Shown here: positions 1 to 64,000 of the stretch, piece after piece
How the letters are laid out: every line of letters starts with the position of its first letter
Numbering within the stretch: the stretch's first letter is position 1
Source of the DNA: Arthonia radiata
Taxonomy: Eukaryota; Ascomycota; Arthoniomycetes; Arthoniales; Arthoniaceae
Assembly: GCA_002989075.1 (NCBI GenBank)
Contig: PSQN01000007.1
Span: 884,558-948,557 of the forward strand
Direction: 5' to 3'
Length of the DNA: 64,000 nt
The notes under the pieces: model-generated
Seen by the model: the letters and a program-made list of their open reading frames with translations, nothing else
Databases searched by the model: none
What the model was told of the DNA's origin: nothing
Position numbers and translations under genes: made by a program

Positions 1-628
1 GGATTGGGGAGGACGATACCGTTCCAGATGGAGGTGATGGAGGATGCGCTGGATCGCGATGGAGGAGTAGAGGGCCAGAGGACGGTTGTGGCGGCCGTCT
101 GGCCATACGTGGTGAGGATTGGCGGGGACGGAGTGGCGAAAGGGGAGAGGACGGTGGTGTCGAAGGCGAGGGTGGTTTGTGAGATGGCGGAGTGAGTTCG
201 TGTATTGGCATGGGCTTTACAGGCGCAAATGCCCGGATTGATGTCCGCTTATACTTGGTGCATTTGACATCCATTTCGGTTTATTGCATATGGGTCAGGG
301 ACGACCTTGAGATTTAGAAGCCCGTGGTGTACAGGCAGGAAGTGTACAATAGCATACACGGCATTTTAGTCTCGCGAACACTCACAAGATATACATGTCC
401 GTGAATCTGCTTCAGGATTTGTGTCGTCCTGATGAGTGCATGATGGAAGAACATGTGGCAATGGCGAGTCCTGAGAAAAACGAAGAAAGGCTAGCAGCAA
501 GTCAAGAATTGATAGCACAGGGAAAAGGCCTTAGAGTCGACACATGCCTTGCATTGCTCTCGCTATCGTCTACAGCAGTCTTGACTGCCCATGGGCGACC
601 TTGCAACTCATGATGAAGCAGGCAACAT

Positions 629-2070
629 CTATGCCTTAACCTCGAGGTCCTTCTTGAGCGTGCCCAAGTACTGCCTCTTCTCCTGCGGTGTCTGGTACGC
701 ACCATGACCAAACTTGCTGCTCGTATCGATCCACTTCAGCTCGACCTTCTCTGTCGCACGTCTGCTCGTGTGCACGAACATGCTCTTCCGCAGCGTGATG
801 ACCCGCTTCTTCACACCCGGCACCGCGCCCTTCACCAACAAGAAGTCGTTGTTGATGATACCGTAGCGCACGAACCCGCCCATCGGCGTGATCTTCTTCT
901 TGCTGTGGTCAAATTCGGTGGTCGCGTTGCCCTCGTCGTCACCCTTACCAATGCGGTAGATCTTAAGGTTCGGCTGCGTGCGGTGGTGGTAGCCCATCTG
1001 ACCGGCACGCGCGACAGTCCACTGCACGTGCGACGGATGCCAGGCGCCGATACAGGCGACCTTGCGGAGGCCCTTGTGCGTCTTGCGCGGAAGCTTCTTC
1101 GTGCCCCAACGGGACGTCACGCCCTGGAAACCGTGGCCCTTCGTCACGCCAATCGCGTCGACCATCTCGTCCTGCTCGAATACACTACCAATGTCCACAG
1201 GCTTCTCGAACAGACCCTTACCGAACTCGACCTTATCCGCGATGCTTCCGCCGTTGACCTGGATCTCCATGAGGTGCGCCTTCTTCTGCTTGAGGGGCGT
1301 CTTGGAAATCTGGGTGTGGGCGAGAACACGGACGACGGTGCAGTACTTCTTCATGCGCTCGATTTCGCGGGTGATGGACTGGCCGGAGTTCTGGGTGTGC
1401 TTTGCGGGATACTTGGTGAAGGCCTTCTTCTTGGACTTGTACCAATTCTTGTAGAAGCGGCGCTTGATCTCGTCAGACAGATGGGATGCCCAGACGGTGG
1501 TGAGGGAGCGGAGACCGCGGGGGGTTTCGATGTAGCCGACGAGGCCGATGACTATCATCTAGAGACTTTATTAGAAAGAGAAATCGTAGTTGTGTTTGAG
1601 TGGGTAGCATACGGGTGGGGTCTCAATGACTGTGCAGGCTTCGACGATTTCCTTCTTGTTCATCTTGGAACCCGGACGGTCGAGGTCGCGAACGATGGTG
1701 GTCATGCCGGCTTTGTAGCCCATGGCGGCTGCATACCCATTGTCAGTCAGTGCTAAAGACGATTTCGGTATATGGGAAGCGCATTGCAAGGCACGCAGGT
1801 CCTTACCTGTCAAGTGGACAGGCTTCTTGGGGTCATCCTTGGGAAAGCTTAACATCGTCAGTATGTTTCAACTGTGCTGGTAGATATCTTCGGCCATTGG
1901 CCTCAGATTCCATTGCAGCTTACGACTTCACTTTTCCACGGTGCCTGGAGGCTCTCTTCCGGGGCAGGAAGGCCAACGAGCCGTGCTATGGCGTGTCAGC
2001 ATTGGTGCGCCAGGGCGAGGGAGGAGGGATAACAACTCACGCGAGGCGCTTCGAACTTTCTGTGAGACAT
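629..2070 (-). CDS. RPL3: 60S ribosomal protein L3 (uL3)
   Basis: Cytosolic large-subunit protein uL3, which reaches the peptidyl-transferase centre. Five exons: 2070-2041, 1985-1924, 1847-1807, 1728-1613 and 1558-629. Phases agree throughout and give 392 aa, close to the usual uL3 length. The first exon codes only [10 protein letters not shown], the conserved uL3 start, which fixes the ATG at 2070. Later blocks are diagnostic: [68 protein letters not shown] and the W-finger region [20 protein letters not shown]. Four introns crowded into the first quarter are typical of a highly expressed ascomycete ribosomal gene. Nothing looks damaged. Identification is secure; exon 3 (41 nt) is the least certain boundary, although the phase fits. 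Confidence 0.97.
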
Positions 2071-2880
2071 GGCGACACGAACGTGCTGGATCACAGAGTG
2101 CTGGGTCGACTTGCGAGCTCACAGGGTTGGAGTTGATTAATCTGTGGACTTTTGCGATATTGAGAAAGAGTGTGGGCTTGGCATCGGCGAAAGTATATTC
2201 CGTATCGAGAAATCTTGGCAACAACCGGCATGCCATCCGATATCTGTGCTTCATAATATCAGACGTATTAGCCATACCTCACTTCAATCTCCAGACGTAC
2301 GAGAGGTGAGGAGAAAACTTGCTGATGCTGCCTGCCATGTTCTGGCACCATGTATCGGGATGTGCTTCCGCATACAGTATCCTCACCATTGGCGAATATC
2401 AATTTCTATTGGTATGCGCATTGTCTTAGTGAAAGTCGGAAGCTTCAATGTAGTCAAAATGCGTGAGCCTATGCGGTCGCGCATCATGGATCTGAGCCCA
2501 AGAGAGATATGCACCGCGTACATGAGACAGAGAAGGTCGGATCTCAATTATTTGATGCTGATAAGTGGCGTGCTTCGCATGCGAAGGTGAGATTGCAAAC
2601 AATTTCCTCAAGTAATGTGGCTACAGCTTCCCACTTCTATCAGGTGAGGCTCTAGTTTGAATGTGATTGTCAGTTGCTCAAAATGTTGAGAGGATCACTT
2701 CAACTGGGTTGATATTCACGCCTCCTGCCCTTTTCCCAACCTCCCTCCCCAACCTCCCTCCCTCTCACTCAAGTCTACTACCTTCACTCTCTCTACTCTC
2801 TTGCTCTTCATCACAGCCATAATGTTCTAAACCCCAAAGCAAACCAGTCACAGTGTAGAAAAAGCGAAAGTCTTGCCAGG
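2071..2880. promoter_or_regulatory. Divergent intergenic region of RPL3 and the zinc-knuckle gene
   Basis: No gene is supported here. The right end (about 2725-2810) is a strong pyrimidine tract of CCTCC/CTCTC units shortly before the ATG at 2881, as is common in fungal core promoters. The left half should hold the RPL3 promoter. An open frame at 2144-2590 (+) has no recognisable protein character. Confidence 0.5.
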
Positions 2881-4974
2881 ATGGCGGTGCGTTGGCAATC
2901 TCATCCCGTATCGTCGTGTATCTCAATCTGACTCTCCGAACAGACTCGCCTCAAGCAGATAGAAGACTTTGAGAAGCGTCATACCTACAAAGCTGCCCTC
3001 ATAGTCGAGACCGAGAATGGCAACAAGGATCTCCTCTGCTCGCTCTACGACCAATCTGGCGAGCGCGTGGAGCTTGAAGTTGTTCTGGTGAAAAGGGCGA
3101 AAGGTTCTTCTGGCGTCATCTTGAGTCTCAAAACATTTTCGAAGAAGCGTGAAGGCCAGCTTCAATGCGATGACTTGGAATTCATACTTCCCTTCACGGA
3201 AGAGACCGGACTCAGACTCAAGTACCAACGTCTTGGTGAGATGAAGGCAGATGATTTTCTTGAGCTTTGCCAGCATCTCAACATAGCTCCTGAAGAGGCG
3301 AAAGACTTGATCGAAGTAACCATATCCAGGCAAGGCATCTGCCACATGGTTGGCGTGATGTGGGAGTCCGCGCATTATGGCTCTCAAGCCGGTGTGACCG
3401 AAACTGGTCGCCGGTTGCTATCGCAGCAAGGCAAGCTTACCATGCTTTGCTCCAAGCCCAGAATGCTCAAGCGTCTGAAGAGCCTTTCCAAGTATACCGG
3501 TCATCGAGAGCTCACACACTCCGCCCTTCAGAGCCATACAGTGGGCTCTGCGGTGAGCAGCCTGTCCGGCAAAACAGATGGCATGGTCTGCGAGATCTCG
3601 GACACAATTTCCACTGCGTCTACCGCGGTGAGCGACGACTCCAAACATTCAGGCTCCGTGCTTGGGACCCAGTCTGAGTCTGGCAGCTGCAAATCTACCA
3701 CCTCCTACGACAGTGCCATTGACATGTCGGATGACAATAAAGCTACCAACAAGCATGAAGTCGCTATCGTTCCGCCCCATCAAATAAGCGCTACTCCAAA
3801 ACCCGTTCGCGTCCCCTCTGAGAAAGCCTGTCAGCCCCAAGGCGTTCAGGCGTGTGGGGATGCAAAGCCAGCAGCTACGCCCTCAAAGCCAGCAGCCACA
3901 ACCTCCAAGCCAGCGACTACACCCTCCAAGCCAGCAACTACACCCTCCAAGCCAGCAACTACACCCTCCAAGCCAGCAACTACACCCTCCAAGCCAGCAA
4001 CTACACCCTCCAAGCCAGTAGCTGCACCTTCAAAGCCAGCAGCTGAACCTTCTAAGCTGGCAGCTAAACCATCCAAGCCAGGAGCTAAATCCTCGGAGCC
4101 AGCAGCTACACCCTCTAAGCCAGCAACTGCACTGTCCAAGCTAGTAGCTGTATTCTCCAAGCCAGCACCTGCACTCACAGAGCCAGCACCGGCACCATCT
4201 AAGCCAGCAGCTACACCCTCCAAGCCAGTAGCTGCACCCACCAAGCCAGACACGAAGCCCACTGTTCCTGCGGCTAAAGTCGTCGAGAAAGTTGATCAGC
4301 AGTCCCGCGAAAAGACCAAAGAGGATCCTCTCAAGACAGTCCGGACTGCTGCGAAAGCTACACCTGTTGTCGCTGACAAGAAGCCGGCACAGCCAATGAC
4401 AGAGCAGAAAAAAGAAGACACGCCGGCTGTGAAGCCAACAGCTCTTGTTTCCAAGGTGCACGGGACGTAAGAGAAGATACCTGCAGCCGACACTGCCAAG
4501 AAGACCACGAACGCAGTCAAGAAGGTCAAAAAGACGCCCAAGTCAATCCTGCCCCCAATGCCGCCACCAGAAAAGCTCACAAACTCCGCCTACGTAACAG
4601 ACGAGGAGCTCAAGAAACCGGAGCAGCCCAAGAAACCAGAAAAGTGTGAGCGCTGCAGCCAGAAGACCTTTCATGAGCTCGACTTCTGCCGCGAGCCAGA
4701 AATCATTCGCTGCGTAATCTGCAGCACCCCAGTCGGCCCGCACACCAAGTTTCCGAAGAAGTGCGAGCATGACCCCTGCACCAACTGCGGAGATACTGAG
4801 CATGACTGGATTGGATGTGCCGAGCCGCGCAACATCATCTGCTGGAATTGTGCGGGGCGCGGACACATGCGCGAAGAATGTTGTTCCAGGCGCTATGTCA
4901 TCTGCTGGCGCTGCAAGGAAGAGGGACACATGCGCGAGGACTGTGATCTTCGATACCTGGACAGGGACATCTGA
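2881..4974 (+). CDS. CCHC zinc-knuckle protein with Lys/Pro-rich repeats; in-frame TAA
   Basis: Probable nucleic-acid-binding protein. Exon 1 is only ATGGCG (2881-2886). Intron 2887-2943 ends in GAACAG, and exon 2 runs in phase to 4974. The N-terminal ~180 residues form an unnamed globular region, followed by a Ser/Thr-rich stretch and a long Lys-Pro-Ala repeat region. The C-terminus has cysteine clusters and three CCHC knuckles: CTNCGDTEHDWIGC, CWNCAGRGHMREEC and CWRCKEEGHMREDC. A TAA at 4468-4470 interrupts the frame, which is otherwise open on both sides with matching Lys/Ala/Pro-rich composition. So this strain either makes a protein without knuckles, reads through, or carries a sequencing error. 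A 20-nt GTAAG...CAG stretch covers the stop but is too short for a normal intron. There is no reverse transcriptase or protease nearby, so I treat it as a host gene rather than a Gag relic. Confidence 0.72.
3907..4011 (+). repeat. 21-bp coding tandem repeat (KPATTPS)n
   Basis: Five nearly identical 21-bp units encode KPATTPS in the zinc-knuckle gene. More diverged Lys-Pro-Ala units continue to about 4260. Units are identical or differ by a single base, so copy number is likely to vary between strains. Confidence 0.9.
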
Positions 4975-5789
4975 GTACCTTTGGAGCTCTCGAGCCATGT
5001 CAGCTTGCGGAAGGATCATTAACAACTCGAAGGCCATCCGAATCCGTGGACATCGTTGCCTCGACACACTGAAAAATTGCGGAAAGACCATTAAAAAGGG
5101 TCACAAACATTGCCAGCCTTCTCTCCAAGGCCGTCATGAAGGCAGCCTCAACGATTACACCACCCTGTTTGACCCGGCAAGCATACTGCTGCTTTTATCA
5201 ACCCGCTCTCGTCTTTGAGCAGCTTAAAAAGGACATGCAGTCGACTTGCCTCAACATCATCTGCGAACGTCATGCCATTGCACACTACACACGGTCAACA
5301 CACTGACGACCACGATCATCGAAACATGGTGATCACTGGACAGGGAGATAGATGAATGCGATACATGACCATTACTGACGTTCTTCTGCTGCTGCATCTT
5401 GCAATTCGTGTATGCTGATGTTTCCTATTGAACATGCATCCACATGTCTTTCAGCTCAGTCTTCCTAACCAGCCGCATCTCTGCTCACGACTTCGTTACT
5501 CCGTTCTCTTCTACAGTTCCTCGGGATGATCGCTGTTCGCATGATATCGCCGCGCCCTCCACCCGCTTCCATTATTCGTCGATCGCTTCTCTGGTGCGTT
5601 TACAAGCGAGAAAGAGCACACGTGACTCGCTCAGACAATTCAACCTCTCCAGTAAGATTAACCACTTCAAAGCAAACAACGAGTGAGAGCCAAAGAACGA
5701 TTAATGAGGAGCCTTCGAGACGTGACGCTGGTGAGTGAGAAGTAGCACGAGCTGACGTATCGATACCCACATCTACATCTCCCCAACAC
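4975..5789. other. Gene-free stretch between convergent genes
   Basis: This lies between the 3' ends of the zinc-knuckle gene (+) and the HbpS-like gene (-). Open frames such as 5444-5686 are short and have mixed composition. I see no repeats, RNA gene or clear motif. Confidence 0.5.
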
Positions 5790-6443
5790 CTACTCCAACC
5801 CCCTCAACAACTCCTCCACCCCCTCCACAACAACCATATGATCCTCATCCTGCTTCAGCCCACTAACCACACAAACCGCGATCACACCCTCCACATTCGC
5901 CACCCTGATCGGCACTCCCCCACCATGAATCGCATAGTCCCCGCTCCGCTCCCCAAGCTGGTACTTCTCTCGAAACTTTACCTCATGGTGCTCCATCTTC
6001 CGCCCCATGTACCAGCTGCTGTTGCCCCAGCGCAGTACCGTATTGCGTTTCCGGCGGACCCAGTCGTCGTTGTCAGGGCAGGCGCCGGAGCGCGTGACCG
6101 TGTGGAAGAGCAACTGGCCGTTGGTGAGGGCGATGGAGATGACGCAGGGGGTTTGGGAGGCGTGGAGGCGTGTGCGGAGGGCATGGCCGAGGACCCAGGC
6201 ATCGGTTGTGGTGAAACGGGGGAGCGTGAGAGTGGACTCGAGGGCGAGAATGTCGTCCGGCTGTCTTGCAATTAGGAGGCGCGGGTCTTTCAGCTAACAT
6301 ACCAGCGTAGGGATGAACCAAATCGGGAGTGGTGGGAGCTCTTCACGTACGTCTGTAGGAGCTTCACGGATGTTGAGGTCTATGTCATCCATGTTGGGCT
6401 TTGCTCTTTCCACGACTGCTGAGGACGGTGGTGGATCTTCCAT
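5790..6443 (-). CDS. HbpS/UPF0303-like protein (DUF336, haem-degrading fold)
   Basis: Two exons, 6443-6303 and 6260-5790, give 203 aa; the 42-nt intron ends in GACAG. The C-terminal two-thirds carries family signatures: a [LV]FHTVTRSG-like strand, 'DNDDWVRRKRNTVLRW..SS', the basic 'FREKYQLGERSGDYAIHGGG' block and 'VEGVIAVCVVSGLKQDEDH'. These match the single-domain HbpS-like/UPF0303 family, which includes yeast YBR137W. The family fold is known; its fungal role is not settled. The N-terminal 47 residues are Pro/Asp/Glu-rich with no signal peptide, suggesting a cytosolic protein. Start: the first ATG upstream of a continuous frame. It lies tail to tail with the zinc-knuckle gene. Confidence 0.85.
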
Positions 6444-6658
6444 TTTTGCGTGAGACTTGTGCGTTACGCGTGTAACAGACGGATGCGGGTCTTGCGGGTT
6501 GTATGCACGTTCTCGAGAGTTGCTTGACTTTCGTGGCTAGTGGGGCAGTGGTGCATGACGTGTATTGAGACAGCTTCAACAGGACGTCCGTAGAGTATCG
6601 AGCTGCCCTATAATACGCATGAAAAATGAATGGCCAGTAATAGGATAAGTCTGAGTCT

Positions 6659-8172
6659 TCACACCCATTCCCTTGGCTCCCTGAGTATGCTCAGCAGTCT
6701 GCTTTCCCGCGTTCCTTCCTTCGGCGTGTGCATATATGACCAGCTTGCCTGCTTCGGCAAACTCATGAGAATGCTCTCGATCCGAGCGCCTGGCGTATTG
6801 AGGCCGAATGCTGTGCCACGATCGTGGACCAAATTGAACTCGACATATCGCCCCCTTCTTAACAGCTGCCATTCGCGCTCCTGCTCGTTGTATGGGAGCG
6901 TCATTCTTTTTTGCAGGATTGGGAGATAGCCGGGCAGAAATGACTTGCAACAGTCTTGCACAAAGCTGAAAAGATTTTCTTGGTCTTTCTCTTCCTCGTC
7001 GAGATCATCGAAAAAGATGCCGCCAATGCCGCGCGACTCATTTCTGTGCTTGACTCGAAAATAATCATCACACCACTTTTTGAATCGCTCGTAGTATCCT
7101 CTGTCATGCTTGTCGCAAGCGTCCTTGATTGTCCGATGAAAGTGTATTGCGTCCTCGTCAAATAGATAGTTAGGTGTCAAGTCCGTCCCACCGCCGAACC
7201 ACCACGCGTTTGGTGTCCCATCCGCGTTTGCTGTCTCGAAGTACCTGTAGTTCAAATGCACAGTCGGAACCATTGGGTTAACTGGATGCAGCACAAGACT
7301 CAACCCCGCTGCGAAGAATTCCAATGCTTCAACATCTGGGTCCAATGCTTTATGATTTGCTCGCATGCGCTGTATAGCTGGCCTCGGTAACGTACCGTAT
7401 ACGACGCTTGTGTTCACGCCCGCTTTTTCAAACACCTCGCCATCCTGTAGTACACAGCTCCTGCCGCCGCCGCCCTCGGATCGCTGCCATTCGTCGACGC
7501 GGAAGCGACCGCCGTCAATGGCTTCCAGTTGGTGGACGATGGACGCCTGTTGTTCCTTAATAAATGCTTCCATACGGAGACGCATTGACGAACTTGGTGA
7601 TACACCTGACTCCCGCTTCATGAGCGCGTCGCGCTCTGCGATGGTGGGCGGCTCGAGATGCTCGTCTGGGTGCTCGGGGTCAATGGGGTTGGAGTGCTAA
7701 GGTTGTGATCAGCTTCGTAGTCGGAGACGGAGTCGGAGTCTTACCATATCGTAGGCAATGATGAAGATGAGCACGCTTCCAAAGAGGACCTTGTATTTGG
7801 GGAACGAGCCTGGATACGGAAGTCAACAATCCAGTCGATAGAATATTTGCGCCGTTGACGGGATCGAGTCGCGGCACAAAGCATGCGCGTCTGCTACTGC
7901 TTCTTCAAACATGGGAACACCGTAAGGATGCATTCAAACCCACCATAGTCACTGTCGTTCTTTCTCGTCCGAGGCTTCCTCTCTGGCAATGGCCGGCCCT
8001 TGCCATCCACTTCACTGAGTAGCCGAGGAGGTAACTGGGGATCGCGGTCCGACTGCTCGGCTAGACATCGTCTACAAGTTGAAAAAGAACGATTGTATGA
8101 TCTCAATGGGCGTCCGAAGGCGCGCGATGCAACGCTCATACGCAGCAGAGGGAGATCGCGCATTGACATCAT
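6659..8172 (-). CDS. HEM13: Coproporphyrinogen III oxidase, oxygen-dependent
   Basis: Haem synthesis enzyme that converts coproporphyrinogen III to protoporphyrinogen IX by oxidative decarboxylation of two propionates. Exons 8172-7944, 7809-7745 and 7696-6659 give 443 aa. Signatures: GGRSCVLQDGEVFEKAGVN, NPMVPTVHLNYRYFE, WWFGGGTDLTP, 'GIGGIFFDD' and 'RRGRYVEFNLVHDRGTAFGL'. The N-terminus is rich in Arg/Ser and lacks acids, like a mitochondrial presequence. Exon 2 encodes a hydrophobic stretch (VLFGSVLIFIIAY) that could anchor it in the inner membrane. Fungal enzymes are often cytosolic (yeast) or intermembrane-space, so this presequence-plus-anchor form points to mitochondria. A start at 8166 is also possible. 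Confidence 0.96.
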
Positions 8173-8630
8173 AATCCTGGACTTGGGTAGAGAGCCCGTA
8201 CGACCGAATCAGTTGGTATCCCGATCAATGCCCAAAGTACAGAGGACCTTTCAAAGGGCGGATGCAAGATGACGAGCACAAAATGCCGATGGCACACGAG
8301 TCATGCATCAGCATTTCTTGGCATGCATCGCTCAGCTGAGCCCCATCACTCCATCAAGATTAGGCACGTTTGATGACCTGGTATTCAGGTGCTTCGATAT
8401 CCAACATTGGGCCAGAGAAAACCGACTACCCGCTATGCGTTCCAGAATTTTTCTGCAAGGCATCTTTACGTAGCGCATTCATCGAAAGTAATACGCCGTT
8501 ATTTGTTCTCGCGTCATAGCATCTCAAAGTCTCCAGAACTAATGCTGTGAACCTCCAACTACCCGTTTTCTGATAAGACTGATATACGGAGAAGTCAATG
8601 ACCGAATATTTTGCAAAGGTTCAAGCTTGA
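8173..8630. other. Gene-free stretch 5' of HEM13
   Basis: Upstream region of HEM13 and 3' flank of the next minus-strand gene. No supported ORF or repeat was seen. Confidence 0.45.
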
Positions 8631-10643
8631 TCAACGTCCCACGTGGGCCCAGTATTGAGTCCATTCAACCAGTTCATATACTCCAGCTGGCGCATGCCTT
8701 AGACTTATGAATGGTTCAACCATTATGAAGAGGCGGGCTATGACATATACAAGCACAATGAGCGTTGCCAGACCGGCGGCCAAGCCCCTCGGCCACAGAG
8801 AGTCGTCGTCCGCCATTTCAATATAGAGTACCCAGAGTAGACCTACGAGAACCAGCAGCAACGGCCTAAACAGGATGGTCAATTTAACGCTCAGTAAATC
8901 GAATTTGGCTGATGTTACACCCTAAATCAGGATGCGATTAAGTCCCTGGAAGGATAGCAACGCAAGGCTGCAATGGACAAGGTTTGGTAACTCGCGGGGT
9001 TGGTAAGACTTACCCAGCGACAAGATAGATTCCTGATACACGCCACATCCATTTCTCCACGGCCGTTGGAAAATCATATTGCCAGGCTGCGATGTGTACA
9101 GCTGCGAGAGTGATCCAAGGCACGGCCGCCAAGCATATTGCCAGCATGAAGTGCAGCTTCGGCAGCTCGATATTCGACAAAAAAGAAAACCTGAATCCTT
9201 TCTTGGCTCTCGAATCTTCGCTGATGTTCTCCAAGACGCTTTCGACTATTTCCAAATACGGGCTTATACCATGCAGAACGATCTGATCCTTCGCCCTGCG
9301 GGCCAGTCCGGACCGTTTCGACTCCTCGACGCCGGTTGGTGTCGCTTTCTTGTCTGGCTCAGACGCGTCTTCTGCTTGCGATTCGCTCTCGACCTTTTGC
9401 ACGTTGTCCACACGCCACACGACTTTGTTTTCCTCACTGGCGTCTGGATCGCCCCTGGAATCTGTGTCTGACGCTGTGAGAGGCCTTGCGGCGTGTTCAT
9501 AACTTGACCTCGATTCTTTTTCATGTTCTGGTGACTCTTCTGGATACATACCAGCTTCCTTCTCTCTGGTCCAGGGAATATTTGAGCCATGTTCGGTGTC
9601 CAGATATACGTCCGTTGCTACTCCAATGTTGTACGGCTTACGGAACCAGAAGGTGTAAGTCATTAAGGCCATGATAATGTACCCGGCTGTGACGACCTCG
9701 GCAAGCGACATGTTGAACCCTTCGATCATACGGGCGATCATTTGAATCCCTGTCCATCCCGCCTGAGTACAAGTGACGAACTTCGACAGATAGTCGCCGT
9801 GACTGTGCGCATCTATCATCTTTTCGTTCAAGTGCGGATAGATTGCAAGAAGAAAGGCTCGGAGATCCTCAGTATTAGTTTCTTCGTCCGGTGTCAAGTT
9901 CCAGAAATTGTTTTGTTTTGGGTTGAGCCATCCCTTCTGCCCGTTGTGCTTGAATTGAACGTTGATTCCATTGCTGATGAGATAAAAGGCTTGCTTAAGG
10001 GAGAGCTTGGGCGTGTCATCCTCCAAGATCTTTTTCCATCTAAGCATACTATTAGTAAATCAGACTATGGTCAACGCTGGCGTATGCAGATGAGTTGTGA
10101 GTGGCAGGGGTCTGTACACGGCACAAGCCAACCGCGACACCGTTCGCAATGCTGAGACTTACTTCTCCTGGAATCGCATAGCGGTACAATATTCGATGTA
10201 AGCTTTGGATAGCGTAAGTTCCGGGACGAGTATCCCCCCGATGAACCATTCCACGTCATTTAGGAAAAAGGTGGTTTTTGAAAGTGGCCGTGGCGGCACA
10301 TCTCGATGGATAACAGTATATATGCAGAGAAACACGGTAGCTACGCAACTAGTCAGCCTCTTATTTCTTTCATTATTAGAATTGGAAGGTGCTCTGCGGT
10401 CACGATAATCTGTGATAATCGGAGATCCCCAAATGATAAGCATAGCGGCGAAGCCTTCGGTAGTAAGGATGTGGCAAACAAAGACCGCTCATTAGACCTA
10501 CTAAGGCATCCCCAAAGTATTCCAACAGTACCGCGGCCGCAATTAGGCTCTGGAACGAACCCTACCATGGTGGTATTGTTGGCGGCGGCTGATCTGCGCG
10601 TCGTCATCAGAACCATCGCCACAAGAGCCATTGATACAGGCAT
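8631..10643 (-). CDS. Fungal multipass membrane protein of unknown function
   Basis: Four exons (10643-10502, 10340-10163, 10039-9014, 8865-8631) with consistent phases give 526 aa. It begins with a hydrophobic segment, then FVPEPNCGRGTVGILWGCL and 'TVFLCIYTVIH.DVPP', the characteristic opening of a large ascomycete family of plasma- or endo-membrane proteins with no known activity. Middle: a hydrophobic helix (VVTAGYIIMALMTYTFWF) and an acidic, Ser-rich cytosolic loop at about residues 270-370. The C-terminal exons encode three or four more helices (FMLAICLAAVPWITLAAVHI, LLLVLVGLLWVLYI, LATLIVLVYVIARLFIMV). The start is uncertain: a second Met lies about 25 codons downstream, just before FVPEP. 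Confidence 0.8.
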
Positions 10644-11887
10644 GGCGAACTAGTCGCTCAACAGCTTATAGCAAGAACAAGGTCTCATGAGGACCTCAGG
10701 AACACTGGCCTTCTTCGAGGGCGACATTACAGGCTTAAGACTACAGCTGAAGTATTGGCCCTGCGGGGTCGGCAGTACGGCACCGACTCCACGAGATGCA
10801 AGTACGCGGCGTAGCAACCATCCTGTGATAGAGTATTGCGGCTCAGGTGCCCCAACCTGCAGTGTGAGGAGTATCGACGTTCAAGAGGCAGACGATGCCT
10901 CTCGACCTGAATGGACGCCATATCTTAGCAGGCATCGCTGCCTCTTAATGACTAACGCCTTTTGACATCGGTCACATTTGTGAATGTTTGAGACACGCGG
11001 GAAGATCGGCTAGCCGCCGTGTACAACGATACTGTACCCATGTACAAGCTTTTAATATCAGCTTGGTCTGCCAATCAGCCTACCTTATCAATTTACCTCC
11101 TTTGCTGGCAGAGTCTCGGCCCCTCTCTGATGATCTCATGGCCACAGATGACAATGACTTGTTCGAGCGCATGGCGTTATTCAATTGCATCAGGTGCTTC
11201 AATCTTCCGCTATACACGCTGCAGATGGATCGTCTTTAGTTTCTTGAGACAGGCATGATCTATGTTCATGGTATGCAGGATCTGCCTCATGGATTAATAA
11301 TAGAGGAATGGAAATGCATTTCAGAACCGGTTGCCGAAATGCTGCTTTCTTACACGCAAAGACGATCCGATCTGCACGAGTACTGGGCTAACGTGGAGTC
11401 GATGGCGCCACAATTCACTGCTAAAAGCTCAAGCTGCCGATCGATGTGTCCGCAGTCTGCTCATAACCACTTCATACCGCACATAGGCCAGCAATCCGCT
11501 CTGACGTGCATGATATCGACAAGGATCATACACAGCCTTGCTAGCGGGCGTCCACGGCTGCATACTCCGCTTGTTTCATTACACGAGCACCGAGATGGCT
11601 CGGCCCTCAGAAAGACGGGGGCGGACGTGTTCGAACGTAGAGAATAGAAAAGAGTGAGGAGATTTGACGAACCACACGCGTAGAGATGAGCATCAGGCAA
11701 GCCCGCTAGGCCTAGTATGGCAGGTACCTATCTCGATGGGGCGGTGCAGCGCCAAACACATCCTCTTTTGCTGCGGGTATCCCTTCTGTTTCAATCAAAT
11801 GCACTAGAATTAACAGCTCGATGCATCACGGCTGCAAATCGACGTAAAGAGACTACCCAGATATGCCCTAAGCATCAACCACAAGTC
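10644..11887. other. 1.2-kb gene-free region
   Basis: The open frames here (for example 11255-11647 +) have no recognisable domain, even composition and no splice continuity. I see nothing I can support; a fast-evolving or non-coding transcript cannot be excluded. Confidence 0.4.
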
Positions 11888-13006
11888 TCAGCTCTCGCAC
11901 GATCTTTCAGAATTTCCAATTGAGACCTCCTGTCCGTCCACCCAACCGGGTCCGCCCTTCTCCGCGAGTTCCCTCTCCGTCCACTCCCACAGCTTCTCCT
12001 TCAACTCCTCACTCCTCGCATCCACGCTCTCCTGCCCCAGCACGCCCACAGGCTCATAATACGCCCCATTAGCCACTCCTACCCCTTCCCTCACACCCTC
12101 TTGCCCATCCCCACCCTCCTCTCCCTTCCCGACACCCACCCTCTTCTCCGCACTCGGCGCAACAGCACACCACACCTGCCCTCGACACCCCACCTCACTA
12201 CTCACCCCCACGCCCTTGAACAACCAATCCATCGCCTTCCCCACCCACGGATGCCCCTCGGCAACGCCCCTCGTAATCGGCGTCTCCACAGTCCCCGGAT
12301 GCACACTCACACTCAGCACCTCCGGGTACATTGCCGTCATCTTATGCGCCATCAGCACCTGCGCGAGCTTACTCTGTCCGTACAGCGTGAATCCTGAGTA
12401 AGACGCCATATCGCTCTTCAGTTTGTCGAAGAGGATGCCCCCTTTGGGTGCGAAGTGGTGAGCCCCTTTGGAGGAGACATGCACGATTCTGACATCTCGT
12501 CCACTCCGCGCGGTCGTCAACAAAGTCGGCAGCAAAAGCTGGGTGAGCAGCGCATGGCCGAGATAGTTCGTGCCGAAGTGGCGCTCATGTCCATCTTCTG
12601 TGACGGCGGGGGCCGTGCCGAAGATGCCGCCGTTTAGCATTAGTACGTCTAGGCGCTGCTCCCGTTCCAGGAACTGGGCTGCACAAGTTTTGACGCTGGA
12701 GAGGCTGGAGAGGTCGAGGGGCAGGATGTGCAGGTTTGTGTTGGGATGGGTGGCGTGGATGGAGGTGACGAGGGCGGTGGCGGTGGATTGGGTGCGCGCG
12801 GCGATGTAGAGCGCGGATGGTTGAGCGGCGGCCAGGTAGCGGACGGTGGAGGCGCCGAGGCCGGAGTTGCCTGGTTGTGTTAGGTCTGGGATGGAAGAGG
12901 ATGGATAGAGGGAGTAAGTACCGCCCGTGACCAGAATGACTTTGCCGGAGAGGTTGGGGATGTCAGTTTCGGGATCGAAGTCTTTGGGTGCCGGGAAGCT
13001 ATTCAT
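11888..13006 (-). CDS. Short-chain dehydrogenase/reductase (WWOX/retinol-dehydrogenase-like)
   Basis: NAD(P)-dependent oxidoreductase with a Rossmann fold. Exons 13006-12922 and 12870-11888 give 355 aa. The 51-nt intron is a multiple of three with no stop, so a naive ORF reads through it. Removing it restores the cofactor motif TGGNSGLG (TGxxxGxG). Other motifs: 'LPLDLSSLSSVK', a 'LNGG' in place of the usual NNAG, 'HVSSKGAHH' with the catalytic Ser, and YGQSK (YxxxK). A Gly/Glu-rich insertion follows 'CAVAPSAEKRVG' near the C-terminus. Substrate unknown. No partner genes adjoin it. Confidence 0.92.
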   Translation of the reverse strand: MNSFPAPKDFDPETDIPNLSGKVILVTGGTYSLYPSSSIPDLTQPGNSGLGASTVRYLAAAQPSALYIAARTQSTATALVTSIHATHPNTNLHILPLDLSSLSSVKTCAAQFLEREQRLDVLMLNGGIFGTAPAVTEDGHERHFGTNYLGHALLTQLLLPTLLTTARSGRDVRIVHVSSKGAHHFAPKGGILFDKLKSDMASYSGFTLYGQSKLAQVLMAHKMTAMYPEVLSVSVHPGTVETPITRGVAEGHPWVGKAMDWLFKGVGVSSEVGCRGQVWCAVAPSAEKRVGVGKGEEGGDGQEGVREGVGVANGAYYEPVGVLGQESVDARSEELKEKLWEWTERELAEKGGPGWVDGQEVSIGNSERSCES

Positions 13007-13662
13007 GGTGTTGAGATTGGTGCATCAAGACTTGTGGATGGTAGGGCGGAGTTTTTGTAGCCTATGAATTAAACAAAGCTTCGGGGGGTTGTGTGGATGA
13101 AGCTGGGCCTGTGCTATGGAGTGCATCTCGAGAGTAGAGGTCTGGAGGCTGCGTGCCATTCTTTCTTTTATGAAGGTGCATACGGTAGACAACGATCATT
13201 CTACTTAAATTGTCTTTTCAAAGCACATGCCAGATCAAATGCCCAACAGTAGACTTGAGACTTAGATCGGGATCATCATTGAGCCGCAACGTCCGGAATC
13301 CGGATCTCTGACGGTCAGCGGGTCGCGGTATGCTACTCGAAGGAGCAGCAATCGGCTTTCAGGCCTTGGCAGCGCGAAGGGTCGATTCGATTCTATCAGT
13401 AGTATCGGATTCACGAAGAAGACGTACTCACTGCGCGATGCCGCACGCTTTGGTATGGCAGAGAAGTCTGTGCTTGCCAAGACGAGGATGCCTTGAAGCT
13501 AAGGTACAAGACATGCTGTTCAAACAAGCCACAACATGGAGCATGTCCTGAAGTGAATCCACAAGATCCTGCAATGCTAGCCACGTAGAAGCGTCGCAAT
13601 CCTACTGATGGCCGCGACGGACCCCTCTGGGCGTTCAGGCTGCTATCGTCGAATGCATTGCC
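13007..13662. other. Gene-free stretch
   Basis: 5' region of the dehydrogenase gene and 3' flank of the BTB array. No supported gene, repeat or RNA. Confidence 0.4.
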
Positions 13663-14943
13663 TCACAGACGGTGGTTACACTTGTGACAATGTAAGAAGT
13701 ATCCGTCGTTGCCCTCAGGCTTTGACTGTGCAAGTACATCAATACCTCTGCGGCAGTTCGCGCATCTGCTTATGTTATTGAGAGTGATCGCCATCTCATC
13801 AGCGTTCGCCTTGCAGGCCTGAAGTGCAGGTAGCGAAGCCAAATTGATCCTTGCAGTGTCGAGCTCGCTGTTGGCGATGCCCAGCCTGTTGTTGGCGACG
13901 CCCAGCTTGTTCTTGACGACACCCAGCTCCCTGTTGGCTTCTCCAAGACGGCTATTGAGGCCAGCGTTCTCTTGCCTGAGCCTGGTGGTGATGCCGGCGA
14001 TCTCGTTTTCGTAGACACGCGTGGAGGCTTTGAAGAGCTTCGTGAGGAAGTCGAGGTTGCTTGCGATCCCAGCGAGGAACTCGTCGTCGTTGCTGACCCT
14101 GTGGCGGTAGTCGGCGGCGAAAGACAGGACCAGCTCGCGCAGCGGATCGTCAGGTCCAGTGTGTTCGTAGACCTGTCTTGATCAACAAATAATGCCTGGC
14201 GCGGTCACTAATTTGAAGGTTGGAGGAGTACTCACCTCAGCGACGACACTAGGGAAAGCCGGGATCGCATCAGCTGTAAGAGCTGCTTCAAACTTGGTCT
14301 TTGCATACTTCTTGAGGTCTGAATGTCGTATTAATCGCCTAAGCTGTGCGCGTGGAGGTTGTTGATGAGCTTGCAGGCGGCGCTGACAGCTTTTGGATCC
14401 ATTTGCTTGGGCTTTCTAGGCTCCAAGCTCTGCGTATTTTTTGCTTGAGGATCATCCAAGTCGTAACCGTCATCGCGCTCTTTGACGTTCTGCTCGTCTC
14501 CAGCGTCTTCAAAGCCGAGAGACTGTTGGAACCGATCGAACTCATTGTAGTTGGACGAGTCATCAAAAGCATTGAAGTACAAGTAGTGGATCAGCCGCTC
14601 GACGGACCCCGGGTTTGCAGACGATGCTCCGACATTGATGATCTTCGTTTCGGCTTCCTTGAAATTGCCGTCGCACTGACGCTTGATGACAGGAGAGCGT
14701 GAGCTGTGATCAAAATCACGTCAGCATGCGAGGAACCACGTCAGCGACGCGCCACCTGCTGGGCTTTACTGGTCTTCGCGTGTGTGTTGGATAGCCGCTG
14801 TTTGCTGCTACTTACCAGACGACGAAGCGATGGACTGGAAATTTCTGCTCTCCGACTGCCAGAGTCAGGTCGGAATACTCGTGAGACGCAAAGAACCTCG
14901 CATGTCCCTCTGCGGCAGCGCGCTTGCCATCTGCTGATTCCAT
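13663..14943 (-). pseudogene. BTB/POZ zinc-ribbon-like protein, array copy 1, disabled
   Basis: First of five related minus-strand genes. Exon 1 (14943-14816) encodes the BTB start (HARFFASHEYSDLTLAVGEQ, 'FPVHRFVV'). Exon 2 from 14703 continues CSRSPVIKRQCDGNFKEAET, then 'VERLIHYLYF' and an acidic insertion. The final exon starts with the conserved VYEHTGPDDPLREL, runs through a coiled coil of 'LG[VI][AV]NN[RK]' repeats and ends in CANC...CHKC. Near 14305-14330, where copy 4 reads '[11 protein letters not shown]', this copy has a TAA in place of a Tyr codon and a one-base loss just after, so the frame shifts before 'DLKKYAKTKFEAAL'. The nucleotide alignment to copy 4 makes both changes clear. 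No splice arrangement I tried bypasses them. Everything else looks intact, so the decay seems recent. Confidence 0.75.
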
Positions 14944-15226
14944 GGCTCTCGAATTGTCGTGAGTCGCGCGATGGTTTGAGGAGAGTAAACTCAGGAGAAG
15001 AGACAGCTTGAAGGCGAACAGTGCTCTCGACGGAAGGAAAGGTGGGGACCGCTTTATGAGATTGCTCACCGCCAGCTGATTAGCTTCTGGTTGAACTTAG
15101 CCTCACTTCACTGCGCCGGCTATATTTTCTTAAACCAGTCTAGTGCAGCAAGTTTACCGTACGATTGTTCCTAGCACAATATATGACCAGTTCACTAGTA
15201 TGATTCCTCGACCTCAGCTCCTAAAG

Positions 15227-15760
15227 TCAACTCTCCAGAAGTGATTTGGCAATGACAGTGACATGTTCCGCTTGTCCGGTATCGACACCGTTGTCAATGC
15301 GACTCTGGAGTTGCTTGCAGTGACCTTGCAGCAAAAAACCGACTTCTGCTTTTAGCTGCGTCATCTCGATTGCCACTTGAACGCGAAAATGGGAAAGCCA
15401 CACACCATTGACTGAGCTCGCAAGGTGTCTCAACTGCTGTTCGGCTGCTCGTCGTCTCGTAGACCTCCGACGCGATTCTAGCGAGACTGCTTATCGTTAG
15501 CCAGACGCCCACACATAATCAGAATATCTTGAGCGCCGCTCGGATCGGTGAGTTCGGGCGGAGCTTTGAAAGCAGTGAGCTAGCTCAGAAAGCCGGCCTA
15601 GCTCACGATGCTGTGCCTGTTGGAGGCAGACGAGCAATCTCGCCAGATGCTTCAGCAAGACGACGATTGACTTCAGCGGCGATGAGCGGAGGGCGAGTGC
15701 TAAGACCGGTTGCTTGCCGACTGACAAAAGCACTTCGAGCGATGGCTTTTACCAAACATT
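15227..15760 (-). other. Possible spliced gene, structure unresolved
   Basis: Several coding-like blocks lie on the minus strand: an Ala/Arg-rich block (about 15760-15600), a 'PPELTDPSGAQDILIMCGRL' block (about 15560-15490), and a final block to 15227 with coiled-coil character ('IEMTQLKAEVGFLLQGHCKQ'). Plausible branch points and acceptors separate them, but I could not find donors that keep all phases. It may be a decayed gene or one with unusual introns. Confidence 0.25.
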
Positions 15761-15984
15761 CGTGCAAGAATTACGCGTGTGAGGCACCCTTCTCCCCTGT
15801 GAAAGACGGTTGGGGCCATGCTAGCTACTCCAACGAGATCTTTCCGTCACATGATGATGGAAATGAGTGTAATCGACCACCCAACACCACCTGGACCTGG
15901 AGTGTGCTGTGAGATTAGGTAGGCAACGACAAGGGCAGAAACTGTTGAGGTTTGGACAATTATTAATTCCGGACTGCATGAGGG

Positions 15985-16130
15985 AGAGGTCTAGGATACA
16001 TGGTGATGAGCGGCAAAGTGTGTGCGCGTCCATCACGTGACCACAGTATATGCCTATTTAGGCAATTCCCCACTGAGCATCCCGTGTCTTGGCATACTCA
16101 TCTGGACTGGCCGATCCTGCACATAACAGA
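15985..16130 (+). repeat. Dispersed repeat, copy A
   Basis: Shares blocks with two other places in the window. 'GTCTAGGATA.ATGG.G.TGAG' and 'CATCACGTGAC...CGTGTCTTGGCAT' match copy B (about 44603-44704). 'TATAT..CTA.TTAGG...TCTTGGCAT....TCTGGACTGG.CGATCCTGCACA.AACA' matches copy C (about 51245-51326, minus strand). Identity is patchy, so the copies are old or truncated. No coding potential. Class unknown. Confidence 0.6.
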
Positions 16131-16137
16131 AACAGCA

Positions 16138-16145
16138 CTGTCTCG
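16138..16145. repeat. Target-site duplication CTGTCTCG, left
   Basis: The 8-bp CTGTCTCG directly abuts the left terminal inverted repeat. The same 8 bp follow the right end at 16492-16499. Confidence 0.9.
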
Positions 16146-16491
16146 CGGAGTTGATAGCGCCACACCCCCATTTTACTACCGCCACACCCCCTTTGGCACC
16201 GCAAAATTTCCCACCCCCCGGCCCTCACGGTCACCTGGGTCCTCCCACAGGCACCCCCTTCCTGCGCTGCGCTCCGGAGGGACCCTCTCGCGGGCCCCTC
16301 CCAGGTTCGCGCTCGACCCACGTTTTCACAAGTTGTGCTTGCCCTCCGGGGGAAGGGGTGTTTGTCTCTTGTTTACGAGCAAAGATCACGTATTTTCTTA
16401 GTAGCACTTTGAGCACGGACGAATGTTTGGTGTAAAAAGTCACATGGGGGTGTGGCGGTAGTACAATGGGGGTGTGGCGCTATCAACTCCG
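16146..16491. mobile_element. 346-bp MITE (non-autonomous DNA transposon, 8-bp TSD)
   Basis: The 46-bp terminal inverted repeats (16146-16191 and 16446-16491) match at 45 of 46 positions. Each starts CGGAGTTGATAGCGCCACAC and carries two copies of a GCCACACCCCC box about 22 bp apart. Identical 8-bp flanks CTGTCTCG show integration with an 8-bp target duplication, as in hAT- and P-type transposons. The interior is GC-rich and non-coding, with no transposase. The near-perfect ends and target duplication indicate a recent insertion. It lies just beyond dispersed repeat copy A. Confidence 0.93.
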
Positions 16492-16499
16492 CTGTCTCG
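16492..16499. repeat. Target-site duplication CTGTCTCG, right
   Basis: Exact copy of 16138-16145, immediately outside the right inverted repeat of the MITE. Confidence 0.9.
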
Positions 16500-16853
16500 A
16501 AACTGTGATTCTTCCCCGAGGACGCTACATGGCGCTAGCGACCAATCCAGCCAAGCGGCGTCTCCCTAAACCTGTCTGCACAGCTCCGCGAGACCTGCCC
16601 CAATTTAACCAAACTTACTGGCGAACATCGCTAAGGTCGACTTTTTACGCTGATTCGAAATAAGCAGGATGCATCATCGTGGTGTTGACGTAGCGGGAAG
16701 GGCAGGCACTTTGTCGATTTCAGGCTCTTGCTGCGCTAGTGACAAATTGAGACTAGCTGTGCGCGGGCTGCGCCAAGCTTACGACATTTGCAACCCAGCG
16801 CGCATGACCAGATCCTCCACAACAGCAACCACTCGTCCTCAACCTCAAGTCCA

Positions 16854-17721
16854 TCACGTTCCACCACCCCTCCTCACAAAATTCACAAACAAATACCCCC
16901 CCACCACCACCGAACCCCAAATCTCCCCGTCCAACGGGTACCACCGATCCATCTCCATCACATCCACCCACAGATGATCCACACCCCCCTCATACCCCCA
17001 CGCCAGATTACCAAGTCCCCTCACATTCCCCGGCATCCTACTCAGCTGCTTCATCGTCATCCGCTCCGCCAGCAGCCCCACCCTCTTCACATTACTCAGC
17101 CGCTTACACAGAAGCAACCACGTCCGGTGCGTGGCCTGTTTGTACAACACCGTCAAGCTGAGCTGCTCCAGCTGTGAGCCTAGTGGACCTTGTAGCATTC
17201 GGAAGGATTCGGCGTTCGCGAGTGCGGCCGAGGAGGTGTGACCGCTGTGGCACAGCACGTTGTTGTGGCCGCTCCAGACGGCGGGGAGGGGCAGGGTCAG
17301 GAAGCGCAGGTTGGTGAGGTGGTCGGGGTGGAGGGTTGGGGAGGCGCGGATGTGGGGAGGCCATGGTTGGTTGTGCAGGTAGACGAGGTTGGTGTGGCGG
17401 CGGAGGAGGAGGTCCATCTCGACGAGGAGGGTTTTGCTGGTTAGTGCGAGGGGGTGACTGAGGTGATTGTTAGTATGGTGTCTGGTTATGGTGAGATGGG
17501 CTGGAAACGTACATGGATGGCTTTCCGCAGGATTTGCCGGGGAGTCTCTGCCACCTTCCGTGTATCGTGTCGTAGGATCTAGCGAAGCGTGCACAGCCGT
17601 AGGCGTCTGGCTCTACGGCGTAGTGGTAGATCTCGATTCAGAGCTCTGCTGGTAGTTGCATGAAGGTGAATGGCCTGAGCGGCTGCTTGGCGTGGGCGAT
17701 CTTTTGTTGTGTGATGGTCAT
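16854..17721 (-). pseudogene. F-box-like/LRR-type protein with early in-frame stop
   Basis: Two exons: 17721 to about 17513, then from about 17458 to 16854. The intron has a perfect TACTAAC branch point. After removing it the frame joins in phase as 'GKPSI|HPLALTSKTLLVEMD'. The N-terminus reads FMQLPAEL-stop-IEIYHYAVEP, matching the fungal F-box-like opening 'LPxELRxEIYxY'. The stop (TGA at 17638-17640) sits exactly where an Arg codon (CGA) is expected, so one C-to-T change explains it. The rest (about 280 codons) is intact and Leu-rich, ending RRGGGT. Either a very young pseudogene, an assembly error or a strain polymorphism. No in-frame ATG shortly after the stop would give a useful protein. 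Confidence 0.6.
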
Positions 17722-18524
17722 GGCGCGTATGGTTGGTCGAGTTAGTGCTGTCGGTTGAATATTTTCCTGGGTTCCAGGTTTAGTCTTGGAGGATTGTGGG
17801 AGATGAATCAGTCAGCCTGGCGTCGAGGTGAAAGGCAAGTGTTGCACAGTGATACCTCAATTCCACCACACAAGATCAAGCAAGTGGTGGTGAACATCCA
17901 TGAGCACGCCTTAGACTGACTTCACAGTGCCATCCATCTTGGACAGCCCACCGCTGGGAAACTCAGACACCGTAAGACCACCCACGCTCGCCTCTTTACC
18001 CACCTTCTATCCTCGACATCGGCAGCCCCAACACTCCTTCCACAACTTTAATGCATCGCGCTGAAACGCTGGCCACCGAGGCTGCGAAAGCGTCGACTGA
18101 CGGGGCTCATTGAGGCGATCTCGAAGCAAAGATCAGACGTGTTCTCGCCCTAAATCGTCGCGTTGGATGATTTGTGGCTACGTTACGTTCGTAAATACAC
18201 TTTTGAGTGGCGTACGAGGCGTGATGCTTGTGTCAACAATAGGTCAGCTATAATCCCGCTCACTGTGGACCGTGCGAGAAGCACGCAAGTGAGCAGTTCG
18301 AAGCGCGAGACGGAACGTATGACATCTTCATTGGCCGTTCATCCTCGCAGATGTCACTTCGCTGCGAGCCGAGAAGAACACGCACGTTGCGATTCTGTGA
18401 GGAACAATGCAACCTTCACCGATGGCTCCTTCAATGAAACATAGGAGCGAACTTTGGCTCAAAAGGTTTCCAAAGAGTCAAGATATCAAACAAAGGATCC
18501 AGCCTTCCGTATGTAGCTATGGTA
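17722..18524. other. Gene-free stretch
   Basis: An open frame at 18163-18444 (+) has no recognisable features. Nothing else is supported. Confidence 0.35.
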
Positions 18525-18976
18525 CTACTGTGCATACTTGTCCTGAATAACGAATTCACGTTGCGCCGTGTATAACTCGAAGACAATGTGATGCTTGTAA
18601 ACGCCGTCGAGATCGAGAAAGAATGGCTTACTTCAGGAGGATATTAGTATAATTCCTCCAACAGGGACTCTTATGCGAATACTCACTGGACGTAGCAAGT
18701 GAATTTCGTATTATTTGCAGGCAACCCATCGTCGAAGAGACCGTCCTGATACACTTTCATCATTAGACTGTGAAAAGTGTTGTTGATCCATTGTTGTTTC
18801 TCCACTTCCGTTTCGCTGATGTATTGTTCGAAGGGTTTGTGATGCCAGATGTAGTTGCCCACTTTGTATGTGATGTCATAAGTGTAGTCTTGCCCCGTGT
18901 TCGGATCTTGCACCTTTAGCTGCAGGGTAAACGTCTTTTGCGGCGACATTATCTGCCAGATGTGCGGCTCTTCCAT
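18525..18976 (-). CDS. 131-aa orphan protein
   Basis: Two exons, 18976-18687 and 18630-18525, joined in phase (GTGAGT donor, CTGAAG acceptor) as 'TKFTCYV|HKPFFLDLDGVYKHHI'. The second exon is strongly protein-like, ending 'FVIQDKYAQ', which supports the splice. Rich in aromatic and charged residues (PHIWQIMSPQKTFTLQLKVQ, 'YTYDITYKVGNYIWHHKPF'); no signal peptide, membrane segment or known domain. It may be a small beta-rich intracellular protein. Start chosen at MEEPHIWQ; a longer in-frame start at 19105 adds a non-conserved-looking leader. It sits inside the BTB array on the same strand, but shares no sequence with it. Confidence 0.55.
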
Positions 18977-19478
18977 TTTGAAAACCAATGTTTGGGATGT
19001 TATAAACAGAAGAGAGGCACAGGCAGGGAAATGAAAGGGATACGATTGGAGGTCAGATAATCGTTGTGAATCAGAAGGCTCGAAAGTCAGCAACCATACG
19101 CTCACTTATGTATCACCCTATGGATGGTTAGCAACACGTGTTAAAGCCCTCAACAGGAAAAGTAGACACACTGCTCGTGATCATATGGGTGATGCACTGA
19201 TGCGACGGGAGCACCCCATGCTGGTGGCTGCAACGCTAGCCATGTTCGCGGTGTCAGGATAAGTAGACGTGACACAACTTTGTGTCGCATGTCGTTGCAC
19301 CGCAGAATTTCACTAGTGTTGCATCCACCGGCCAGGAGTTTGGATGGCTGGCGCGAGACACATACCTGCACCCGGACGGCCATTTTGCACAACAACTGTG
19401 CTTCAATCTTCACCTCGACCAGGCCCCAAGGCTGGCGCTGGGCATGCTCAAGATTATAGTATTTCTAGACCAAGGCTC

Positions 19479-21009
19479 TCAGCTCGGTGACGCAGTCGCC
19501 GCTCTCGCTGCATCGCTCCCTTTCGGTAGAACCTTCCGCGAGCAGTTACCACAGACCAGATACCATGCATCCTCGTCCGTCCTCGGTACTGACGGTCGTT
19601 TGACTCGGGGCTTGACGATCTGGAGTGGATGAGCACTCTGGCACTGAGGGCAGACGTGCTTCTCATTCATCGTGTTGCAGACGCGAGTCAAGCCGCTCAC
19701 TCGCTTGTTCAGCGAGGCCATGACCGTTTGGTTGTTCGCGACTTGCAGTTTGAGATTGTTGGCTCTGAGCTTCTCGGAGCTGTACTGCTGCGACACGCGA
19801 TCGCGCTCCTTCATATGACTCTCCATTTGCTCAACAATTTCGTTCTCATAGCTCTGCGTGGTCGCTATCAGGTAATCCTTCATGAAGTCAGGGATAACGC
19901 TGACGCCTGTCAAGAAGCTGACGTCGTTGTTGAGTCGGTGTCGCATAGCTGCACTATGCTGGGTGACGATGTCTCGTAGCGGATCATTCAGAAAAGTGTA
20001 TTCGTAGACCTGTCCTGTTAGCTTGAGGCTCTGATGCGGCATCAACGAGGACTGCGTGATGGATGCTCACCTGTGCAATGATCTCCTTCAGTTCTTGAGC
20101 GTCAGTGACACTGTCAAGTGCTTCGACAAACTTGCGCTTTGCCGCATCCTGTAGGTCTGGTATTTGATAGTAGTCACTGTGGTTGAAGAATACGTCAGTA
20201 CGAAATTGTTCTGAGATACAATGCGGACACAGAACAGAATGTGTTGAAAACGAGACTTACGCCACGCCGTACACATGCACATCTCGCAGCGGTATCGATG
20301 AGGGATCAAAGTACTCCATTCTGGTGTCGGTGGAGCCTGGGACGTTTCCCGGAACTGAAGCATCAAACGAGCTCTCGAGAGACATTGCATGTTCCTTGAG
20401 TGCCTTCTCGGGCGAAGGGTCGGTCTCGGCAACCTTGGCGTGATTGAAAAAGACGGCTGGCTTGCCTTTCGTGCCGGGCTCCCTTGTGACTGTGGCACGA
20501 TCGTTATAGTCATGCCCATACATGAATCTGCAGAGCACTGTGAGTATTCATGATGTGCCAAGGTTCGACTTGGGCGAGGTTGCGTACGCGAGCATCCGTG
20601 CTATAGCACCCAGTGTTGCTGACGGAGCGCCAATCTGAATCATTCGCGTTTCTGACTCTGAGAACCGTCCATCGCACTCAGCTTTGAAGATGGGAGATCG
20701 TGGGCTTGATATGAATGTCAGCAAAGACTGCTCGCGACCATAAAAAGCAGCGAACAGAAGACGGGCTTACCAGATGACCGCCCGGTGGGTTTTGAACACA
20801 TCACCACCGTATACCAGAGCAACATCGCTGTAATCGGCATCGCAAAGCAGCTTCGCATTGGCTTCCAGGGCTTGTGTGGGTACTTCGACCCACTTATGTA
20901 AGACGCTCTCCATAGACGAGGGTCGGGACGGACGCATGGGGATAGGACGAGGCGTCTCAGACGCGACCGGGAGATGGATTGTGTTTTGAGAAGACAGTAC
21001 GTTCATCAT
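19479..21009 (-). CDS. BTB/POZ protein with C-terminal CxxC module, array copy 2
   Basis: Five exons in consistent phase (21009-20771, 20704-20588, 20527-20261, 20176-20071, 20009-19479), 419 aa. BTB: 'LLCDADYSDVALVYGGDVFK', 'THRAVI', SPIFKAECDGRFSESETRMI and 'VHVYGVADYYQIPDLQDAAK'. BTB domains mediate dimerisation and often cullin-3 binding. An acidic/Ser-rich insertion of about 60 residues follows the MYGHDYND helix. The last exon begins VYEYTFLNDPLRDIV, as in the other copies, then a predicted coiled coil (MESHMKERDRVSQQYSSEKL) and CPQC...CGNC with about 39 residues between, like a zinc ribbon. An N-terminal Pro/Ser-rich tail (RPIPMRPSRPSS) is unique to this copy. Intron before VYE conserved across the array. 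Confidence 0.85.
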
Positions 21010-21730
21010 CTTGGGCGAAAGTGAAGCTCAGAGGCTCAGAGTCACGCGGAGACGGGTTTGTGAGGGTCGGTGGCGAGAGACGGCTTAGACCACCAAGGTA
21101 GATCGCTGCGACAAACGCTGCAATACTCTCATATGATTCTCATCACCAGAAACAGTCGTATGGCCATAAGCAGGGCGATAATTTGGTCTCGATCCGTTTG
21201 CTGCTGGATACGGGTGTTGGAGCGTTACTAACGGAAATTGTGGGGATACAGCGCAGCTGCTCGAGACGTCCGAAGCGTGTAAAGTGTATCAAAGCGGTCT
21301 CAGTATCTTCTGCAGAGCAATGAAGATATTGAAAGGCTTGCAGGAGTGGTGAGGCAATGGCAGGTGAAAAAGTCACAGGAAGGAATGCTCGTGTGACTGA
21401 CAGACAAAGTGGGATGTCTCAGTTGCCGCTTCGGAGCTCCCCCGAATCTCGGCTGAGATCGCCACATCGGAGTTGCTGTCCGTGCCGTTTAGACGTTGAA
21501 GACAAACGAAGAGCAGTGCTCATGTTTCAATTGTATACGCTGGGATCGTCGAAAGGACAAACACAGCATTTGCGTGTGTAAGGTGTGGAAAGATTTGGAC
21601 TTGATCAATATGGTGAAGTTGCTGTTTACGGAAGTTTCGTATCCTCGTTTGCCACTTTCAGATTGAGCCCCCTGAATCGTACGTCCATGCAGTTCTCAAC
21701 GACACGTGACTGTCTATACTTCCTTTTTAC
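21010..21730. other. Spacer between BTB copies 2 and 3
   Basis: Promoter region of copy 2 and 3' flank of copy 3. No supported gene. Confidence 0.4.
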
Positions 21731-23007
21731 TCACAGCTTCGCATCGCACCCGCCACAATGGAGAATGTATGCGTTCCCGTGACGCACTACTTTGTCAGTC
21801 GCGGAACCGCATTTTCCGCACCTCTTCTTCCCATTGATCTTCGACACTAGAGCGTTCACTCGATTCCGAGTTGCTTGAGCAAGAGAGGCTCGCTGCATCG
21901 CCAGATCTTTCTCGCGTGTAGCCTCAGCAAGCTTCTCAATCGCGGTGGCTTTCTCGACCTTCAGCGTCTCGATCTCCTGCTTCATGGACTGAATCTGGGC
22001 TGCTTGCATTACGAAGGTCCTTGCTTTCGTTGTCGCAGTGGCGGTCAAGTCCTCCGACTTCTTCATCAATTCACCCACATACTGTGAGATTTCATTCTCG
22101 TAACAGTACATCAAGTCTGTGATGAAAGCTAGCATGAACTCGGGTATTTCGACTACGCCCTCCATGAAGGCCTTGTTACGCGCATAAAAGTGACGGTTCT
22201 GCGCCACGTGGCGGGCTACTGTATTTCGCAGTGGATCAACCCGGCCGCCTGTGTGTTCAAACACCTACGATTCTGTGAGTACACCATTTTGTGAGTAGAG
22301 AGAGGCTCGGACAGCAAGGAGCAAAATGTACCTCTTGAACAACGTCAGCGAAGCCCTCGCACGGGCCGCCCAGCCTTGCTGCAAACTTTTCTCCTGCGAA
22401 GATCTTCAAGTCCGATATCATGTAGAAGTCCGCAATGGAATAGACGTGTACGTTGTTCATCAGACGCGACAACATGAGCTCTTGAGCTGCGCGCTCGAGG
22501 TTACCTGCCTTACTTGCAGTGACACCTTTCTCGTCTGTGATGGCGCCGGTGTCGTCGTATTGGCCGGTATATATATAGAAGAGCACACGTTTCATAGCCG
22601 CCGGCGACGCGCAAGGAGCCTGGCAGAGTATCTTGCCTTGTGACTCGAGCCACTGGCCATCACATTGCTTTTTGAAGACATCGGAGCGTGAGCTGGTAGG
22701 CAGTCATATTAGCAAGTACGTCCTTGCAATGCCACAAGTTCTGGCGCCCGCTTCTTTCTCGTAGCGCCGCACGCTTCTCCAAATGGCAAGCAGCTTACCA
22801 GAGCACCGTACGGTGGACCTTAAACTGGTGGCCGCACCCCAGTTCAACGATGATGTCGGGAAGATTCCCTGACTCTATGAAGCCAGGGATTCCCGCAGCT
22901 GCAGCACGGCTGTTCATCTTGTAGAGCCGCACTTTGTTCCAGTCTCGATAGGTGAAGCTAAAAAGAGACGAAAGCGAAGCAGAGAAGTCGATATGATGGA
23001 ATTGCAC
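21731..23007 (-). CDS. BTB/POZ protein with coiled coil and CxxC module, array copy 3
   Basis: Exons 23007-22799, 22692-22332 and 22264-21731 give 367 aa; a start at 22917 (MNSRAAAAG) would remove a 30-residue leader. BTB: LPDIIVELGCGHQFKVHRTV, 'CSRSDVFKKQCDGQW', 'MKRVLFYIYTGQYDD', 'NNVHVYSIADFYMISDLK'. The last exon starts VFEHTGGRVDPLRNTV and holds a clear heptad coiled coil (AQIQSMKQEIETLKVEKATA). It ends in KRCGKCGSATDKVV and ILHCGGCDAKL, i.e. CGKC-x22-CGGC. Same strand, intron positions and architecture as its neighbours, so a tandem duplicate. Function unknown; likely a BTB dimer with a second protein- or nucleic-acid-binding module. Confidence 0.87.
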
Positions 23008-23390
23008 TAGTACTATTAAAGCAGTCAGAAGCGGGCACGTGATGGGAGGGCTTGGGTCTCAACGAAAGGAGAGCACAGCAACGAGTTCGGGATTCTCGAC
23101 AGCATTTTCAAGGCCGGTTACCCGTGGGCTCACAGGATACTTTCGCACGCGCCCTGCGATGGCTGAGACAGTCTTGCGGTGGACGCGTATGGCTGCAAAA
23201 GTACCTGACCAAGCAGATGCCTCCCAAGATAACCATTGTGGATAGGCATGAGATATGTGGTCTGAGCAGCAACGCTAGCAAGCCATCTCTCCCGAAAACT
23301 GGCAGTCCATCCCAAGACTCTGGCGCGGTATTCAAAGGTCGCCCTTGAGCAGATAAGGATAGTCCCACGTTTGCTCCTCACATAAGATCT

Positions 23391-24456
23391 TTACTGTCGC
23401 ACCACGGTGCTGCACTGTGAACATCTCACCGACCAGTGCGGATTGCGCCGAGAGTTGCCATAAGCATTGCCGTAAGGATAGTTGTCGTTGTCGTAGCCTG
23501 CGATCGAGATGCGGACTGCAAGGGTGGCGGTGCAGACACCACAGTAGCGTTCGCATCCGTTGAGTCTGTAAAGAGTCTGTAGGGCCTCTAGCTGCGTCTC
23601 CGCGGTCTTCGCTTCTGTTTCTTTGTCAATTACGGCCAAAGTGAAATCCTTGATGAAGTCCTTGATTGCGAAGGCCTCGTCCATGAAGCCTTCCTGCTGT
23701 TTCAGCGACTCTCGATTGTCCATGACATGTGCCATGCAAATATCACGAAGCTGGTCGCCACTGCCAGTGTGCTCATAGACCTGTATCAAGTATGTTAGCA
23801 GGAAGTACACTGTACAGCAACCGCACTGGCCTGGTCTGGCTTGTTGTGGGCTGCACTGAGTAGGCGCGAGCGATTTAGCTGCTCGAAGGCCGCTTACTTT
23901 GGATAGAACTCTCCCAAAGTCGGCTTGAGAAGCCTTAGCCAAAGCCTTCTCGAATTTTTTGATTGCCGCCTGTCTGAGCTCTGGAATATCATAGTAGTCG
24001 CCTAGACTAAAGACGTTGACGATGGCGATAAGTGTGGCGTTATAGTCAATGGCAAGCTCTGACACCTCCGCCTGAATGTTACTCTGGAACTCTCTATCAT
24101 CGTACTGATGAAGATAAATATACTCTAGCAGTCGATCGATCGCTCGAGGCGTTGCTGAAGGAGCCTCAACCTTTACCACTCCTATGTATCAATCGTTAGC
24201 CAGCCATACACCTCCTACTTCCCACGGATCTCTCACCGGTCTTAGCTTCAGAGAATCTCCCGTTGCAGGCCGCCCGGAACACAGGAGAGCGCCCGCAGAG
24301 CACGACGCGGTGGACCTTCCAGGTTTTGCCATTGAGCTCCAGAGTCAGGTCGCTGAATTCGCTCGAAGCGAGAAGTTTTCCAATGCCTTTTAGGGTTGCT
24401 TTTTGCGATGCCGTCTTGGGCTCGTCAATCTCCTCGACGTCGGTCATCTTTAGCAT
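23391..24456 (-). CDS. BTB/POZ protein with CxxC module, array copy 4
   Basis: Exons 24456-24237, 24181-23898 and 23780-23391 give 297 aa. The 117-nt intron before [16 protein letters not shown] is in frame and stop-free, so a naive ORF reads through it; the donor AAA|GTAAGC and acceptor ATACAG match the conserved site. BTB: '[20 protein letters not shown]', '[17 protein letters not shown]', '[20 protein letters not shown]', '[20 protein letters not shown]'. C-terminus: CGVC...CSQC with a Tyr/Asn/Gly-rich linker ([14 protein letters not shown]). Unlike copies 1, 2, 3 and 5 it lacks the intron that splits the HRxVxxC motif. A second possible start is MTDVEE at 24447. Confidence 0.87.
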
Positions 24457-25055
24457 TTGCTGGGTATCAGTGAGGTAAAAGAATAGGAAGGCTTGAGAAT
24501 GAAGCGGTGGCGAAGTGGCCTGAAGTGGTTAAGCGAAGGTGAGGGACTAATTGTAGGCAGCTGTTGCAAACACGTAAATTGGGGTTCAGCAGGTCAAGTC
24601 CTTTTCGGGATGTTGCAAGCGCACGTCGGAAAAGAGTAACACCGCCTACGTTTGCCAGGCGAGTTCGTTCGCTATTCATATTTCGAATCTCGATTGCCCT
24701 AACGGAGCGCTGGCGAAGTGAAGTCCAGCGATTGAGTAGGTGAGAGACTAAGCGAAGTAGCTCTGTTTGATGGAGGGCAGAGACCACGGATACTCAGTCT
24801 AAGTTGATTAATGTCTTTATGTGAAGCCATTGAACAGGGTTCAAGCGATCACGCGTCTCGCTCGTTGGAATGTGAATCGGAAAAAGGGCGGCAGGGTGCA
24901 TAGCACACAGCTCCGTTTAGATTATGGTCATATCAGCAGAGATACCTTGCTCTATAGCGACGCTTCATCCGTAACACAGTCCGATGTGCTCTTCGGTCCC
25001 GGCCAGCGCTTTGGCTTCCCAGCGTCTGAACATCTGCATGACCACATCAAAGCCG
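24457..25055. other. Spacer between BTB copies 4 and 5
   Basis: No supported gene; ORFs here lack protein character. Confidence 0.4.
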
Positions 25056-25981
25056 CTAGTATCTCATCATGTTCTCGCAGTGAGGGCAGTTCACATAGAA
25101 AGTACTCGTGTCACGCTGATGAACCGTCTCAATCTTGGCCAGCTGGTCCATCTTGCACCAAGTACAGTATCGCAACAAGAAGTTATCAGTGAGTCTCTTG
25201 CGCAGATTCTCCAATTCTTTGACAGGACCTTCGTCAGCGTGCTTGACGAGAGCCTTGGGGAGGTCGATCATGAAGTCGGGAGTGTTCGCCAATTCTGTCA
25301 TCAGGCTGTGATCGCTCGTCACTGTATGCTGATTGCTGGTAACATGGGCAGTGATAATGTGGCGGAGCTCATCCTTGTCATCAGAATGCTCATAAGCCTG
25401 CTTGATGGTGAGAAAATGACGCTGAATGTTTGAGGCTGTTATTGACGCGACGTACCTGAGCAACAACGTCCGCAAGTTTCTCAAGGGCGAGATCAGGCAA
25501 GAGCGCGCCTATCTTGTAGTTTGCCATACGCTTCAGCTCAGGAATCTGGTAGTAGCAGGCGAGGCCATGGACGAGCACATTTGCGATCAGCATGGCGTAG
25601 TTGTCATTCTGGTAGTGTCCGGTGTACTCGATAATGTCATAGCAATGGCTGTAGAGAAAATGAAGCATGTGCGTGATTGCAGCTTCGGTTGCTGATGGAG
25701 CCTGGACTTTCACAGTTCCTGTGCGCGCCTCCGAGAAGCGGCCCTCGACTGCGGCATGAAAGACCGGAGATCTGGAACTGTGTGCTGTCAGGCTTGCACA
25801 ATTTCATTTTGACCGGCACCCCTGAGGTCACTCACCAAAGTACGAAGCGGTGGACTTTCCAAGTACGCCCTTCGAACTCAAGAACCATATCGGAGTATTC
25901 ACCGGATTCCAATAGCTTGCCGAAAGATTCTCCAGCGCATTTCAACACTTCTATTGCCGGGTCGTCTGTGTTGATCGCCAT
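25056..25981 (-). CDS. BTB/POZ protein with CxxC module, array copy 5
   Basis: Exons 25981-25836, 25777-25456 and 25397-25056 give 269 aa. BTB: LLESGEYSDMVLEFEGRTWK, 'VHRFVLC|SRSPVFHAAVEGR', 'VQAPSATEAAITHMLHFLYS', 'YYQIPELKRMANYK'. The final exon starts AYEHSDDKDELRHII (the VYEHT equivalent) and ends CTWCKMDQLAKIE...FYVNCPHCENMMRY. It is the shortest and lacks a long coiled coil. It is closest to copy 4 (shared KTWKVHR/RTWKVHR and [KV]VEAPSAT/VQAPSAT blocks), suggesting that this pair is the most recent duplication. Start at MAINTDDPAIEV is preferred over longer in-frame leaders. Confidence 0.86.
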
Positions 25982-26320
25982 GTTTGTTGATGTTGTGAGA
26001 TCTGCAAGAGAATCCAAGGTTGTCAACAGCAAAGCAATCAAGAAAAGTTGTTGCGAAGTCAAGATATTGTTTGCTTATCAGTGAAAGGTGAAGAGTCGCG
26101 TCGCCTTTCAGGTGAGGGCTCGGAAATGCCCAGCTTGCACGTGACTTGCGCTTTCACTCGCTTAGGCCTGCCGTTCTTGATATTCTTGTACACCACAAAA
26201 GGCTGCTTAGACTGCCTCATGCATACCTTGTAAATGACGATGTAGACGAGCGGTTGTAGTCACTTTGAGATAAGTCAAGACTTGGCAGAACATACCGTAT
26301 ATTCATCATTTACATCTTAC

Positions 26321-28032
26321 TCATACAGCGACACCATTGGGACCGCTTTGCGGCTTATCCTGTCGTATCCACGTGTCTTCCTGCTTGGCACCAGGACGTA
26401 GCCAACGGCTTGGGCTGTCATTACTCGTAGACCTCGTCGTAGGCGGTGGATTGCTTGCGGGCCTGGTCCTGAAGTCCTCCGGACTCAGCATCATCTGAGC
26501 TGCTGACTGTGCTGGCCCAGGCGCATGTGCATTGGCCGTATCCAATGGTGAAGGCACCCGCATGGGCAGGTCGATTTTCTTGTCCTCCGCTATTAGCGGC
26601 AGGACCGGTGCCTCGCCACGCTTCTGATGCAAGCGCGCTTGCCGCTCACTTCTCGCTGTATCATTAGTGCGATCGTAGAGGTAGAGACCGAGAAATGTCA
26701 AGCCGATGCCGGACATCTGCACACGCGTCAAAGCATTACCAAACCAGATCACCGCAAAACAAATGACGAACACCCGCTTGATCAACGAAGCCACCGAGTA
26801 GGTCACTGGTGATACCAGCCCAAGCAACACAAACGCAACCAAGCTTTGTGCAAAGTGGAACGTGCCGTTAAAGATGTACTCCAAGGCCAGGCGGCCGTGA
26901 TCAAGCGCATCAGGTCGATCCGCCAGCTTCAAGGCGCCGCGGTTCATGATATCGTGAAAGATCCCGGGGGCTTCCCAGAACAGCCAAAGTGGCAGTGTCA
27001 ACAGAAGTGCGAGTGCTGACGAATAGCACAGCAAGTTCAGCTTGTCCGGTTTCTTCGCCTTCAGCACCTGCTGGAGGCCCTCAGACTCTGCGCGCGCTGC
27101 TTCGTTGAACAACCTTTTCGAGACAATGTTCTGTGTGACGAACAATAGCGCAGACCCGAAAGCACAGACCAAGCCCCAGAAAGATGCTCTGAAGTCGGCG
27201 GAGCATGCCATGAAGACGCCCAGGGTCAACGGTACCAGCGACATGTAAGTGGCCCAGGTGTAATGAACTCGAAAAACAAATCTGTAGGCCATCACAGTGA
27301 ACAATGGCGAAAGCCCTTTTATAGTGTGGACCAGAGAGACCGGTATTCTTGCCATGGCATCAGAGTTGAGAACGTGGCCTCCTATTTGAAAGATCGTCAA
27401 AGGCAGTGTCGTGATGATAAGGTCACGGCTTGGACGTTGGATCTCGTGCTTGAGCGCCGGTATGGCCTGCTTCAAAGATGGAAAAGCTCGAGCGGTCTGC
27501 GCGGACACAATGCACCATGAAGACACAAAAGCGAACTGGATTACTGTGAGAGTCAATGGCTTGCGAAAAGCGGTGAGGATAGCCTTCGAAGAAGCGTTAG
27601 AGAAGATGGACGACATGTACCACAACCCGCACAGGAGCTGTATTGATTAGCCGAGGGCTCCCATTTGCGGACCTTGCGACTCACTATCAGCTTAACAGAT
27701 ATTGGCGCCTTGAGCGCTTCTCCGAGCTCTCGAGCATTGTCGGTGACGCTCCCTCTCCGGGTGTGTATAGTTCTCAAAGCCTCAGAAAGACTCTTTTGCC
27801 GCCCGCGTTTTTCCACTCTTCCTGGCATGCCGTTCGCATACGTCCGCGTCGAGCTTTGACGAGGCGCCCAATTGGATGTACCTCTTGCTTCACGTATGGA
27901 ACTCGGACCACGGTCTCCCGACTGATCGCGTACCGCAACTTCATCATTATTGCTGTCTACCGGATAGTTTGGAAATTTGAAGATCGTGGCTGGGTTGCTG
28001 GATGACGACGAGCGCCGTTGATCGTTGTTCAT
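26321..28032 (-). CDS. SLY41-like triose-phosphate/nucleotide-sugar-type transporter
   Basis: Drug/metabolite-transporter superfamily protein of the TPT clade, 554 aa from exons 28032-27685 and 27637-26321. It has a long Ser/Arg-rich cytosolic N-terminus (~115 aa). Membrane segments follow: 'LLCGLWYMSSIFSNASSK', 'PLTLTVIQFAFVSSWCIV', 'VSLVHTIKGLSPLFTVMAY', 'ATYMSLVPLTLGVFMAC', 'FWGLVCAFGSALLFVTQNIV' (with SKRLF), 'LLCYSSALALLLTLPLWLFW', 'VAFVLLGLVSPVTYSVASLI' (with KR) and 'GIGLTFLGLYLYDR'. The SNASSK, HTIKGLSPLF and SPVTYSVASLIKR blocks are typical of yeast Sly41 relatives, which act in the ER/Golgi. The C-terminal ~100 aa is Pro/Ser-rich and disordered. Substrate unknown. Confidence 0.9.
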
Positions 28033-28842
28033 GATATGGTGTAGCGAGCGAATGTAGGTCGGTGTCAGTCCATTGGGCTGTAAGAAAGCAGCGCCCTATT
28101 TGGTACACTGGGTCGCAAGGAGCATTGGGGTGGCAATTGTACGGAGTAGCGAAGCAGCTGTCGACGGAGCTCTGCTCAAGTGGCCACTCGAGGTATTGCG
28201 CTGTATAGTGAGGAGGATGGACTGCAATCGCTGGCGCCCATACAGCCCGGGAAATTGTGTGGAGATGATGAGGACAGAATGTAGCGCGTCAGCTTTCCAC
28301 AATGGCGAACAAGAGTCTTCGAAGTGAGAGAAGGGTGCAACGAAACGCCAACTAGACTGCACAAGGCTATAAATTGATCGGCTTCAGTTGGAAGTGGAGG
28401 ACAGCAGCGTGCTGGACAAGAAGAGTTGAGAGTTGGCGTCGGAGCGATCTGCGCCATGCAGCGCTCGTTGCCAAGACTTCACCTGGATGCATTGCCGCCC
28501 CAAAATACATCCGGCGGCGGTATTGCTATCCTCGATCGCCAATGTCTGACGCCTATGAGGACGTTTGTAGAGCAACTAAAGATTATTGAGAAGTGCATTT
28601 AGAGAGTCAGGCTGCGACCTCACTGCGAAGACATGCCGGCTCAACTAGAGCAGTTGCCCACACCTCCTCGGTGTTCAAGACGTCGTCCTGCCTTTTATCA
28701 TTACTTGACTCTGCTTTGAGACGAGTGAAGTAGCCCAACTGTAGCGGTGCTCGACTATATCTTCGCAAGTTCAACGGGGGAGTCTATTGATCGTGTATTG
28801 GCCCATCAGCACTCTCACAACATCCGGCAAACGTTGCGTACG
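28033..28842. other. Divergent intergenic region
   Basis: Lies between the transporter (-) and the hydrolase (+) and should hold both promoters. No supported ORF. An in-frame upstream start at 28747 could lengthen the hydrolase. Confidence 0.4.
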
Positions 28843-31800
28843 ATGCAAATAGGACGCCACTGTCCTACCTTCGGATCATCCTGGCAAATCCTGGGCCCCT
28901 TTCAAATTGGCACACGAGGTATACCCCCACAAGACTTTTCTGCCCTTGTCGGAAAGTAATCTGTAATCTCAGAGGCACCCTGGGGTGCTGATCCCCTGGA
29001 GCGATATGGAGGGTTTCACAGTCTGTCATTCGACTTGCATTCACATTGGCCGAGCTCCTTGGCAGTAGACGGGACTGTCCAATGGACAGAGCAAGCAACT
29101 ACGCCATCGCGTCCTGGCACACTGAACACTTATTTCAGATTTGAGCAGATTGACTGGAGACATTTGCAGCAAACGTACGGATGGCCAGCTTTGCAGTATC
29201 AGGCGTGGGCTAGGACCACTTTCGATGTTCCAGGTGTGACCAATGGAACGTACAACATCCATGTGCAAGGCGTTCTTGAGTACTGGATAGACGATGAACA
29301 TTATTTTGGCGGCGACTTCTATTCATTTGGCAACGCACCTTTGGTCACGCGACTTGCACCTGGCGTCCATTCGCTTGAGATTCGTCTTGTCCGAGATGTG
29401 CGAGCTGTGTCAGCGGAGCCGCCCCCGGAAATCGCTGTTGATATTGCCTTTGCGGCTGTCGAAAGCCCCTTGACAGCCGTTACAGATAGCCTTCTGCTTC
29501 CGGACCTGGTGGATGGTCGCTTCGCCAGTTCTCTTGCCTCTGCACTTATCACGAATAATGATCAACATGCTGCTTCTGGCTTTACGATTGCTTCGCAAGA
29601 CGAGTCTGTCCACTGCTTCGATGCTAGTGCGATATGCATCGTGCCCGGACAAACACGACAACTCTCGTTCCGAATGAGCGCTGATGGACGTGAGCCAGCC
29701 GCAACTGCTGCGCTCCGTATCTCTTATAATCTCGAGGCAGATACAGCAAACCAGGAGCAAATCGACTCCTCAGGCATTTACCATTGCATCGACTTGATGG
29801 TCCAGTTGACGAGACGTTCATCCAGAGATGCGCAGAAGATCACGTTTCGCCACCCCGGCGGCGCTGTCTCATATGCTATTCTTCGGCCGCCACTAATGGA
29901 TTCGTCGCCCAGAGACGGTCATGCAAAGAACTTGCCTGTGTTGCTCGCCCTTCACGGTGCCGGAGTGGATGCTGATAGTGACATGGCTCGACACTCGCTT
30001 GATGGTGTCGCTGATATAGCTGCTTGGACACTCATGCCTTCTGGAGGAACACCTTGGTGCGGAGACGACTGGCACCAATGGGGTAAGTCTCAAAGCATCA
30101 ACGCGTTTGATCCTGTCTCTCTTTATTCACCTTTCAGCGGCCCATTTGCCGGCACTGCTCTGTATCAATCGCCTCGGATGCGGTTGTATACTGTTCAGAC
30201 GCTGTACAGAAGGATTTGTGCTGACATCTTCCTTTTAGGCTGGGCTGACGCCGAGGCTGCGATACGCGCCATCCCGGTATGGATGAGGAACTCAGCCTGG
30301 AAAGGTCCTGGCGTTGATATCGAGCGATGGCTTGTCATTGGGCACTCAAACGGCGGTCAAGGAGTCTGGTATGCCCTTGCGAATAGACCCGACAATATCA
30401 TCGCCGCGGCTCCGCTCTCCGGATATTCCTCGATCCAATCGTATGTGCCTTACACGCTCTGGTTGGAAGCAGATCCACTCAAGCACGCTGTAGTACAAGC
30501 AGCTCTCGGTAAATACCGGCATGAGGCCATAGTGCCGTCAAACGCCCAAGGCATCCCAATAGCCATCCAACATGGTAAGTCTCAGAGCAACCTCACCTTT
30601 CGTTCTGTGCCTCAAAAGTCATTGTAAATCAACTGAGGCGCTGGCGCTGGCCCATAGTATATTGTTTGAAACTTCATCCAACTCCAGAACAGGCTGTGCT
30701 GACATCTCCCTCCTAGGCAGCGCAGATAACAATGTTCCGCCGTTTCATTCGCGAAGGATGAAGCAGCTGCTTGCGGAAGCCGGGCATAGCGCGGAGTACT
30801 TTGAGATCACAGAGGCTGGACACTGGTTTGACGGGATCATGACGACGGAATACCTGCGCAATTTCTACCATGAGCAACTTGCCCAAAAGGACATTCGTTC
30901 TCAGCCCTCTGAAAGCTTTACTGTTCGAGCCATCGATCCTTCGTCGACCTCGTCGAAGCACGGTATCCGGATAATCAGGCTGAAGGAGGGTGGTAGAAGC
31001 GGGTAAGTCTTACAGCATCCACCCATTCCATTCTGTAGCCTCAAAGCAACCACTTGGCAGCTAGCGCGCCTATGTTGTCCAAACCCGCCTGTTTGGAAAC
31101 CGGAACAAACTTCAGAAGGGGCTGTGCTGACATCTTGTTTCTAGCATCGCAGATGTGCACATTGTTGAAAAGTGCATCACTGTTACAACAGCAAACGTAC
31201 ACTCTTTGACCCTGGATATGTCACACTACAGTGGCTTCTCACTTTGTTTCGATGATTTCGAACCCACCACAATCACTTGTGATGGACGCGACAACGTTGC
31301 CGAAGTCTCTTACACGGGGAAGGGCACAGCGCCAGATATTGTTCGTGGCGAATCAAACACCATGATGAGCCCGAGCGGTCTTGATGCTATCCTGCGCACC
31401 AAGGGGATATTCACCATCTTGAATCGTCACAAATCGAGCTATTTCTTCAGCTTGCAGGTGGCACGCAATCTAATGCAATACTATGGTGCGGACTCCAATA
31501 TCGTGGAACATGCAGCGGACAGCGCAGGTAATCAGATCACTGTAGGCATAGGCGCAAGTGTTCCGTCACCGCAGCAACCAGGCTCTGTTGTCAAAACAGA
31601 TAGCAACCAAATCCGTATCTGTCCGTCGGGGTGTGAGCCCAAGGCCTATGACGGTGGGGGCATTGGAGCGATATTTCTGAGACCGTTCCACCCAGGCCGC
31701 CTTGATATGGTCATTTGGGGAACTGATGAAACCGGACTCGGGCTCGCAGCCAGATTGATGCCTACAGTGACGGGTGTGGGGCAGCCCGACTTTATTGTTG

Positions 31801-31898
31801 TAGGTGAGGCGATGAAGTGGAAAGGCTTGGGGGGCGCGCTTGCCCTGGGTTTTTTCAATCACGATTGGAAGGTGTCGGCGGTGTCGTACTTTGAATGA
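28843..31898 (+). CDS. Large alpha/beta hydrolase-domain protein (esterase/peptidase-like)
   Basis: Five exons (28843-28918, 28973-30082, 30239-30574, 30717-31002, 31145-31898) in consistent phase, 853 aa. The N-terminal region starts 'FQIGTR|EAPWGADPLERYGG', a block recurring in an uncharacterised ascomycete family, followed by a beta-rich region. The hydrolase domain begins at about residue 300: LPVLLALHGAGVDAD (oxyanion-hole strand) and WLVIGHSNGGQGVW, whose GHSNGG is a nucleophile elbow with catalytic Ser. 'ITEAGHWFDGIMTTEYL' likely supplies the His. The C-terminal ~250 aa is a further beta-rich domain. Substrate unknown. There is no classical signal peptide with the chosen start; one upstream in-frame ATG (28747) adds 32 residues. 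Introns 2-4 are related in sequence (see separate entries). Confidence 0.85.
30083..30238 (+). repeat. Introner-like intron, copy 1
   Basis: 156-nt intron beginning GTAAGTCTCAAAGCATC and ending TTGTGCTGACATCTTCC plus TTTTAG. Both ends match introns 3 and 4 of the same gene; the middle is diverged. It has no in-frame stop, so the ORF runs through it, but the flanking exons join as HQWG|WADAEAA. Confidence 0.75.
30575..30716 (+). repeat. Introner-like intron, copy 2
   Basis: 142-nt intron from GTAAGTCTCAGAGCAACC to GCTGTGCTGACATCTCCC plus TCCTAG, with internal blocks TCTGTGCCTCAAAAGTCATTG and 'TGTTTGAAACTTCATCCAAC'. These blocks recur in the copy at 46919-47062. Confidence 0.85.
31003..31144 (+). 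repeat. Introner-like intron, copy 3
   Basis: 142-nt intron from GTAAGTCTTACAGCATCC to GGCTGTGCTGACATCTTG plus TTTCTAG. Shares 'ATTCTGTAGCCTCAAAGC', 'CTGTTTGGAAAC' and 'AACTTCAGAAGGGGCTGTG' with copies 2 and 4, in the same order. Confidence 0.82.
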
Positions 31899-32550
31899 GA
31901 CGGAGACTGCCGGAATAAAAGGAGGGTCTCTTTCTTGACACGTGATGAGACGCGTCGTGATTGTTGTTCTCAGCGCGCGCGTCGTCTCTCACCGCTTATC
32001 TCCTCGCCCCTCCCCCCGCTATCTCCTTCTCTTCCAACCTGTTCCTAACGTCTTCTTTGACAACATTTGTCACTCCTTCCTTGTTTCAGGGCGTGGACTA
32101 CTGCAGGAACGATCTTGCTCGCTTGGGATCTGCCGAGTGCTCTCGCTTGACTCTTCTTGGATATTGTCGCCGTTTTGCAGAAACTCAATCTGCTCTTGCA
32201 GTTTGCTCTTGACGGCCGCTTCCTCATCAGCGACAAGGTCAGTTCGTCTGTACCGGTCAAGTTCCTCACTTCTGGCAGAGCTGCACCGCTGTCTGCTCTT
32301 GCCAACCACACCTCCAATCCACCTCTGTCGACACGATCGTTTGACCACAGTCTTTACCCCTCCTCAACAGAGTCACTCAGTGTTGGACTCGGTGTGCTTT
32401 TTTCGTCGACTTACCATCTCACATCTACTTGCCCGTCAATCCTCAGTCTGTCGAGCATCTGTCAATCTAGCATCGGTCTATCTATCTGGGATACTCCCTC
32501 TTGTCTTCTGTCTCACCTCACTGTCAACGAACACCCACATTTAGCGAAGC
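31899..32550. promoter_or_regulatory. Upstream/5' leader of the PUF gene
   Basis: Very pyrimidine-rich (CTCTTC, TCTTG and CTCGCTTG units), as in long fungal 5' leaders of RNA-binding-protein genes. A CACGTG E-box-like site lies at about 31939. It could hold leader introns; no coding exon is supported. Confidence 0.4.
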
Positions 32551-34919
32551 ATGCCACCGACTTACGACGCTGACACGACCCCTCGCAAGGGGCCCACGCC
32601 CTTCAAGATCCACCAGGAGCTCTCTCTCTCCTCTTACTCTGGCAGTGACCGTAGCTCTAAGGTCGGTTTGCTTCTTGTTCGGGCCTGCTTCATGGATGCT
32701 AACAGCTATCAGGGAGCTTCCGGAGCTATGGATGATCGTCTCCCAATGACCACCTCCCGCTTTGCCAATCAGCAACCTCGACAGGGAGAGACAGACTCTA
32801 CACTCAAGGTCAGTAATTTACCAGTACCTCATTCTACTCTATACGATCTCCACTGACAACACTCCAGAAACTCAATCAACCTGCAATAGTTGACGGCAAT
32901 GGCATCAATTTGCTTATGAGGCGTCAGACTCAGCCTCAACCACTCTCGGATCGCTCGGCTTTCAATGTTCCACGACCGCCAACCTTTGCGGTGTCTAAGC
33001 CCTCGCTGATCCCTTCGACCGTCAACACTACCGGAGACTCCCTCCCGATGGACAATGCTGGATCAGAGCAAGCATCTACCAAAAATCAAAACGACGAGAA
33101 CATCAACGTGGCTGATCTCAAGAAGCAGCTGGAGAATGCGAAGGAGAAAATTGCCGGTCTCAGTCAACAGCTGTCTCAGCAACAGATCACCCAGCACACT
33201 GTCGACCAAGCACTGGCCTCACCGGAACCGATCACTCTGCAAGTCCACGGCAACCCAGACGAAATTTTGAGGAGACTGAGCCTCGGTGCTGGTCAATACG
33301 CCCCAAATGATCGACTCTCTGCCGAGCCAGGCCCCAGTCTGTCTCCTCTTGAGGCTCACAATGCTCCTTGGGACTCCTCGAACGAAGTCATGATGGGCCG
33401 CGCCATCAGTAGTAGCGCCGGTTGGAACGGGCCAGCGGCTTGGAACGTACCTCCTACTCAGCAGAACCTAACCAACAACAGTTTCGATCAACCATTGGGT
33501 GCCCCAGGGCTGCCGCTGGGTCGCGTCGGGTCCAGTGCCTCACTCTCATCAAGTGCGCACCGCGGCTGGGGTGGACCATACGTACCTAGTGCAGCTTCCA
33601 CACCAAGCTTCACTCCGCCAAGGACCCCGTACGACCACACTCCTGCGTCTAATGCATCCCAGTGGCAGCCACGTCCCGGTGCTGCACCGTTTGCCCCTAC
33701 CGCCATGGAACTCGTCGCACCTTGGAACCAGTGTCCCCCGGGCTACAATCCTTCCCCACAGCAGCAGTACATGGCGACCACGGAACCAATCAACTACCGT
33801 CGTCTCCTGGACCGCAACGTGAGCTGCAGCTGGAAGTACATTGTTGACAAGATCATCTGCAGCAACGATCAGCAAGCATCGATCTTCTTGCAGCAGAAGC
33901 TGAAGGTCTCACCGCCGGAGCTGAAGTTTGAGCTCGTCGATGCAATCATCGATCAGGCATTCCCGCTCATGATCAATCGCTTCGGCAACTTCCTCATCCA
34001 GCGTTGTCTTGAACATGGCTCACCGGAGCAGGTCAGCGCTATTGCCAACACCATTCGCGGAAAGACTCTCGAGCTCAGCATGGATGCCTTTGGCTGCCAC
34101 GTTGTCCAGAAAGCTCTTGACGTCGTTCCGGAGTCCTACAAGGCATCCATGGTTCATGAGCTGCTCCGCCAGATTCCACAGACGGTCGTTCATCGATATG
34201 CCTGTCACGTCTGGCAGAAGCTGTTCGAGCTTCGCTGGACGGACTCGCCACCTCAGATCATGCGATATGTCAATGAGGCTCTGCGTGGTATGTGGCATGA
34301 AGTCGCTCTTGGCGAGACCGGCAGCCTGGTGGTGCAGAACATCTTCGAGAATTGCTTGGATGAGGACAAGCGCCCTTGCGTCACCGAAGTTTTACAGAAT
34401 ATTGACATGATCGCTTGCGGTCAGTTCGGTAACTGGTGCATCCAGCACATCTGCGAGCACGGAGCTCCCATGGACAAGAGCTGCGCTATTGAGCACGTGC
34501 TCCGCAACGCCACCAGTTACAGCATTGACCAATTCGCGTCCAAGGTCGTCGAAAAGTGTCTCAAGGTGGGAGGTGGCGACTTTCTCGATCGATATCTTGG
34601 CCGTATTTGTGAGGCTCGCCCGGATCGTCCGCGTATGCCTCTAATCGATATCGCTGGCGACCAGTACGGCAATTACCTGATTCAGCATGTTCTGTTGAAC
34701 GCCGAGGCTCGCTACGTAGATACCGTCTCACAGCACATCCGCAAGCACATGGTCTCCCTTCGCGGCTCCAAGTTTGGCTCGCGCGTGGCGATGCTATGCA
34801 CCAACATCAATTTCGCCACTCGCCCAGGTCCTGGCTCAGCCGCTCCATTCAACGACCGCTTCTACCACTCCTATGGTGGGCAGATGAACCGTGGTGGCAT
34901 GCCTGGACCGCTACGCTGA
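32551..34919 (+). CDS. Pumilio/PUF-family RNA-binding protein
   Basis: Sequence-specific mRNA-binding protein that represses or destabilises target mRNAs in the cytoplasm. Exons 32551-32661, 32713-32808 and 32868-34919 give 752 aa; the first intron is 51 nt and stop-free, with an atypical GTCGGT donor, so its removal is likely but not certain. The N-terminus is disordered (Gln/Ser/Pro), with a short coiled coil at DLKKQLENAKEKIAGLSQQL. The C-terminal ~350 aa is a PUM-HD with helical repeats: NRFGNFLIQRCLEHG, DAFGCHVVQKALD, HRYACHVWQKLFEL, GETGSLVVQNIFENC, GQFGNWCIQHICEHG, DQFASKVVEKCLKVG, DQYGNYLIQHVL and SKFGSRVAMLC. These show the expected [NSC]xx[QE] base-contacting positions. The tail is short and Gly-rich. 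Confidence 0.93.
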
Positions 34920-35845
34920 AGCGATGTTTCCGGCCCATTCACATGCTGGCATTACCCTACAATGTCGGCCGCAGCTATATCCGTCATCAAGTCTCGCCCG
35001 TAATATTTGTCCAGCACTCTCGTCTGCTCTCTGTACCGACTGCATGCCTGGACACTCTTAGTCGACCACCAGACATCACCTACGTTGTCATTTCTCACGC
35101 CTCGATATCGGATTTCTCAGCCAAAAGCATTTAAGAGCAACTTTCAACCACCTCTGCGTCAATTTCTAGCGCAAGCGGATGGCACTGTGCCGTTTGGATG
35201 CACAGCTAGGCCGGCCTCTGCTATTGCTGTTTGGCTCTAATCCAAGTACATTATCACCCTAGCATGGATTGATATGTCTGGAGGCATCATCGGCTTGGCA
35301 GCAGTAATTCGACCTAGTTGGCATCTTGCATGGAGTTCAAATACCTGACATGGTTTATTGGGGGTGAAGGTGGAGGGGACGAAAGCGTCATGGGCACACT
35401 GCTTCTATGTTGCATATTTCGAAGGCTATGTATTGGCCAATTTCGCTCATTAGCTGTTTTAATGAAAACGTACCTTTATGAATGGCATGGCTCAATGGCT
35501 TTATCACTTTGACTGTTCCTCTTTCGCTGTTGTCTCCCTTGCAACTCTTCCTGATCTTACTGCCAAGGCCATCACCGGCGAAGAAGCACGCACGTCGAGG
35601 GTGCAACATCTGACCTCGCCATACTCTTCGTTCAGACGCCCCCACTGCACTGATTTCTTTGTGCTTTGCTCATCACATCGTCGATGTAAATGCTGATGTG
35701 TGTCTCTCGCTGTATGTTATGTCGCGACCGCATATCCTGCCATGTTCAGATGATTCATCCTCGTCATATCGTCACCGTCATAGCCTTCATGTAGCCATCA
35801 TCACACAACGTCTAAGCTCCTCATGTGTACGTTGCTGCACTGCTC
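34920..35845. other. Gene-free stretch between convergent genes
   Basis: 3' flanks of the PUF gene (+) and KPWE gene (-). I see no gene or repeat; a long PUF 3' UTR is plausible. Confidence 0.4.
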
Positions 35846-36679
35846 TCACGACAAGCCCTCCTCCCTTCTCGTAAACATCTCCCTCAACCCTCCCCCACGT
35901 CCACTCTGCCATGCCGGCACACCTTCTCCCATTCCACCGCCGCCACCTCCCATCCCGTCACCGCCACCACCGCCACTGCCAGCATCCCCATGCTCCCAAG
36001 GCTTCCGACGCGCAGCTCCCGTCGGCGCCGTCCCCCGCCCTTCCAGCACCGTATCCGGTATCTCGCGTATGCCTGGTATGGGCTTGCCCTCTTTTATCAA
36101 CTCCATTACTTCTTGGAAGGATGCCATGGGCGCTGTGGCTGCCGGGGTGGTGGTGTCCGCTGTTGTTACATCGAGACGTGAGCTTTGATTCGGGGGATGG
36201 AGGGACGAGCGCGTGGGTGTTGTTGCGCCGTTGGATTGTGATTTCCCCGCATGCCCAAAGTGTGTAAGCCTCTCTGCATGCCCAGAATCTGTGTCGCTCC
36301 TCGGACTCGCTCGTGGACGTTCTGGCGTATTCTCCGCACTAACATTTCCACTCGGCGGCGGCGGACACGTGAGTTCTAACGCTGTCAACTGACTCTCAGG
36401 CTGTTGCTCACGCCATTGCAGGTATGCGTCGAAGTCCACGCCGCCTGGTCCGGCGAGGTCGGGGTACTTGCGCGAGAAGTAGAAGCAGCGGGCGCGGAGG
36501 TGGAGGTCGCGGGTTTGCGGGCTCGCGGGGATGGGGTGCGAGGGGAGGGAGGCGTGGCCGAGGAGGGCGGCGAGCCCAGTTTGGTATTCGTGGTCGTGGG
36601 CGTAGGGGTGGTGCTCGAGGTGGGTGAAGAGGTGGGGAGAGGAGGGGGGGGGTGCGGGTGAGGGGGGGTGTGTGGACAT
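35846..36679 (-). CDS. KPWE-motif peroxin-like protein (Pex39-type)
   Basis: Single exon, 277 aa. The key region is FQEVMELIKEGKPIPGIREI, then 'PDTVLEGRGTAPTGAARRKPWE'. This matches the short conserved module with terminal KPWE found in fungal Pex14-like/Pex39 proteins that work with Pex7 in peroxisomal matrix import; that role is known for the family and inferred here. An N-terminal helical region (HHPYAHDHEYQTGLAALLGH, 'ARCFYFSRKYPDLAG.GGVDF') resembles other fungal members. The middle is Ser/Pro/Thr-rich, and a Gly-rich run precedes the C-terminus. No membrane segment. Divergent with LSM14 across ~450 bp. Confidence 0.72.
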   Translation of the reverse strand: MSTHPPSPAPPPSSPHLFTHLEHHPYAHDHEYQTGLAALLGHASLPSHPIPASPQTRDLHLRARCFYFSRKYPDLAGPGGVDFDAYLQWREQQPESQLTALELTCPPPPSGNVSAENTPERPRASPRSDTDSGHAERLTHFGHAGKSQSNGATTPTRSSLHPPNQSSRLDVTTADTTTPAATAPMASFQEVMELIKEGKPIPGIREIPDTVLEGRGTAPTGAARRKPWEHGDAGSGGGGGDGMGGGGGGMGEGVPAWQSGRGGGLREMFTRREEGLS

Positions 36680-37128
36680 CGTTTGGGTGGGTTGGATGTG
36701 GGCTGTGTGTTGGTGTTAGAGAAGGGTGTTGGGGATGTTCATGCTCTACGGGATATGCATTGAAGTAGGCCACTGATTGATATGAGCACCTGTTGAGGCG
36801 TGTGGACGCTCACCTTGCTCCTCGGCTGGACATGCCTAATTCAGGGGTATCTCAGGGGTGCTGCCACAATCTGTCCAATAATGCCTCGAACAGGTGACGG
36901 CACGCTTGGACCAGCCTTTGACAATTCGTACACACCACCAAGTCCGCGTCAAGCTCTTGCGCATTCGCAACTTCCACATCCCTCTCATCTCCTGCTGATT
37001 ATTATCTCCTCCTCGTTGGCGCAAGCGCTTTACGCCCTTCAACTTCTCGGACAATCACACCTTCACAGCTCCGCCATCGAAGCATTACTATCTTACACCG
37101 TCCATTTACCTGCAAAACAACTCACACC
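36680..37128. promoter_or_regulatory. Divergent promoter of the KPWE and LSM14 genes
   Basis: About 450 bp separate the two divergent starts. CT-rich sequence ('CATCTCCTGCTGATTATTAT', 'CTCCTCCTCG') precedes the LSM14 ATG. No gene. Confidence 0.4.
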
Positions 37129-39358
37129 ATGTCCGAATTCATTGGTGCGAGGATATCGCTGATTAGCAAAAGCGACATTCGGTACGATGTCACTGAGCCT
37201 CTCAACGTGTTTCTGACACGATGGAACCCACTGACCTTGCGACGCTAGATATGTCGGCACTCTTCACGAAATCAACTCAGAGAACTCCACAGTCGCGCTC
37301 GAGAATGTCACCTCATTCGGGACCGAAGGCCGCAAAGGCGACCCGTCGGCAGAAATCACTGGCTCTGACAGCGTCTACGAATACATTGTGTTTCGAGGCA
37401 GCGATGTGAAGGACCTCCGCATCGAGGAACCGGCGAAAGAGAACAAGCCTCCGCAGCCGCCTACGCCAAATGACCCCGCTATATTGGTACGTTGCAGCAC
37501 TTGAGCATATACAGAGCACAGCCTGAGCATATGATGAAATATCACGGATGTAAAAACAAATTACAAGTCCGAGAGCGCATAAAAACCATGTGGACATTTT
37601 CCGTTGCCTTCCTACTGATACGCCTTTGAACACACATCTTCGTTGAGTGTTATGTACGGACAAGCGCTGACCAGAGAGACACAGAGCGGACACCGACCTC
37701 AGCAACCCTCGAACGCACCGCCAAACGCGCCTCCGCATCCCCAACAGAACGGTCCACCAGGCCCACGCAACCAGAATTCCAATCAACCTCCTCCTTTCGC
37801 ACAGCAACAGTACGGCCAGTTTCCTGGTCAGCCATACGGTGGACCTCCAGGCCCTTACGGCTTTAATGGCCCGCCGCCAGGACGCGGATTTCCTGGCCAT
37901 CCGCCGTATGGACCTCCCGGTGGACCACATGGGCATCACGGGCCCCATGGATACCCAGGCGGGCCACCACCTCCACCAGGACGAGGTTTCCCTGGACAAT
38001 TCCCACCCGGTCCTTTCTCACCCTCACACGGCCATATGCCCTTTGGCGCGCCTGGTCCGCAAGAACACACCCGAGGTCCTTCACAGCCTCAGAATCTACC
38101 TCAGAACCTTCCTCAGAATCTCCCTCAGAATCTCCCCCAGAACCTCCCTCAGAATCTCCCTCAGAACCTCACTCAGAACCTCCCTGCTAAGCCGCCAGGT
38201 CAGCAACAACAAAAGCCGCAGAACAAGGCATCCAATGGACAAGATACACCCTTTAAAATCCTCAAGCGGCCATCACCGGAACGTCAGAAAGACCAGCAGA
38301 AGAGTCAGAGTGCAACCCCAGCACCTGCACAGGCTCCGCCACCGCCTGATGAATCCAAACCAGATCCAGTGGAGGCAAAAGCACCTCCTGCGCCATCTAC
38401 AGCGCCACAGAACCAACTGAATGCCCCTGGCGCGAAGCCAAACAAAATCATGCCCATTATGCCGCTCCCGTCACCCTTGGCGAAGAAGTCTACGCCAGCG
38501 GCACCGAATGGCGTGCCATCAATGCCACCCGCGGCAAAGCCTGCCGCGAGTGCCGCTATGCAGCAGCAGAATGCTAACACGCAAGCGGCTACTGCCGCTG
38601 TTGCAGCTGCGATGGCGAAGCTCGGCGCCGCGCCGGGTCAGCCTGCACCTCAGACAAAGCCGTCGCAGCCGAGCGGTGGAGGTGACGTGATTGACAATCT
38701 ATCGAAGAAAGTGAACGAAATGCGAGTCGATGCCATTGATAGATCGACTGCGCCGACCAACAATCACACAGGTGGGTTTCGCGGTCGCGGCAGAGGTCGC
38801 GGCGGCCGTGGTGGTGCCCCGCGTGGCATTGAAGTGCCTACCAGTGACTTCGACTTCGCCAGTTCGAATGCTCAATTCAACAAGGACGAGCTACAGAAGA
38901 AAGCGCTGACTGGCTCGGACGCACAGAACGGCGAAGTTCCCGTGGACGGAGCTGCCAACGATGTGGTCATCCCGCCAGCGGAGAAGAGTTACGATAAGCA
39001 AAACAGCTTCTTTGACAATATTGGCAGTGAAGCTCGAGAGCGAGAGATTGCCGCTGAAAGTGGTGAAGCGAGACGGGGCGGACGAGAGTTCAGGACTGAA
39101 GACCGGAACCGCAACATGGAGACATTTGGCATTGGGAGTGTTGATGGTGGTTATCGCGGTGGGTTTCGAGGGCGTGGAAGAGGAGGCCGAGGGTTCCGAG
39201 GGGGTGCTGGCGGTCCTGGTGCTATCGGTCCTGGTGCAGGCGGTCCTGGTGCAGGCGGTCCTGGTGCAGGCGGTCCTGGTGCAGGCGGTCCTGGTGCAGG
39301 CGGTCCTGGTGCATTCCGTGGGCGAGGTCGCGGGCGAGGTCAGCCAGCTGTTGGTTAG
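37129..39358 (+). CDS. SCD6: LSM14/Scd6/Sum2-family mRNP protein
   Basis: P-body/translation repressor that binds eIF4G and the decapping machinery. Exons 37129-37181, 37249-37486 and 37685-39358 give 654 aa. LSm14 domain: [19 protein letters not shown], '[19 protein letters not shown]', '[10 protein letters not shown]' and '[15 protein letters not shown]'. For exon 3 I chose the acceptor ...GACACAG at 37684 because it alone keeps phase and follows a CTGAC branch point; the continuous ORF starts earlier. Middle: Pro/Gln-rich with (LPQN)n repeats. C-terminal motifs in family order: FDF box ([17 protein letters not shown]), FFD box ([17 protein letters not shown]), TFG box ([11 protein letters not shown]), flanked by RGG clusters. 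Ends in GPGAG repeats. Identification is secure. Confidence 0.95.
39212..39316 (+). repeat. 15-bp coding tandem repeat (GPGAG)n
   Basis: Five identical units GGTCCTGGTGCAGGC are flanked by one imperfect unit on each side. They encode GPGAG in the C-terminal RGG region of LSM14/Scd6. Perfect identity suggests recent expansion and copy-number variation. Confidence 0.92.
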
Positions 39359-39820
39359 ATGCCGCAGTGATGGTGATGCCTTGATCGCGGCGTGAGTGGT
39401 GGGAAATGTGTACGAGGTACGAGGAAGGCTTTGGTGCTTGCAAACGGAGCCGGAAAGAGATGACGAGGCCGGATATGGATTCAGGTCATGGCTCCAAATG
39501 AAGCAGAGAACGAGCTCAGGATTTTGTTCGACCCTCTTTGAGACGAAGCGTATGTATGACCATGCTCTGGGAGCTGGCTGACGTATGCTGTAGAATCGAA
39601 GACATTCACTCCTTAGCTTCACGGCTTATATCTTCCGCTTGCTTGTTGCGGCATGTCGATGCGCTGACCACTGTGATTGCACTCACTGGCTCATCTCAAT
39701 TCTCCCTCGGCAGTGCCAATTCAAAGATCTACTTATCGCTTCCAATCTTCCCTTTCCCTTCTTCAGTCACTACTCACATATCTCCAGTCGCGACGATCAA
39801 CCCTTTGCAGCAACGCCATC
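39359..39820. other. LSM14 3' flank and leader of the first WPEI gene
   Basis: No separate gene. The right end is rich in CTTCC/TTTCC, like the leaders of the other WPEI genes. Confidence 0.4.
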
Positions 39821-40399
39821 ATGGAAGAGGCACGCTCTCGATCCGTTCCACGACGTGGTCGCTCTCGCTCCTCTTCGCCTGATGAGTCAATGAAGCGCTC
39901 AAGTTCAGCACCGGCACGCATTGCTTCCATGCAAGTCACCATCGACACACTCCGTGAGATCTCAGATTATCTCACCAGCATGCTCCGCGACGCCGATACC
40001 GCGGAACAGAAGCTACGCCGCGACTGCAACTACTACACCATCGCCTATTTTTGTAAATACCAAACAACAGCCACAACGCCAGACTCGGATGAGATGGCCG
40101 AGCCGGAGGAAATGGCCGAGCGGGCTGAGCGCTGGTATGAGGAACAAATCTATTTCGATGCGGGAGTTGAGTTTCAGCGTCTAGAAACGGCGTTTGAAAT
40201 TATCAGGGAGGTGGCTGAGATGGCGTTGGTGGAGCATAAGGGGTTGTTGGGGCGTGAGGGGCCAGATGGGGGGATGAAACGGAGGTTGGAGATGATTGTC
40301 GAGTGTGCGCAATCAAATATGCGGAGAAAGAGGGTGTTAGAGTTGCTTGAGGAGAAGGAAGGGCGTGAGTGGGAATGGGAATGGGAAATGGAGATTTGA
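39821..40399 (+). CDS. WPEI-family small protein 1 (diverged)
   Basis: Single exon, 192 aa. An Arg/Ser-rich N-terminus (RSRSVPRRGRSRSSSPDESM) resembles an RS-type or nuclear basic tail. The family core follows: TIDTLREISDYLTSMLRDAD (in place of WPEI-x-YL), 'AERWYEEQIYF' (W-Y motif), then 'IIREVAEMALVEHKGLLGRE' (C-terminal helix). It ends in a Glu/Trp run (EWEWEWEMEI). Closest to member 4, which also has TLREM. No known domain, signal peptide or membrane segment. Start: the first ATG after a pyrimidine-rich leader; a longer frame begins at 39677. Confidence 0.7.
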   Translation: MEEARSRSVPRRGRSRSSSPDESMKRSSSAPARIASMQVTIDTLREISDYLTSMLRDADTAEQKLRRDCNYYTIAYFCKYQTTATTPDSDEMAEPEEMAERAERWYEEQIYFDAGVEFQRLETAFEIIREVAEMALVEHKGLLGREGPDGGMKRRLEMIVECAQSNMRRKRVLELLEEKEGREWEWEWEMEI

Positions 40400-40733
40400 G
40401 ATGTTGTGAGGTTTGAGTGGATGGGTATGTGGAGAGAGATGGTTTGATATCATCTCCACGGGAGGGACGGTGAGTTTCGGCGTCGGTCAGGGTGGGTCGA
40501 GAGTAGAGCACCGAGATGGGAGGTTTCTTCAGGTGTCCTTCTGATACCGAAGCATGCTAACGAGAACGACAGTGCTAGCATGACCTTCACAGTACCAACA
40601 TCAGCGTTACTCGGCACGCTCGAAGTAAATTCCATTTGACACGGAGAATAACGTCCGCTTGGTTTCACTGGAGCTCCTCTCTTCTACTTAGATGTCGAGC
40701 ACCCACAACCTTCTCATCACCAGCTTTCACTCA

Positions 40734-41135
40734 TCACTTTCCGGCATTCTCTGACTTCTTCGACATCTCACCGTTATCCTCCGTCGGTTTGGTCGTCGCC
40801 GGTTCTACTACACTATCGTCGGCCTTCGTAAGCTCCTTCTCAGGCTCCTCCATCATCGCCGCAGACAGCGCCCTCAAACGCGTCGAGACACTGTCAACAT
40901 ACTCAAAATCCTCATACTCAAACGTCGTCTTCAGTCTCTCGTTAACAAACCAGCCCCGTAGCGCTGTGTCCGCGGGATCGGCTTCGAACTCGTAGCCGAA
41001 CATGCAGCGTCGGCCGTAAGCTTCTTTGAGCGCTTGTTCAGTATCGTCGTTGTGCTCGTTGCAGTGGCGGAGGGTGGTGAGGTAGTTTTTGATTTCATCG
41101 TGGATTGTGGGGTCCATTTTGGGTGGGGTGGACAT
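40734..41135 (-). CDS. WPEI-family small protein 2 (diverged, minus strand)
   Basis: Single exon, 133 aa, one of few members on the minus strand. Core: DPTIHDEIKNYLTTLRHCNE (motif helix without WPE), 'TALRGWFVNERLKTTFEYE' (W-F motif) and 'VSTRLRALSAAMMEEPEKEL' (C-terminal helix). The tail is acidic and Lys-rich (TKPTEDNGEMSKKSENAGK). Faces member 3 across about 320 bp. The IHDE/VHEE start resembles member 3, so the two form a subgroup. Function unknown. Confidence 0.65.
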   Translation of the reverse strand: MSTPPKMDPTIHDEIKNYLTTLRHCNEHNDDTEQALKEAYGRRCMFGYEFEADPADTALRGWFVNERLKTTFEYEDFEYVDSVSTRLRALSAAMMEEPEKELTKADDSVVEPATTKPTEDNGEMSKKSENAGK

Positions 41136-41456
41136 GATGGTGGTGAGTGTTTGTTTGGTGGAAGAGCAAGATTGCGGGATGATTAGGAGGGTGAGGAGCA
41201 GGCAAGACTTTATGAATTGAACTGCTCCAAAAAGGTGCGAAGTGAAGTAAGGTAGATGTGCTCAGACAAAGGCGGGCTTCTCTTGGCATCTCTTTCACCT
41301 ACCACTCCCGTCGGCTGTAGTACTGACCAGATAACATGAGCCTTCATCAACCAAAGAATTCGCATCCCGCAATCCCAAATGACCAACATCTCGTCACCGC
41401 GCTTGACTTCGAACATCTTCACATCTCACAACAATTCTACATCGCCTATCAACACC

Positions 41457-41816
41457 ATGTCAACCAAACCCGACATCACAGTCCATGAAGAAGTCATCGA
41501 TCAGCTCGTCCGCTATGTCACAATCGCAACAGAAATTGACCATGCTGAATTGTTCAAGCGTCGTGGACATGCCAATTACTCTTATGACGATATCTGGAGG
41601 GCCCCCTTGGAGGAGCGCCAAAAGTTCGGTGATTTTTCCCGAAAAATACACCACGACATACATCCACGACGTCAACGCGAGTTGCGAGTTCTGGAGATCG
41701 TTCAGCCGATGGTGGATGCTTTGTTAGAGGAGAAGAAGGACGCAGGTAAATTTGAGGAGGCTGACCGTTTGTGGAAGCGTTGGCGGCTGGGTTGGGCAGC
41801 TGCCCACAGCGGTTGA
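41457..41816 (+). CDS. WPEI-family small protein 3 (diverged)
   Basis: Single exon, 119 aa. Core: ITVHEEVIDQLVRYVTIATE, then 'DIWRAPLEERQKFGDFSRKI' and 'LRVLEIVQPMVDALLEEKKD' (C-terminal helix). It ends in 'WKRWRLGWAAAHSG'. Assigned to the family by position, size and helix pattern rather than by the WPE motif. No signal peptide. Confidence 0.65.
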   Translation: MSTKPDITVHEEVIDQLVRYVTIATEIDHAELFKRRGHANYSYDDIWRAPLEERQKFGDFSRKIHHDIHPRRQRELRVLEIVQPMVDALLEEKKDAGKFEEADRLWKRWRLGWAAAHSG

Positions 41817-42072
41817 TCTGGAAGCTTATCAACCCTGAGAGATTCTGACTGAGTGCTGGAGCAGACGAGTGAAGGAGCGAGCAACATGGCTGCGTGACAT
41901 ACTCACCTCTCTCGGGATCATCTGTCACAAACACCAAGGAATGTCGCTCTAGAACATCTCTCGATCTATTCGAACCTTTCCATTCACCCTTATTGTTTTG
42001 TTTCCTGACTCCCTTGCATAATCCTCCGACCGGAGATCCCTCGAGTCCACTCCAATTCAAGCATTCGACATC

Positions 42073-42585
42073 ATGTCCACCGCTCCAGCACACTCAGCGG
42101 CAAACACACAGAGCACTACCACACCTCCCACCAACACCAACTTCCAGCCTCCCAAGAATGGCGTCTCCATCGGTACCCTCAGGGAAATGACGCAGTATCT
42201 CCAAACGTCATCAGAATGCATCTTCGACGCCGCTCCCTTCGTCATCTCCTATCCTCCGACGACAGGCCGTTTGTGGTGCGACGAGACAGACTCCTGGCGG
42301 CACATGCCTCGAAAAGTCGCGAGATACAGAGCAGACCACGGCGTGCTGAGGGATATGGCAGCGGTGGTCATGAAGGAGCACAAGGAGCTGTTGGATGGTG
42401 ATGACGAGGGTAGGGAGTTGCTTGAGGTGTTGCGAATGGTCAAGATGCGTTCGGAGCTCGTAGTCGAACGCTTCGCGGGTCCGGACGATGATAGTGAGCA
42501 TTCGGGTGGTCCGGTCATGGGGTTCTCATCAGCGATCGTCTGGGGCGTGAAGTGGTTGTGGAGTCTGCTGATGGGACGTGGATGA
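42073..42585 (+). CDS. WPEI-family small protein 4 (diverged, C-terminal hydrophobic tail)
   Basis: Single exon, 170 aa. Thr/Pro-rich N-terminus, then 'VSIGTLREMTQYLQTSSECI', 'TDSWRHMPRKVARYRAD' and VLRDMAAVVMKEHKELLDGD, which matches the C-terminal helix of member 1 closely. Unusually it ends in GFSSAIVWGVKWLWSLLMGR, a hydrophobic/aromatic segment that could be a tail anchor. If so, this member may sit on a membrane. Function unknown. Confidence 0.7.
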   Translation: MSTAPAHSAANTQSTTTPPTNTNFQPPKNGVSIGTLREMTQYLQTSSECIFDAAPFVISYPPTTGRLWCDETDSWRHMPRKVARYRADHGVLRDMAAVVMKEHKELLDGDDEGRELLEVLRMVKMRSELVVERFAGPDDDSEHSGGPVMGFSSAIVWGVKWLWSLLMGRG

Positions 42586-43021
42586 TGACTCGGCTGCTGG
42601 GCCAACGCAACAGGTCTCAAGGCTCTCAAATCTAGCCTCAAAGCGTTCTTTGCGTCGCGCTTACACACGCAGACTTTCCCCAGCGGTGAGTTTCTTACCC
42701 TTATCGAAGTTTTGACATGAGAAACCCACACAAACCATTGACTCACCAAGGATCCGACTCATCGTTTCGCCGGTTGAAAGCACCTTGGAACATTGAAAAG
42801 ACTGGGCTGATTGAAGGCAGCCACGGACCCTTGGGTGAAGGGTAGACATTCCCTTCTCGGCCTAGCGCTGGCAACTATTTGCATTACTTTCCTTCAATCG
42901 TTCTTGCCCTTTTCTTCTTTGCCCTCAACCTCCCGACTCCATATACCGCGATTCATCGCAGTTGATGCTCACATCTCCTCTCGACATGCCACAACAGTCG
43001 GCCGAACAGACGTCGCACAAC
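42586..43021. other. Spacer with pyrimidine-rich leader
   Basis: No supported gene. Right part (about 42850-42960) is CTTTCC/TTCTTG-rich before the next ATG. Confidence 0.35.
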
Positions 43022-43456
43022 ATGGCCACGCCGTCAGACACTCCCAACTTCGCCGCCTGGCCAGAAATCATCAAGTACCTTCACACGCTGCTTGATGCAC
43101 CTAAGAACGTCCACGCCGCGGATAGCAGCTGCCACCGCAGCTACATCGCACGCAACGAACACGAATCAGAGTCTCCTACCGACGTCACAAAGGAGGGATG
43201 GCACTACAAGGAGCGCTGGGCAAACGGCGGGCATCCGAGTAAGGGTATCAAGCAAATTGTTGCAGAATTCGACGTATGTGAGGTCGTTGCAGACATGGTG
43301 AAAGCGATGCTGAAGGAGTATCGCGAGCCGATGCCGGGAGACAAGAGCGGACGCTCTCTAGGACAGGCGAAGGCTGGTGGGCGGTATCTCGAGGAGCAGT
43401 TGATGTCGCTTCTAGCCACTTGCGACCTCAAGTCGAATAAAGACTGGTTGTTGTGA
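43022..43456 (+). CDS. WPEI-family small protein 5
   Basis: Single exon, 144 aa. A clear member: MATPSDTPNFAAWPEIIKYL, 'HTLLDAPKNVHAADSSCHRS', 'KEGWHYKERWANGGHPSKG' (W-H motif), 'VCEVVADMVKAMLKEYREPM' (C-terminal helix) and a final helix 'YLEEQLMSLLATCDLKS'. Intracellular by composition. The leader upstream is CTTTCC-rich, as for other members. Confidence 0.78.
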   Translation: MATPSDTPNFAAWPEIIKYLHTLLDAPKNVHAADSSCHRSYIARNEHESESPTDVTKEGWHYKERWANGGHPSKGIKQIVAEFDVCEVVADMVKAMLKEYREPMPGDKSGRSLGQAKAGGRYLEEQLMSLLATCDLKSNKDWLL

Positions 43457-43882
43457 GAGTCTGGGCTGTAGTAGAGGGAGGTTGTATGGCGGTCAAGAAC
43501 AAGGATGCTTCACCGATGAGTTTTATATCGGAGAAAGCAGAACTCGAGAGCAAGTATCAGCTTCTATTGCAGAACTATGGACGAAAATGAGAGACAGCAT
43601 GTAAAATCTCCGAGGGGTCGAGCAGTTCTTCCAAGAGGATGAGCAGGTAGTAGTGCTCTTCAAATCTGATTCCGCACATGTTTCCTTCCATCGGGAGTGC
43701 ACCCGTTTGGACGTCTCCGCCTCACCTGTGCGTCATTACGTCATCCAGGATTCGGTTTCCATGTCTTACGCTCCCACAGCTTCTTCTTTACTCTCCGCAT
43801 GCTCCAAATCTACGTCTTGCCGACTCTCAACCCAATTCCACAACACCAGCGATCACGCAATCTCATCACAACGCCATCAACC
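43457..43882. other. Spacer between WPEI genes 5 and 6
   Basis: No gene supported; pyrimidine-rich toward the right end. Confidence 0.35.
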
Positions 43883-44251
43883 ATGGCCACCCACAGCACC
43901 CCCAACTTCTCAACCTGGCCCGAGGTCATCGAATACCTCTACACTCTCATCATCACCACTAGACAGGCAGACCTTGCAGAGTACAACCTTCGCCGATGCT
44001 ACAGAAACGGCGCGTGGGACAAGGGCATCAGCGCACAAACATTCGAGGAAGTGAAGTGGTACCAGGACGACAAGCAATCCAAAGTGATTTATCATAGCTC
44101 GCCGTGCACACAGGAGGTTGAGCGTCTGATAACGGAGATGACGCAGCCGATGCTCGAAGAGCTTGAGGTCGATTGTGTGAAGAATGGAGACTGTAAGGAG
44201 AAGAGCGACTTGACAGTGTCGCTCAGGCGCCTGCTGCGGTATTTGCGTTGA
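43883..44251 (+). CDS. WPEI-family small protein 6
   Basis: Single exon, 122 aa. MATHSTPNFSTWPEVIEYLY, then 'ADLAEYNLRRCYRNGAWDKG', 'FEEVKWYQDDKQSKVIYHS' (W-Y motif) and 'VERLITEMTQPMLEELEVD' (C-terminal helix), ending in 'LTVSLRRLLRYLR'. This is close to the shortest complete form of the family and useful as a reference for its core. Function unknown. Confidence 0.78.
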   Translation: MATHSTPNFSTWPEVIEYLYTLIITTRQADLAEYNLRRCYRNGAWDKGISAQTFEEVKWYQDDKQSKVIYHSSPCTQEVERLITEMTQPMLEELEVDCVKNGDCKEKSDLTVSLRRLLRYLR

Positions 44252-44524
44252 CTGTGGAGCGACGGTTGAGTTGTCTGGCGAGCAGCAGGTGGATGTACCT
44301 TGAGGTCGATGTGAATTCGTTCAAAAGTGCTTGGGAAGCATCAAGGCTTCCCACCTAGTTATGGGTGGTAATAGAGCAATTCGCACTGCTGCAGCCATCA
44401 CGTAAGCTTGGCGTGTGTTCTTGTCTTCAACCCTGCAGCTCAAGACGACACGAAATAACGCGAATATCTTTCCACGGGCCTATTGAAGTGTCACCACCCC
44501 AACCCACCTCCAATCCTCCTAACC

Positions 44525-44584
44525 ATGTCCACCAACCCCTCAGACTTCTATACCTGGCCCAGATTCATCAGTACTATGGTATAA
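44525..44584 (+). pseudogene. WPEI-family 5' remnant
   Basis: Starts like an intact member (MSTNPSDFYTWPRFISTM, compare MSTNRPDYAAWPDLITYF of member 7) but ends after 19 codons at TAA. Sequence resembling dispersed repeat copy B begins immediately after. No downstream family sequence follows, so the gene was cut off inside the motif helix. Confidence 0.65.
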
Positions 44585-44602
44585 GGCTTTTATCACATTC
44601 TG

Positions 44603-44704
44603 ACTGACATGGTAGAAGTCTAGGATAGATGGCGGTGAGAGTTGGATTATGTACGCATTCATCACGTGACATCACGTGTCTTGGCATTGCCGTCCGGACT
44701 GCCA
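44603..44704 (+). repeat. Dispersed repeat, copy B
   Basis: Matches copy A over GACTG.CATG, GTCTAGGATAGATGG.GGTGAG, CATCACGTGAC and CGTGTCTTGGCAT..CCGTC.GGACTG; it lacks about 40 bp present in copy A between the last two blocks. It directly follows the WPEI remnant. Confidence 0.6.
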
Positions 44705-45008
44705 GGTGCAATTTCGCACACAACTTTCCTCGTCCGTTGTGTGATTATTTACTCAGTCGCAAATGCATGATCAGTGCTCTCAATAGCTGCTTCTGCCACA
44801 CGCTTCTCAGCTCTTGGCAGGCTTTTCCAAGTCGCACTTGTGCGCAAAATCAAGCTCGAGATGAATAATGATTGGTTCGTGGACACTACTACGGAGCAAA
44901 CTACATCAAACAGCCTGCGAAGAGGAGAGAACGCCCAAGCATATCTCCACTTCAGTCTCGCCGCACACCGACAGGAGAAGTCTCAAATATCTCGCAGTTC
45001 AGACAAAG

Positions 45009-46484
45009 TCATGGAAGGTCTACTTCGATGACGCTCTCCGTTCCCATACCTCTCCAGATGTTGACCAGTTTGAGGCCAGACGATGTCACCAGATTATTCC
45101 AATCTTCTTCCGTACGCTCTTTGGCACTTGCAATCATCATCATAGTCAAGTCATGAGCTGTGACTGCGGGATGCGGTGATGCTTCGTTCACGACTGTCTC
45201 TAGCATCAGTATCTTAGAATACCCACGTTCCATAGCGGGTATGAGGCTGGTCAGGATCATTCGTGCTTGTGAGTCTGGCCAGTCATGGCATATCAGGTGC
45301 ATGTGGTAGATGCGAGCACCTGGTGTTATCTCTCAGCAAAACATCACCAGCCAAGATCCGCAACAATGCTCACCTATCACTGGCTGTGGGGTGAAGAAAT
45401 CATGTCCCATCTTTTTCATCGGAGGCTTGAGCTCAACCTTGACCACAAAGAATCAGTATCCCCTCCAGCTAAAGGGAGAGGCCTTCGAGAGTCACTCACC
45501 AGCTCAACAACACTAGGTAAGTCTTGTAGGACTAAGCTACCGTCTGGCATATCTGGAAAAGCCTTGATGAAGTGATTCAGATCATGGCCGCTGCCGCCAC
45601 CAACATCCACTACGAACGGACGATCCTTCTTCCAATCTTGGTACAACCCCATAATGGGATATATCGTGGTCACAGCTGGCTTACTCATGGACATGACTGC
45701 CCTGCCACTCTGGAAAATCGGACTGATCTCTGGCTTCGACATCGTATCGAAGAAGCGCTCCTTTCGGCCGAGCATGTGTGTCCAATTGGTATCATCCGCG
45801 TCGTCAGGCAGCGTATATCTGTGTTCTTTAAGAAATCTGGGCAGGTTCATGAATCCAGGCACCACGGTCTGGTACCTACATGAAGCGTGTGAGAAAGTGT
45901 GACTGTCCAGCGATGGATGAAGAGAGAAAGAGACCTACGTGAAGGACCACATATCTCTCATTCTAGGACGGCCGAGTGTCTCTGAGAAGTGGGTCATGCA
46001 GTAAGTTTGCTCATCAACTTGATCAATGATACGTTCGGCGGCCAGATGCCTCAAAATACGGACTGGAACCTTGAGTGTCAGTCTGCTCCAATTGCGGTTC
46101 AAAAAGCTTATAGAAGAAGCGCATATCACCCACCAAGAACATCACTGTTGTCCAGCCCAAGCATGAGGCTCAGCTCGTGCACACGCTTGTCTCCGCCTCC
46201 GAGTTCCGTCCACTTCTCAAAGAGCTGGAGATCACAACAGACCTTCATGGCTGATACGAGCGCAGGCTAGCAAAGAGGAATACTGTTAATTGAGTAGATT
46301 ATTTGATCAGCATCACGGCACTCACGTAGCTCCAGACATGGTTCCAAATCGTCTCGAACGGCGTCTCAACCCTACTGATGAGCGCTCTGGCAGCCTCCCT
46401 TACTTGAACTCGTTCGGCTTCATCGCTAATGTTGTTGGCTTTATAAGTCTTCATTGAAACAACCAGGTTCTCAGTTGATGCCAT
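45009..46484 (-). CDS. SAM-dependent O-methyltransferase (fungal secondary-metabolite type)
   Basis: Six exons (46484-46326, 46266-46130, 46082-45939, 45875-45500, 45437-45374, 45319-45009), all phases consistent, 396 aa. N-terminal winged-helix dimerisation region: 'LQLFEKW', 'VPVRILRHLAAERIIDQVDE', 'YCMTHFSETLG'. Catalytic domain: FVVDVGGGSGHDLNHFIKAF (SAM motif I), 'LVLQDLPSVVEL', 'MGHDFFTPQPV', 'ARIYHMHLICHDWPDSQAR' (catalytic His before DW) and 'VTAHDLTMMMIASAKERTEE'. This is the class that methylates hydroxyls of polyketides and other aromatics. On the same strand as the P450 at 47-49 kb; together they suggest a small biosynthetic module, though no backbone synthase is in the window. 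Confidence 0.92.
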
Positions 46485-46918
46485 GGTCGTTGGCCGCTAG
46501 CAAATCTCGTCAATGGAAATGCCAAGAAGTATGAAGGTTTTCAAGAGGCCGGTCTGAGAAAGCCTTTATATGTCTCAGGCGGCTGGCAATGGTAGAACTT
46601 CGTTTAAATGGCAAGAGTTCATCTCTAGAAGAGATTTACGAGCTATCCTTGTGGCGCTTCACCGCTTTTTGAAAGGGTGCACATGTGGAAGGACCATTGT
46701 TCCACAGCGGCTTGGTTCATGATGACCCGCATAGCGCGATCCTGGGCACCCCGATGCGCACATGCAGCTCATGCATAGGCTGTATGCCTCGTGGAGGCGA
46801 AGCTGTCGCCTACGCTTGGCATGAAGACTTTCGTATAGCGGCACTACGCCTCTCGTATGCGCAAGCGTCTTTTCGTGAAAGACATATCGATTGTTCAACA
46901 ACTTGCGCGCTGTATTCG

Positions 46919-47062
46919 GTAGGTCTCAGAGCAGCCGCACATTCCGATCTGTGCCTCAAAAATCATTGTCAGGCAGTAAACAAGATGGGACTGCTCCCAT
47001 AGCCCTTTGTTTGAACCTTGACCCAGCTTCAGAAGTGGTTGTGCTGACATGTTCCTTCTAAT
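46919..47062 (+). repeat. Introner-like element, intergenic degenerate copy
   Basis: 144 bp, GTAGGTCTCAGAGCAGCC to GTGCTGACATGTTCCTTC plus TAAT. Internal blocks 'ATCTGTGCCTCAAAAATCAT', 'CCCTTTGTTTGAACCTTGA' and 'CAGCTTCAGAAGTGGTTGTG' match introns of the hydrolase gene 16 kb away. The terminal AG is lost (TAAT instead of TAG), so it cannot splice as in the source. It lies between the methyltransferase and P450 genes in no recognisable exon. Confidence 0.82.
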
Positions 47063-47136
47063 CATCCTCGTATGATGTTCTACAATTGAGTCTGTATTCA
47101 CTTCCATTGCGGTGAAGGCCACACCCCGTCAGAATG

Positions 47137-48848
47137 TTACTTCACATGCCTGGCCACAATCTCGCAGTCCATGTCCCACTGTCTCACGAACCAACTGTTC
47201 TTGACCTTCCACTCTTTTCTGGCATCTACAAGATAGACGTCGAAGTTTGCATACAGCGTCGCAATCAGCTTGTATATCTCCATCGTCGCCACGTAACGCC
47301 CGCTACAAGCACGCTTGCCGTGCCCAAAAGTCAGGTCTGTCTCTTTCATCTTCGAGACACGCTTCTCATAGTTTCCCTCACTCTCACTTTCGTATTGTAG
47401 CCAGCGCTCTGGTCGGAAGCTATCCGGCTCTGCCCCAAAAACACCCTCGTCGCGATGGATCACCTTGGGGTTGATGCCGACGATAGTGCCTTGAGGGATG
47501 GTACGTCCGTCCTTGATTCGAAAGCTGCTTGGAACGACTCGTTCGAGAGGTAGACCGACTGCTGGATGGAGTCGCGTCGATTCGCGAATGACAGCGTCAA
47601 GGTAAGGCATTCTACTTGCGTCTTTCCATTGGATCGGCTTATCATCATTCTTTGCACCATCGACCTCAGCCTGAAGCCTCCTCATCGAGTCTTTGTCTTT
47701 GGCAAGATAGTAAACAATAGCGCGGAGCTCGATCGCTGTAGTGTCAGACCCCGCAATAACATTGTTCACCAGGTATGTTACGATCCTTGCGTCGTCAACT
47801 TCCGGATCTTGTTCAGCAAGCTCCAGGAAAAGGTCCAAAAAATCCTCTTGGCCTCGTGGTCTGTGTTCATCTGCGCCAGACCGCCTCTCCGACAACAATT
47901 TCGCTGCATATGCCGCAGCGGAACCGAAGGAGGGGGGCCCAATGCGATACACAGGGTTCTTGTCAAAGATCTTGTCCAGAAATGGGATTTGTCCAACAAG
48001 AGCAAAGTAATCAACAGCTCGTTCACCAGTATTGATGAGCGAATCGATGTCCGACTGTGTATCCATGAACCCTAGGTCACGGGAGAACGTAATGTGACCA
48101 ATGACATCCCAGGCAACTGCAGTGAGAATCATCAGTATATGTACGCCGGACGAATAGATATATCAAGACATGGTTACAGTAATGGAGCCACTTGTCGATC
48201 GCGCACGGGTTTTGACGGGCGACGAATCCCTGTTGGAGCTTGTTCATGAACTTTTGAATGGTATCGTCTACCAGATACTCGAACCGGAGCACGCTTGTCA
48301 TCGTATACAAGCGGCTTACAGGTTTGATCATCATGGTGTGCCATTGTTCATTGCGCGTACTAAATGTGGTAGACATAACATAACCTCTGCCAATGGCTAT
48401 GTCATTGCCGGCATAGAAATCGCTCTAAAGTTGAACTTCATCAGCCACATAAGTCGTACCTCCCCATGTCAATGATACGGTGCACGTGTAGGGCGACATT
48501 GACCTTTTACATGACTTGCATAAGAATATATGGTACTGACAGTGTTGAGAAACGTACCTTGACCCACTTCTCTTTAGCGGAATAAATGGTTTTGACGAGA
48601 TCGGGGTCGTTGAGACTGACGCAATTAGGGCCCAGTCTGACGGCTGGACCATATCGACGATGAAGATTCAGTTGGGTAACGTCGGCTCTACCTTCCCAGA
48701 TATTGAATAAGCGCCAGAGATTTGTAAACTTAGCTAGAAGGGGGCCTGGTATGCCCTTGATTGGGGAGAGCAATGTATGGCGCAAGGCTGCTGAGGCAAG
48801 GACAGCTACGACTGCTCCGATAATTAAGAGCGTGGCAGACATGTCCAT
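47137..48848 (-). CDS. Cytochrome P450 (pisatin-demethylase-like)
   Basis: Haem-thiolate monooxygenase on the ER. Exons 48848-48558, 48424-48178 and 48116-47137 give 505 aa. N-terminal anchor (TLLIIGAVVAVLASAALRH) and a Pro-rich hinge 'IKGIPGPLLAKFTNLWRL'. 'WLHY|FAWDVIGHITFSRDLGF' confirms the second splice. I-helix NNVIAGSDTTAIELRAIVYY, ExxR in 'YLDAVIRESTRLHPAVGLPL', 'PDSFRPERWL' and the haem loop DLTFGHGKRACSGRYVA with the Cys ligand. The ERVVPSSFRIKDGRTIPQGT block is typical of the benzoate/pisatin-type fungal families. All catalytic signatures are present. Substrate unknown; likely acts with the neighbouring methyltransferase. Confidence 0.93.
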
Positions 48849-49820
48849 GCACCCGAAACCAACGAAGTTGCAAATGTCGTGTGAATGAGCACTATCACCA
48901 GATAGCGTTGGGAAAGCCAACTAAGAAGCTGGCAAACGCAACGTAGAATATCAGCTCAACGAAGAGCTTTCGCAATGAGGCTTGCTTTGCGGCGTAGTTC
49001 AGATTTATATCAGAGATCGACTGCGGTAATGGAGGTGGGTGACGTAGTTTGTGTGCCACTAGAGACTTTTATCATGTTCACACTTCCACGAGGCAGATTT
49101 TCCACTCATTGCGTCCACCAACCAAAATCCATTCCTCTCCACAACAGTTTTTGTGTACCATGCATTGTCACTTGACTATTGATTTGCAAAAATTCTAATC
49201 CCTGGGTAATGCTCCTGCACGGCACCTAGGCGCTATCCTCATGCGCGTTCCTCCTGCACCCTTGAGGCGTGGTACCAGCAATCACACAGCGCTGCGCCTC
49301 GGTCAGTATACCAGCCCAGCTGCTCCCATCGTCTTGATATTTTCAGCTCCTCTACTATAGGTGGCGCTAGCAATATAAGTGAACAAAGATCGCCCGAACC
49401 ACTAACAACCCGTGGCAAGGAATATAGGCTGCACGGTAACCGTTGACCCAGCGGGCTGAGACAAGCTGCACTAGCTGCCCCGCGCGTGCCGCTCCTGTAC
49501 ATATGCATGCAATTATCCCCTACTAGCTCGGGACAAAGCCCCTGCCGCGCCTGCTAATCCACACGAGGCAAAAGGCGAACAAGATCTGCATGTTGGAATC
49601 GGGAAGTAGGAGCGCCTAGTATGCAGTAGTGCCTACAAAGCGTTTTCATCGGATCGAGCCGCAACTTGGTTCGCATCAAGTACTCAATGCTCTCCCCGGA
49701 GTATTGCAATGGCAGCGCCATCAGCTCTCTCTTGCGCTTACGGCTAACCAGTCTGTAATTCAATCTCCTCCCCTGCATCAGTTCCCCAAAGTCTTCAAAC
49801 GCACTGTCAGCACACTAGCG
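48849..49820. other. Divergent intergenic region of P450 and rhodopsin-like genes
   Basis: No supported gene. The region should contain both promoters. Confidence 0.4.
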
Positions 49821-51004
49821 ATGCTCGCCAACCTCGCACCCGCCGTTATTGGCGTGATGACGGTAGAACTGGTTCTTGCGTTCGTCGCTGTCGTCGCTCG
49901 AATCTATACCCGCATCTTTCTCAAGAAAGCCTTTGGATGGGACGATGCCATGTTGATCGTTGGCTTAGTAGGTCAAGAGCCTTTGACTATCGCTCAGCTT
50001 GGGTTTAATATCCTATACAGCTCACACACGTTGGCTTCACTATCGGCATGTTCACTTCTGTAGGCTTTGGGTACGGAAAGCGAGCGTCAACGTATCCTGT
50101 TGCCCAATACAGTGCCATCGTCAAAACCGAAATCATCGCGCAGACTCTGGCCATAGCCGCGTTCGTGTTTACCAAAGTGGCCATCAGTGGAACTATGATG
50201 CGAATATTTCCCGGTCGCGTGCTTCACGGAATTCTCTGGTTTCTTATCGTTACTACTTTTGTCATTTTTGGCTTGTGTGCTATTCTCGACTATGCGCAGT
50301 GCGACCCTCCCGCTCGGCTGTGGGACGCGTCCATTGAAGCAAAATGCTGGAATCCAAAAGTCTACGCCGACTATGCGATTTTTACTGGCGGTCAGTGATG
50401 CGTGGTAGCAATAGAACTCGAGTTACTGATTGGATTGACAGCATGGGGAGCGCTTTTCGACTTCACTGTCGCTGCCATCCCGTGGCTCTACATCCCCGGA
50501 TTGCAAATGAAGCAGGCAGAGCGGCTTGCTATTGCCTCAGCCCTGAGCTTGGGTGTTTTGTATGAAAAATCTTGCTCCAATGGCAAATGCACCCCTTGCT
50601 AAGATATTCCGACAGTGCAGGCGTTTGCTCGATTGTTAAGTCAGTTGCGCTCAAGAACATCAGCTCCAGGACGGACTACGCATGTGAGTTCAAGCCCACC
50701 GGCATACGACACAGAACCTTTCCAAGTGCTCTCAGACGACACCATCGGCGTGATGTTGTGGTCATCCACTGAGATATGTCTCACATTTTTGGCCGCCTCA
50801 ATCCCTACTTTGCGACCCATTCTCTTGAAAATCCAAAACAGACAGCAGTCATGTTCCAAAGGCGCACAACAATTCGAGTTCCAAACTATACGAGGAAGAA
50901 CAGACCGGGCAACTAGCTTGCACTCTCAAACAGACAGTGACAAGGCTATCTTGACGGGCATAGGATTGGATCGCGGTCCAAACGGGAGAGAAAGTTATGT
51001 GTAA
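49821..51004 (+). CDS. Fungal rhodopsin-like 7TM protein (Pth11-related, no CFEM)
   Basis: Integral membrane protein of the large ascomycete 'rhodopsin' domain family. Exons 49821-49967, 50021-50390, 50442-50559, 50616-50683 and 50727-51004, consistent phases, 326 aa. Helices: VIGVMTVELVLAFVAVVARI, 'DDAMLIVGL|LTHVGFTIGM', 'VKTEIIAQTLAIAAFVFTKV', 'VLHGILWFLIVTTFVIFGLC' followed by 'DYAQCDPPARLWD' (the family's C..P..W loop), 'WGALFDFTVAAIPWLYI', 'ASALSLGVFAGVCSIVKSVA' and 'WSSTEICLTFLAASIPTLRP'. RIYTRIFLKKAFGWDDAM is a signature loop. The tail is short and polar. It lacks the CFEM domain of Pth11 itself. Ligand unknown; members are often linked to biosynthetic clusters. Confidence 0.88.
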
Positions 51005-51168
51005 ACAGTAGCGTAGATGGGATACTGCCCTTCCAACTTACTGATCAAGGTTGGATGAGGGCCGTGGTGAGCGAGCACGGCGGACACCGTGCGATCGAAC
51101 GTGGTGACTCTCCTTTCTCTCCATACTGGCGTCAAGCTCCTCAAGTTTTAGCTTTGTCATCCGCAGAA

Positions 51169-51248
51169 CTAGTTGTCAGCGAGTGCGTCGTATTCTTTTG
51201 ATGTGGTCTGCGATGCGGCGATGAGGGTTTGGAGGTAGATGATTGTTG
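51169..51248 (-). pseudogene. WPEI-family internal remnant, inverted
   Basis: The minus strand encodes IIYLQTLIAASQ and 'DALADN' then TAG, matching 'LITYFQSLIAASQ...DALADG' of member 7, whose ATG lies 160 bp away on the opposite strand. The start codon and WPE are missing; dispersed repeat copy C joins exactly at that edge. Confidence 0.7.
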
Positions 51249-51326
51249 TGTGCAGGATCGCCCAGTCCAGACGGCCATGCCAAGATACAGCATAATCGGT
51301 AGATAGCTTCCTAATTAGGAAGTATA
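51245..51326 (-). repeat. Dispersed repeat, copy C
   Basis: On the minus strand: TATAC..CCTAATTAGG, TATCTTGGCATGGCCGTC, TGGACTGGGCGATCCTGC and ACACAACA in the same order and spacing as copy A. Partly shared with copy B. Confidence 0.62.
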
Positions 51327-51408
51327 TGAGCACTACAGGACAGAATTATATAAACCTAAACTCTTACCAGCACGCAAGCTGTACCCTATTCTCCTACTAC
51401 TCCCAAAC

Positions 51409-51801
51409 ATGTCCACCAACCGCCCAGATTACGCAGCATGGCCCGACCTAATCACGTACTTCCAAAGTCTAATCGCCGCATCGCAAACCGCAGTAAAAAC
51501 AGACGACGCACTCGCCGACGGATACTTCGACACTCTCGATTTCAAGCGATTTACGGCACAAGATAGCAAATCCAAGGAATGGTACAGCTCTGCTGACGTC
51601 AATGCCGCCGAAGTTCTTGGGTGCGGACCAGTCAAAGACATCAAGGAACTGGTGGGAGAAATGGTAAGCGTGATGCTGCAGGAGATAGAGTGTGAGCGTG
51701 AGGCGTTTCGCGAGGTCTTTGAAAGCGTCAAAGAATCCAGACGCGTCGAGCTTGAGTTGAGAAAGCTACTGCATTGGTGCAAGGGTGGGTTGAGATTCTG
51801 A
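51409..51801 (+). CDS. WPEI-family small protein 7
   Basis: Single exon, 130 aa. MSTNRPDYAAWPDLITYFQS, 'LIAASQTAVKTDDALADGYF', 'SKEWYSSADVNAAEVLG' (W-Y motif), 'DIKELVGEMVSVMLQEIECE' (C-terminal helix) and a terminal helix 'RVELELRKLLHWCKGGL'. A TATATAA-like box (51346-51353) lies 56-63 bp upstream. First gene of the second WPEI block and parent-like relative of the adjacent inverted remnant. Function unknown. Confidence 0.8.
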   Translation: MSTNRPDYAAWPDLITYFQSLIAASQTAVKTDDALADGYFDTLDFKRFTAQDSKSKEWYSSADVNAAEVLGCGPVKDIKELVGEMVSVMLQEIECEREAFREVFESVKESRRVELELRKLLHWCKGGLRF

Positions 51802-52168
51802 GACGTGCGGTTGTGGGGGCTGGCGCTGCTGGGCATTGTCAGTATCTTCGAGCCGGGTAAGGAGGTCGGCAAGTGAGCGCAGGTGTGGGTTTAATAACAG
51901 CATACGCTCCCCTACTCGAAAGGCATCCGTGAGGTTCATTGCGCCCCAGGCTTTCACAATCTCACCTTGCCAAGGTCTCTTTCTCTTCTCTCTCTGTCGC
52001 CTTCCTTTACGACTCCGTGCTCTTCCATCACTTGCATTCCTTGATAAATGCTTCATTCTTTCTACTGCCATCAATTGCAGGTTCGATACCAGCCGAGGAA
52101 CTTTCAAGTCGCACTGTCGCAGCACAGCGGGGAGGCTGTTTCTAATTGAGCTCCGCTTCACCACAATC
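51802..52168. other. Spacer with pyrimidine-rich leader
   Basis: Contains a CTCTTTC/CTTCC-rich stretch ('GGTCTCTTTCTCTTCTCTC', about 51974-51992) before the ATG of member 8. No gene. Confidence 0.35.
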
Positions 52169-52582
52169 ATGGCCACTACAGCCACCACGCCAAACATCTC
52201 TACCTGGCCAGAAATCATCACCTATCTGGAGACGCTCGTCGAAGCCGTCACAGAGCCGCAGAACAGAGATGAGTTCATGGGCAATCGCTACTTCAGTCTT
52301 CGAAGAGCCCAGGAAACGATGCCTCAGGAGCCACGGGTCCAGGAGTGGCATCGACAGCAGACCCAGCATGAACGCAATACGCCTAGCTGGCGTCATCTAA
52401 AATTAGCGAGAAAACTTGCCTGGGATATGGCTGTGGTGATGTTGGAAGAACTTGAGCCGCAGATGGAGACTTGTGCTCACACTCAAAAGGTGTTGGATAT
52501 GCGGGCGAAATTGCTGGAAATGAAGGAGGTATATGACGAACATGGCGCGATCCGGCATGGCACTGGTGAGGGACGGTACTGA
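52169..52582 (+). CDS. WPEI-family small protein 8
   Basis: Single exon, 137 aa. MATTATTPNISTWPEIITYL, 'ETLVEAVTEPQNRDEFMGNR', 'RVQEWHRQQTQHERNTPSWR' (W-H motif), 'LARKLAWDMAVVMLEELEPQ' (C-terminal helix). It continues with a Lys/Glu-rich helix and ends 'GTGEGRY'. No signal peptide or known domain. Confidence 0.8.
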   Translation: MATTATTPNISTWPEIITYLETLVEAVTEPQNRDEFMGNRYFSLRRAQETMPQEPRVQEWHRQQTQHERNTPSWRHLKLARKLAWDMAVVMLEELEPQMETCAHTQKVLDMRAKLLEMKEVYDEHGAIRHGTGEGRY

Positions 52583-52949
52583 CACTGGTTCCTGAAAGAG
52601 GTGCTACAAGAAGACGGCCGCGTAGAACGTGATACAGGTGTCACACATCTCACCTTTGCTTCCATCTTTTGACCAATTGTGAAGGCACGATTCCCAATCG
52701 CCACCTCAACATACCCAACATTTTGGTCCTCTGCTGAAGTCAATCTCTTGGCAGTCGAGAATCGCGATTCGCATCGCTTACGCTCCGCTAAAAGTTTTGA
52801 ACCCCTTCTTCGCCCTTCTTCTTCACTCGATATGTACACACCACATTTTTGTCAACTTATCCATACGCCAGCCCCTCGCTCAGTCAATCTCCGTCCGCTC
52901 CGTTTCTCTGCAACCGCCTCTCAGATCAACCGTCACCGCTCTCGCAATT

Positions 52950-53405
52950 ATGGCCACCGCAGCAGGCAAGCCCGACTTCTCCACCTGGCCAGAGATTATC
53001 GCCTACTTCACTCAGCTCCTCGAAACAACCGATCAGGTCCGTAATCAAGAGATCGTGCTCGGCGATCACTGGTTCGACACGATTACAATTGCCGGCCACC
53101 ACCACCACAGCGCCCGCTCAAGAGCCTGGTATGACGCCTTTGCGCAGAACTCTTTGCGCTACAGTGGCCTCCAACCGAGAGATGACATCCGAATGGTGGT
53201 GGGAAACATGTGCAATGTGATGTTTCTGGAGGTTGAAAAAGCAATCGAGGCTGGGCACAACACGGAGGAGAACGTCGAATTGGGTCAGCGCTTGGGGGGG
53301 ATTATGCTCGAGTGTTCACAGGCTTCTTGGAACAACGGAGTTGCAGATTTGTTGGCTCGTTGGTCTTCGCAGAGTGGCGCAAGGGCGGGCCCACACTCTC
53401 GTTGA
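52950..53405 (+). CDS. WPEI-family small protein 9
   Basis: Single exon, 151 aa. MATAAGKPDFSTWPEIIAYF, 'TQLLETTDQVRNQEIVLGDH', a His run (AGHHHHSARSRAWYDAF, with the W-Y motif) and 'DIRMVVGNMCNVMFLEVEKA' (C-terminal helix). The tail 'WSSQSGARAGPHSR' is basic. The CTCTCGC/CTTCTTC leader resembles that of member 8, so the two may be tandem duplicates. Confidence 0.78.
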   Translation: MATAAGKPDFSTWPEIIAYFTQLLETTDQVRNQEIVLGDHWFDTITIAGHHHHSARSRAWYDAFAQNSLRYSGLQPRDDIRMVVGNMCNVMFLEVEKAIEAGHNTEENVELGQRLGGIMLECSQASWNNGVADLLARWSSQSGARAGPHSR

Positions 53406-53700
53406 AAGGGCGTTTGCTCAGAGCCAGTTCGCAGAAAGGGATCAAAGTCGTCGAGGTCATCACCTTACAGCGTGTCAGGAAGGTGTGGCTCATCCGCAAG
53501 ACGCGTTAGTTGAGGTGTCGCATCACTCCTTGGCAGATGCGCGGTCCCTGAAGTTAGTTTATTCTCTCTTTCTTCATGATTCCCGCGACCTTTTTCTCTT
53601 CTTCCACATCTCAACCATCACCAGACGCCTCCCACCGCAACTCCGTCATCCCACCACAAACTCACCACCAACATTGTCCAACGCCACCCCATCACCCACA

Positions 53701-54099
53701 ATGGGCACCACCCAATCCAAACCCAACACAGCCGCCTGGCCCGAAATCATCGCCTACCTCACCGCCGCCTCCGCCTGCATCAACCCCGTCTTCAGCCGCG
53801 AGGACGCCATCGCCACCACCTACAGCACAGTCAGCTTGGAGAAAGCCGACGATCTGGAGTACGCCGATGACGAGCACGACTGGTACATCAAGCAGAATCT
53901 GTGGAAATGTTCGAAATATCCTGAGCCCACTTCGGAAGACGTCGCGCTTGCTCAGGAGCTCATCGAGGAGCTCAAGACGGTGATGGCTGCTGAGAACCTC
54001 GAGGCTTTTAAGGCCAGCGGCGGTAGGTTTGGGGATCACTCGGTTGCCGGTGCGATGAACGCGGTTGTTGACAGACTGGAGACGGAGGGCTTTGTTTAG
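53701..54099 (+). CDS. WPEI-family small protein 10 (possible N-myristoylation)
   Basis: Single exon, 132 aa. MGTTQSKPNTAAWPEIIAYL: Gly2 followed by TTQSK fits an N-myristoylation signal, so this copy could be membrane-tethered (inference). Then 'TAASACINPVFSREDAIATT', 'DEHDWYIKQNLWKCSKYPEP' (W-Y motif) and 'DVALAQELIEELKTVMAAEN' (C-terminal helix). Ends 'NAVVDRLETEGFV'. Otherwise intracellular in composition. Confidence 0.78.
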   Translation: MGTTQSKPNTAAWPEIIAYLTAASACINPVFSREDAIATTYSTVSLEKADDLEYADDEHDWYIKQNLWKCSKYPEPTSEDVALAQELIEELKTVMAAENLEAFKASGGRFGDHSVAGAMNAVVDRLETEGFV

Positions 54100-54447
54100 G
54101 GTGGCGTATCGGCGTCATGGCGCTGTAAGGGCCGTAGGCGGATTAGCAAAAGCCCTGGAGCTTTAGATGTGCATTCAGCCGTCATGGGCATGTCTGTACG
54201 CTTCCAGTAGTCTGAAGATTCTATATTGGCACGGACGTTCGTCGCCACCCACGTCAAAATTGCGTCCCGCGTGCGATCTTCAACTCTTGGCGCTTCAAAC
54301 GCTAGCTTGTTTCGTTCATCGTCATCCCTTCCTTCACTCCTGTGATCTTTCCCTACAGACTTCCTCCACGGTATTTGCGTTGGTTGAATCCAGCACAATG
54401 CCCTTGTGAACCCAGCAAGCCAGACCGAGAGACCAAAGGCCACACCA

Positions 54448-54977
54448 ATGTCCACCCCACCACCCGCCCCTAATCCCAACACCTGGCCCGAAATCCTCGA
54501 CTACCTCACCCCCTCCTCGCCGCCTCAAAGCAACCCGGCGATAACGACGCCCGCCTCCTGCGCAACTACAGATAAAATGTTCACAGAAAGTCAGGGGATA
54601 TGCTGGCAGCAATTGAGCCCGTGAGCGTTGCCCAGTCATCCGAGATCCCTGCGCATCTTAACCCAACCGGCCTCAGCAACGAAGCTTTCAACACCAAATG
54701 GAGGAACTACTATTTTGATGAGGCGTATTCGCATACGATGCTGTGTGATACGAATCATGAGCATGAGGTGCTGGAGATAGTGGAAGCGATCGCAACGGTC
54801 GTGGTGAATGAGTACGCCGAAGGCGTCCATTGGGATGGGCAGTATGGAGATAGCATCATCAACGGGGCGGAGCTTGAACGCCGGCTAATAGGGATCGGAG
54901 ATATCGAGTCGCGATTAGAGACCGAAGCGAAGACTGCTGATTCGCATCGATCGCGGAGGTGGTCGACGGATGGTTAG
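54448..54977 (+). pseudogene. WPEI-family member 11, frameshifted
   Basis: Starts normally (MSTPPPAPNPNTWPEILDYL), then loses frame in a CCCCC tract at about 54509-54513. In the shifted frame the family reading resumes as LLAASKQPGDNDARLLRNYR and meets a TAA. Beyond that the same frame is open to 54977 with 'NTKWRNYYFDEAYSH' (W motif) and 'VLEIVEAIATVVVNEYAEG' (C-terminal helix). Two lesions separate otherwise well-preserved halves, so the copy decayed recently. I found no donor/acceptor pair that removes both. A short product from 54600 is possible. Confidence 0.65.
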
Positions 54978-55287
54978 TGAGATTGTGGACTGTGTTCAGC
55001 AGGTCAAACAGGAACCGACCTGCTGCTTTGCTCTGGGATCTTGTAGCAGTCTCTGCTCGCTAAATGTTCGAATAGCGCAAGGTCAAACCGCATGCACCTG
55101 CTCCTCCGCGCAGATTCACACTCTACCCTAGCTTGGAGGTCTGGCGTGCTATTGCCTGAGCTCGGTGCACCTTCCTTTTTCGGTTTGCTTTGAGACTCCA
55201 ACCTCGGAATTTCACCTCATCTTTGCTCTTCTCCTCTTGTGTCAATGAGACTCCAGCACTCAACTCAACCTTAGCACAGCGACAGCC
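54978..55287. other. Spacer between WPEI copies 11 and 12
   Basis: No gene; TTTGCTCTTCTCCTCTTG-type leader sequence near 55220 before the next ATG. Confidence 0.35.
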
Positions 55288-55833
55288 ATGTCATCTCCAC
55301 CACCCACTTCCAACCCTGACGCCTGGCCCGAGATACTAAAATACCTCGAAACACTCCTCGAGGCGTCTGCAGAGCCCATTCGTTCCGAAAGCAACCTGCT
55401 CGGCCAAATCGACTTCTTACAATGGTGCCTTTCGCGCGAAGCAAACAACAATGCCGCCGCCATCTACTTTGGTCTTCCTACGACGTTCTCACACTCCTTG
55501 ACTCCAGTTGACGCAACCATCGAGGAATTCGAGAAGCTGACAGCATTCTATGATGCCCAACAACGAATAAGAACTGAGTCTGCGGGTTCGAAGCGGCATG
55601 CTATGCTGCAGACACTGGTGAAGCAGCTCGTGGGCATGATGGGTCACGATCACTTCGACCGGTGTCGTGAGGCGCGCCGGCGAGGTGAAACTGAACCACG
55701 ACTTGATGGGGAAACGGCAGAAAAGATAATAGCATGGGAGATCTGTCGGAGAGCTATAGAGCTGATCGCGTCTAGGAAAGCTCTTGCGCATACTTTGCGG
55801 GCCTCGCACGTGTCGCTCGGATACTGGAAGTAG
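55288..55833 (+). CDS. WPEI-family small protein 12 (long form)
   Basis: Single exon, 181 aa. MSSPPPTSNPDAWPEILKYL, 'ETLLEASAEPIRSESNLLGQ', a longer middle (IEEFEKLTAFYDAQQRIRTE), 'LVKQLVGMMGHDHFDRCREA' and an extra C-terminal helical stretch 'IIAWEICRRAIELIASRKAL'. N-terminus nearly identical in pattern to copy 11 (Ser/Pro-rich before W). The central W-Y motif is not obvious. Function unknown. Confidence 0.75.
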   Translation: MSSPPPTSNPDAWPEILKYLETLLEASAEPIRSESNLLGQIDFLQWCLSREANNNAAAIYFGLPTTFSHSLTPVDATIEEFEKLTAFYDAQQRIRTESAGSKRHAMLQTLVKQLVGMMGHDHFDRCREARRRGETEPRLDGETAEKIIAWEICRRAIELIASRKALAHTLRASHVSLGYWK

Positions 55834-56068
55834 CTTGAAGATTTTAGCAACATCCAAGGGTTTGTTATTGCAAGTTGGAAAGGCGGATTTGAGGGTTCGC
55901 AACTGCGATAGTGGGCGCAGCCTTAGCGACATAGATGAAGGAGCTCTGCTGTCCGCTCAATGGTAGTCGTCAATAAGGTCGAGATCACGTCTCCGACACT
56001 TCACAGCGACAACGAACGCCTCATCGCAGATAGTCGAATACATGCACGCTCTTCACTTCTCTATCCAT

Positions 56069-56551
56069 TTACCACACCTCATTAGCCTCCCTCTTCGCCT
56101 CCCACAGCTTCCTCAACGTCTCATCATCGAACATCTTGTAAGCGATCCACTCGGGACGATCGGACTTCACCAGATGCTCGATCTCTTTCCACATCATCTT
56201 GACCAAATGATCTACGAGTAGCTTGAAAAGTGTCAACAAAGGTCAGTCTGGGCGGAAGATTTCCCTTACTTCAGTTTCCCAGAGTGGACTTCCCAAGGGA
56301 GGATGGTTCGTGTGAGCATGATCCATGCCGTCATCGAAGAACGCCAAGCGTTTGCTAACTTCTTCGAACGAGATCTGGTTTCGATTATATGCCTGGTAAA
56401 CTGCGGATTGGGCCGTCATGCATGTCGTCCGGAAGCGGCGCTTGCTCTCATAGTCGGAGCTGGCTTTGTTGACGGAGCTCCGGACGGCAGCGAGGTAGTC
56501 GAGAATCTCGGCCCAGGCGGCGTAATCTGGTTTGGGTTGTTCGGTTGCCAT
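56069..56551 (-). CDS. WPEI-family small protein 13 (spliced, minus strand)
   Basis: Two exons, 56551-56270 and 56221-56069, 144 aa; GTAAGG donor, TTCAAG acceptor, phase 0. This is the only member where I find an intron. MATEQPKPDYAAWAEILDYL (WAEI variant), 'AAVRSSVNKASSDYESKRRF', 'ISFEEVSKRLAFFDDGMDH', then across the intron 'LLVDHLVKMMWKEIEHLVKS' (C-terminal helix). It ends 'LRKLWEAKREANEVW'. The second exon's clear coding character supports the splice; without it the protein stops 11 residues after the junction. Confidence 0.75.
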
Positions 56552-56664
56552 ATTTGGTGCCAGAGCTTTCGCATTAAGACGAGGGTGTATGCTGATACGG
56601 CTATGGTGTGACGAAGTTTGTTTGCATGTGAGTAAGTCCAGAAGCTCAGAGATTTGAACGGACG

Positions 56665-57122
56665 CTAGTGTTGTCGCACGGGGCAACCACACGCGGCGCT
56701 CAAGTGGGGCCAGCGATGTAGTTGGAGCGAGGTGGTAGATGATGCACGTTTGCCTCTTGGCGAACTAGTCAGCTGAGTACCTAGCCGTGCATTAGCGCGA
56801 TGCTTGTATTCGATGCTGTTGGCGGTGTCTTCGTTGTAGGGAGCACAGCTTCTGGCGTGGAAGAAGAGCACAGAGGCTTTGGTGTCTCCATCTTTATATT
56901 TGATCTCCTTATCCTCGCCACACCAGACCCGTAGCTTAATGTTAGTGAAAGGGTCCGGCAGCAGAGCGTTATTGTGAGACTTACCATGCCGGCAACGTCC
57001 TTAGCTGCGCATAGCGAAAGGATGTCTGTCAGAATGACACGACGAACTTGAGCAGGTCCGCCACCACGACGCTCAGGTGTAGCCCCACTCGTCGAAGTAG
57101 ACAACGTTGCGCTGGTCTTCAT
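56665..57122 (-). CDS. Possible spliced gene of unknown function
   Basis: A likely exon ending 'RRVILTDILSLCAAKDVAGM' (to about 56986) joins in phase, across an intron with GTAAGT donor and TTAAG acceptor, to 'LRVWCGEDKEIKYKDGDTKA', 'SVLFFHARSCAPYNEDTANS', 'IEYKHRANARL'. The second block is strongly protein-like. The upstream and downstream ends are unresolved (the frame runs on to 56665 with poorer composition). No family recognised. Confidence 0.35.
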
Positions 57123-57238
57123 CCTTGTTGACAGCGACCGTTTTCTGAGTAAGAAAAGGGTCAGACAGAGTCCTCATTTGCACTCAGGGGACGCCAGTAG
57201 ATGGCTCCTTGCGCTTCAGCTTGAGATGATCTGAGCTG

Positions 57239-57565
57239 ATGGGAGATGGGCCGGAGAGATCGTCGAGTCGTTTGTTGTGCGGCGCAATGTCTGACTGGCT
57301 GTCGGGACTGCTCAAACTAACGCAGGAGATCCCGCCGATTGACCCGCGAGAGGAACTGGCTGATGTCGTGGATGAAGCCCGAAACAGTATCGCAGACATG
57401 ATGTGGCAGGAATTGCAGCGTATCCTCTTTCGGGACCCGGAAGACCATGAACATGGTGATTGCATTGGATGCAGCGATGACTATCGCAACACACCAGAGT
57501 GTAAGTTGGCTGAGAAGGTGGCAGCCTGTCTCCCTGACTATCCAGATGGAGAACCGCAGGACTAG
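57239..57565 (+). CDS. 108-aa acidic protein, possible truncated WPEI relative
   Basis: Single exon. After a short leader: MSDWLSGLLKLTQEIPPIDP, then 'VVDEARNSIADMMWQELQRI', which resembles the family C-terminal helix (compare LVDHLVKMMWKEIEHL of member 13). A Cys-containing tail follows: HGDCIGCSDDYRNTPEC. The WPE start is absent. It may be a divergent or 5'-truncated member; the antisense frame is a poorer candidate. A shorter start lies at 57287. Confidence 0.45.
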   Translation: MGDGPERSSSRLLCGAMSDWLSGLLKLTQEIPPIDPREELADVVDEARNSIADMMWQELQRILFRDPEDHEHGDCIGCSDDYRNTPECKLAEKVAACLPDYPDGEPQD

Positions 57566-58097
57566 ACTGGAATCATGCGCGGGGCGAATCCTTCGCAGAC
57601 TTTAGTGCATGGAGAGATGTTCGCCGGAGGTGGAGATGCAGATCATGATCGCGACCTGCAGACGAGGTGAAGCGTCAATGGTCGTTGACTCGAGGTATCC
57701 AACGGAAGATGTTCGTTCTCATGAGGATGCATCGTTGGAGGTCCCGAGCCTAGTCAAAACCTGTCCACCTTCAGGAGTAGCTGATGCCGATATGACTGTA
57801 CGGCATAGCGGTCGTTCCTTTTGACAACGCTTTTCGCTTGATGTTGGTTAAACAGAGATTGCGATGCAGTGAGGAACTGACCCGAGAGCGTAGGTATCGG
57901 CAGGTACGCGCGCTACTAAGGTGAATATCCAAGCCGTGGTAGCGACCTGCAGCTGCAGCCTGCACGAGAGTGAACCGCAGAACGGATGAGTCAGCTGTAG
58001 CCGAACGAAAGGTACTTTTCCACTCTTTGCTTCTCTTCTTCAGCTTCCTTTTCCTTTCTTTGACCTTGGCGAAATCTTTCTCACTACCGCCATCGCC
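57566..58097. other. Spacer
   Basis: An open frame at 57609-57824 (+) has no support. The right end is a CTTTCC/CTTCTT-rich leader for the next gene. Confidence 0.35.
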
Positions 58098-58799
58098 ATG
58101 CCAGCCTCAAAGCGCAAGGTCGTCGACCTTACAATAGACACCCCAGCGCCTAACACAAACCCAGTCTCGACCGCAGCTCAAGCTCCCAAGAAGAAGAGGA
58201 CAACTGATACCGAACCCAAAGCTAAGCCCAACAGAGAGCTTTGGCCCGAGATCATCGAGTACCTCACTCAACTCAAAGAGTGTTGCCACGACCTCGACAA
58301 GCCAGATCAGTCGCTGTTCAACCAGTACTGCGGAACGGCAGGTCGCTTCGCCTTCGGCAGACAACAGGATGATGATCCACTGGCGCGAAAACACTGCAGC
58401 CGGGAGCTCTCACTCACTCATAGCATCACGTCTCGGCCGCACGGCAAGCCGATGTACAAGTTGCTACAGCAGATCGGGTCGGTGATGGACAGAGAGATCG
58501 ACGATGACATTGACAATGGTGTTATCCCGTCAGACGACCCAGCCGCGAAAGAAATGCAGAAAAACCTTTTTGGCCTGCACCTGAAGACCGACAAGATGAA
58601 GAAAGCTCACAAGGCTCGTCGTGGTAAGAGCGGTGGCGGCAAGAACACCGACCAGGCTGCGGCTGGTACTGAGGTTGCCAAAGGTGATGCCACGAAAGAA
58701 GATAAGACTGGGCGCACCAACGGTCGTGATGGCACCGACCGCTGGGTTAAGCAGCCAAAAGGTCGTCGAGGCGGGCGCGGAGATTTCGGTGGGAAGTAA
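58098..58799 (+). CDS. WPEI-family protein 14, long nuclear-type form with SIM and RGG tail
   Basis: Single exon, 233 aa. N-terminus: MPASKRKVVDLTIDTPAP, where VVDLTID fits a SUMO-interacting motif, followed by a basic PKKKRT nuclear-localisation-like patch. The family core begins RELWPEIIEYLTQLKECCHD; 'MYKLLQQIGSVMDREIDDDI' matches the C-terminal helix. Then a Lys/Gly-rich tail (HKARRGKSGGGKNTDQAA) ends in GRRGGRGDFGGK, which is RGG-like. The only member with clear nuclear and RNA/DNA-binding features, suggesting fusion of the core to new terminal regions. Confidence 0.75.
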   Translation: MPASKRKVVDLTIDTPAPNTNPVSTAAQAPKKKRTTDTEPKAKPNRELWPEIIEYLTQLKECCHDLDKPDQSLFNQYCGTAGRFAFGRQQDDDPLARKHCSRELSLTHSITSRPHGKPMYKLLQQIGSVMDREIDDDIDNGVIPSDDPAAKEMQKNLFGLHLKTDKMKKAHKARRGKSGGGKNTDQAAAGTEVAKGDATKEDKTGRTNGRDGTDRWVKQPKGRRGGRGDFGGK

Positions 58800-58928
58800 G
58801 AAACACGACAGCCCAACCTAGTCAGCGAAAGCTCAGTGATCAGTCAGCACCAGAACTCATGCGTCAAAACCGGTGGACCGACCCGAGAAATGACCCACGA
58901 GGGCAGGCCAGCGTTGCGAGCAATACGC

Positions 58929-59197
58929 TCAGGGCCTGTTTACTCCAAAGAGATAGTTGAATGCAGACGCTGAGTTCTTGCACCGGTAAGGCGCATTGCC
59001 CATCTGCGTTCCAGCTTTGACTTCCCCCTTCAGCTGCGATACCTCTTTTGTCCCGGTGCTCGGCCTGAACATCGGCTGCGCTTGCATTGAATGATGACGC
59101 TGATGTCAGCTCAGCACAGCAACAGAGCACATCAAGGCGCATGAAGATGAAGCAACTTACACAACTCGATCGGAGGCATGACTCTGCCCTGTGACAT
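58929..59197 (-). CDS. Possible small spliced protein (~60 aa)
   Basis: A short first exon (MSQGRVMPPIEL, from 59197) can join through a GTAAGT/CAAG intron to 'MFRPSTGTKEVSQLKGEVKA' and 'MGNAPYRCKNSASAFNYLFG', ending at TGA 58929. The second block is protein-like; the joining and start are tentative. No family recognised. Confidence 0.3.
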
Positions 59198-59572
59198 AGC
59201 TGATGAATATCCGCCGGCCCAAAAGCTGCTTTCAGCATCTTCCAATTTCTGTTAGCAATGGAAAGAGCGGCAGCGATGTATCTGCACTTGTTGAAAACAG
59301 TCAATCTGCGCCTCTAAGTAGAAGAAATGACGTTCGCGATGAATATTTTGCTTATCTACCTGGTAGTGTAAAAGTAGACAGCTCGACTTTGTTTGATGGA
59401 TACCCATTTGACAATGTTAGCCCTACATGTGTGATCTCCTCGGCCATACCTAAGGCAGATACGCAGCAGTACTTTACCCTTACCTGTCATTCCATACGAA
59501 AGCGAGTGTACTAACAAATAGCGTGCTGTGACGATCCGAAATCGCCAGGGAGACAGCGCGACTGACCTCATA

Positions 59573-61446
59573 CTAGTTGAAGATGTCCACGTCCTTGAGG
59601 TTGAGGATGGCCTTCGAATAGAGACGCGATCCCTTAGGCAAGCGTGACTCCCGAGTAATTTGGCTCTCGAGGTCCTGATTGAGCTTCTTGACATGCCGCT
59701 TCACGACACTGCTGCGAACCGTGGTCTTCGAGTCATCTACGATCATGTCACAGGCGAGATCCTCGTCAGAGAGACCCATAGCTCGGGCGATGGCGCGCTC
59801 GTATGTCGCGATTGGATCCGAGTACGGCTCGACCTTGGGGCTGTCGAACGGCCTCCTTGGGAGCAGAGAGCGAACCTTGTTGACAAGCAGCGCAGACTCG
59901 TCTTCGGGTTTGCCGTGAGCGGTACTCGTGTGGAAGAGGCCACTGTAAATTGCTGAGCCTACCACATTGTAGAGCTCCTTGAGACAGTATGGTCAGCAAA
60001 AAGGACGCCTCTTGTGTCGCGTTGCTTACTTGTAGGGCGCCCGACTTGACTGGGATCAGGCAAGTGCAGGATCCCATTTGCTCTTCATCCACTCCAGCAG
60101 TGATGTGACAAGCGTGATGCAGGATACAAACAGTGGCATAGAAAGCTTTCGGAGCATCATTGCCGCCTTGCCAAATGGGCCGGCCTGCGAGGAGTATCAG
60201 TCAAAAATTCTTATGAAGCCTTGTTTGCTGAGTTGAAACATACATGGACAGCAATCTTCTGAGCATGGATCGTACTGGCTCGGTAGAGTACCCTCATGAG
60301 CGAGAGCGAGAAGATGATTAGCAGCACAGATGGCGTCAAGTCGGTAGAATGCCGCAAGCAGCTGATCATCGTAAGCTCGCGGCTTCAGCTCTTTGAGATA
60401 CTTCGTAAGTCAGTTCAATCCGCAGGAGCTCGATAGGACATTCTCACCCGTGCAAGCACATGTCCAGCATTCTCGTAGAGGGCTGCAGATCGCATCATGC
60501 TGCCAGCCTGGAACATTTGGTCGGCGTCTTGCTTCAGAGAAAGGCAATTGAAGTAGATGATCCAATCAGTCCGGCGCAGCCAAAGCACTTTCTGAGTCAT
60601 TGCTTCTTGAACTTGTGTTGCAAGTCGCTTGTCGACACCTTTGCCGGTGATTGACACCGACTGCAGACGTTGGAAGCCGGTCACGATCTTGAACGGCAAC
60701 AAGATTTTGCGCTGGACCCCTTCAGAGGTTTGTCCAAGTAGCTTGATGACAACGTTGAACCCCGTACCATAGGCTACGTCGAAACGCTGAAACCACTGCG
60801 TGAGGTTGGGCAGCTCGTTGAGAAAGATAATGAATGCGAACGGCTTGTCAGGAGTCTTCTTGTGTCCGGCACAATTCTCGCCACACTTGCAGGCTTGCAA
60901 CTTGACGTCGATCTGAGCAATGTGTCCATTGATGCCTTCAGTCTTGGCTGTGTAGAGGCTGATTGGAAAATCTGCATACTCGGGATAAGCCGATGTGCTC
61001 ATGAGGCTGGCTGACCAAGATCTATCAGGGACGGTTGGACACAAACTCAAGATGGATGCGAAAAATGCAAGGTCGCTATACTCACCAAGCGCCTTTAGCA
61101 TATAAGGTGCAGCCTCCGAGATGAAGATTACTTTGACAATGCCATTGAGCAGGAAGATACGACGAGCCTCCTTGTAGATCTGGAGTAGTCAGCACAGTGC
61201 CGCCACCCTAAGCCAAAAAGGTGCATGACTTACTTGATGACTGACTCTGAGGATGCTGAAGTCGAACTTGTGCAGAAACTCTCCAGCATCACGCTTCTGC
61301 AGTTCAGAGATGCGGTCGGAATATGCCTTGACATTGTCCGCACCGAGCAGATAGTCATATATCATATCGCGGGCGAGCGAGGGCAGCCTACTTAGCGTGC
61401 CCAAGCCCAGCTGTGGATTGTCGTGTGATCGAGATTGACCTGGCAT
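59573..61446 (-). CDS. Fungal protein with F-box-like 'RDMIYDYLL' N-terminus
   Basis: Five exons (61446-61234, 61179-60448, 60400-60244, 60184-60030, 59977-59573), all phases consistent, 553 aa. Opens with LGTLSRLPSLARDMIYDYLL, the short F-box-like helix pair common in expanded ascomycete families, then 'FSILRVSHQ|IYKEARRIFLLNG' (the usual 'LR.S.QIY.EA' block). Middle: 'VDVKLQACKCGENCAGH' with a Cys cluster and a mixed alpha/beta region. The C-terminal exon is basic and helical (SSVVKRHVKKLNQDLESQIT). Exon 2 may hide a further in-frame 75-nt intron (GTGAGT...GTCAG at about 61084-61010). Function unknown; F-box relation inferred. Confidence 0.75.
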
Positions 61447-61701
61447 GGTGATACCTGTTGGTCGTCTGACAGTTGTAGTGTCGGAAAGAAGCTGAGGGGA
61501 TAGAAGAAGAACAGGGTTGAGGAGAGACTCAGCATCGAGGTTGATGAGTTTCAGGACAGGCAGGGAAGGTACAAACGGCTGCCTGCCCCTATTTCACCGC
61601 TGGACTATGTCACACACCGCACATTCAAAAGACTTACCCAATCGAGATGAAGATGATAGAGAGAACGTTGATGGGAATCACCACATTACCACTTACTGCA
61701 C

Positions 61702-62778
61702 CTATAAACCAGACTGTGCGGCAACGCCGACTTCTCCATCTGCAACAGCACCTCGAAATCCCGCTACATCCACACCCCGCTGCGCCAGCACAACATCAAG
61801 AGTCTGCTCAAACGTTCCGCCATTATTCTCAAACCATTCTCCAAATTGCCTGACATAACCCTCAACCTCACACTTCGATGGAGCATTGTTTTTTAGCCAG
61901 AGGATTTGCTGCGGGTTGAGTTTAAGCATGTCTTCGACGACGTAGTAGTGATTGATGTCGTCGCCCCAGCCTTCGGAGCCAGGGTCATGGTGGACCGATG
62001 GACGAAACTTGGCGTAGTGTTCGTAGTCTGCAACGCTGTGATGAGCGCGAAGTCCGCCGTCCATCCCGGACTCGATGTCTCTGTTTGATGGCATGAAAGG
62101 CATAGTCGGCTTGAGGTGGGCGTTGAACAGCAGCTGATAGTTGCTTTCCGGAAAACGCTTGCGAAACTTCTGTTCCACCGCTCCATTGCTGGGACATACA
62201 TTGCTCCTCAGCACCTCCCGCATCACGGTGTGAGCATTTGCCATCTCCGCCAAGCCTTTATTGTCCCAATTGTGAAGTAGCAGCGTCCGCTCACGGATGT
62301 ATTGAGGATTCATCCGTACGAATCGAGTGACACCATTGTTATGAAAGGCCACGTCGTACAGCCACAACCGGTATATAGCTCTTCGAAGTGCCCTACGTTC
62401 CGAGACACTTAAAAGCCTCCGATCCTCAAAGTTGGCCTGCCAGTGTTTGACCGGAAATATTTCTTCCCACGCTGCGGCGACACGGCCGTGTCGGATAACT
62501 TGACGTAGCAGGGCTTCAGAGAGGGGAGGAGAGCGCATGGCGTGCGCGGATTGGCTGGCGTTGTATGTGACAAGCTGCACGGCGTCGTGCATGGGTCCAT
62601 ACTGCTGCTCAACGGCATGGGCCAAGTACTGCACCTTGCGTGCTTTGTAAAGGGAGCGAAAGCGCCGACAAGATGCAGCGAAGGAGAGAAGGTCGTGCAA
62701 TGATTCACAGGAGCTGAGAATATCGCATACGATCTCGCTCGGAAAGTCTTCGAAGCAGAGTGTACTCGACATGCTCAC
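61702..62778 (-). CDS. F-box protein, single exon
   Basis: 358 aa. The N-terminus is a recognisable F-box: LCFEDFPSEIVCDILSSCES and 'LHDLLSFAASCRRFRSLYKA', which in this family recruits substrates to SCF ubiquitin ligases through Skp1. The rest is helical with no repeat domain I can name ('LLRQVIRHGRVAAAWEEIFP', 'RRAIYRLWLYDVAFHNNGVT', 'HYYVVEDMLKLNPQQILWLK'), as in many ascomycete F-box proteins of unknown target. Ends 'GEVGVAAQSGL'. No intron evident. Divergent from the partial gene at 63.3 kb. Confidence 0.85.
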   Translation of the reverse strand: MSMSSTLCFEDFPSEIVCDILSSCESLHDLLSFAASCRRFRSLYKARKVQYLAHAVEQQYGPMHDAVQLVTYNASQSAHAMRSPPLSEALLRQVIRHGRVAAAWEEIFPVKHWQANFEDRRLLSVSERRALRRAIYRLWLYDVAFHNNGVTRFVRMNPQYIRERTLLLHNWDNKGLAEMANAHTVMREVLRSNVCPSNGAVEQKFRKRFPESNYQLLFNAHLKPTMPFMPSNRDIESGMDGGLRAHHSVADYEHYAKFRPSVHHDPGSEGWGDDINHYYVVEDMLKLNPQQILWLKNNAPSKCEVEGYVRQFGEWFENNGGTFEQTLDVVLAQRGVDVAGFRGAVADGEVGVAAQSGL

Positions 62779-63260
62779 GAAAATGCTCTTGTCTTGATGA
62801 ATAGGTAGTCGATGTTAAGTGTCAGTGACGGTAAGTTGACCGTACACTGTGAAGGAAAGTAAAACGCGTAACCGACACGACCTTTGCAAGATCAGTGTCG
62901 CAGAGAATGAATGGCTTAAAGAGATGCGACCCCTCCGTTGGGGCTATCAATAGTTGAGAGAGGAGCATCCTGAGTAGGAGCTGAATCCGAGAGACACAGT
63001 CTCAAGAGATCGAGAGGTTTGAGTCGCGCCATCATGATTTGTAGGGTGGTTTGCATAGGCAGTGGATGTGTTGTGGTGGAAGGGCGAAGTATGATGAGTG
63101 AAAAAGGAGTCAGACCACCCTTCCAAACTACGCTACACCAATCTCAGGCAAGCTCTGTGTATCACGTGATACGTACACGTCCCACGGATAGCTACTGTGA
63201 TCAATGGCTTCAGATAGAGTCCTGTTCACAGAGATACGTTGGGGCTATTGAATAGTGATA
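62779..63260. promoter_or_regulatory. Divergent intergenic region of two F-box-type genes
   Basis: Holds both 5' flanks. A palindromic TATCACGTGATA with a CACGTG core lies at 63161-63172, a plausible bHLH/CBF1-type site. No gene supported. Confidence 0.45.
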
Positions 63261-64000
63261 ATGGCCTTTGGAGGCTCGCAGCGTGACGTGTCACGAGAAA
63301 CAACACTCCGATTCAACGCAGGAAGCGCAAACCCGCAGAAGGAGCCCTTATTTCTTACCCTCCTACCACCAGAGATTCGTCGCCATGTTTATCACTACCT
63401 ATTACCCGCTACAGTTCCCCTGAGAGATTTGCTCACAGGCGGAATTGCGTATGCTTGGATTCAAGGAAGCACATCCATGCTGAGGACATGTCGACAGATC
63501 CACGATGAGACAGCTAATATCCTGTACGGAGAGTCCGTCTTCATTCTCGAAGTCGGCTACGATACGATTACGATGCGGTATCGTCGGCTGCTGTATTCTG
63601 GCCTGGTACCAGAATCCACGCCAGCTTTTCTAGAGCTTTTGAGCCCTTCAAACCTGAAACGTATCCGGCATTTGGCCATCAACGTTAAGCACGTTGATTC
63701 GTACACTGGTGAGTTCTGGCTCCCAATCCAGGGTAGTACCGATTGCTGAAATTAGATAGGTATGATCAAACACAACTGTGGGGGACAAGGCCTGACCGAG
63801 GGTTTGCGGGACAGCGTGCAGCGCTTGGTTGAAGCACTTCTGCATGCCGAAAGCCTGCAGTATGTCCGCGTCAATCTTGAAGACCAGAATCAAGACGCTG
63901 AGCGAGCGCAGAGGGTGCTGCAGCCGCTCGCGAGGCTGTCTAATTTTGGCGATGGCGGTGGTTTACTGCTGACTGGAGATGTGAGCCGACAGTGTGCTCA
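63261..64000 (+). CDS. F-box-like domain protein, partial (runs off window)
   Basis: Exon 1 63261-63708 and exon 2 from 63760, joined in phase (TACACTG|GTGAGT ... GATAG|GTATG), still open at the window end. N-terminal signature LFLTLLPPEIRRHVYHYLLP, then 'WIQGSTSMLRTCRQIHDETA' and 'NILYGESVFILEVG', the standard 'LP.EIR..IY..LL ... LL.TCRQI..E....LY....F' pattern of a large ascomycete F-box-like family. Exon 2: 'LTEGLRDSVQRLVEALLHAE' and 'LQYVRVNLEDQNQDAERAQR'. Truncated, so length and C-terminus are unknown. Confidence 0.78.

Follow-up and report, generated by a model that had tools for sequence, protein, structure and literature searches.

Lineage-restricted tandem arrays are common in fungi. 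In filamentous ascomycetes such families display local duplication, divergence, and pseudogenes, and they lack a known domain; many of the short genes restricted to one lineage are nameless. The F-box proteins carry a short N-terminal motif in which Pro-Glu is followed by hydrophobic residues and which opens a helix. The WY-domain effectors of oomycetes (RXLR class) are described, in passages of PMC10462633, as small helical bundles that have been proposed to serve as scaffolds with a surface free to change.

The tandem array considered here lies at ~40-59 kb of a 64,000-nucleotide stretch of DNA from the ascomycete Arthonia radiata (contig PSQN01000007.1), referred to as the window. Its likeness to the WY-domain effectors is that of a small helical bundle, which in this case is predicted for one member, m08, and the array is not claimed as a WY member. 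Whereas those effectors are secreted oomycete proteins, the array is fungal, strong hydrophobicity is not seen at its N termini, and the best 50 of 100 fold matches of the m08 model include no named WY effector. The WPEI-type motif, with its Pro-Glu and hydrophobic residues opening a helix, recalls the F-box, but none of the 13 members searched against Pfam matches an F-box domain at E values up to 1. Another gene in the window gives a sub-threshold F-box-like match from the same library. In its local duplication, divergence, broken copies, and lack of a known domain, the array resembles the lineage-restricted tandem families of ascomycetes.

A sequence-only reading of the window had proposed a tandem family of 14 genes, ten clear and four diverged, and the family is real. 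An ATG start is present at all 14 places. The signature W-[PA]-[ED]-[ILV]-[IL]-x-Y-[LF] occurs in each of the ten members called clear and in none of the four diverged ones. At the DNA level, the motif pattern with three or fewer mismatches is matched ten times in 64 kb versus 0.56 expected, a count reached by 0 of 100 shuffles, and all ten matches fall inside the ten clear genes. Profiles were then built in a leave-one-out manner from the other eight clear members, the broken copy m11 being excluded. All nine clear unbroken members were recovered, with scores of 27.5 to 80.6 bits and E values of 2e-7 to 1e-23 (scaled to a search of 1000); the best open reading frame of at least 25 residues outside about 40-59 kb reached an E value of 0.79. 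Judged by their sequences, the clear members are of common ancestry. Coordinates are provided in Table 1.

Table 1 Members of the array, with degenerate copies, in order of position in the window
Feature	Positions	Strand	Evidence
m01, diverged, membership uncertain, 192 aa, N terminus RS-rich	39821..40399	+	5.6 bits, 33/2000 shuffles as good
m02, diverged member, 133 aa, divergent to m03	40734..41135	-	33.8 bits, 0/2000 shuffles as good
m03, diverged member, 119 aa	41457..41816	+	13.5 bits, 0/2000 shuffles as good
m04, diverged member, 170 aa, possible sister of m01	42073..42585	+	13.6 bits, 0/2000 shuffles as good
m05, clear member, 144 aa	43022..43456	+	leave-one-out 57.0 bits
m06, clear member, 122 aa	43883..44251	+	leave-one-out 60.6 bits
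Degenerate copy: member start, 16 codons aligned, rest lost	44525..44572	+	DNA repeat family D5
Inverted, degenerate partial copy of m07, in-frame stop	51166..51273	-	tblastn with m07, E 1e-5
m07, clear member, 130 aa	51409..51801	+	leave-one-out 70.5 bits
m08, clear member, 137 aa, representative for folding	52169..52582	+	leave-one-out 80.6 bits
m09, clear member, 151 aa	52950..53405	+	leave-one-out 71.2 bits
m10, clear member, 132 aa	53701..54099	+	leave-one-out 50.3 bits
m11, broken copy	54448..54977	+	two ORFs, 26.1 bits and 14.0 bits
m12, clear member, 181 aa, with insert	55288..55833	+	leave-one-out 32.4 bits; alignment
m13 exon 2, with Met/Glu helix	56069..56221	-	8.5 bits, E 0.16, profile without m13
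m13 probable intron, 48 nt, GTAAGG...CTGAC...AAG	56222..56269	-	inferred from sequence
m13 exon 1	56270..56551	-	leave-one-out 27.5 bits on unspliced ORF; gene model
m14, clear member, 233 aa, basic	58098..58799	+	leave-one-out 37.6 bits

The profile also recovered three of the four diverged relatives, namely m02, m03, and m04, each of which scored better than all 2000 shuffles. The fourth, m01, did not rise above them, and its own profile score thus does not support membership. It has TLRE at the place of WPEI. m01 and m04 match mutually with an E value of 2e-4, calculated for this one comparison, and the tree joins the two at 86/91, which does not earn the program's star and comes with a warning of a long-branch join. 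By these comparisons m01 is connected to the family through m04 only, and its membership is uncertain. Nine of the ten inner branches of the tree were left open, and consequently it yields no order of duplications. An additional open reading frame between m13 and m14, at 57230-57565(+), scored 4.1 bits with 6/3000 shuffles as good, which by that test is better than m01 (33/2000). Having been chosen by eye, and with neither the motif nor a second link to the family, it was not accepted as a member.

Two of the genes called clear required revision. The open reading frame assigned to m13 begins a clear member but is probably incomplete: it would run into the 48-nt intron, beyond which the splice predicted from the sequence completes a gene of 144 residues. 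The second exon scores 32.6 bits with a profile that contained m13. In m11 the motif and the remainder of the family match are both present, but in different reading frames (0/2000 shuffles as good for the 26.1-bit frame and 1/2000 for the 14.0-bit frame), so that no single open frame exists. The earlier list of copies had, moreover, overlooked two degenerate ones. The first, at 44525, aligns with m07 in tblastn at 50% over 16 residues with an E value of 0.15. The second forms an inverted repeat of 77% identity over 79 nt (51166-51244), and from 51244 outward it overlaps with a dispersed repeat. In total there are 16 copies: 13 unbroken, one broken, and two remnants. The array is interrupted by about 7 kb containing an O-methyltransferase, a P450, and a rhodopsin-domain open reading frame. 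The repeat-induced point mutation index within it scatters around the window mean, with no clear sign of RIP.

The absence of a named family, as stated in the initial reading, was borne out for the 13 members scanned (m13 as its first open reading frame only; m11 left out). There was no match at E < 0.05, the best values being 0.059 in Pfam and 0.052 in NCBIfam, and 0/13 exceeded a curated cut-off. One of the 13 matched a PADLOC entry with an E value of 0.003, which was taken as chance. Pfam, NCBIfam, PADLOC, and the literature searched, which covered few journals, yielded no described family that bears this signature. Likewise, no outside relatives were found for m08 or m05 in viral contigs, for m09 in prokaryote genomes, or for m09 by tblastn on plasmids; these absences say little, because the collections hold few or no fungi. 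A match to the motif DNA in a viral contig was rejected as chance when read by eye, a stop codon following nine codons past the motif. When the sequences of solved structures were searched with a profile built from the nine clear unbroken members, nothing convincing emerged (best E 1.2).

The model of m08 (pLDDT 81.9, pTM 0.65) is predicted to contain four helices, delineated by residues 10-50, 55-68, 74-101, and 106-123. The long first helix is opened in the model by the WPEI motif. The Met/Glu helix, described earlier as C-terminal, is the third of the four in this prediction; in a loosened form its pattern is present in 12 of the 13 unbroken members and absent from m03. A central W[YH], also thought to be shared by most, is carried by six of the ten clear members and one of the four diverged ones, and thus does not hold as written. 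A disjoint alignment was used for m02, and the prediction, again with four helices, had a pLDDT of 45 and is unreliable. The comparison of predicted structures therefore provided one usable four-helix model, and the fold is read for m08 alone. No significant match to this model was observed among solved (best E 0.96) or viral structures (best E 0.26). A STAT2 chain, with a TM-score of 0.55 on query length the top among the best 50 of 100 matches, had an E value of 6.1 and was rejected as a fold relative. Note that a helical bundle is an easy prediction, which weighs against the reading proposed below.

An acidic residue occupies the positions of Glu 15 and Glu 94 (m08 numbering) in 13/13 aligned members, and Tyr 19 is kept in 12 of the 13. 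Over the predicted helices, conservation is weakly correlated with hydrophobicity (r 0.22; 65/5000 permutations as high). The reading of a conserved core rests on helices 1 and 3; the conserved side of helices 2 and 4 faces away from the hydrophobic one, by 161 degrees each.

The array, then, is a set of more than 12 small, rapidly diverging versions of a single protein that is probably helical. We assign a probability of roughly 0.45 to the reading that the members of this locally duplicated family serve as small helical scaffolds within the cell, probably as binding proteins, while their genes undergo local duplication, divergence, and decay. The scaffold and binding functions are what we infer. 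The proteins would stay inside the cell and act through binding partners, the conserved residues would hold the bundle together while the remaining surface varies between paralogs, and copies would be gained, diverge, and be lost in place; no catalytic role is proposed. It is a good deal less probable, indeed quite unlikely, that this is a new family of filamentous fungi in which one small helical scaffold, with two acids retained in every aligned member, varies its binding surfaces within the cell as tandem copies arise and are lost, as a counterpart in the fungal cytosol of the secreted scaffold families, for recognition or conflict inside the cell. If the surfaces do diversify inside the cell, the recognition system would be of an unusual kind; if not, the array illustrates the origin and decay of tandem orphans. 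In either case, an alignable array that offers broken copies, a probable intron, and a predicted fold of usable quality lends itself to asking whether selection acts on such genes, and for what.

The coding signal bears on whether most of these duplicates drift, with little function under selection, an explanation that we regard as unlikely. In all 13 unbroken members the coding frame is the best of six. Among open reading frames read off-frame over genes this was so in 1/12, the sole positive being a piece of the broken m11, and among other open reading frames elsewhere, a group that includes some real genes, in 20/49. The 13 open frames and the invariant acids argue against drift, which has in its favor that, of the 16 copies, one is broken and two are remnants. 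Within the motif, eight clear members differ at 44% of third, 21% of first, and 7% of second codon positions. Over the whole length the three positions differ almost equally (0.61, 0.54, and 0.65), as drift would have it, although saturation predicts the same. Taken together, the leave-one-out profiles, the coding frame, and the broken and remnant copies support the proposal of one family that has duplicated, lost copies, and strongly diverged.

The members are small and probably soluble proteins. The highest hydrophobicity over 19 residues is 1.36, and in the first 35 residues of the unbroken members the peak over 11 residues is 1.79 (m10), in agreement, on the basis of hydrophobicity, with the reported lack of signal peptides. 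These values, together with the content of zero to four cysteines per unbroken member, count against secreted effectors of the ordinary sort, yet are compatible with export by an unconventional route. In being small, locally duplicated, and strongly diverged the members are generally like the orphan candidate effectors treated in parts of PMC10462633; nevertheless, that they leave the cell by such a route and are directed at a host or competitor seems distinctly improbable. The members at either end of the array add tails to the module, and these hint at the nucleus: m14 (pI 9.5) has a lysine-rich N-terminal tail and an RGG-like C-terminal tail, and m01 is RS-rich at its N terminus. If these tails reflected the original role, the family would consist of nuclear or nucleic-acid-associated regulators with the bundle as an interaction module. 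This is improbable given that the other 11 unbroken members, with pI values of 4.3 (m10, the lowest) to 6.7, have no such tails, that m01 is the least certain member, and that matches to DNA- or RNA-binding families are absent in Pfam.

Thirteen promoters were analyzed, with m11 included and both m02, whose promoter is common with m03, and the 44525 remnant left out. The heptamer TGCCAAG occurs in five of them (-300 to -1) versus 4.2% of random places. Among the 17 motifs listed, which include three PacC forms, it has the lowest p value (1.3e-4); the binding sites are as given in portions of PMC3432076 and PMC5349140. Between -220 and -90, GCCAAG is found in 7/13 promoters, which is equalled by 0/5000 random sets. 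A pH-response (PacC/Rim101) regulon suggested by these counts is nonetheless rather doubtful, and the PacC-like site is a weak lead that fails the search-wide control. GCCAAG ranks third of 425 6-mers, and the best 6-mer does as well in 30/150 control sets. Against a second-order Markov control, the best 8-mer, which contains GCCAAG, is equalled in 12/60 controls from -300 to -1 and in 1/60 from -220 to -90, an interval picked after the sites had been seen. The m07 site sits in a dispersed repeat; once this site is left out, four promoters remain (p 0.001-0.002, uncorrected). For the looser GCCARG, enrichment is not clear (p 0.06).

Gain and loss of copies combined with high divergence might also mark genes of self/non-self recognition or genome conflict. 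This is very unlikely here: HET, HeLo, and NACHT/STAND domains are absent from the 13 members at E values up to 1 in Pfam, the PADLOC search returned only the single match noted above, and relaxed constraint explains the divergence equally well. Elsewhere in the window there is a second tandem array, of BTB-like genes, which fits with such a role.

The WPEI family, a tandem array of small proteins sharing the motif W-[PA]-[ED]-[ILV]-[IL]-x-Y-[LF], is real, because this motif, noted in ten genes by the sequence-only reading, is matched ten times as a DNA pattern (three or fewer mismatches) versus 0.56 expected, and because each of the nine clear members is found by a profile of the remaining eight (27.5-80.6 bits), a partial form of the profile search that had been proposed as a check. 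Membership of the diverged relatives was upheld for 40734(-), 41457 and 42073, which beat all 2000 of their own shuffles, but not for 39821, where 33 of 2000 were as good. The variant start TLRE is common to 39821 and 42073, and the two proteins match each other. They form the sole tree fork not drawn open (support 86/91), which lies under the program's star and carries a warning that long branches may have been joined falsely. When a profile of the nine clear members was compared with one of the four diverged members, the probability was 88%. The earlier estimate of ~14 members becomes 13 unbroken (39821 the least certain), one broken (54448) and two remnants.

Ten window ORFs picked as likely genes (four with strong Pfam matches, four with none or sub-threshold ones, and two not scanned singly) served to train the codon scores. 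The coding frame ranks top of six in all 13 unbroken members. As a control, ATG ORFs of at least 100 residues lying off-frame over genes or members were scored, and one of 12 ranked top, namely the second piece of the broken 54448. Other ORFs elsewhere in the window do so in 20 of 49 cases. Among eight clear members, motif differences are most frequent at the third codon position (44%), followed by the first (21%) and second (7%); along the full-length sequences, all three are almost equal (0.61, 0.54 and 0.65 for first, second and third, respectively).

Twelve members display a single open frame. As judged from GT/AG ends and an internal CTGAC, 56551(-) probably spans a 48-nt intron. Removal of this putative intron yields a 144-residue protein that gains the conserved Met/Glu helix. 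The exon 2 ORF scores 8.5 bits (E 0.16) when it is left out of the profile. In 54448, the motif lies in one frame and the remaining family match in another. Each remnant is positioned within 80 nt of, or overlaps, a copy of the short dispersed repeat.

Remnants, repeats and other features of the window
Feature	Position	Strand	Remark
Family remnant	44525	+	degenerate copy
Family remnant	51166-51273	-	inverted piece of the 51409 member, in-frame stop
ORF	57230-57565	+	helix like that of 56551(-); 6/3000 shuffles equal its score
Short dispersed repeat	16053-16128, 51244-51319 (-), 44648-44701		75-77% alike
Dispersed repeat	30574-30715 / 46918-47060		143 columns, 74% identity
Inverted repeat, 47 nt	16145-16191 / 16446-16492		98% identity, arms 254 nt apart; perhaps a small transposable element
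Tandem repeat, 21 nt	3865-4249		~18 copies, within long open frame 2932-4467
BTB-like tandem array	13666-26081	-	five gene copies, each spread across several ORFs

The member at 52169 (m08) was modeled with an alignment of 11 members, 39821 and 56551(-) being excluded (pLDDT 81.9, pTM 0.65). Four helices are predicted, 10-50, 55-68, 74-101 and 106-123, the first opened by WPEI and the second holding W60-H61. The Met/Glu helix, previously described as C-terminal, is instead placed in the third. Prediction of 40734(-) with just the remaining three diverged members gave a pLDDT of 45. A fold search against solved structures and viral models gave no significant match.

An acidic residue occupies m08 positions 15 and 94 in all 13 aligned members, and Tyr 19 and Leu 20 are retained in 12 and 11 of them, respectively. 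Within the predicted helices, conservation correlates weakly with hydrophobicity (r 0.22; 65 of 5000 permutations as high), a correlation that stems from helices 1 and 3 and runs in the opposite direction in helices 2 and 4. The pI is below 7 in 12 of the 13 unbroken members, with 58098 being basic (9.5). On the basis of the acidic positions, the pattern of conservation and hydrophobicity, and the pI values, the preferred reading is that the proteins may be small intracellular scaffolds that would bind partners, their surface left free to vary.

The sequence-only reading knew of no named family with this signature, and none of the 13 members exceeded a curated cut-off in Pfam or NCBIfam. The single PADLOC match is at chance level. 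No such family was found among the papers listed by the literature search, which covered few subscription journals; the proteins could well carry the label 'hypothetical protein' in other annotations. Lineage-restricted tandem arrays are of a familiar kind.

The promoters provide a weak lead to control by PacC/Rim101: TGCCAAG, a putative site, occurs in five of 13 versus 4.2% of random places. An excerpt of PMC5349140 gives it as a Rim101 site, and it is one form of the PacC site GCCARG, as worded in part of PMC3432076. However, some 6-mer matches the performance of GCCAAG in 30 of 150 random sets, and one TGCCAAG lies inside a dispersed repeat, without which p = 0.001-0.002, uncorrected.

The window contains snR52. 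A joint scan of 57 of its ORFs identified, among others, ribosomal protein L3, P450, PUF, coproporphyrinogen oxidase and a fungal rhodopsin domain. Among the best 60 of 115 matches to solved chains, L3 scored 589-592 bits with 7olc, 7r81 and 8oo0 and 522 or less with the others. The first two are presumably from Chaetomium and Neurospora, respectively. The source of the window is a filamentous ascomycete. O-methyltransferase (-), P450 (-) and fungal rhodopsin-domain (+) ORFs at 45009-50398 cut the WPEI array in two. In the BTB-like array, one piece matches Pfam BTB at 18.7 bits, slightly below the cut-off of 20.5.
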